Assembly (NCBI GenBank): GCA_015654835.1
Contig: JAATGG010000182.1
Location: 1-32,178 of the forward strand
Direction of reading: 5' to 3'
Source: Terriglobales bacterium
GTDB taxonomy: Bacteria > Acidobacteriota > Terriglobia > Terriglobales > Acidobacteriaceae
DNA length: 32,178 nucleotides
Shown here: positions 1 through 32,178 of the stretch, piece after piece
How positions within the stretch are numbered: the stretch's first letter is position 1
Layout of the letters: the number at the start of each line of letters is the position of its first letter
Made by a program: the position numbers and the translations under genes
The notes under the pieces: model-generated
Told to the model about the DNA's origin: nothing
The model's input: the letters and a program-made list of their open reading frames with translations, nothing else
Database searches by the model: none

Positions 1-127
1 CCCGCACCCGCCATGCCGCTGGTCTCAATGTGGCCATCAATGGCTAGCTTCGATGGCGATCATGGCGAGTGAACGGAACCGAGAGAACCGCACCGTCATA
101 CGGAGCAGCTTCTCAATAGGAGAATAA

Positions 128-582
128 CTAGTGAGCTTTGAAATCATTATTCTTCGCGTGCTTCTTCATCGACGCGCCGACCGGCAGGTCGTCAATCCAA
201 GCCTTGACCATCATGGGGCGGGCGTCCAAAAGGCGTGTGTCACACCATTTTGGCTCGATGTGGTATTTGAGCAGGGAGCGTTCTGTGCATTGCGTGGACC
301 ATGCTGCTTCGGCAGTTCGTCCTTCTTGTATCGGGCGATTAACTGCCCCCAGGTGTATCCAACTTTCTGTTCCCTTGTTCCCTCGTTGATGGAGCCCATC
401 TGGTTTTCGAGGGCCGTCCACACGGAGGCTTCCGTGGGATATTCGTCCGACACGAAGGTGATGGATTTCAGTCTTCGCTTCCCGTCAGGATCCGTCTGGC
501 GGAAGCGATACTTCCATGCAAATCCGCCACTGGATCGTGGTACCTTTTCAATATGATCGTGCTGATACCGAGCGTTCGCCAT
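128..582 (-). pseudogene. Broken tyrosine recombinase (phage-type integrase), N-terminal part
   Basis: Two overlapping reading frames on the - strand together give the N-terminal part of a tyrosine recombinase. The first frame starts at the ATG ending at 582 (MANARYQ...) and carries an AP2-like arm segment (WKYRFRQTDPDGKRR) and the start of the core-binding domain (YTWGQLIARYKKDELPK). Around 280-310 the similarity moves to another frame (SLLKYHIEPKW...ARPMMVKAWIDDLP), which ends at a stop near 128. A frameshift and loss of the whole catalytic domain, with its R-H-R-Y residues, make it a pseudogene. The match to integrases of soil Acidobacteriota is from memory. It starts about 100 bases from a tRNA gene, a usual setting for such enzymes, so it is probably the relic of an integrated element. 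The exact frameshift base cannot be fixed without an intact homologue. Confidence 0.75.
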
Positions 583-684
583 GCGTTTCTCCGCCCCTCC
601 ACGGCGGTGAATCACAAGACGATTTTTAGCATTGTTCCTCTTGTTCCCTCGGTACTTACGGTAAGTTGTTGATTATAGAATGTT

Positions 685-759
685 GCGTGAGTAGTTCAGT
701 GGCAGAACGTCAGCTTCCCAAGCTGAATGTCGCCGGTTCGATCCCGGTCTCCCGCTCCA
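685..759 (+). tRNA. tRNA-Gly (anticodon CCC), CCA encoded
   Basis: The sequence folds as a full cloverleaf. The D stem is GTTC/GAAC. The anticodon stem is TCAGC/GCTGA with loop TTCCCAA, giving anticodon CCC (glycine, GGG codons). The variable loop is ATGTC, the T stem is GCCGG/CCGGT around TTCGATC, then come acceptor strand CTCCCGC, discriminator T and an encoded CCA. The acceptor stem has one mismatch: the 5' strand is GCGTGAG where GCGGGAG would pair perfectly (T688 opposite C752). An AT-rich stretch lies directly upstream. The recombinase relic next to it makes this a likely integration target. Whether the mismatch leaves the tRNA functional is open. Confidence 0.9.
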
Positions 760-1130
760 GTACATCAGCCGCTTGCAAAGTCCCCTCAAAAACTTATTCT
801 TTAATAAGATTCAGTCACGGAATGCCTTGCAGTCACCGGTTTCGCGCGGGCCGGTGGGGGGGATTTCGCGCATTCGGCCGGACAGGCATGGCTTATCTTT
901 TTGAACGTTTCATATATCTGAAATATCTGGAACTATCATTTTTCTTTACGTTCTCCGATCTGGCGGATATCTTATAGGGGCAACCCCGTTTGGTCAGAGA
1001 ATGGACATAAGTTGAAGGTATCCGGTGGTTTGGGGCATCGGGGCTATTTTCAGCCTGTTCTTGGCGGACTAAGGTCGCGTGGGTAAGACTTCTTCCGGGA
1101 CGATTCATCGTATCTGACAAAAAATTAGAT
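760..1130. other. Intergenic region without a recognisable gene
   Basis: No reading frame here looks like a protein I recognise. A 75-codon - strand frame at 893-1120 has no plausible domain. Visible small structures are a perfect 6-bp AT-rich inverted repeat (CTTATT/AATAAG, 793-808) 33 bases after the tRNA, a GGGG-CAA-CCCC hairpin (977-987), and an AT-rich stretch at about 895-955. These may belong to tRNA termination and to the promoter of the band-7 gene, but I see no good -35/-10 pair. Confidence 0.5.
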
Positions 1131-1154
1131 ACTGCGGCAAGAAACTGCCGCAGT
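1131..1154. promoter_or_regulatory. Perfect 9-bp inverted repeat upstream of the head operon
   Basis: ACTGCGGCA and TGCCGCAGT form a perfect 9-bp stem with a 6-base spacer. It lies about 60 bases before the ATG of the band-7 gene. On the - strand the hairpin would be followed by a T-rich run (complement of the A-rich stretch at 1118-1124), so it could be a terminator for leftward transcription. On the + strand it could be an operator or a 5'-leader hairpin. The role is not decided by the sequence. Confidence 0.4.
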
Positions 1155-1213
1155 TATGTACCGCGGTTTGCAAGCGAGGGACATTGGGCCGTTCAAGCAA
1201 GCAGGGGGAACAG

Positions 1214-2119
1214 ATGGGCCGCACTGGCGGGTTGCAGGCTCAGGCTTTGTCTGAGGTGGAGAAGAGGGCAAGGAGAAAAGGCGGCAGCCTTATCTGGATT
1301 GTCACCACCCTTTCGCTATTGATTGCCGTTTTTTTGATAGTTGCTTTCTATCCGTGGCTTTTTGTCACCATCCATGCGGGCGAGCGCGGAGTGATGTGGT
1401 CACGCTGGACGGGCACGGACCTGCATTCGGTGTACCTGGAAGGCACCCAGTTTGTGTGGCCGTGGAATGAGCTGACGGTTTATGACATACGATACAGAAC
1501 CATCCCGCAGACGCTTACGCTCCTGACCGATGACGGACTTCCGATCAAGGTAAGCATGATGGTGCGGTGCCGGCCGGCAGACCGTATGCTGGCCCGGCTG
1601 CATGATGAGGTAGGGCCGGACTATGCCAAGACCGTGGTTCTTCCGGAAGTGGCAACGGCACTGCGCCAGATTGTGGCAGAGCACTCGATGGAGGAGCTCT
1701 ACAAATCCAAGTTCGGTGAGATTCGCGCCGCAATGCTGGAGGATGCCCGGATCGAGGCCGGCAAGCGTTACGTCATTCTGGACTCCGTAATGTTTACCGA
1801 CATCGAGCTTCCAGCGACTGTTTCCGCGGCCATCCAACACAAACTCCAGGAGGAGCAGGGCTTTGAAGAGATGAAGTACGTGAACCAGACTGCAGAACTG
1901 GAAGCCCAGAGAAAGCTGATCGAGGCCAAGGGCATCGAGGAGCAGCAGCAGCACATTAACAACACGCTGACGGACCGGATTCTGCAGTTCAAGAGCATCG
2001 AAGCCGCGAAGGCCCTGGCGGAGTCGCCGAATGCCAAGATCGTGGTGATGGGCGGCGGGCATAACGGCACCCCAATCATTCTGAATTCCGGGGATTCTGC
2101 GGCTTCGCCACGGAAATAA
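1214..2119 (+). CDS. SPFH/band-7 (prohibitin/HflC-like) membrane protein
   Basis: 301-residue protein with one N-terminal membrane helix (about residues 26-50: IWIVTTLSLLIAVFLIVAFYP), then a band-7 domain (IHAGERGVMW...VYLEGTQFVWPW...YDIRYRTIPQ...TDDGLPIKVSMMVRCRP...) and a Glu/Gln-rich coiled coil (about 205-270). This is the layout of prohibitins, HflC/K and other SPFH proteins, which form oligomeric scaffolds at the inner membrane. The ATG at 1214 is preferred because AGGGGGA stands 4 bases upstream; an in-frame TTG at 1184 would add ten residues. It is the first gene of a rightward run, 31 bases before the next start. Its link to the biosynthetic cluster is by position only. It might organise membrane-bound steps or the exporter, but nothing in the sequence proves this. 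Confidence 0.8.
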   Translation: MGRTGGLQAQALSEVEKRARRKGGSLIWIVTTLSLLIAVFLIVAFYPWLFVTIHAGERGVMWSRWTGTDLHSVYLEGTQFVWPWNELTVYDIRYRTIPQTLTLLTDDGLPIKVSMMVRCRPADRMLARLHDEVGPDYAKTVVLPEVATALRQIVAEHSMEELYKSKFGEIRAAMLEDARIEAGKRYVILDSVMFTDIELPATVSAAIQHKLQEEQGFEEMKYVNQTAELEAQRKLIEAKGIEEQQQHINNTLTDRILQFKSIEAAKALAESPNAKIVVMGGGHNGTPIILNSGDSAASPRK

Positions 2120-2150
2120 ATGGAATGTTAAGACTGCGGATGGAGAACGC

Positions 2151-2651
2151 ATGTTGAAAGAGAATGTACGTCCTTCGCGCCACACCCCCTGGTTGCGGTG
2201 CATGGCTCTTGTGGTGATTGCCTTGTGCTGGCTTCCGGTCAGTTGCAGGCGCGATGAAGTGTGGTTCGGAGCTGATTACGACTCGTCGGGCAAGACATTG
2301 AAAATTGCTTCCGAGGAGCCTTTTTGTGGCTGTCTCGATATGGTCAATGTATCCTCGCAGCCGATCTATATCCGTTCCAATGTTCTTCTTGAAGAAAACC
2401 GCTGGCATCCGGTGGAACGCGGCGGGGTAGTGCTGGCGGCAGGCCAGCAGTTGAATGAGCGCGTAGACTGGGCCGGCTCGAACTCCAGGGATATTTTTAC
2501 GTTGGATGCCTGGTCCGCCAAGGGGCAGCAACTGCACATTCGAGATGTGATTCGCATGAATGGTTTTGGATGGCCTTTTGAGCCATGTGAACTAACCAAG
2601 TGCAAGGTCGGCCGTTTGTATATGAACACCGGTGGGATTCATCGCCACTAG
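2151..2651 (+). CDS. Hypothetical exported protein, probable lipoprotein
   Basis: 166 residues with a basic N-terminus, a hydrophobic segment (about 18-28) and a lipobox-like end, LPVSC, giving Cys32 as the likely lipidated residue. Pro at -3 is unusual for a lipobox, so lipoprotein sorting is likely but not certain. The mature part has several cysteines (EPFCGCLD, EPCELTKC) and a probable small beta domain (MVNVSSQPIYIRSN...). I do not recognise the family. The start at 2151 has GGAG a few bases upstream. It lies between the band-7 gene (31 bases before) and an SDR epimerase (23 bases after) and is probably co-transcribed with them. Confidence 0.6.
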   Translation: MLKENVRPSRHTPWLRCMALVVIALCWLPVSCRRDEVWFGADYDSSGKTLKIASEEPFCGCLDMVNVSSQPIYIRSNVLLEENRWHPVERGGVVLAAGQQLNERVDWAGSNSRDIFTLDAWSAKGQQLHIRDVIRMNGFGWPFEPCELTKCKVGRLYMNTGGIHRH

Positions 2652-2674
2652 CCTGGAACTGCCAAGGGGAGCTT

Positions 2675-3733
2675 ATGAAGGCCTGGGTCACTGGTTCGGG
2701 AGGGTTGATCGGCTCGCAGTGCGTGCGCGTGCTGTGCGAGCAAGGCTGGGAAGTCACCGGCATTGATAACGATATGCGCGCGTGGTTCTTTGGTCCCGGC
2801 GGCAGCACCAAGCTAGTGGTCGAGGACTTGCGCGAGCGCTATCCGTCCTATCGGCATCAGATCCTGGATATCCGCGACCGGAACGGCATTCTTGATCTCA
2901 TGCGCGCCGAGCGACCGCAGTTCATTATTCACGCGGCCGCGCAGCCCTCGCATGACAAGGCCGCGGCAATTCCCTACGAAGACTTCGATGTAAATGCTGT
3001 AGGGACGCTGAATATGTTGGTCGCGGCAAAGGCATGTGTGCCGGAGTCGCCGTTCTGTTTTATGAGCACCAACAAGGTCTATGGTGACCGTCCCAACGCG
3101 CTGCCGCTGGTAGAAAAAGATACGCGCTGGGATTACGCCAACGGTCTGGACGGAATTGGCGAGGGCATGTCGATTGACCAGAGCCTGCACTCGCTCTTTG
3201 GCGCATCCAAGGTGGCGGCGGATGTTCTGTGCCAGGAGTATGGCCGCTACTTCCACATGCCGGTGGGCGTTTTTCGCGGCGGCTGCCTGACCGGCCCAGA
3301 CCATGCGGGGGTGGAGTTGCATGGGTATCTGAACTACATCATCCGCTGCGCCGTTTTCGGAACGCCGTATACGATTAACGGCTACAAGGGCAAGCAGGTA
3401 CGCGACCAGATTCACGCGCGCGATGTGGCAAGCCTGTTCCTGGAGTTTTACCGTTCGCCGCGTTGCGGCGAGGTATACAACATGGGCGGCGGACGAGCCA
3501 ACAGCGTTTCGATTCTGGAGACAATGGAACTGCTGAAGGAGCGCGGTTACGAGCTGAAAGCCGCATACGCGGAGATGAACCGGATTGGGGATCACATCTG
3601 CTATATCTCCGATCTTGGAAAGCTGAAAGAACATTTCCCGAGCTGGAAGCTGGAGTATGGGCTGACGCGGATTGTGGATGAGATGGTGGCGCATTTCGCC
3701 GCGCAGGCTGCGGCGCGTCCGGTTCCGGCATAA
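2675..3733 (+). CDS. NAD-dependent epimerase/dehydratase (CDP-paratose 2-epimerase-like extended SDR)
   Basis: 352-residue extended SDR with the Rossmann motif GSGGLIGS (G7, G9/G10, G13), an adenine-site Asp (DIRDR), HAAAQPS, STNKVYGD and RGGCLTGP, features seen in CDP-paratose/tyvelose 2-epimerases and related nucleotide-sugar epimerases. The ATG at 2675 has a strong AAGGGGAG Shine-Dalgarno; longer in-frame upstream sequence would overlap the previous gene. The usual catalytic YxxxK is FGASK here (F175...K179), so the Tyr is replaced by Phe. I believe related enzymes share this, but cannot check. It probably makes or alters the sugar nucleotide used by the cluster's glycosyltransferases. The exporter gene starts 24 bases after its stop. 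Confidence 0.82.
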   Translation: MKAWVTGSGGLIGSQCVRVLCEQGWEVTGIDNDMRAWFFGPGGSTKLVVEDLRERYPSYRHQILDIRDRNGILDLMRAERPQFIIHAAAQPSHDKAAAIPYEDFDVNAVGTLNMLVAAKACVPESPFCFMSTNKVYGDRPNALPLVEKDTRWDYANGLDGIGEGMSIDQSLHSLFGASKVAADVLCQEYGRYFHMPVGVFRGGCLTGPDHAGVELHGYLNYIIRCAVFGTPYTINGYKGKQVRDQIHARDVASLFLEFYRSPRCGEVYNMGGGRANSVSILETMELLKERGYELKAAYAEMNRIGDHICYISDLGKLKEHFPSWKLEYGLTRIVDEMVAHFAAQAAARPVPA

Positions 3734-3757
3734 AGCAGGCGTGACGAGAGGGCAAGA

Positions 3758-5392
3758 GTGGGCGTCGACGTAATCAAGGTTCTCTATAACGAATCACCGA
3801 AGGAATGGAAGCGGATTCTGTCGATTGCCGCTCTGGCCGGCCTGGCCAACTCTGGAGTGCTGTGGACGATTAATCACGGCGCGGCGGTGGCTTCCACGGA
3901 CAGCGGCATAGCCAATCTCCGGCTGATGCTGATGTTCCTTCTCTGCCTGCTGACGTTTTTTATTGGCAAGCGCTTTGCGCTGATTCAGGCTTCCGTGCTG
4001 GTGGAGCATGTAGTGCGGGACCGTCTGATGCGCATCTTTAACCGAGTGCGCAACTCGGAGCTGCTGACGATTGAGAACCTGGGCCGGGGCGAGCTGTATA
4101 CGAAGATTACGCAGAATACGAGCTTGATTTCGCAATCCGGCTTCATTCTGGTGAACGCGGCGCAGCAGGCATTCGTGCTGTTTTTCTGCATCTGCTACAT
4201 CGCATATCTCTCGATCCCCGCGTTTGTGGCCACTCTGCTGGCAATCGGCATCGGAACGCTGATTTACATGCAGCATACGCAGTCCATGGATGGATTGCTG
4301 AAGCAGTTGGCTTCCAAAGAGGCGGAGCTGCTCGACACGCTCGCGCACATCGTGGACGGGTTCAAGGAGATTCGCCTCAATCGAAACAAGAGCGAGGCGG
4401 TGTTTCGCAAATTCAGCGGCGTTTCCGATACGGTCTGCGGATTGAAGATCGATGCGCAGGTGAGCTTTTGCCTGGACATCATGTTCGCGGACATCTTCTT
4501 CTACACGCTGCTTTCGGTGGTTGTCTTTATACTGCCGCGCATGGTGCCTACTTATGCGGCGGTGGTGCTGATGATTACTGCTGCGATTCTGTTCATCATC
4601 GGGCCGCTTCAGATGGTTGTGCAGGCTGCTCCTGTTTTTGAGCGTGCCAAGTCAGCCCTCACGCGGATCACGGAGCTGGAAGACAAGCTTGATGAGCGTA
4701 TGCACTTGGGCAGCGACGCAACGCCCGTGGATTTTTCCGGCTTTACGACGGTGCAGCTCGCGGGCCTGGTTTTTCAGTACCCGCCGGAAGACGGCAGCGA
4801 AGGCTTCCGCCTGGGGCCGCTCAACCTCACGGTGCGGCGCGGCGAGCTGATCTTTCTGGTGGGCGGTAACGGCAGCGGTAAAACAACGATGCTGAAGCTG
4901 CTTTCCGGCTTATATTTCCCCACAGGTGGGATGGTGCGCGTGGATGATATTGAAGTCAGCGAGGGAAAAGCGCAGAGCTACCGCGAACTGTACGGAACCA
5001 TCTTCAATCAGTTCCATCTCTTCGATCGTCTCTATGGATTGGAAGGTATGGAACCGGAGCGGGTGCTGGCTGCAATTGAGGAGATGCAGCTCAGCCACGT
5101 AACCAGTTATGAAGACGGCCGGCTGACGCACCTGAATCTATCTACGGGGCAGAGAAAGCGGCTCGCGCTGGCCATTACCTTGCTCGAAGATAAAGAAATC
5201 TTCATCTTCGACGAATGGGCAGCGGATCAGGACCCGCACTTCCGCCAGCACTTTTATGAAGTGCTGTTGCGCCGATTGAAGGAGAAGGGCAAGACCGTGA
5301 TTGCGGCAACGCACGATGACCGCTACTGGGGGCTGGCCGACCGGGTGGTTCACCTGGAGTATGGAAAGATTTCCGAGGATGTAATTCGGTAA
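3758..5392 (+). CDS. Cyclic-peptide-type ABC exporter (SyrD/PvdE family), fused membrane and ATPase domains
   Basis: 544 residues, the usual length for the SyrD/PvdE cyclic peptide exporter family. The N-terminal half has about six membrane helices (the first at ~20-42, others around 48-70, 130-170 and 245-290). The C-terminal ATPase has Walker A GGNGSGKTT (369-377), signature LSTGQ (461-465) and Walker B IFIFDE (D485, E486), followed by WAADQDP, which is typical of this family. The start is a GTG at 3758 after GAGAGGGCAAGA. These exporters move peptides such as siderophore precursors and syringomycin-type lipopeptides across the inner membrane, so it is the best candidate for exporting the cluster product. 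A small membrane protein follows 39 bases downstream. Confidence 0.9.
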   Translation: MGVDVIKVLYNESPKEWKRILSIAALAGLANSGVLWTINHGAAVASTDSGIANLRLMLMFLLCLLTFFIGKRFALIQASVLVEHVVRDRLMRIFNRVRNSELLTIENLGRGELYTKITQNTSLISQSGFILVNAAQQAFVLFFCICYIAYLSIPAFVATLLAIGIGTLIYMQHTQSMDGLLKQLASKEAELLDTLAHIVDGFKEIRLNRNKSEAVFRKFSGVSDTVCGLKIDAQVSFCLDIMFADIFFYTLLSVVVFILPRMVPTYAAVVLMITAAILFIIGPLQMVVQAAPVFERAKSALTRITELEDKLDERMHLGSDATPVDFSGFTTVQLAGLVFQYPPEDGSEGFRLGPLNLTVRRGELIFLVGGNGSGKTTMLKLLSGLYFPTGGMVRVDDIEVSEGKAQSYRELYGTIFNQFHLFDRLYGLEGMEPERVLAAIEEMQLSHVTSYEDGRLTHLNLSTGQRKRLALAITLLEDKEIFIFDEWAADQDPHFRQHFYEVLLRRLKEKGKTVIAATHDDRYWGLADRVVHLEYGKISEDVIR

Positions 5393-5431
5393 GGGGAAAC
5401 AAGCAGCATTATCTGGCTGGAGGAAAAAGTG

Positions 5432-5608
5432 ATGATTGGGATTGCTATTTCTGCATGGATTTTCCTGAGCCTGCTGATTGCAATAGTGGGCCGGAAGTAC
5501 CGCTTTGGATTTTGGGGATATTTCTTTGGATCGATATTGTTGACACCATTGATCGGATTTTTGTTACTGCTTGCGGCAGTTCCAGCGCGTGCGGCAGGCA
5601 CGCGATAA
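5432..5608 (+). CDS. Small two-helix membrane protein (58 aa)
   Basis: Short frame starting at ATG 5432 (a GTG three bases earlier is also possible), with GGAGG at 5419-5423 as ribosome site. The 58 residues form two hydrophobic helices (about 2-19 and 30-49) separated by a short basic/aromatic loop (GRKYRFGFWGYFFG). The second helix is followed by a small basic tail. No enzyme motif is visible. It lies 39 bases behind the ABC exporter in the same direction, so it may be an accessory subunit or just a small co-transcribed membrane protein. I recall similar GRKRGF.FWGYF small proteins annotated as hypothetical in other bacteria, but cannot verify this. Confidence 0.65.
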   Translation: MIGIAISAWIFLSLLIAIVGRKYRFGFWGYFFGSILLTPLIGFLLLLAAVPARAAGTR

Positions 5609-5875
5609 CTCTGGAATATTGACTTGCGTAATTTTTGTTGCTAACTCGTCTGTGTTGTGCCAAAGTATTGTCAGTTCCGGAAAATAGGGCGCTCTGGGGT
5701 CTATGGAATGGAAGTTTATCCCGTAGAAATGCGCTCACACGTCTTTGGCGATAACAAATTCATCGCTCCTTAATTAATCTTGCTTCTACCTTTCGCAACG
5801 CCTGAGAGATGAGGCTTTCCCCGTGACTCGTGCGACAAAAACACCGAAACCGTGAAAACTGCGAAAAGAGGCAAA
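5609..5875 (+). promoter_or_regulatory. Intergenic region, probable promoter of the second transcription unit
   Basis: At 267 bases this is the largest gap inside the cluster, so a promoter for the genes from 5876 onward is expected here. A TTGACT hexamer (5619-5624) lies 17 bases before TAACTC (5642-5647): the -35 is good, the -10 is poor. A palindromic TTAATTAA sits near 5771. No Rho-independent terminator for the exporter operon is obvious. Confidence 0.3.
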
Positions 5876-6622
5876 ATGACTTCCACTCCTCCCGTTCCTG
5901 ACGAGCCCAGCAGCGTGGTAATCGAAGCGTCTGTGCCCGAGTCCGTTCCTGTGGTTTCCGAGTCCATTGAGGCGCCAGCTGCGGCTGTAGCCACCCTTGA
6001 CCAGCTTCGTGCGGTGCAGGCGGAAGCGGCAATTACGCAGCACGTTGCCCTGGCTGCGGGCACGGGGTTCATTCCGTTTCCCATCTTTGACGTAGTTGCC
6101 ACAACCGGCGTGCAGGCTGACCTGCTTTTGAGCCTGTTCAAGATCTATGGCCAGGAAGTTTCCAAAGAACGCGCTCGCAGCGTTGTGACGGTACTGCTTG
6201 GCTCCTCGGTTCCGTCGCTTGCCGCTCGCTCTGTCTCCAGTGGATTGAAGTTTATTCCCGGTGTTGGCACAGCGCTCAGCTTCTTTACTTCGCCGTCGCT
6301 TGCCGCCGCCTCCACTTACGTGGTCGGCAAGGTTGTGCAGGAACATCTCGCCAAGGGCGGCAATATTTTCGATCTGCAGCTTTCCAAGGCGAAGGCCAAG
6401 GTTACCGAGGAACTCGGTAAGCTAAAGACGAAATCCGGCGAGACGGTAGACAAGCTGAAGGCCAAGTCGAGCGAAGTGGCGAGCGGGATCAAGACAAAAT
6501 CCGGGGAAGCTTTTGAAGAAGGAAAAACCCGGGTAGGTAATGTGGTCCTGGCGTTGCGCGGCAAAAAGTTCCCCGCTCCCGTGGTGATTGAAGAGCATGC
6601 CCCGGCACCAAGCCAGGCCTGA
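5876..6622 (+). CDS. DUF697-like membrane-associated protein with C-terminal 11-residue repeats
   Basis: 248 residues. After a Pro/Glu/Val-rich N-terminus (1-40) comes a hydrophobic helical core (about 45-165: AAITQHVALAAGTGFIPFPIFD..., SRVVTVLLGSS-like and IPGVGTALSFF segments) that resembles the DUF697/YcjF-type domain. The C-terminus holds three 11-residue units at 182-192, 193-203 and 204-214 (pattern xxKxKSxEx.., for example KLKTKSGETVD), predicted to form a charged amphipathic helix like those of LEA-type proteins. ATG 5876 is chosen because AAAAGAGG precedes it; a GTG at 5852 is the alternative. It probably opens the second operon, and its end overlaps the likely start of the phosphopantetheinyl transferase gene. 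Its function in the cluster is unknown. Confidence 0.65.
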   Translation: MTSTPPVPDEPSSVVIEASVPESVPVVSESIEAPAAAVATLDQLRAVQAEAAITQHVALAAGTGFIPFPIFDVVATTGVQADLLLSLFKIYGQEVSKERARSVVTVLLGSSVPSLAARSVSSGLKFIPGVGTALSFFTSPSLAAASTYVVGKVVQEHLAKGGNIFDLQLSKAKAKVTEELGKLKTKSGETVDKLKAKSSEVASGIKTKSGEAFEEGKTRVGNVVLALRGKKFPAPVVIEEHAPAPSQA

Positions 6623-7343
6623 TCTTTTCCTCAAGGCTCGCCGTATTGTTGTGCTGCATGTGTGGGGTGATGTTTATATCGCGCAGCAGTCTCAGTCATT
6701 AGAAAATTCTTCCCTGAAATTCCCATCTGCGGTACGGAATGACATTCAGCGTTATCGCCGGATGGAAGATCGCTGTTTGCGGATTCTTGGCAAATGGCTA
6801 TTGCTCCAGGCCTGCCAGGCTGCGGGTCATTCCAACGTTTCCCCTGCTCTATTAGGTGACTTATCGAGGGATGCCTTCGGGCGTCCTTCGATAAGGCGGC
6901 TTGGGTTGGATTTCAACCTGTCGCACTCTGGGGCATGCGTCGTCTGCGCGATAGCTGCGCAGGGCCGTGTGGGTGTTGACGTAGAGCAATTACGTAAAGT
7001 GCAGGTCGGGGACTTTAAGAACATTTTTGCTTCACGTGTCTGGGCGCGTATTCAAGCGGAAGAAGATCAGCAGAAGGCTTTCTTCCGGGAGTGGACGTGC
7101 CTGGAAGCGGTCATCAAGGCGGATGGGCGCGGTCTGCACCTGCCGGTGCGGTCGGTGGATAGCGCGGACGGGATGGTGGCAATGGATGGCCGCATCTGGC
7201 ATCTGCATGAGATTGCGTTGGACGCAGGCTATGCCTGCCACGTGGCAACTGACATAGAGGATGCGGAGATTGTTGTGGAAGCATTCCGGTGGGAGGATGA
7301 CCGGTTATGCAGAGTGGCGGCAGAGGTAGGGAAAATTCAGTAA
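6597..7343 (+). CDS. 4'-phosphopantetheinyl transferase (Sfp type)
   Basis: About 248 residues with the three Sfp-family motifs: FNLSHSG, GVDVEQL (Mg-binding Asp128/Glu130 counting from ATG 6597) and FFREWTCLEAVIKADGRGL (Trp166...Glu170...Lys174). It transfers phosphopantetheine from CoA to the carrier-protein serines. The cluster has four targets: the ACP of the ligase, the two ACPs of the PKS proteins and the PCP. The start is unsure. ATG 6597 lies inside the preceding gene (26-base overlap) with GAAGAG upstream; GTG 6651 would give a shorter protein beginning just before the conserved HVW segment. The stop is 15 bases before the start chosen for the DUF481-like gene. Confidence 0.88.
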   Translation: MPRHQARPDLFLKARRIVVLHVWGDVYIAQQSQSLENSSLKFPSAVRNDIQRYRRMEDRCLRILGKWLLLQACQAAGHSNVSPALLGDLSRDAFGRPSIRRLGLDFNLSHSGACVVCAIAAQGRVGVDVEQLRKVQVGDFKNIFASRVWARIQAEEDQQKAFFREWTCLEAVIKADGRGLHLPVRSVDSADGMVAMDGRIWHLHEIALDAGYACHVATDIEDAEIVVEAFRWEDDRLCRVAAEVGKIQ

Positions 7344-7358
7344 GAAGTGGGAGTATGT

Positions 7359-8282
7359 GTGCCAAGCAAGATGCGGAATTGCAACTTAGCGGTACTTTAC
7401 GGAATTTGCCTTGGTTTTACGAGCTTGAGCAGCGTAGCCCAGAATGCACCTTCCTCAGATAAGGACAGGAAGACGTCTGTCGCGCAGGCAGGGCAGGATT
7501 TGAGCAACTGGTGGCGGGGGAGCTCGCTTGACTATACGCCGATTCCCGAGCAGTGGTTCGCGCATATTGAGGCGACCGTTTCCTATACCAATGCGCAGGG
7601 CAATACCACTGGTTCCACCTTTAACGGCAAAGCCGACCTCAGCGTCCGCAAGTGGCGCTTCACCTCGCGCAGCACGGGATGGATTCAGAAGCAGAACATC
7701 GTTTATGGATTCAACGCGGGATCGGCGCACGTAACGCAATCGCTGTATCGCGAGCAGGTCAACTTTGACCTGAATAAGCGGTCAGCGCTCGTCGGCGGCG
7801 TGGAGGACTACACCTTCACCCTGATCTTCATGAACAACCGCTTTACGGAGTATGGCGGATACGGCGTGGAACTGCTGAAGCAGAAGGCGCAAAAAGTATC
7901 CGTGGTTGGCGCGCTCGGTTATTCCCAGTTTGAGTTCAATCGCGTCGGCATGCTTTCGATTCCGAGCCCGATTGTGCATGCGGCTGTGCTGGCCTTACCG
8001 ACCACCACTCCCTCGGGAGGCGGCGCCATGGTGATGGAAAACTACACCCTCATCATGCCGAAGAAAATTACGCTGATCGAGAATGGCAGCTACATGAAGT
8101 TTTTCGATAGCTTCTTGGGGCACCAGGCAATGGTCGGCGCTAATCTTGATTTCCCCATTACCTCGCATATCAGCTTTTCACCGGGATACCAGTTGATCGA
8201 TCAGGATAACCAGATTATTCAAGCGCTGGGGGTTAAGACGCAGGACAGAACCCTGACGGCGGGCCTGAAATTTTCCTGGTAA
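7359..8282 (+). CDS. DUF481-like outer membrane beta-barrel protein
   Basis: About 307 residues. An N-terminal signal peptide (NLAVLYGICLGFTSLSSVAQ, cleavage likely after VAQ) is followed by alternating polar/aromatic beta strands (WFAHIEATVSYTNAQGN, FNGKADLSVRKWRF, YREQVNFDLNKRSALVGGVEDY, SFSPGYQLI) and a terminal strand ending in Phe-Ser-Trp (LTAGLKFSW), the mark of outer membrane barrels. The repeat-poor strand pattern fits DUF481. GTG 7359 is preferred because GGGAG lies 5 bases upstream; ATG 7371 is the alternative. It starts 15 bases after the phosphopantetheinyl transferase and ends 40 bases before the nucleotidyltransferase. It may be an outer membrane channel or receptor for the product; this is inference from position. 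Confidence 0.7.
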   Translation: MPSKMRNCNLAVLYGICLGFTSLSSVAQNAPSSDKDRKTSVAQAGQDLSNWWRGSSLDYTPIPEQWFAHIEATVSYTNAQGNTTGSTFNGKADLSVRKWRFTSRSTGWIQKQNIVYGFNAGSAHVTQSLYREQVNFDLNKRSALVGGVEDYTFTLIFMNNRFTEYGGYGVELLKQKAQKVSVVGALGYSQFEFNRVGMLSIPSPIVHAAVLALPTTTPSGGGAMVMENYTLIMPKKITLIENGSYMKFFDSFLGHQAMVGANLDFPITSHISFSPGYQLIDQDNQIIQALGVKTQDRTLTAGLKFSW

Positions 8283-8322
8283 ATGTCGATTACGGCTTCA
8301 TAGCAAACTGAAGGGGGCGGAG

Positions 8323-9063
8323 ATGAAGGCTCTGATTCTTGCCGGGGGGCGCGGCAAGCGCATGGAAGAGCATTCGGTGGAACGGAACAAGTGCATGCTG
8401 TTGTATGGCGGCATGCCGCTGATTCAGCATTCGCTTGAGCATTGTGCGCGCATCCAGCCGGAAGAGATAGTCATTGTTGTCGGCTACCTGGCGGAGCAAA
8501 TCATTAACTATTACGGCAACAGCTACCAGGGCATGCGCATCCGCTATGCGATCCAGAAGGAGCAGCGCGGTCTTGTTCATGCCATTGAGACCGCCGCGCC
8601 GTTCCTTGGTGCTTCCGACTTCATGCTCTTTCTGGCGGATGAGGTTCTACTCGCGCCGAATCACCTGGCCATGATGGAAGAGTTCAGCGAGGGCGGCATT
8701 TTTGCCTTATGTGGAGTGACGATTCCCCAGTCGCCGGAAGAGGTGCGCAAGACCTACGCCATTCTCGAAGATGAGGGCGGGCGCATTCTGCGGCTGGTGG
8801 AAAAGCCACGCAAGCCTCTGAACCGTTTCCAGGGAACAGGAAACATCCTTCTCAGTAACGGAATCCTTGACTACATTGCCAACACCCCGATCAACCAGTC
8901 GCGCCAGGAAAAGGAGCTGCCGGATCTGATCCAGTGCGCAATCGACGATGGGCACATCGTGAAATCGTTCCCCGTGGGCGGTCGCTACGTGAATGTCAAT
9001 TTTCCAGCGGATATTGAAGTACAAGTGGAAACGGCGTATTCCGGCGCCCATGTGGAGGGATGA
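8323..9063 (+). CDS. Sugar nucleotidyltransferase (NTP-transferase family)
   Basis: 246 residues with the nucleotidyltransferase signature LAGGRGKRM (6-14), the following KCML lysine, the metal-site LADE segment and EKPRKP. Such enzymes join a sugar-1-phosphate to an NTP to make an activated NDP-sugar, as in the RfbA/RfbF/GlmU-type families. The exact sugar cannot be read from the sequence. ATG 8323 has an excellent AAGGGGGCGGAG upstream. Its stop overlaps the start of the methyltransferase (ATGA). In this cluster it probably supplies the NDP-sugar that the two SDR epimerases modify and the three GT1 enzymes transfer. Confidence 0.85.
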   Translation: MKALILAGGRGKRMEEHSVERNKCMLLYGGMPLIQHSLEHCARIQPEEIVIVVGYLAEQIINYYGNSYQGMRIRYAIQKEQRGLVHAIETAAPFLGASDFMLFLADEVLLAPNHLAMMEEFSEGGIFALCGVTIPQSPEEVRKTYAILEDEGGRILRLVEKPRKPLNRFQGTGNILLSNGILDYIANTPINQSRQEKELPDLIQCAIDDGHIVKSFPVGGRYVNVNFPADIEVQVETAYSGAHVEG

Positions 9064-9734
9064 GCAGCATGGAGCGGATTCCCGAGCCTCTGGAACTGAT
9101 GTTGGATGCAGGCCAGGCGAATGCGTATGCCTCGGCGGACTTATCGTGTTTTAACGGAGCGTTGGTCCAGGAGTTTCAGCGCCATTTTGCGGAGTTCCGA
9201 ACCGGTTGCGTATTAGACCTGGGGTGCGGCACGGCGGATATCTCCGTGCGTTTTGCGGAGGCGTATCCCGGGGCAACCGTGATTGGTATCGATGGTTCTC
9301 CAGCCATGCTGGAGGTCGGCCGGCAATTCGTTCATGACCGGGGCCTCGCCTCGCGAATCGAATTGCGGCGCGGCTATCTCCCGCAGGCCGGGTTCGATGC
9401 GGAAAAATTCGACGCTGTGCTGGCCAACAGCTTGCTGCACCACCTGGCAGACCCGCGCGATTTGTGGAATGCCATTCGCGCCTGTGCCAGGTCCGGCGCC
9501 CCGGTTGCGGTTGTCGATGTTCTTCGTCCCGCGGATGTCGAAGCGGCGCGTGCCCTGGTGCAGAAATATGCCGGGCGGGGACATGCGGTAGTCCAGGAAG
9601 ACTTCTTCAACTCGTTATGTGCCAGCTACACGGTGGATGACGTGCGGCAGCAACTGCGAGCCACGGACTGGGAAGGCATTCAAGTAGAAACTCTGAGCGA
9701 AGTGCAGTGGGTGGCATGGGGATTTGCCGCGTAG
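9060..9734 (+). CDS. Class I SAM-dependent methyltransferase
   Basis: 224 residues with SAM motif I VLDLGCGTADIS (51-62), motif II VIGIDGSPAML and a post-motif region ANSLLHHLADP, the usual pattern of small methyltransferases (methyltransf_25/12 type). The start overlaps the nucleotidyltransferase stop in an ATGA arrangement, which implies translational coupling. The substrate is not evident. It could methylate the sugar, the aryl group or the amide of the product. It ends 43 bases before the ammonia-lyase start. Confidence 0.85.
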   Translation: MSSMERIPEPLELMLDAGQANAYASADLSCFNGALVQEFQRHFAEFRTGCVLDLGCGTADISVRFAEAYPGATVIGIDGSPAMLEVGRQFVHDRGLASRIELRRGYLPQAGFDAEKFDAVLANSLLHHLADPRDLWNAIRACARSGAPVAVVDVLRPADVEAARALVQKYAGRGHAVVQEDFFNSLCASYTVDDVRQQLRATDWEGIQVETLSEVQWVAWGFAA

Positions 9735-9777
9735 AAATTGGCGAAATGGCACGAGAAACCAGATTTCGGGAGAAGAA

Positions 9778-11430
9778 ATGGCAACGATGGCAACAAAGCT
9801 GACTCTGACTGGCACGGGATTGACTATTAAGGATGTTGCGGAAGTTGCGGCGGGTGCGCGCGTTCAACTGACGGATGACCCCGAGGCTCGCCGCGCGATT
9901 GAAGCTTCCCGCCGGTTTATTGAGGATGCCGTAGCGCGCAATGAGCCCATCTATGGTGTAACAACATGCTTCGGCGGCATGGCGGACCGTGTCGTTCCGA
10001 ATGACGAGGCCGCGGAGTTGCAGCGCAACATGGTCTGGGCGCACAAATCCGCCTCCGGAGCCCTCATTCCTAAAGAGGATGTGCGCGCCGGCATGCTCCT
10101 GCGCGCCAACTCTCTGGTACGCGGCATCTCCGGTATCCGGCCCAGGGTTCTGGAGCGCTTCGAGATCTTTCTCAACGCCGATGTAACGCCGCACGTGCAT
10201 GAGTTCGGATCGATTGGCGCCAGCGGCGACCTCGTCCCCCTGGCCTACATCGCCGGCTGCCTCACCGGTCGCGACGCTGCATACAAAGTCGATTTCAAGG
10301 GCGCGGAGATGGATTCCGTCACAGCCCTTTCACTCCTTGGCCTTGAGCCTCTGCCGCTGGAGGCAAAGGAAGCTCTGGCCCTGATGAACGGCACATCGGT
10401 AATGACCGGAATCGCAGCCAACTGCGTCTATCGCATGGCGCATCTGCTGGCGCTGACGATGGGCGCACATGGGCTGATGATGCAAGGGCTTCATGCTACC
10501 AATCAGTCCTTTCATCCCTTTATTCACAACCACAAGCCGCATACGGGCCAAATCTGGGCTGCGGAGCAGGCAATGGCTCTGCTGAACGGCTCACGGATAA
10601 TCCGGGACGAACTGGGCGGCAACGCAATCCACCGGGAAGGCAAGCTCATCCAGGACCGCTACTCCATTCGCTGCCTGCCGCAGTACCTGGGGCCGCTCGT
10701 GGACGGCTTCTGGCAGGTTGCCCGTGAAATTGAAGTCGAGGCCAACTCGGTCACAGACAATCCGCTCATCGACGTGGAGAACGAAGCAACCTATCACTGC
10801 GGCAACTTCCTCGGCCAGTATGTAGGCGAGGGAATGGACCGCCTGCGTCACATCGTAGGCATGGCGGCCAAACACCTCGACGTTCAGATCGCCCTGCTTG
10901 TTACGCCACAGTTCAATAACGGCCTGCCGCCTTCGCTGGTCGGCAACCCAGCGCGCGAGGTTTCAACGGGCCTCAAGGCCGCGCAGATTGCGGCCAACTC
11001 CATCATGCCGGTGCTCACGTTCTACGGAAACCCACTCGTGCCTCATTTTCCAACGCACGCGGAGCAGTTCAACCAGAACGTGAACAGCCTTGGCTACGGC
11101 TCGGCGAACTTGGCGCGGCAATCGCTGGATGTCTTTGAGCAATACCTCGCCCTCTCGCTCCTCTTCGCTGTGCAGGCCGTTGATCTCCGCACCTACGCCG
11201 AAGAAGGGCACTACGATGCCCGGCAGACCCTTTCGCCGGCCACGGTGTCTTTGTATGAGGCCGTGCGCGAGGTGACAGGCGTGGCGATTTCCGAGGGAAA
11301 GCCCTTCATCTGGAACGATCAGGACCAGTTCCTCGATGAACACATCGCGGTAATTCTTGCCGATATTCGCGCGCAGGGCAAGGTGCTGCGTGGCGTGAAC
11401 GGCATTGCGGCAAGCCTGCTGAACTACTAA
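9778..11430 (+). CDS. Aromatic amino acid ammonia-lyase (PAL/TAL/HAL family, MIO-type)
   Basis: 550 residues. The MIO-forming tripeptide Ala148-Ser149-Gly150 lies in GSIGASGDLVPLAY. Catalytic Tyr59 is in IYGVTT, and the C-terminal half carries TNQSFHPFIHN, DRYSIRCLPQYLGP, NSVTDNPLIDV and NQNVNSLGY. Overall it resembles cyanobacterial phenylalanine ammonia-lyase (as in Anabaena) closely. The specificity pair, Phe-Leu in PAL, His-Leu/Gln in TAL and Ser-His in histidase, is Ala88-His89 here, so the substrate is not certain. The enzyme would give cinnamate, coumarate, urocanate-like or, if an aminomutase, a beta-amino acid. No histidine-catabolism genes are near, and the next gene is an acid-activating ligase, which supports a role as starter-unit maker. 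The true start is ATG 9778 (GGGAGAAG upstream), not the longer frame. Confidence 0.92.
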   Translation: MATMATKLTLTGTGLTIKDVAEVAAGARVQLTDDPEARRAIEASRRFIEDAVARNEPIYGVTTCFGGMADRVVPNDEAAELQRNMVWAHKSASGALIPKEDVRAGMLLRANSLVRGISGIRPRVLERFEIFLNADVTPHVHEFGSIGASGDLVPLAYIAGCLTGRDAAYKVDFKGAEMDSVTALSLLGLEPLPLEAKEALALMNGTSVMTGIAANCVYRMAHLLALTMGAHGLMMQGLHATNQSFHPFIHNHKPHTGQIWAAEQAMALLNGSRIIRDELGGNAIHREGKLIQDRYSIRCLPQYLGPLVDGFWQVAREIEVEANSVTDNPLIDVENEATYHCGNFLGQYVGEGMDRLRHIVGMAAKHLDVQIALLVTPQFNNGLPPSLVGNPAREVSTGLKAAQIAANSIMPVLTFYGNPLVPHFPTHAEQFNQNVNSLGYGSANLARQSLDVFEQYLALSLLFAVQAVDLRTYAEEGHYDARQTLSPATVSLYEAVREVTGVAISEGKPFIWNDQDQFLDEHIAVILADIRAQGKVLRGVNGIAASLLNY

Positions 11431-11463
11431 GGAAGTTGCGGAAAACAGAACAGGAAACCTGCC

Positions 11464-13389
11464 ATGAATATCTTTCACCACATCGAACGTGGAGCCGCAC
11501 AGCATCCAGGGCGTCCCGCGATCCTGTTTGAAGGAAGCACAACGACCTACGGAGAGCTTGCCGGTCAGGCCGCGCGCCTGTCCGCCGCCTTGTCCACCCT
11601 GGGCGCAAAAAACGGAGATCGCGTAGCGCTGTTTTTGCCGAATCATCCCGCTACGGTGGTAGCTTTCCTCGCGGTGGTGCGGATAGGGGGGATTGCGGTG
11701 CCGTTGAATCCACGGTTGACCGCACCGGAGTTGCGCGAGGTGCTCATCGACAGTGGAGCGGAGATACTCGTCACTACGGCGGAATTGCGCGCCACCGTGT
11801 ACTCCCGCGAGCAGGCTCTGCCGCAGATTCGTCATGTCCTGATTGCCGAGGGCGATGCGGGCAGCGATCTTTCATGGGCGGATATGGTTGCGGTGGAGCC
11901 GGATGCCGCAAGCGCGAAAATGCCCGGAGATGCTCCGGCGGTGATCGTTTATACCTCCGGCACCACGGGCAGCCCCAAGGGCGTTACGCTGTCCCACGGA
12001 AACGTCGATTTCGTGATGCAGCGGAAGGTCGAGTACATGGGCGTCACGCCTGGGGACAGGCTCCTGCTCTTCCTTCCGCTTTCGCACTGTTTTGGATTGA
12101 ACGCAGTGCTGAATGCCGCCTTCGCTGGCGGGGCGAGCGTGGTTCTACATCGCCGCTTTGAAGCCGAGGAGGTATTGCGCTCAATCTCTCGTGACAAGGT
12201 GACCATGTTTTTCGGCGTTCCGACCATCTTCGTGCTGCTGCTTGAAAAAGCAAAGCCGGAACAGCTTCATGGAGTGCGGTATTTCTTCTCTGGCGGAGCG
12301 CTGCTTCCGCGCGACGTGGAAGACCATTGGCGCGACCGCTTCGGGCACTTGATTTACCAGGGGTACGGCCTGACGGAATGCTCTCCGTTTGCCACCTACA
12401 ACCATAAGAGCCAACATCGCATGGGCAGCATCGGAGAAGCTGTGCGAGGCGTTGAGATCGCGATTCGCGATGTGCAATCCGGGCGGCATCTGCCTGCGGG
12501 CGAGCGCGGCGAAATCCTGCTGCGCGGCCCGAATATCATGCTGGGCTACTGGCACAAGCCGGAAGAGACGGCAGATAGCATTCGCAACGGATGGCTGCAT
12601 ACGGGAGACATAGGCCGGCTGGATGAGGAAGGATATCTCCGCATTGAAGACCGCCTCAAGGATATGGTCATTGTCGGCGGCGCGAATGTGTATCCGGCGG
12701 AGGTAGAGCAGGTTCTGCGGCTCCATCCGGCGGTGCTGGAAGTCGCCGCGTACGGCAAGCCGGATGCGGTGCTCGGCGAGCGGGTTTGTGCCTCCGTGGT
12801 CCTGCGCGAGTCGTTCGGAGTCAGCTTCCAGGAGTTAACGGATTTTGCCGCCGCGCGCCTCGTGGAGTACAAACTGCCGACGCGGATTGAATTTCTGCCG
12901 GAGCTTCCCAAGGGGCCGACAGGCAAGGTACTCAAGCGCGTTTTGCGGGAAAGGAACAGCGTTGTAGCGTCGCCGGAGAGGATGCGGTTGGAGCATAAGG
13001 ACGCAGTGCCCATCGCTGCCAATGCGCGGGAGCTGGCGGACCGTGTTACGAACTGGCTGGCCGGGACGCTGGAAGCGGACAGGCGCTTTATCGCGAGCAA
13101 TGTTCCTTTCTCTGAGCTGGGCCTGACCTCCCTGATGTCGGTTGAGCTTGCCGGGAGGCTCTGTGGGTGGGTTGGCCGCGCGCTCCCGCCAACAATTGCA
13201 TGGCAGTTCCCCACGGTAGATTCGCTCGTGAGCCACTGCATGAACGGGCATCGTGTCACGGCTGCCAGAATCGTTTCCACAGAGCTCCTGCCGGTGCCGA
13301 GCAGGTTCGACGACATGCAGGAAGCAGACGCCGCGGCGCTTTTGCGCGAAGAACTGGCAAGGATGAACTGGTCGGGGGAGACGGTATGA
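11464..13389 (+). CDS. AMP-dependent acyl/aryl ligase fused to an acyl carrier protein (loading unit)
   Basis: 641 residues. An acyl-adenylate-forming domain covers 1 to about 510, with the P-loop YTSGTTGSPKG (from residue 163), YGLTECSP (about 302), GWLHTGDIG (about 377), VIVGGANVYPAEVE and PKGPTGKVLKR. It is closest to 4-coumarate-CoA ligase/acyl-CoA ligase-like enzymes. A carrier domain follows at about 525-600; its phosphopantetheine serine is Ser556 in the motif GLTSLM. This CAL-ACP layout activates a carboxylic acid and loads it on its own ACP, without needing CoA. Directly after the ammonia-lyase (33-base gap), the natural substrate is the arylacrylate it makes. The stop overlaps the PKS start (ATGA), so PKS translation is coupled to it. 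Confidence 0.9.
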   Translation: MNIFHHIERGAAQHPGRPAILFEGSTTTYGELAGQAARLSAALSTLGAKNGDRVALFLPNHPATVVAFLAVVRIGGIAVPLNPRLTAPELREVLIDSGAEILVTTAELRATVYSREQALPQIRHVLIAEGDAGSDLSWADMVAVEPDAASAKMPGDAPAVIVYTSGTTGSPKGVTLSHGNVDFVMQRKVEYMGVTPGDRLLLFLPLSHCFGLNAVLNAAFAGGASVVLHRRFEAEEVLRSISRDKVTMFFGVPTIFVLLLEKAKPEQLHGVRYFFSGGALLPRDVEDHWRDRFGHLIYQGYGLTECSPFATYNHKSQHRMGSIGEAVRGVEIAIRDVQSGRHLPAGERGEILLRGPNIMLGYWHKPEETADSIRNGWLHTGDIGRLDEEGYLRIEDRLKDMVIVGGANVYPAEVEQVLRLHPAVLEVAAYGKPDAVLGERVCASVVLRESFGVSFQELTDFAAARLVEYKLPTRIEFLPELPKGPTGKVLKRVLRERNSVVASPERMRLEHKDAVPIAANARELADRVTNWLAGTLEADRRFIASNVPFSELGLTSLMSVELAGRLCGWVGRALPPTIAWQFPTVDSLVSHCMNGHRVTAARIVSTELLPVPSRFDDMQEADAAALLREELARMNWSGETV

Positions 13390-16300
13390 GCAGCCCTTCC
13401 AATCCCGCCGGGGCGGGAACGGATACATCGCTCGTCAAGCAGGCCCTGGCGGCCTTGCGGAACCTGCAGAACCAGTTGGACGACGAACGGCGTCGGCAGA
13501 CGGAGCCGATTGCCATCCTGGGAATGGGCTGCCGCTACCCCGGCGCGGCCAGTCCGGAAGAGCTTTGGCAATTGCTGCTGAGCGGTACCGATGCGATTTC
13601 AGAGGTTCCCGAAAGCCGCTGGAATACGGATGGCCTGTATGACGGCGATACTTCCAGGCCGGCAAAGCTGCCGACGCGGCGCGGAGGCTTTCTGCCGGAT
13701 CTCGACCGGATGGATGCGGCGTTCTTCGGCATCTCGCCGCGCGAGGCTCCGCACGTCGATCCGCGCCAGCGCATCCTGCTGGAGATTGCATGGGAGGCAT
13801 TGGAAGACGCCGGAATTCCGCCGGATTCGCTGGCAGGCAGCAAGACCAGCATCTTTCTCTCCACGCTGACCAACGACTACGATCACCTGCTCTTCAACGA
13901 TCTGCGCCGCGCGGAGATTTACTCCGGCGCGGGCACCGCGAACAGCGTAGTAGCCAACCGCATCTCCTATTTCCTCGACCTGCATGGGCCAAGCGTTGCG
14001 CTGGATACGGCCTGCTCAGGCTCGCTGGTAGCGGTACACCTTGCCTGCGAGAGCCTGCGCAAAGGGGAGAGCACGTTAGCGCTGGCCGGCGGCGTAAGCA
14101 TCAACCTGATGGCCAAGAGCAACGTCTTCTTCGCGCGTTCCGGGGCGCTGTCTCCAGCGGGATTATGCCGCACTTTCGATGCCTCCGCGGACGGCATCGT
14201 GCGCAGCGACGGCGCGGGAATCCTGGTGTTGAAGCGGCTCTCGGAAGCGCTCCGCGACGGCGATCCGGTACTGGCGGTGGTGCGCGGCAGCGCGGTAAAT
14301 CACGACGGGCGCAGCAACGGCATCATGGCTCCCAACGGCGCAGCGCAGCGCGAGGTGCTGGCGGAGGCTTACAAGCGCGCGGGTGTGCCGCCTGCGCTTG
14401 TGCAGTACGTCGAGCTTCACGGAACCGGCACCCCGCTGGGCGATCCAATCGAGGCGCAGGCGCTGCTGGATGTTTTGGGAACGGGGCGCTCGCCGGATGA
14501 CCGGTGCGTGGTGGGTTCGTTGAAATCAAATGTTGGGCATAGCGAAGCCGCCGCCGGCGCCGGCGCAATTATCAAGACCGTGCTTTCCATGCGCCACCGG
14601 AAGATTCCCTCCACGGCGCATTTTCAGGCGCTGAACCCCATGATTCCCTTCGAGGGAACGCCGTTTCACGTAGCGGGCCGCGCGGAGGCATGGCCGGGAG
14701 AGCGTGCCAGCCGCCTTGGGGAGCGGTCATTGCTGGCAGGCGTAAGCGGTTTCGGCTTTGGCGGAACAAATGCGCACATCGTCATTGAGGAAGCCCCGGC
14801 AGCTGTCCGCGCGGAACGCGCTCTCTCCACGCGGCCTGCATACATTCTTCCCATCTCCGCCGCACACCCGTCGGCACTAGCCGAACTGGCTTCGCGTTTT
14901 GAAGAGACGCTTCAGCATTCCTCCGCAACGGCGGGAGACATCTGCGCGGCTGCGGCGCTCAGAAGAACCCATTTCAGCGTGCGCAACGCCGCAATTGGCG
15001 AAAACAAGGAAGAGCTGTTGCAGGCTCTGCATTCCACCCGCGCGGCGACTGGTGCAAACCATGCGGGCCGAATGGCATTTGTCTTCTCCGGGCAGGGCTC
15101 GCACTGGGCAGGCATGGGCAGGCAGCTGGATAACTGTGAGCCAGTCTTTCGTGCCGCGCTGGACGAATGCGAAGAGCTGCTGGCAAGGCTCTGCGGTTGG
15201 TCGCTGCGTACGGCAATTCATGGCAATGCGCTGGAGAGCAACGACACCGCGATTGTGCAGCCCGCAATCTTCTCCATGCAAGCTGCGCTGGGCGAGTTGT
15301 GGCGCACTTGGGGAATCACTCCCGATTTCGTTGTCGGCCACAGCCTCGGAGAGTCCGCTGCCGCATACTTTGCCGGAGTGCTAAGCCTGGAGGATGCTCT
15401 GCGCGTGGTCGTAGAGCGCAGCCGCCTGATGAAACGCAGGGCGGGATACGGCAAGACCGCCGTAGTGGGTCTTCCACTCGCGGAAGCGGAAATCGAGGTT
15501 CGCGGCTTTGCTCCGCATCTCGCCGTAGCGGGAACCAACAGCCCACGGGCAAGCGTGCTTTCCGGAACCCCGGAGGCCATCGATGGGCTATTACGGAAGC
15601 TCATGCCCCGTGGAGTCTTTTGCCGCGAAGTTGCCGGAGTGGACATCGCCTTCCACTCACCGCAGATGGATTCCTTGAAAGACGAATTAGTGGTTTCTCT
15701 CAGCGGCATGGATCCGCAGCCGGAAGCCATTCCCATCGTCTCCACCGTTACCGGAAAGCCGCAGCCGGGCGAGAGCTTCGATGCCGCCTATTGGGGCCGT
15801 AACCTGCGTGATCCGTTCCTGTTTACGCAGGCCGTTGAGCATCTCTTGCGGCAGGGGTGCGATACCTTCGTGGAAGTCAGTCCGCACGCCGTGCTCACTT
15901 CCTCCATCCTGCAAACAGCGCAAGCCGCCGGTGCTGCTTCCGTAGCGGCAATCGCTACGCTGCGCAAGGGCCGCGCGGATGAGCTCCGCTGCGTCTATGA
16001 GTCGCTGGCCGGTCTTTATGCGCAGGGCCGGAGTGTGAACTGGCAAGCGGTGTACTCCCAACCCGCGCCCGTTGTCGCCCTGCCGCATTATCCATGGCAG
16101 CGCCAAAGGTACTGGTTCGATCAACTCGACAGCACGCCGGACACGGCGGAAGCGCCCCTAGCTCAGCCGGTTCCGCCCGGCCTGCATCCGCTGCTCGGCG
16201 CGCGCGTCGACGCGGCTTTCGCCTCTGGAGAAGGCGTCACTCTCTGGCAAAATTCGCTCGCCGAAGATGCGCCGCGTTATCTGGCGGATCATCGCGTGCG

Positions 16301-18893
16301 CGGCTCCGTAATCATGCCCGGAGCTGCATGGCTGGAGATGGCGCGCGCGGCGGGAGAGCAGGTTTTCGGCAGTTCCATTGCCGTTGAGAACGTAGTCTTC
16401 GACGCCGCTCTGCATCTTGCCCACGAGCCCCGCGAAGTGCAATCCGTCCTTACCCGGCGCGGAGACGAAGCGGATTTTGAAGGGTTCAGCCGTGCGCGGA
16501 ACGGCCGCTGGACCCGTCACGTGCATGCCGCGTTGCGCCCGTCTTCTATTGCGTGTGCGGCATTCAAGCCAGGCTTTGCCGCCGCGCCAGTGGAACAACT
16601 CACTGCTCTTTCCGTGGAAAAGCACTACGCGGCCATGCGCGAGAAGGGCCTCGAATACGGCGAGTCTTTCCGCCTGCTCACGGAGATTGCCGGTGGCAAC
16701 AACCGCGCCACAGGCAATCTGCTCTTTCCATGCCGTGAATCGCTGGCGGGCTACGGGATTCACCCAGCCATGCTGGATGCGGCGCTGCAACTGGCCGCAG
16801 CCGCGCAGGAAGAAAACGCGCACAGCTATCTCCCTGCCGGCATTGGAAGATTCGTTCTTGAGAGAAAACTGGATCAGCCTGGCCGCGAAGAGATTTCATG
16901 CCGTGTCCTATTAGGCGGCTCGCCCGGAGACGCGCAGCTTCATGCGGACCTGCATTTGACAGATCGCGAAGGAAGAACGGTTGCCATCCTGGAAGGACTG
17001 GTTCTGCAGCGGCTTGCCGAGCGGCGCATGCTTGCCCTTGCGGCACAGAATGCGCTCATCCAGGAAAGCTGGATTGCAAAGGAACGTGCGGCGGAGCCCA
17101 CCCGAGGCATCGGTCGATGGCTGATCTTTGCCGGTGCCGGTGATCTGCATGGATCTCTTGCAACAGAGCTTGCGAAAGCAGGCAATAGCGCGGCGATTGT
17201 TACTCCCGGGCCGGCATACCAGCGCATAGCGGAAGATAGCTTGGTTCTTGCCGTGGAAACTCCAGGCGGCATCTCCAACCTCCTGTCCGCGGAGAGCTGG
17301 ACAGGCGTAGTCCTGCTTCCCGGAGTCGATGAGCGGTTTTCACGCCATGGCCTTGCCGGATGCGCCGTCGCGCTCGCGGTTAGCAAAGCCATGGCGAATG
17401 CGGGTTCTGCAGCGGTGCTGCGCATTGTCACGCGCGGCGGACGCGCGGCGGCAGGCTCCACGGTCGATCCATGGCAAGCGGCATTAGCGGGATTTGCGCT
17501 CTCCGTGGCTATCGAATCTCCCGAGCTGCGGCCCGTGCTGATCGATCTGCCCGCGGCAGCCGCAAGCAGCGAAGCCTCCGAGCTGGCGCAAGAGCTGGTT
17601 GCGGCAGACGGCGAAATCTGTGTAGCACTCCACGGCGAAAGACTGGTTTCGCGCATCGAGTCCCTCTCTCTCCCGCTGGATGGAAATCGCTCCTTGCGTT
17701 CGGATGCAACCTACCTGGTCACCGGCGGATTGGGCAGCCTTGGCCTGGCAAGCGCGCAGCGGCTGGTTCGCGATGGTGCGCGGCATCTCGTGCTGACGAG
17801 CCGAACAGCCGCCGATTCTCCTGCAATTGATGCCTTGCGCACAACAGGCGCGGATGTCGTGGTTGTGGCATGCGATCTCTCGCAGGAAGAAGATGTGGCC
17901 GGCCTCTTCGTCGAAACCCTCGCGAAGCTGCCGCCCTTGCGCGGCGTAATTCACTCCGCCGGAATCAACGAGGATGCTTTGCTTGCAAAGCAGACGGAAG
18001 ACGGCTTCCGGCGCGTAATGGCGGCCAAAGTCACCGGCGCATGGAACCTTCACCGCCATACGGCCTCCTTGCCGCTGGACTTCTTTGTGCTCTATTCCTC
18101 CGCCGCGTCCCTCATTGGATCGGCGGGACAGACGAATTACGCCGCCGCCAATAGCTTTCTCGATGCGCTCGCGCACATGCGCTGTTCCCAGGGCTTGGCG
18201 GCAACCAGCCTCAACTGGGGCGCGTGGAGCGGTTCAGGGATGGCCACGCGGGCCGAAGTTCTCGACCGTCTTAAAGCGCAAGGCATAGGCACAATCGCCG
18301 CGGCAGATGGCCTTGATCTTCTTTCCGCAATCCTTTCCGGCAGCAATTTCCCCGCGCAAATCGGAGTCTTTCCGGCCCAGTGGCCAACCTACGTGGCACA
18401 ACTGCCCGCACGCCTGCGCCCGCGTTTCGCACCTCTGGCGTCACCGGATGCGGCAATGCGCGCCGCCGATATCCTGAAACAGCTCAATGCCTCCACAGGT
18501 GCGGAGCGGAGCGGACTACTGCGGGAATACATTCGTGGAGTTCTGGCGCGCGTGCTTGGCTACAAGAACGCCGAAGAGCTTGGCGCGCCGCGGCACTTTT
18601 TTGAAATGGGCATGGATTCGTTGACCGCTGTCGAGTTTCGCAATCGTCTGCAGGAGGATTTGGAAATTTCTCTCCCGGCAACACTCGCCTTTGATTACCC
18701 GGAGATCGAGTCCTTAACACGTTTTCTTGAGGACTCTCTCCTGCCTCCGGGTGCGCCCGCAGCCGAAACCGCGTCCTCGGAGGAGCAGCGGAACGAAGAA
18801 AAGGAACGTGCAGCATTGGACGGGCTGACAGGAGAAGAGCTGGCGCAGTTACTGGCGGAAGCCATGGAAGAAGGAGTCAATCATGGCCGCTGA
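13386..18893 (+). CDS. Type I polyketide synthase KS-AT-DH-KR-ACP
   Basis: 1835 residues. A short N-terminal coiled-coil docking helix (about 15-40) comes first. KS covers 45-460, with Cys210 (DTACSGS), His345 (HGTGTPLGD) and His385 (NVGHSEAAAG). AT covers about 555-860, with Ser653 in GHSLGES and the specificity motif IAFH (754-757), which points to malonyl-CoA. DH covers about 940-1220, with His969 in HRVRGSVIMP and Asp1131 in DAALQ, so it looks active. KR covers about 1420-1650, with TGGLGSLG (1446-1453) and Tyr1585 (QTNYAAAN). Its Asp1530 in the NED position suggests B-type reduction. ACP Ser1745 lies in GMDSLT. No enoyl reductase is present, so one C2 unit is added and left as a trans double bond, and a C-terminal acidic tail may dock to the next protein. 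The start is ATG 13386, overlapping the ligase stop. Confidence 0.93.
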   Translation: MSSPSNPAGAGTDTSLVKQALAALRNLQNQLDDERRRQTEPIAILGMGCRYPGAASPEELWQLLLSGTDAISEVPESRWNTDGLYDGDTSRPAKLPTRRGGFLPDLDRMDAAFFGISPREAPHVDPRQRILLEIAWEALEDAGIPPDSLAGSKTSIFLSTLTNDYDHLLFNDLRRAEIYSGAGTANSVVANRISYFLDLHGPSVALDTACSGSLVAVHLACESLRKGESTLALAGGVSINLMAKSNVFFARSGALSPAGLCRTFDASADGIVRSDGAGILVLKRLSEALRDGDPVLAVVRGSAVNHDGRSNGIMAPNGAAQREVLAEAYKRAGVPPALVQYVELHGTGTPLGDPIEAQALLDVLGTGRSPDDRCVVGSLKSNVGHSEAAAGAGAIIKTVLSMRHRKIPSTAHFQALNPMIPFEGTPFHVAGRAEAWPGERASRLGERSLLAGVSGFGFGGTNAHIVIEEAPAAVRAERALSTRPAYILPISAAHPSALAELASRFEETLQHSSATAGDICAAAALRRTHFSVRNAAIGENKEELLQALHSTRAATGANHAGRMAFVFSGQGSHWAGMGRQLDNCEPVFRAALDECEELLARLCGWSLRTAIHGNALESNDTAIVQPAIFSMQAALGELWRTWGITPDFVVGHSLGESAAAYFAGVLSLEDALRVVVERSRLMKRRAGYGKTAVVGLPLAEAEIEVRGFAPHLAVAGTNSPRASVLSGTPEAIDGLLRKLMPRGVFCREVAGVDIAFHSPQMDSLKDELVVSLSGMDPQPEAIPIVSTVTGKPQPGESFDAAYWGRNLRDPFLFTQAVEHLLRQGCDTFVEVSPHAVLTSSILQTAQAAGAASVAAIATLRKGRADELRCVYESLAGLYAQGRSVNWQAVYSQPAPVVALPHYPWQRQRYWFDQLDSTPDTAEAPLAQPVPPGLHPLLGARVDAAFASGEGVTLWQNSLAEDAPRYLADHRVRGSVIMPGAAWLEMARAAGEQVFGSSIAVENVVFDAALHLAHEPREVQSVLTRRGDEADFEGFSRARNGRWTRHVHAALRPSSIACAAFKPGFAAAPVEQLTALSVEKHYAAMREKGLEYGESFRLLTEIAGGNNRATGNLLFPCRESLAGYGIHPAMLDAALQLAAAAQEENAHSYLPAGIGRFVLERKLDQPGREEISCRVLLGGSPGDAQLHADLHLTDREGRTVAILEGLVLQRLAERRMLALAAQNALIQESWIAKERAAEPTRGIGRWLIFAGAGDLHGSLATELAKAGNSAAIVTPGPAYQRIAEDSLVLAVETPGGISNLLSAESWTGVVLLPGVDERFSRHGLAGCAVALAVSKAMANAGSAAVLRIVTRGGRAAAGSTVDPWQAALAGFALSVAIESPELRPVLIDLPAAAASSEASELAQELVAADGEICVALHGERLVSRIESLSLPLDGNRSLRSDATYLVTGGLGSLGLASAQRLVRDGARHLVLTSRTAADSPAIDALRTTGADVVVVACDLSQEEDVAGLFVETLAKLPPLRGVIHSAGINEDALLAKQTEDGFRRVMAAKVTGAWNLHRHTASLPLDFFVLYSSAASLIGSAGQTNYAAANSFLDALAHMRCSQGLAATSLNWGAWSGSGMATRAEVLDRLKAQGIGTIAAADGLDLLSAILSGSNFPAQIGVFPAQWPTYVAQLPARLRPRFAPLASPDAAMRAADILKQLNASTGAERSGLLREYIRGVLARVLGYKNAEELGAPRHFFEMGMDSLTAVEFRNRLQEDLEISLPATLAFDYPEIESLTRFLEDSLLPPGAPAAETASSEEQRNEEKERAALDGLTGEELAQLLAEAMEEGVNHGR

Positions 18894-21800
18894 CCAGGCA
18901 GAATTGCTCAAAGACGCATTGCTGACGATTCGCTCCCTGCGCGCGCGCTTGAAGGCTGCGGAAGACGCGGCGAAGGAGCCGATTGCAGTTACCGGCATAG
19001 GGTGCCGTTTTCCCGGCGCCGATTCCCCGGAAAAATTCTGGCGGCTTTTGCGGGATGGCGTGGACGCCATCGGGCCGGTTCCTCCCAATCGCTGGGACAA
19101 GGATGTCTTTTACGATCCCGATCCCGATGCGCCGGGGAAAATGTATCTCCGCGAAGGCGGTTTTCTGCGCGATGTGGAAGGATTCGATGCCGCCTTTTTT
19201 GGCATTGCTCCGCGCGAAGCCCTGAGGCTCGATCCGCAGCAGAGAATCATGCTCGAAGTCTGCTGGGAAGCTCTCGAAGACGCGGGCATTGCGCCGGACT
19301 CCCTGGCAGGCAGCGCAACGGGCGTATTCGCCGGCGTGATGAATGGAGACTATGCTTTCCGGCAGGCGCATCATCTCACCGCGGAGTCGGTTGATCCGTA
19401 CATGCTCGCTGGCAGCGATCTCAGCTTCGTGGCTGGCCGCGTTGCCCACTTCCTCGGTTTGCAGGGGCCCGCGCTTACCTCGGCTACGGCCTGCTCGTCC
19501 TCGCTGGTTGCTGTGCATCAGGCTTGCCAAGCGCTGCGGCGGCGCGAGTGCGACCTGGCGCTTGCGGGCGGCGTCAGCCTTATCTTCGACCCCACAACGC
19601 CGCTCATGCTGACAAAGCTGCGCGCGTTAGCTCCCGATGGCCGCTCGAAGACCTTTGACGCTTCCGCCAATGGCTATGGCCGCGGCGAAGGGTGCGGCGT
19701 GGTAGTCTTGCGCAGGTTTTCCGATGCGCTTGCCGCGCATGACCGCATCCTGGCGGTGATTCGCGGCTCGGCCGTGAATCATGACGGCCACAGCGCGGGC
19801 CTCACGGTTCCCAATGGACAAGCGCAGGAGCGAGTCATCCGGCGAGCCCTCGACGAAGCCGGAGTCCTCCCCCCGGATGTGAGCTACGTGGAAACGCATG
19901 GAACCGGCACCTCGCTCGGCGATCCAATTGAAGTCCATGCCCTGGGCCGCGTCTTCGCGGGCCGCGGGCAGCCTGTCGCGCTTGGCGCGGTCAAGACGAA
20001 CATCGGCCACCTTGAAGCCGCGGCGGGCATCGCCAGCTTTATCAAGGTGGTGCTCATGCTCAGCCATCGCGAGATCCCCCCGCATCTGCATCTCGAAACG
20101 CCGAATCCGCATATCCGCTGGGCAGAGACTCCCGTACGAGTGCCGGTCGTTCGCGAAGCATGGCGGTCGCATGGCGAGCAAAGAATCGCAGGCGTCAGCT
20201 CTTTCGGCATCAGTGGCATCAATGCCCATACTGTGCTGGCGGAAGCGCCGCAATGGATTGCACCGGAAGCAGGCATTCAAGACAGGCAGCTTCATCTTCT
20301 TGCTCTCAGTACCAGGACAGCCCCAGCCCTGGAGTCGCAGATCCAGGGCATGACAGAATGGCTTGCCGGGCATCCTGACGCTTCCTGGGCCGACGTCTGC
20401 TTTACCGCCAATACGGGCCGCGCACAGTTCACGCATCGCGTGGCCATTGTCGCCGCCTCCATTGCGGAGGCAAGAGCATTGCTGCCGTCCGCGCTTCGTG
20501 CGGTCGCGCAGAGACATTCTTCGGAAATCGCCTCGGCTCCATCGCACGAAGAGGAAGCATCGGAGCGGGGCTTTCTGGAGAGCTGCGCAGCGCGCTTCCT
20601 CGCCGGCGCGCGGCTGGATTGGGCAAGTTTCGAGAAGCCATATCTGCCACTGCGCAACCGGCTTTCGCTGCCCACCTATGCCTTTCAGCGCGATCGCTAT
20701 TGGGCGCTAAGCGATCAGCCCTTTGCGGAAGCTCATGAACCCGCTTTGGCGGAAAGCAAAGCCGCCGCATCCTCAAACCCTCCACTTATACCGGGCGATG
20801 CCGCGTCTATTTCTTCCTGGCTGCGCCATCAAGTGCAGATGGTTCTCGGGTTGACGAGTTTTCCTCCGGCAGATATTCCACTGCTCGAACTTGGCGTCGA
20901 TTCGCTGATGAGCCAGGAGCTGCGCAACGCGATCCAACGCGAAACCGGCGTGGATATTGATTTGGGCGAATTTGTCTCCGGGGCAGACATCGCCGCGCTC
21001 GCGCAAACCGTCACCCAGAAATCCGGTCGTGCATCCTCCACAGTGCAATCTCTCCACGAGTCCGCCGCAAGCACATCGCTTCTTTCACCGGGGCAGGCCG
21101 CATTGTGGTTCGTGCATCGCAGCAGCCCGCGCAGTGCGGCGTACAACGTAGGCGTAGCCGTCACCGTGCAGGGAGCAATGAGCCTCGATCTCCTGCAACG
21201 CGCGCTGGAGCCGCTTGCCATGCGTCATCCTCTCCTCCGCACTGTTTTTCAAGAGTCGGACGCCGGAACACCCGAGGCCGTGCTGTTGTCTAGGGCACAT
21301 GTTGCCGTGCATGGCGTCAATGCCGAAGGGCTCTCAGAAGAGCAATTAGCCGCGCAAGTCAAAGCGTCATGTGCCCAGCCCTTTGACCTCGCATCCGTTC
21401 CTGCATGTCGCGCAACTCTCTTCACGCAATCGCCCGGCAGCCATATTCTGCTGCTGAGCCTGCATCACATCCTCTGCGATCTGCAGTCCTGCGGAACCCT
21501 GCTGGATGAGATCGTAAAGCTATGTGAAGCAGAGATCGCAGGCCGCAAAATGGAATTCCCTCCGTTGCGGCACTCGTATGCGGAATTCGTACTGCGCCAA
21601 CACGAACTTCTGACTGGCAGCGAAGGCGAACGTCAGCGAAATTACTGGCAGAACCGGCTTGCCGGCGATCTTCCTTTACTGGATCTACCGCTTGATAAGC
21701 CACGCCCGCGCATCCCCGTCTTTGAGGGAGCCACGGAAGCATTCGTAATTCCTTCCGCACTGACCGGCGAGCTGCGCATACTGGCACGCGAGCAGAAAGT

Positions 21801-24800
21801 AACGCTCTTCGCGCTTCTGCTCGCCGCCTATCAAGTGCTGCTTGCGCGTTGGAGCGGGCAGCAGGATGTCATTACCGGCGTAGCAACCTCCGTGCGCCCC
21901 GACGGTTTTGACGGTGTCTTTGGATATTTTGTCAATCCCGTGGCCGTGCGCGGCAGCGTCGCGGACAACCCTGATTTCACAGCGTTCCTGGCTCGCACCC
22001 GCCAATCGCTCCTTGATGCGATTGCTTATCGTGAGCTGCCGTTTCCCGCCGTCGTGGAAGCGGTAGTGAAGCATCGCGACCCAGGCAGGCTACCGGTCAT
22101 CCAGGCCGACTTCGCCTTGAATTCAAGACCGGCGGCATTCCGTTCCACCGCGCCCGGCGCGGCCTTGAGCATCGGCCCCTTCGATCTTGCGGAAGAAGAA
22201 GGGCAGTTCGATCTCAGCCTGCATTGCACGGAAGAAAAGGATTCGATTCTCGCGCGCTTCAAATACAACACTGGCCTCTTTCACGCGCGGAGTGCGCGTT
22301 GCATGGCAGATAGCTTCCTGCATCTGCTGCATGCCCTCACGCGGAACCCCTCCCAGCCCGTCGCCGGCCTGCCGATACTGACGCAGGAAGAACATGGCGC
22401 ACTTCTGCAAGCCGGAACAGGCGAAGTACGCGACTGGAGAGGCGAAGACGTAATCAGGATATTCGAGCGGCAGGTAAAGCTGTTCCCCAGCGCGGTAGCC
22501 GTGGAATTATTCTCCAGCGCCGGCGGAACAATTGCGGAAGTCACATACAACGAGCTGAACGCGCAGGCCAACCGGCTTGCCCGCCGGATACGCGGCGCAA
22601 ATGCCTCGCGCGTCGGTATCCATGTGCATCGTTCCGTGGAGATGGTTGTAGCCGTGCTGGCCGCATTAAAGGCGCGCGCATCCTATGTGCCGCTTGATCC
22701 TTCGTATCCGGCGGAGCGGCTGGCGTACATGATCGCGGATGCGGGAGTCGATCTGATTCTCCACGATGCGCCGGAGAATGAGTCCGCATTGAATCCCTCG
22801 GTAAGAGCGTTCAGGATTACGCCGGATGCCGCTGCGGACGAAGAGAGCAGCAACAATCTCAATCTTGCCGGAGAGGCACATGAGATTGCTTACGTTCTCT
22901 ACACCTCCGGCTCCACGGGACGGCCGAAAGGCGCAAGGATTACCCGCGCCGGGCTGACGAATTATCTGGCCTGGTGCGTCGAGGCATACGAAGTGTCCAA
23001 AGGCTCAGGCGCTCCCGTCAATACGGCCTTCGGCTTTGACGCCACCGTCACCAGCCTCTTCTCGCCGCTGCTCGCGGGCAGGCGCGTGGTGCTGCTTCCG
23101 GAGGAGAGCACAATCGAGGAGCTTGCTGCTTTGCTGTGCGTGCGCAAAGGCTTCAGCCTCATTAAAATCACGCCCGCGCAGTTGGAGATGCTGGGGCAGT
23201 TGCTCCCGGATGAGGACGCGCCGGGTTGCGCGAGGGCATTTGTCATCGGTGGAGAGGCCTTGCATCGCGCGGTGTTGGAGAAATGGCAGCGCCATGCGCC
23301 GCAGACACGGCTCATCAACGAGTACGGACCAACGGAAACAGTCGTCGGCTGCGCGATTTATGAAGTGCCCGGCGCTTCCGCAACCGGCGACGGAGCGGCT
23401 ATTCCCATCGGCAAGCCGATTGCCAACACTTCGCTGTACATCCTCGATGCAAATGGGGAGCTTGTTCCTCCGGGTGTCATAGGGGAGCTCGCGATAGGTG
23501 GAGCAGGCGTTGCCTCTGGATATGAAAATCGCGCGGACCTGACCGCGGAGCGTTTCGTGCACGATTCCTTTCGTGGAGTTCCCGGGGCGCGCATGTACCG
23601 CTCGGGTGATCTCGCCCGTTGGCGCGCGGATGGCGAACTGGAGTTCCTGGGGCGCGCCGACATGCAGGTCAAGCTGCGCGGCTATCGCATCGAGCTTGGA
23701 GAGATCGAGTCCGTTCTCCGCGAACAGCCCGGCGTAAGCGAGTGCGTGGTAAGCGTGCATGGCCAATCGCTCGTAGCGCACCTGGTGGCATCGGCGCAGG
23801 AAAATATTCTGCGCAGCGCGCTCGCGGCGCGTTTGCCGGATTACATGGTTCCAGGCTGGTTCGTCTTTCTCGATCAGCTTCCTTTAACCACGAATGGCAA
23901 AGTAGACCGCCGCTCCCTGCCCACGCCCAGGCTGGAGAGAGCTTCGCACAGCGCCGCGCCCCCGCGCGACAGCCTCGAAGTGCGGCTCAAGGCCATTTGG
24001 GAAGAAGTATTGCCGGACGTTTCTCTCGGCATTCACGACAATTTCTTTGAATCAGGTGGCCACTCCCTGCTTGCCGTGCGCCTCGTCGCGCGCGTTCGAC
24101 GCGAGTTCCAGCGTGACGTGCCGCTCTCGGTCATTCTGCATAGCGCAACCATTGCGGCAATGGCAGACTGGCTGCGCGCGGAACCCGCATCCTTGACGGC
24201 AACCGCGCTGGTTCCCATTCAGCCCAGGGGATCGCGTCCGCCTGTCTTCTGCGTGCCCGGCGCGGGCGGCAATGCCATCTACCTGCACAACCTTGCGCGG
24301 CAGCTTGGTCCGGACCAGCCCTTTTATGGTCTGCAAGGGCGCGGCATGGAGGGAGAGGCCGAGCCGCACACCACGGTAGAGGCAATGGCGGACTATTATC
24401 TGGACGCGATTCGCAGTGTGCAGCCGGAAGGGCCATATTCGCTGGCCGGCCATTCGCTCGGCGGCTGGGTAGTTTTTGAAATGACGCACAGGCTGCGGCT
24501 CGCCGGGCAGGAAGTAGCCTTTCTCGGCATCATTGATACTCCTGTGCCGGCAGCAGAGGATACGGCCGGCCGCTCCGGCTGGTCGGACGCAAGATGGATT
24601 GCCCAACTCGCGCAGCGCATTGCGCAGTTGCTCAACCCGGCATTGCATGTGCCGGAAGAAGCGCTGGAGCCGCTCGATCATGCCGCGCAGATGGAGTATC
24701 TCCGCAACGCGCTGATCGCCGCAGAGGTTTTTCCCGGACAGGCGGGAGTGGATGTTCTCGAACACACGCTCGCGCTCTTCAAGGCGCATGCCGCCGTGCG

Positions 24801-25059
24801 CTATAGCATCTCAGGCAAGCATCCCGGTGTGCGCATCCATCTGTACCGTACGGAACACACCCCGGGACACCGCCCGGAGCTTGAGCAGGACCGTGCATGG
24901 GGATGGAGCGCCGCCGGAGAAGTGGAAGTCATCGATGTGCCGGGCGAGCATCTTTCGCTGCTCCGTCCGCCGCATGTTCAGAAGCTGGCGTCAGCAATGG
25001 GGCAGGATATGCGGTTCCTGGGCAAAACAGCCGCGCCCGTGGAACTTGCCGAGGCATAG
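18883..25059 (+). CDS. Hybrid PKS-NRPS KS-(no AT)-ACP-C-A-PCP-TE
   Basis: 2058 residues; the start (AAGGAG) overlaps the PKS stop by 11 bases. Order: N-terminal coiled coil (1-25); KS 27-450, with Cys204 (TACSSS), His339 and His376; then the KS-AT linker and post-AT linker (LPTYAFQRDRYW, about 594-605) joined with no AT between; ACP with Ser674 (GVDSLM). The C domain (about 720-1140) has motif HHILCDLQS (861-869). The A domain (about 1180-1680) has YTSGSTGRPKG (1340) and pocket residues D1386 A1387 T1390 K1428 V1454 G1456 E1480 V1488 G1489 K1673, closest to known Asn codes. The PCP carries Ser1728 (GGHSL). TE (about 1780-2040) has Ser1858 (GHSLGG) and His2023. It adds one amino acid to the polyketide chain and releases the product by hydrolysis or cyclisation. 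Confidence 0.92.
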   Translation: MAADQAELLKDALLTIRSLRARLKAAEDAAKEPIAVTGIGCRFPGADSPEKFWRLLRDGVDAIGPVPPNRWDKDVFYDPDPDAPGKMYLREGGFLRDVEGFDAAFFGIAPREALRLDPQQRIMLEVCWEALEDAGIAPDSLAGSATGVFAGVMNGDYAFRQAHHLTAESVDPYMLAGSDLSFVAGRVAHFLGLQGPALTSATACSSSLVAVHQACQALRRRECDLALAGGVSLIFDPTTPLMLTKLRALAPDGRSKTFDASANGYGRGEGCGVVVLRRFSDALAAHDRILAVIRGSAVNHDGHSAGLTVPNGQAQERVIRRALDEAGVLPPDVSYVETHGTGTSLGDPIEVHALGRVFAGRGQPVALGAVKTNIGHLEAAAGIASFIKVVLMLSHREIPPHLHLETPNPHIRWAETPVRVPVVREAWRSHGEQRIAGVSSFGISGINAHTVLAEAPQWIAPEAGIQDRQLHLLALSTRTAPALESQIQGMTEWLAGHPDASWADVCFTANTGRAQFTHRVAIVAASIAEARALLPSALRAVAQRHSSEIASAPSHEEEASERGFLESCAARFLAGARLDWASFEKPYLPLRNRLSLPTYAFQRDRYWALSDQPFAEAHEPALAESKAAASSNPPLIPGDAASISSWLRHQVQMVLGLTSFPPADIPLLELGVDSLMSQELRNAIQRETGVDIDLGEFVSGADIAALAQTVTQKSGRASSTVQSLHESAASTSLLSPGQAALWFVHRSSPRSAAYNVGVAVTVQGAMSLDLLQRALEPLAMRHPLLRTVFQESDAGTPEAVLLSRAHVAVHGVNAEGLSEEQLAAQVKASCAQPFDLASVPACRATLFTQSPGSHILLLSLHHILCDLQSCGTLLDEIVKLCEAEIAGRKMEFPPLRHSYAEFVLRQHELLTGSEGERQRNYWQNRLAGDLPLLDLPLDKPRPRIPVFEGATEAFVIPSALTGELRILAREQKVTLFALLLAAYQVLLARWSGQQDVITGVATSVRPDGFDGVFGYFVNPVAVRGSVADNPDFTAFLARTRQSLLDAIAYRELPFPAVVEAVVKHRDPGRLPVIQADFALNSRPAAFRSTAPGAALSIGPFDLAEEEGQFDLSLHCTEEKDSILARFKYNTGLFHARSARCMADSFLHLLHALTRNPSQPVAGLPILTQEEHGALLQAGTGEVRDWRGEDVIRIFERQVKLFPSAVAVELFSSAGGTIAEVTYNELNAQANRLARRIRGANASRVGIHVHRSVEMVVAVLAALKARASYVPLDPSYPAERLAYMIADAGVDLILHDAPENESALNPSVRAFRITPDAAADEESSNNLNLAGEAHEIAYVLYTSGSTGRPKGARITRAGLTNYLAWCVEAYEVSKGSGAPVNTAFGFDATVTSLFSPLLAGRRVVLLPEESTIEELAALLCVRKGFSLIKITPAQLEMLGQLLPDEDAPGCARAFVIGGEALHRAVLEKWQRHAPQTRLINEYGPTETVVGCAIYEVPGASATGDGAAIPIGKPIANTSLYILDANGELVPPGVIGELAIGGAGVASGYENRADLTAERFVHDSFRGVPGARMYRSGDLARWRADGELEFLGRADMQVKLRGYRIELGEIESVLREQPGVSECVVSVHGQSLVAHLVASAQENILRSALAARLPDYMVPGWFVFLDQLPLTTNGKVDRRSLPTPRLERASHSAAPPRDSLEVRLKAIWEEVLPDVSLGIHDNFFESGGHSLLAVRLVARVRREFQRDVPLSVILHSATIAAMADWLRAEPASLTATALVPIQPRGSRPPVFCVPGAGGNAIYLHNLARQLGPDQPFYGLQGRGMEGEAEPHTTVEAMADYYLDAIRSVQPEGPYSLAGHSLGGWVVFEMTHRLRLAGQEVAFLGIIDTPVPAAEDTAGRSGWSDARWIAQLAQRIAQLLNPALHVPEEALEPLDHAAQMEYLRNALIAAEVFPGQAGVDVLEHTLALFKAHAAVRYSISGKHPGVRIHLYRTEHTPGHRPELEQDRAWGWSAAGEVEVIDVPGEHLSLLRPPHVQKLASAMGQDMRFLGKTAAPVELAEA

Positions 25060-25072
25060 AGAGGAAGGAAAC

Positions 25073-26311
25073 GTGGCAAGGGTTGTCGTACTGAATCTGC
25101 CCGAGTATGGGCACATGAACGCCACTTATCCCGTGGTCGCCGAGCTTGCGCGGCGCGGGGAAGAGATTATCTATTATTCGACAGAGCCCTTCCGTGCGAA
25201 CATTGCCGCGGCGGGCGCAAAGTTTGCCGGTTATGGCGATGCAGAGCTCTTTATTCCTCCCGCGCACACCGGAGGATTGCACTCCGTAATGGCATGGGAG
25301 ATGGGCCTCGCCGAACATCTGCTTCCCCGCCTCGTCGAGGAAGTCAGGAACGCGCGCCCGGACTACCTGTTAATCGATTCCATGTGCGTCTGGGGCAATC
25401 TTCTGCGGCAGGTGCTGCAACTCCCCGCCGTCTGCATGGCCTCGGTCTTCGTGCCGAACGACCGCTTCGTCACAGTCGAGGACATGGTGCGTATCGCCTA
25501 CAGCCAGGCGCCCAAGCCGGTGCTGCTCGCCGGTATCGATGCGATGAACTCCTACATCGAAACCTCGCGCCGCATCGATCATCGTTTTGGAACCCTCAGT
25601 CCCAATGTCGTGGAGTTCTTCTCCAATCGCCAGCAACTCAATCTCCTCTTTACCTCGCGCGAGTTTCACCCGGAAGGAAACTCGTTCGGCCCGGAATACA
25701 AGTTCGCAGGCCCCATGCTCGACTTCCAGCGGCAAGACATTCCCACAGAGGACGCCATTCCATCTTCCGGCGATGTGCCTCTCGTGTATGTTTCCCTGGG
25801 AACCATCTTCAACAATCAACCGGAGTTCTTCCGAGCCTGCATTAAAGCGTACGCCGATGCGCCATATCGCGTATGGATCGCGGCTGGCCGCAAGGTGGAC
25901 CTGGCGGCATTCGGGCAGCTCCCGTCCAACATCGCAATGCGCGAGTATGTGCCGCAGCTTGCTGTTTTGAAGCAGGCCGCGCTATTCATAACTCACGGAG
26001 GCATGAACAGCGTCAGCGAAGCGCTTGCTCACGGGGTCCCTCTGCTTGTCTTTCCGCAGCACGGCGACCAGCATCTTGTCGCGGCCCAGGTCGTGCGCGC
26101 CGGGGCGGGAATCCGTCTCACTCCGCCGGATATAACGCCGCAGCGTTTGCGCGACCTTGCGGAAACAGTTCTGCGCGAGCAGCATTTCGCCGATGCCGCC
26201 AAAGCTGTCCAGGAATCCTTTGCGCAGTGCGGCGGAGCGGGAGCGGCCGCCGATGCCGTCCTGGAGTTTGCCGCCTCCACCGTCGAAACGAAAGCAGGCA
26301 GCAGGGCATAA
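25073..26311 (+). CDS. GT1 glycosyltransferase A (macrolide glycosyltransferase type)
   Basis: 412 residues in the two-Rossmann GT-B fold of family GT1 (MGT type): N-terminal LNLPEYGHMNATYPVVAEL, a central LVYVSLGT and the C-terminal donor-binding block FITHGGMNSVSEAL...GVPLLVFPQHGDQ, ending in the usual Asp332-Gln333. The start is GTG 25073, with GAGGAAGGAA just upstream; the longer in-frame sequence is inside the NRPS gene. It lies 13 bases behind the NRPS stop. It would move a sugar from an NDP-sugar to the cluster product. It is clearly related to the other two GT genes here (shared RRGE, TEPFRA, FITHGG patterns), so local duplication is likely. Confidence 0.9.
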   Translation: MARVVVLNLPEYGHMNATYPVVAELARRGEEIIYYSTEPFRANIAAAGAKFAGYGDAELFIPPAHTGGLHSVMAWEMGLAEHLLPRLVEEVRNARPDYLLIDSMCVWGNLLRQVLQLPAVCMASVFVPNDRFVTVEDMVRIAYSQAPKPVLLAGIDAMNSYIETSRRIDHRFGTLSPNVVEFFSNRQQLNLLFTSREFHPEGNSFGPEYKFAGPMLDFQRQDIPTEDAIPSSGDVPLVYVSLGTIFNNQPEFFRACIKAYADAPYRVWIAAGRKVDLAAFGQLPSNIAMREYVPQLAVLKQAALFITHGGMNSVSEALAHGVPLLVFPQHGDQHLVAAQVVRAGAGIRLTPPDITPQRLRDLAETVLREQHFADAAKAVQESFAQCGGAGAAADAVLEFAASTVETKAGSRA

Positions 26312-27552
26312 TGGCAACCATTTGCATGATCGGCCATCCCGCGCCGGGGCACATCAATCCGACGCTGCCCGTCGTTGCGGAGCTTGTGCGGCGCGGCGAG
26401 CGCGTGCACTACTTTGCCACGGAGCCGTTCCGCGCCAAAATCGAGCAAACCGGTGCCGCGTATCATTCCCTCGGCCAGCAAAGCATCTTCGAGCGCAATC
26501 TCGCACGCGGCGGGATACTTGGCGGCATGTCCGGGCTGATGGAGTCCACCGAGGAGATTCTCCCCAATCTGCTTAGCGAGGTAGAAGCGCTCGCGCCTGA
26601 TTTGCTGCTCACGGAAGCGCACGCGCTCTGGGGCAACCTGCTCGCGCAGATCCTCCAGGTGCCCACCGTCACGCTCTGCTCCATGTTCGCCATCAACTCA
26701 AGGCTTATCTCCGCGGAGCAGTTCGCGGGACACATGTATGCAACAGCGGACTCGGCGCGGGACGGCCTGCTGGAGATGAACCGTTACTATGAGACGGCGC
26801 GCCGTCTCGACCGCCGCTATGGAACGCGCAGCCCCGGCATGATCGATTACCTCGGCAATCCTCAGGAATTGAATATCGTCTTCACGGCCCGCGAATTTCA
26901 GATCGGCCCGGAAGCATTTGACGCGAGTTATCAATTTGCAGGTCCCACTTCAGGCATTCGCATGGAAGGCGCGGCGCCCGCATCGGACTTCAATCTCGCC
27001 GCTCTTCGCCCGCCGGTAATCTTCATCGCCATGGGCACCATGTATAACGAAGAGATTGCCCTGTACAAGGCATGTTTTGAGGCATTCTCCAGTGCGCTAT
27101 TCCAGGTTGTCATGGCGATTGGGCATCGTGTCGATCCCGCGGCGCTGGGCAAGGTTCCTGAAAACTTCAGGATTGAGCCCTATGTGCCGCAACTGGGCGT
27201 TCTTGAGCGCGCCGCGCTCTTCATCACCCACGGCGGCATCAACAGCGCGCATGAGGCAATGATGGCCGGCGTTCCCATGCTGGTACTTCCCGCGGCCGCC
27301 GACCATTTCGTAGTCGCCGGGCAGGTCGAAGCAATCGGCGCGGGCATCGTACTGCATCGCAGGCAGGCAACCGCGGAGTTGCTGCGCCAATACGCGGATC
27401 GCATCCTCAATACTCCTTCCTTCCGCGACCGCTCCGCGAAGACCGGCAAAGCCTTGCGTGAAGCAGGCGGCGCAGGCCGGGCCGCCGACGTAATCCTAAG
27501 CTTCATGCAAAGCAAAATAATCTCCAGGGAGGCGGATCATGTTCGCATTTGA
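26311..27552 (+). CDS. GT1 glycosyltransferase B, donor-site Gln replaced by His
   Basis: 413 residues, the same fold and motifs as the previous gene: MIGHPAPGHINPTLPVVAEL, TEPFRAKIEQTG, IFIAMGT and FITHGGINSAHEAM...GVPMLVLPAAADH. The last two residues of the donor motif are Asp331-His332, where the paralogues have Asp-Gln. In plant GT1 enzymes this position influences glucose versus galactose use, so a different donor is possible. The ATG shares one base with the previous stop (TAATG) and the end overlaps the FkbM gene by 14 bases, so translation is coupled. Confidence 0.9.
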   Translation: MATICMIGHPAPGHINPTLPVVAELVRRGERVHYFATEPFRAKIEQTGAAYHSLGQQSIFERNLARGGILGGMSGLMESTEEILPNLLSEVEALAPDLLLTEAHALWGNLLAQILQVPTVTLCSMFAINSRLISAEQFAGHMYATADSARDGLLEMNRYYETARRLDRRYGTRSPGMIDYLGNPQELNIVFTAREFQIGPEAFDASYQFAGPTSGIRMEGAAPASDFNLAALRPPVIFIAMGTMYNEEIALYKACFEAFSSALFQVVMAIGHRVDPAALGKVPENFRIEPYVPQLGVLERAALFITHGGINSAHEAMMAGVPMLVLPAAADHFVVAGQVEAIGAGIVLHRRQATAELLRQYADRILNTPSFRDRSAKTGKALREAGGAGRAADVILSFMQSKIISREADHVRI

Positions 27553-28330
27553 GTTACGGTTTAAGCGGCCTCAGACCATCGTGCAGGTTGGAGCGCATTC
27601 GGGCAACGATGCGCTGATCGCCGCGTGCCGCGAGCACGGGCACAGGCTCTATATGTTTGAGCCGAACCCTCGGCGCGTAGCGGAGCTGCGGCAAAAAGCC
27701 GCCGGCTCAAGCACGGTCTTCGTCATTCCCCAGGCCGTTTCCGTGGCTGAAGGACGCGCCAAATTCCACATCGCCAACCATGATGATTGCTCTTCGCTGC
27801 GCTCTTTCGCGGAAGATGTCAATCAGACGTGGGTACACGAGTGGCACCCCTACAAAAGCTTCGAGATGGTCGAGGAGGTAGAAGTAGATGTAGTTCGTCT
27901 CGATGCCTTTATGAAGAGCCGCGAGATCGCCGCCATCGACTTTCTCCTCGTTGACGCGCAGGGAGAAGACCTGCGCGTAGTGGAATCGCTGGGCGAGCGG
28001 GCCAGGGACGTAAAGAAGATTCAAATGGAGATCAACATTCACGCCCCGCTCTATCAGGAAAGCTTCGGCATGAATGACGCTCTCTCCCAAATGAGCGCTC
28101 TCGGCTTTGACCTGCACGCTTCATGGAAGCAGTCCCTCAACCGCGAAGTCAATGCCGTCTTTCGCAATCGCCGCTTCTATCCCAACGCGGTTCTCAACAA
28201 GCTGTCGGCCTTCACCGAGCAGCATTCGGTCTCCGCATATCAAGGGTGGCAAAAACTTCCGCGTGTCTTGGCCGTCACGCGCATGATGCTGGGGCGCAAG
28301 CTGATGGGCCGCAAGAGCCAGGCGGCATAA
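27539..28330 (+). CDS. FkbM-family methyltransferase
   Basis: 263 residues with the FkbM pattern: SAM-site VQVGAHSGNDA (near the start), MFEPNPRR, QAVSVAEG and the conserved VDVVRLDAFM and DFLLVDAQGEDLRVVESL. The family does O-methylation of sugars and polyketides, for example in FK506 biosynthesis. ATG 27539 follows GGGAGGCGG and overlaps the upstream GT gene. Being between two glycosyltransferases, a sugar hydroxyl is the likeliest target; this is inference. Confidence 0.87.
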   Translation: MFAFELRFKRPQTIVQVGAHSGNDALIAACREHGHRLYMFEPNPRRVAELRQKAAGSSTVFVIPQAVSVAEGRAKFHIANHDDCSSLRSFAEDVNQTWVHEWHPYKSFEMVEEVEVDVVRLDAFMKSREIAAIDFLLVDAQGEDLRVVESLGERARDVKKIQMEINIHAPLYQESFGMNDALSQMSALGFDLHASWKQSLNREVNAVFRNRRFYPNAVLNKLSAFTEQHSVSAYQGWQKLPRVLAVTRMMLGRKLMGRKSQAA

Positions 28331-28362
28331 ACGAATTTGCAACCGGCAAGGAGACTTACGAT

Positions 28363-29418
28363 ATGAAAGTTCTGGTAACAGGCGGCTGCGGTTTTCTCGG
28401 ATACCACGTCTGCATGCACTTCCGCGCAAAGGGCGCGGAGGTAGTGGCCTACGACAATCTCGCGAAGCACGAGTTTGCCCGCATCCCCTACATGCGCGCC
28501 GAAGCCCGCGGCTTCAATCTCGAAAAGCTGCGCGCAGCCGGCGTGCAAGTCGCGACTGAAGACATCCGCGACGCGGAAACGTTGGCGCACTTCGCCGCAG
28601 GCAGTGATTTCCTCTGCCACACCGCGGCGCAGCCGGCCATGACCATCGCGTGTGAAAATCCCAGGCTGGACTTCTCCACCAACACGCTCGGCACCTTTAA
28701 TGTGCTGGAAGCCGCACGCACCGCGTCCATTCCCGTGGCCGTCTGCTCCAGCATCCACACCTTCGGCCCCGACGGCATCAATCACTCGCTCACCCAATCG
28801 GAGACGCGCTACGAGCGCACCCCCGTTGCAATTGCGGAAGACGAGCCGCTGCTGCAAGGCGCGGTCACACCGCTCCACGCCTCCAAGCGCGCCAATGAGA
28901 TCTACGTGCAGAGCTACATCGACACCTACAAGCTTCCCGCCGCCTGCTTCCGCCTCACCGGCATCTACGGCCCCAACCAGTTCGGTGGAGAAGACCACGG
29001 CTGGGTAGCAAACTTCGCGATCCGCGCTCTGCTCGGCTTGCCGCTCACCATCTTCGGCACCGGCAAGCAACTGCGCGATATTCTCTATGCCGAAGATGCC
29101 GCCCAGGCCTTTGAATCCTTCTATGACTCCCAGAAGCCGGGCATCTATAACATCGGCGGCGGCACGCCCAACAGGATATCCCTGCTGGAATGTATCTCCC
29201 TCATCGAGCGCCTCACGGGCAAAAAAGCCGATGTGCGTTTCGGCGAAGGCCGTTTCGGTGATCTCCACTACTTCGTTGCCGACCATAGCCGCTTCACCGG
29301 CGCAACAGCATGGAAGCCGTCCGTACAGCCGGAGCAGGGAATCGCCAGCCTTGTCGCCTGGGTGCAGGCCAATCCGGAACTGTTTTCCGCTTCTGAAGTG
29401 CTCGCCGCAACCAACTGA
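28363..29418 (+). CDS. NAD-dependent epimerase/dehydratase (second extended SDR)
   Basis: 351 residues with the Rossmann motif TGGCGFLG (6-13), HTAAQPAMT, VCSSIHTFGPDG, FRLTGIYGPNQFGGEDHGWVANF and GKQLRDILY, typical of nucleotide-sugar SDRs of the CDP-paratose epimerase/UDP-glucose epimerase group. ATG 28363 has AAGGAGA upstream. The YxxxK motif reads LHASK (L171...K175), so Tyr is missing, as in the SDR at 2675 where it is Phe. Either the catalytic acid is another residue or the reaction differs. It presumably makes the sugar for the neighbouring glycosyltransferases. A GT gene follows 17 bases downstream. Confidence 0.85.
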   Translation: MKVLVTGGCGFLGYHVCMHFRAKGAEVVAYDNLAKHEFARIPYMRAEARGFNLEKLRAAGVQVATEDIRDAETLAHFAAGSDFLCHTAAQPAMTIACENPRLDFSTNTLGTFNVLEAARTASIPVAVCSSIHTFGPDGINHSLTQSETRYERTPVAIAEDEPLLQGAVTPLHASKRANEIYVQSYIDTYKLPAACFRLTGIYGPNQFGGEDHGWVANFAIRALLGLPLTIFGTGKQLRDILYAEDAAQAFESFYDSQKPGIYNIGGGTPNRISLLECISLIERLTGKKADVRFGEGRFGDLHYFVADHSRFTGATAWKPSVQPEQGIASLVAWVQANPELFSASEVLAATN

Positions 29419-29435
29419 GAGAGCAGAGAAAAAGC

Positions 29436-30665
29436 ATGGCGACAGCGGTATTTCTGAGCTTCCCGGTACACGGACACCTGGCCCCGGCTTTGGGCGTGGT
29501 CAGCGAGCTTGTGCGTCGTGGCGAAAGAGTCATCTTTTTCGCCACCGGGAGGTCACGCTCCAAAGTCGAGGCAACCGGAGCCGAATTCCGCAACTATCGT
29601 CACGGTCACGACGAGTTCAATCCCAACCCGCCCACCGAAGGCCTCTTCAGTGATATGGCGCGGTTAAGCGCCCTTTCGCGCCAACTCATTCCCGAACTTC
29701 TCGAAGACCTCGCAGGCGAGTCCATCGACTATTGCCTCATCGATACCAAAAGCCTCTGGGGCCGTCTCGTTGCCCAGGCGCTCAAGCTCCGTGCCATAAC
29801 CTTTTCCGTGGTCTTCGCCATCCGCCCCGGCGTCGTTCCGCCGGCCGAGCTGGTCAACATGCTCTACGGCGGAGCCTCGCAGGAGGGACTGCTGCGAGGA
29901 CTGACCGCATTCAACGAGTACTTCGACACGGTTCGCAGCATCGACCACGAACACGCCACCGTCTCTCCCGGCATTATCGAGTACCTCGGCAACCCGCACC
30001 CGCTCAACATCATCTTCACCTCGCGAGCGTTTCAAATCGGCGAGGAGGCATTTGGCCCGCAATACAAATTTGTCGGCCCTTCCGTCTTGCCCGGACGGGA
30101 TGCGGCCATTCCCTTTCCCTTCGATAAGCTAAATCCAGCCCTGCCGCTTATTTACATCTCGCTCGGCACAACCTTCTTCCAGGCCGATGATTTTTATCGA
30201 TCCTGTTTTGAAGCCTTCGCGGATGCGCCATGCCAGGTAGTGCTCTCCTGCGGCCCGGGAGGCAAAGCACGATTCGCCAATCCGCCAGAGAACTTCCTCG
30301 TCGAGGAGTTTGTGCCCCAGATGAAATTGCTTGAGCGCACCAGTCTCTTCGTTACGCACGGAGGCATGAACAGCGCAAACGAAGGGCTCTTGCTTGGTAT
30401 TCCGCTGCTCGTCATTCCCCAGCGCGGCGACCAGTTCCTGGTCGGGCAGCGTGTCACGGAACTCGGCGCTGGTCTTGCATTGCATCCGCGCAACGCCGAT
30501 GCGGCCAGCCTGCGCACTGCGGCGCTGCGCATTTTAGAGAACCCATCTTTCAAGGCAGGTGCGGAAGCATTAGGCCAGTCTCTTCGTCAGGCCGGAGGCT
30601 ACGTCCGCGCGGCGGAAGAGATTCTCACCTGCGTAGGCTCCCGGCATGCTTCCATCGCGGTATAG
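29436..30665 (+). CDS. GT1 glycosyltransferase C (macrolide glycosyltransferase type)
   Basis: 409 residues, the third GT1 paralogue: FLSFPVHGHLAPALGVVSEL, IYISLGTTFF, FVTHGGMNSANEG...GIPLLVIPQRGDQ, with the standard Asp332-Gln333. The start is ATG 29436. It is the last recognisable gene of the rightward cluster. With A and B it suggests a product carrying up to three sugars, or sugars at different positions. It is more distant from A and B in its first domain (no TEPFRA), which may reflect a different acceptor. Confidence 0.9.
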   Translation: MATAVFLSFPVHGHLAPALGVVSELVRRGERVIFFATGRSRSKVEATGAEFRNYRHGHDEFNPNPPTEGLFSDMARLSALSRQLIPELLEDLAGESIDYCLIDTKSLWGRLVAQALKLRAITFSVVFAIRPGVVPPAELVNMLYGGASQEGLLRGLTAFNEYFDTVRSIDHEHATVSPGIIEYLGNPHPLNIIFTSRAFQIGEEAFGPQYKFVGPSVLPGRDAAIPFPFDKLNPALPLIYISLGTTFFQADDFYRSCFEAFADAPCQVVLSCGPGGKARFANPPENFLVEEFVPQMKLLERTSLFVTHGGMNSANEGLLLGIPLLVIPQRGDQFLVGQRVTELGAGLALHPRNADAASLRTAALRILENPSFKAGAEALGQSLRQAGGYVRAAEEILTCVGSRHASIAV

Positions 30666-30992
30666 CTTGCTTGCTGGTACAGTGGAAACCTTCCACAATT
30701 CTGCCGGGAGAAAGGTTTTCATATCCGGATTGCTTCCAGGGAGCGCATTTGCCATTCCGGATTGCAATGCCGCTGATCTATCATCAGAATCGCGCATCCA
30801 CGCCAAACGAAGCCGTTCCAGAGACATCTGCTGACGTACTCCAATGCTCCATCGCTCCTGGAGCCTTAGCGGCATGGACCTGCTCCAGATTCCGGCGCGA
30901 GACCAAAGATGAGTTTGTATGCTGAGCACGATGCCCCCCCATGTAATTTTGTCCTTCGCCGCATAGCCGCCATGGCCATGCTTATTTTTATT
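30666..30992. other. Intergenic region without a recognisable gene
   Basis: About 325 bases after the last glycosyltransferase. A small hairpin GTGGAA-ACC-TTCCAC (30682-30696) lies 17 bases after the stop, but lacks a T-run and would be a weak terminator. A 145-codon - strand frame that crosses this region (30570-31007) shows no domain I know and overlaps the end of the glycosyltransferase gene. Confidence 0.45.
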
Positions 30993-31022
30993 GCCCACTG
31001 GCTGCATGCGGAGCCAGTGGGC
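30993..31022. repeat. Perfect 11-bp inverted repeat with 8-base loop
   Basis: GCCCACTGGCT (30993-31003) and AGCCAGTGGGC (31012-31022) pair perfectly around GCATGCGG. It is GC-rich, follows an AT-rich run (CTTATTTTTATT) and lies where the reading frame of the toxin relic loses similarity at its N-terminus. It could be a transcription terminator-like structure, the end of a mobile element, or a deletion-associated palindrome. Confidence 0.6.
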
Positions 31023-31035
31023 ACAAAGCCGGCGC

Positions 31036-31329
31036 CGGCGGCTTCCCGAGGCCGTGCTGGAGCGCGACTACTGCCTGGCCTGGTTTCTGGTGGGCCTGAG
31101 CCAAAGCAAGCTCCGCGACCTGCTCATCTTCAAAGGCGGCACCGCGCTCAAACGCTGTCATTTCGGGGACTATCGCTTTTCCGAAGACCTGGACTTCACG
31201 CTTGCCAGAAGAGTCGAGTTTGCGGAGATCCGCGCAGGGCTGGAAGAAGTGTATGAGCTGGTGGCCCAAGCTTCCGGCATACGCTTCTCTTTTGAGGCCG
31301 AGGACCGCTAGGCGCACGTCAACAGCTAT
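31036..31329 (+). pseudogene. AbiEii/AbiGii-type nucleotidyltransferase toxin, fragment
   Basis: The + strand frame ending at TAG 31309-31311 contains PEAVLERDYCLAWFLVGL and FKGGTALKRCHFGDYRFSEDLDFTL, the signature of the AbiEii toxin family (nucleotidyltransferase of type IV toxin-antitoxin systems), including GGT and the DxD-like EDLDF. It lacks the family's first ~15-20 residues and two thirds of its usual ~270-residue length. Behind the TAG, the same frame reads AHVNSY, which fits family continuation, so the TAG looks like a Gln-to-stop mutation followed by a break near 31330. No antitoxin is seen. It is most likely a decayed relic. Confidence 0.65.
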
Positions 31330-31888
31330 CCAGTTGGCTTTGCGAGGCGAGAGGATCGTCGGCCCGCATACAGACAACCAGCGGCGACTGCGCAATTTGC
31401 AGCATGTTCCACAAGTCCTTTTCAATCGGCATGGGAAGAATCGCGCAGTCCAGAACACCGTGGGAGAGACGCTGTAAGGTGTTCAGCGGTTCGGTCTCGG
31501 AGAGATGAATCTCGCACCCTGGAAAATGCTCTTCATAGGTGGAGCGGAACGCCTGTAACAGTTGCGGACTCACGAAGGGGCAGAAGCCGAGCCGGAACGG
31601 TGGCACTTCTTTCATGTGGATGGCGCGTGCCACTTTGAAGATTTCGATGCGTTCCCTCAGAACGATTCTTGACCAGCTAAGAATAAGTTCGCCCGCCTGT
31701 GTGGGTTCAATACCGTCCCGTCCGCCGCGTATGAAGATGGGGAATTCGATGTCGTCTTCGAGAGCGCGGACCTGCTGGCTGATCGCAGGCTGAGAGCGAT
31801 ATACGCGCTCTGCGGTTCTCGTGAAATTCTTGCTCTCATAGATAGCGATGAGGTATTCGAGATGACGAAACTCTACTGAGTTGGACAT
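31319..31888 (-). pseudogene. LysR-family transcriptional regulator, C-terminus truncated
   Basis: The - strand frame from the ATG ending at 31888 (MSNSVEFRHLEYLIAIYES) has the LysR winged-helix domain (NFTRTAERVYRSQPAISQQVRALEDDI...RGGRDGIEPTQAGE) and the first part of the substrate-binding domain (FRLGFCPFVSPQLLQAF, LDCAILPMP). It stops after about 189 residues, where ~300 is usual, and its end lies against the toxin relic on the opposite strand. The DNA-binding part is intact, so a truncated binder is conceivable, but loss of half the effector domain argues for a pseudogene. An upstream frame start at 31927 is less likely. Confidence 0.75.
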
Positions 31889-32035
31889 GGTCCTGGTACT
31901 CCACTGGCTCGATCCCCACTTCCACATACTCGCGGGCTGTGGATAACTGCGAATTAATCGTTTGCCCGCGCATCACAGGTGTCAATTAGGAACTGAAAAG
32001 TATCTGGGAACCTAGAAGACTCTGGGAACCATTTG
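31889..32035. other. Upstream region of the LysR gene with a direct repeat
   Basis: This 147-base stretch probably held the promoter of the LysR gene, reading leftward; no clear -35/-10 pair is seen. CTGGGAACC occurs twice (32004-32012 and 32022-32030), 18 bases apart, immediately before the putative intron. Confidence 0.35.
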
Positions 32036-32178
32036 GTGTGTGTCACGAACATAAGCGTGAGCTTATGGTGCTGTACCAAAGATGGGAGTAGGCCTCCCGG
32101 AGTCGGCTTACAGGAGCAGGCTTCAAACCGCCCGGTGCTGCTGCATTCCGAAAGGGTGTGGTGGTGAACAACCAGGGA
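32036..32178 (+). ncRNA. Candidate group II intron, 5' part (domain I), runs off the window
   Basis: The stretch begins with GTGTG (32036-32040, or 32038-32042), matching the group II intron 5' consensus GUGYG. It then shows closely spaced RNA hairpins: CATAAGC-GTGA-GCTTATG (32050-32067, perfect, GNRA tetraloop), GGGAG-TAGGC-CTCCC, and a bulged stem capped by GAAA (near 32148). The phrases TGGTGCTGTACCAAAGATGGGAGTAGG-like, TTACAGGAGCAGGC and GGTGAACAACCAGGGA are familiar to me from domain I of bacterial group II introns, but this is memory, not a search. A reverse transcriptase/maturase gene would be expected beyond the window end. Confidence 0.5.

Follow-up and report, generated by a model that had tools for sequence, protein, structure and literature searches.

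A candidate gene cluster for glycosylated arylpolyenoyl tetramic acids derived from asparagine in a Terriglobales bacterium

What would be made by a set of genes which joins an aromatic ammonia-lyase, a PKS, a PKS-NRPS and three glycosyltransferases? Such a set is contained in the window, i.e., the whole stretch of 32,178 nucleotides from a Terriglobales bacterium that was analysed here. A preliminary description had placed it at positions 8323 to 30665 and considered it a complete cluster for a glycosylated aryl-polyene amino acid. In a profile search of the window all genes of this region were found, in the order first described: nucleotidyltransferase, methyltransferase, MIO ammonia-lyase, acyl ligase-ACP and KS-AT-DH-KR-ACP (PKS1) in the first half; KS-ACP-C-A-PCP-TE (PKS2-NRPS), two macrolide-type glycosyltransferases, an FkbM methyltransferase, an SDR and a third glycosyltransferase in the second (Table 1). 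The gene classes that had been named, including both methyltransferases (class I and FkbM), were thus recovered by curated profiles. As to the product, a tetramic acid built on asparagine, with a 3-(aryl-polyenoyl) group and attached sugars, appears to be the best explanation, and we rate its chances as slightly better than even.

Table 1. Features of the window, with the profile, program or comparison on which each assignment is based.
Feature	Position	Strand	Basis
tRNA-Gly (CCC); left-hand landmark	685..759	+	ARAGORN
NAD-dependent sugar-nucleotide SDR, possible member of the set	2675..3733	+	PF01370
ABC exporter, "cyclic peptide export" subfamily	3758..5392	+	TIGR01194, 324.3 bits (cut-off 286.2)
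DUF697 protein, heads the co-directional run	5852..6622	+	PF05128; overlap with next gene
4'-Phosphopantetheinyl transferase (PPTase)	6588..7343	+	PF01648
DUF481 protein	7347..8282	+	PF04338
Sugar-1-phosphate nucleotidyltransferase	8323..9063	+	PF00483
Class I SAM methyltransferase	9060..9734	+	PF13649 and others
MIO aromatic amino acid ammonia-lyase	9778..11430	+	PF00221, 484.9 bits
Acyl ligase fused to acyl carrier domain, loading unit	11464..13389	+	PF00501, PF13193, PF00550
PKS1: KS-AT-DH-KR-ACP	13386..18893	+	Domain profiles, motifs
PKS2-NRPS: KS-(no AT)-ACP-C-A(Asn, predicted)-PCP-TE	18883..25059	+	Domain profiles; AT gap versus L013; A code
Glycosyltransferase 1, MGT/YjiC type	25073..26311	+	TIGR01426, 328.2 bits
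Glycosyltransferase 2	26311..27552	+	TIGR01426, 338.4 bits
FkbM-family methyltransferase	27539..28330	+	TIGR01444, PF05050
SDR, best PDB relatives CDP-tyvelose 2-epimerase	28363..29418	+	PDB sequence comparison
Glycosyltransferase 3	29436..30665	+	TIGR01426, 302.1 bits

Between 5852 and 30665, 14 genes lie on one strand with spacings of -35 to +43 nt, and the largest gap within 8323-30665 does not exceed 43 nt, in agreement with the single direction and the overlaps reported before. Several starts are later than those of the mechanical ORFs (lyase, 9778; PKS1, 13386; glycosyltransferases 1 and 2, 25073 and 26311; SDR, 28363). The term "complete" is justified only partly: the contig, which is identical with the window, ends at 32178. 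PKS2 is without AT, and the set probably begins before 8323. The left boundary had probably been set too far to the right, since the PPTase at 6588 belongs to the same run and the ABC exporter and a sugar SDR are located at 2675-5392. The PPTase, for which no NCBIfam model reached its cut-off, would activate the carrier domains of the assembly line, and by its subfamily the ABC protein is the probable exporter of the product. Membership of the left SDR is possible, but unproven; its ORF opens at 2600, the ATG at 2675 was chosen by eye, and comparisons were run with a start at 2672. The DUF481 protein had a match in one of 59 genomes of the genus, namely its own. Most of the DNA matches listed within the genus came from the region of the tRNA-Gly; concerning an island at this site, the window did not contain the tRNA end a second time. 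Two ORFs on the left, when scanned, had no Pfam match. Scans for promoters and terminators (5300-14000 and 24900-31400) gave nothing clearly above shuffled sequences, with 4 promoter-like sites in the latter stretch versus a mean of 2.0 in the shuffles. Short AbiEii-like and LysR ORFs occupy the right margin. A search for a 16S gene of the host found none, and TIGR03437 had no match, either here or in the control genomes.

The starter unit depends on the lyase, which contains the MIO triad Ala-Ser-Gly (GSIGASGDL in the translation), fits the family profile, and has a second motif, FNQN, with Gln and not Glu; we take this motif to be the place of the Gln/Glu rule. Gln is found in PAL and TAL, Glu in HAL (PMC3992019). 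The best PDB matches were four sequences with 711-718 bits, Nostoc PAL among them, which points to an enzyme of the Nostoc PAL type. Its pocket pair is Ala-His, that of the four sequences Phe-Leu. As a rule, PAL and TAL carry Phe or His in the first position of the pocket (PMC3992019, PMC8773403), a pair with His first indicating TAL (PMC3992019); Ala is neither, and the rule is not strict, since a true TAL with Tyr at this position is named (PMC8773403). All NCBIfam lyase models stayed below their cut-offs, that for FlxA giving 283.5 bits (cut-off 700). The top-scoring PDB entry, 3czo, was deposited as "Histidine ammonia-lyase", a name which decides nothing by itself, since the entry is presumably the Anabaena PAL. 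A histidine lyase was not the first choice because of the Gln in FNQN and because the other PF00221 gene of the genome is more typical (653.2 bits versus 485.4). Most likely tyrosine would be deaminated, and the resulting arylacrylate would be activated and carried by the ligase-ACP. The two best PDB matches of the ligase were a fatty-acyl-CoA synthase (8weu, best) and a feruloyl-CoA synthetase (8wev), and its best NCBIfam models were long-chain acyl-CoA ligases; among 3715 plasmid records of relatives, none had at least 60% identity. The pocket pair, the lyase scores below cut-off, the deposited name of 3czo and the ligase matches count against the best explanation.

Domain order supports the assembly order proposed before, i.e., arylacrylate, a reduced C2 unit, a further C2 unit, asparagine and sugars. 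By pattern, the KS Cys-His-His of both PKSs, the carrier serines, HxxxGxxxxP and DxxxQ of the PKS1 DH, S-Y-N of its KR and GHSLGG of the TE are intact. PKS1 would extend the chain by a single malonate (by more if it acts iteratively) and leave a double bond; polyene length is not readable from the sequence, since a lone reducing module may act once or repeatedly. In PKS2 AT, KR and DH were all absent by domain profiles. Malonate must therefore be supplied in trans, and one unreduced unit would be added, most simply from the AT of PKS1. The C domain has HHxxxD in the form HHILCDLQ and differs from HHxxxDG, in which G usually follows D; this deviation and the missing AT are points against the best explanation. 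The adenylation code, DATKVGEVGK, suggests asparagine, as the preliminary description had supposed: in a published table (PMC3547906), two zeamine-cluster A domains with this code have asparagine as their prediction, and DATKIGEVGK is paired with characterised D-Asn/Asp in PMC10391617. Once the NRPS module had attached asparagine, this residue would meet a beta-keto acyl chain, since the last PKS module is without KR and DH, and Dieckmann offloading to a tetramic acid is expected instead of the open amino acid product first proposed. Bacterial PKS-NRPS tetramate synthases likewise end in an unreduced PKS module and a single C-A-PCP. The unreduced module, the following C-A-PCP-TE and the code together favour a 3-acyl tetramic acid, in which the TE would close the ring. 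For some bacterial tetramates this closure is ascribed to C-terminal TE domains of the Ser-Asp-His type (PMC10956176). A TE of this type may also hydrolyse. With a coumaroyl start and a single use of PKS1, the predicted aglycone was computed as C17H16N2O5, with [M+H]+ 329.113. The corresponding values are 313.118 for a cinnamoyl start and 347.124 for the coumaroyl acid released by hydrolysis, and each additional round would add 26.016.

The three glycosyltransferases, all above the TIGR01426 (MGT) cut-off, would either join their sugars into one chain or attach them at different sites; the nucleotidyltransferase and SDR genes would provide these sugars, and the methyltransferases would cap them. 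NCBIfam models were far below their cut-offs for the nucleotidyltransferase, which leaves its sugar unassigned, and none was reached by the class I methyltransferase or the SDR at 28363. The sugar genes are not diagnostic, a further point against the best explanation.

A related locus, L013, is a PKS-NRPS locus on a 14-kb contig of the Gemmatimonadetes MAG NP952. As in the window, KS-AT-DH-KR-ACP precedes a module ending in C-A-PCP-TE, with an identical A code and an adjoining SDR, but the second module, KS-AT-ACP-C-A-PCP-TE, keeps its AT. For this reason the AT of PKS2 was probably lost. Its gap keeps the reading frame, the linkers on either side can be aligned with those of L013, and the ACP still has its serine. 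On the 14-kb contig neither a lyase nor a glycosyltransferase was matched, and a ligase match occurred only within the A domain, so L013 gives no support for the aryl start. Upstream it has a 198-aa ORF similar to FAD-dependent halogenases/monooxygenases, with every model below cut-off. In a tree of 8 KS, which were caught by a motif pattern in 11 sources (several KS of L042, L043 and plasmid loci were missed), the second KS of L013 paired with that of the window (support 96/96). Only this tree joins the two, since KS identity was equally high for L041 (62.6%, 533 bits) and L013 (62.1%, 543 bits) and was rejected as proof by itself. The left SDR and the SDR next to L013 share 54% identity over 201 aa, an argument weakened by relatives of 54-58% in 7 of 58 further genomes of the genus; in six of these seven, of which 6.8-19.9 kb were read, the matches to the cluster proteins were confined to SDRs and one weak ABC match (27.6%). 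L014, a four-module NRPS with TE, was discarded for want of a KS; one of its A domains has the letters of DATKIGEVG and 49% identity to that of the window. Among 3086 plasmid records of PKS2 relatives none had at least 60% identity. Twelve plasmid relatives were listed, and the stretches of the five examined carried no ammonia-lyase annotation; A domains were detected in three, without the Asn letters, and none in L058 and L062.

Among described compounds, the aurantosides are probably nearest, a likeness based on the compound descriptions. In flexirubins the start is comparable: FlxA, a tyrosine ammonia-lyase, and a 4-coumarate ligase yield a 4-coumaroyl start (PMC3992019). Flexirubin chains are made by other synthases, and the window lyase is closer to the Nostoc PAL type than to the FlxA model. 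Aurantosides and rubrosides belong to the ats cluster of "Candidatus Poriflexus aureus" (Chloroflexi), a bacterial assignment given in PMC7024214. Aurantoside L is described in PMC11050911 as a tetramic acid whose side chain bears a primary amide, together with a long conjugated polyene, three sugars and a sugar O-methyl group; hydrolysis yielded L-aspartic acid, hence Asn or Asp, of which we infer Asn. If the prediction holds, the Asn-type tetramate, the polyene, three sugars and sugar methylation would be shared, and three MGT proteins agree with three sugars. The aurantoside polyene is chlorinated and, in the available description, without an aryl starter, whereas an aryl start is predicted here, and the window ORFs covered by the Pfam scan included no halogenase. 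Bripiodionen, which needs an Asn unit, and other bacterial PKS-NRPS tetramates likewise have a terminal NRPS module and Dieckmann release, but the lines named in PMC10956176 use free-standing Cys-type cyclases, in contrast to the cis Ser-type TE, the arylacrylate start and the three glycosyltransferases of the window. The earlier remark that no known family was recognised was upheld insofar as no described cluster or compound with the whole gene set was found in the literature searched, a weak result, since subscription papers were mostly outside the scope; the aurantosides had been overlooked.

Several other readings have to be weighed against the tetramic acid. Repeated action of PKS1 would place a long aryl polyene on the tetramate, nearer to aurantoside length. 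This is a variant of the best explanation, and its odds overlap with it; we regard it as doubtful, though well worth considering, since L013 likewise has one reducing module before the Asn module and aurantoside L bears a long polyene (PMC11050911), but nothing pointing to an iterative KS was seen and PKS1 is just 37.6% identical between the two loci. Were the TE to hydrolyse, the same line would release N-(3-oxo-aryl-polyenoyl) asparagine in open form, with sugars on the phenol or at another site, which is close to the first reading. The ordinary GHSLGG and PF00975 of the TE, in which no feature proving cyclisation was found, would suit this outcome; it seems unlikely, because the chain would be a beta-keto amide, the substrate type of Dieckmann offloading, and cis TE domains cyclise in some bacterial tetramate lines (PMC10956176).

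A decaying cluster, brought to a stop by the loss of the AT, is improbable: the AT core is missing and the short ORFs at the right margin could fit such a view, but the in-frame gap, the linkers aligning with L013 and the conserved ACP serine argue against it, and the remaining cluster genes are open frames. Least to be expected is an aminomutase, with a beta-amino acid as starter. MIO mutases and lyases have a common fold, and two mutase models, TIGR04475 and TIGR03832, also hit the enzyme, both below cut-off; chains named aminomutase or AdmH, however, scored 201-261 bits, as compared to 711-718 bits for the four sequences of cyanobacterial lyase type.

With the tetramic acid as the preferred product, the window may perhaps represent an undescribed class, which we propose tentatively and at somewhat short of even chances: arylpolyenoyl asparagine tetramates with up to three sugars in Acidobacteriota, in which a cinnamoyl-type starter precedes an aurantoside-like asparagine module that has lost its own AT and would use that of its neighbour in trans. 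The prediction is concrete, comprising formula, mass, chromophore and sugar losses, and could be checked by expression. The window and L013 form an apparent natural before-and-after pair for the loss of an AT in a cis-AT module, a pair that could serve to test how an AT-less module is fed by a neighbouring AT. If true, tetramate glycosides of the aurantoside kind would also occur outside sponge symbionts, and starters of the PAL type could be joined to them.

The A domain of PKS2, the PKS-NRPS protein of the cluster, carried the code DATKVGEVGK (landmark extraction), and the same code was present in L013, a PKS-NRPS locus of a Gemmatimonadetes MAG. In the available text of PMC3547906 two entries with this code are assigned to asparagine, as predictions, and DATKIGEVGK goes with characterised D-Asn/Asp (PMC10391617, in part); a survey cautions that codes of Asp-, Asn-, Glu- and Gln-type may overlap (PMC12283262, in part). 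PKS2 consisted of a KS, a post-KS linker, a post-AT linker (LPTYAFQRDRYW), ACP, C, A, PCP and TE; domain scans and the comparison with L013 yielded no AT, KR or DH in it, and it was shorter than its L013 counterpart by 300 residues, the absent part being the AT. PKS1 had the domains KS-AT-DH-KR-ACP, with the AT specificity site letters IAFHS, which we take to be malonyl-specific. Acidic tails, similar by eye in the translations, were seen at the ends of the ligase, PKS1 and the PKS1 of L013, and helical-looking leaders at the starts of PKS1 and PKS2; these tails and leaders are probably docking parts.

For the starter unit, 8weu (fatty-acyl-CoA synthase) and 8wev (feruloyl-CoA synthetase) were the two best solved relatives of the ligase-ACP protein, with 4-coumarate ligases lower; long-chain acyl-CoA ligase models of NCBIfam ranked first, none of the matches listed being over the cut-off. 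Since the lyase gene adjoins, an arylacrylate would appear to be the ligase substrate. The lyase contained the MIO triad ASG, and no NCBIfam lyase/mutase model reached its cut-off with it. Among its solved relatives four scored best, with 711-718 bits: 3czo, deposited under the name histidine ammonia-lyase, 2nyn, as phenylalanine/histidine ammonia-lyase, 5ltm, as phenylalanine ammonia lyase, and 2nyf, as Nostoc punctiforme PAL. Of these, 3czo, 2nyn and 5ltm are presumably all Anabaena PAL. The fifth, 9eq5, named histidine ammonia-lyase, followed with 490 bits.

In the alignment the selectivity pair was Ala-His in the window lyase versus Phe-Leu in the five solved relatives. Certain HALs, TALs and tyrosine mutases appear to have a small residue and then His at these positions. 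For HALs, this is at odds with PMC8773403, which in the part available gives Phe at the first position in PAL and HAL, Tyr in a true TAL of Streptomyces clavuligerus, and, in the TAL of R. sphaeroides, a His which touches the tyrosine hydroxyl. The second motif, FNQN, aligned with FNQN of PALs; Gln at this motif is described for TAL or PAL and Glu for HAL (PMC3992019, in part). Tyrosine or another para-substituted phenylalanine is therefore only guessed to be the substrate.

Pfam scans of the window recovered all gene classes named in the preliminary description, and its three glycosyltransferases belonged to the MGT family of NCBIfam, with 328.2, 338.4 and 302.1 bits, all above the curated cut-off of 260. 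With gene starts refined, 14 genes, all on the + strand, occupied 5852-30665 with intergenic spacing of -35 to +43 nt. No promoter- or terminator-like site stood clearly above shuffles at 5300-14000 and 24900-31400; co-transcription is therefore suggested by spacing only. An ABC exporter gene, 24 nt behind the left SDR gene, ended 459 nt left of this run. The run also included a DUF697 gene and a DUF481 gene; the DUF481 gene was matched in 0 of 58 other genus genomes searched, and its product might, at a guess, be an outer-membrane part. The G+C content was 61.1% at 8323-30665 versus 54.2% at 1-2600, and the last glycosyltransferase gene lay 1.5 kb from the window end.

Positions of features in the window and in loci from relatives of the host
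Feature	Location	Strand	Remark
tRNA-Gly(CCC)	window 685-759		
DUF481 gene	window 7347-8282	+	
AbiEii-like ORF, 106 aa	window 30991-31311	+	PF08843; right margin of cluster
LysR-type regulator ORF, short, 202 aa	window 31319-31927	-	right margin of cluster
Paired SDR genes	L052 9061-11149		relative of host
Paired SDR genes	L053 9499-11599		relative of host
Paired SDR genes	L054 1736-4062		relative of host
Paired SDR genes	L056 557-2749		relative of host

The source genome comprised 4.71 Mb in 280 contigs (91.65% complete), the window being contig 251. Over 848 residues, a host RpoC fragment shared 96% identity with its counterpart in the genome of Acidobacteriaceae bacterium JOPF070, which holds locus L017, against 51-67% in the matched pieces of the four other compared genomes; these identities place the host in the Acidobacteriota, near JOPF070. 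The tRNA-Gly gene, partly with bases just upstream, was matched at up to 99% identity in other species of the genus, which supports the binning of the contig. The DNA comparison of 600-8300 scored five candidates per genome; outside the tRNA region and the SDR gene it gave none among the matches listed from 59 genus genomes, the own included, and the SDR gene had 65-68% matches among those listed. The DNA behind the tRNA-Gly gene, at 760-8300, had few matches to other congeneric species among those listed. The tRNA-Gly gene and the DNA downstream to 8300 may mark a strain-specific island; a second copy of the tRNA end was not found within the window. The paired SDR genes of host relatives may represent a sugar-nucleotide cassette, and no PKS protein matches lay beside them in the stretches read.

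With at most three candidates scored per listed genome, the lyase was matched at E <= 1e-95 in 1 of 396 phylum genomes and the ligase at E <= 1e-110 in 1 of 397 order genomes, in both cases the host itself. At 1e-3, 41 of 60 genomes (own included) had a lyase match, with a best identity outside the window of 39%; of 855 plasmid records with a match, none reached 60% identity.

Relatives of PKS2 were sought in contigs with six exact peptide patterns, an insensitive scan which yielded 22 stretches and 6 loci, L013 being the one locus that spanned PKS2 residues 4-2036. Identities between the two proteins were 64% for KS, 47% for A, 46% for PCP, 40% for TE and 38% each for C and ACP. In a KS tree (n = 8) they were paired with support of 96/96, the sole well-supported of five inner branches. 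L013 1-14344 held a 198-aa ORF resembling FAD-dependent halogenases/monooxygenases, with models below cut-off. In the group of L013, 21 of 64 genomes (its own included) had KS matches at E <= 1e-120; an Asn module was absent from the stretches read of three other genomes, of which the L041 contig measured 7.9 kb and L042 ended inside a C domain. L013 is possibly a halogenated tetramate cluster.

On the assembly line of the window, an aryl-dienoyl chain, an unreduced C2 unit and Asn would give a beta-keto amide on the PCP, with the TE adjoining. In bacterial tetramates, TE domains or TE-like enzymes close the ring at this stage; one such compound, bripiodionen, is likewise built with an Asn unit (PMC10956176, in part). 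Aurantoside L is described as carrying a primary-amide side chain on its tetramate, together with the sugars xylose, arabinose and an O-methylated 5-deoxypentose, and hydrolysis in the series yielded L-aspartic acid (PMC11050911, in part); the aurantosides are assigned to a symbiont from the Chloroflexi, which carries the cluster ats (PMC7024214, PMC12858407, both in part). We do not class the window as an aurantoside cluster, since its genes yielded no halogenase and its starter is a different one. Substrates, ring closure and sugars are predicted here; we propose that the cluster would work like an aurantoside cluster in the last steps only.
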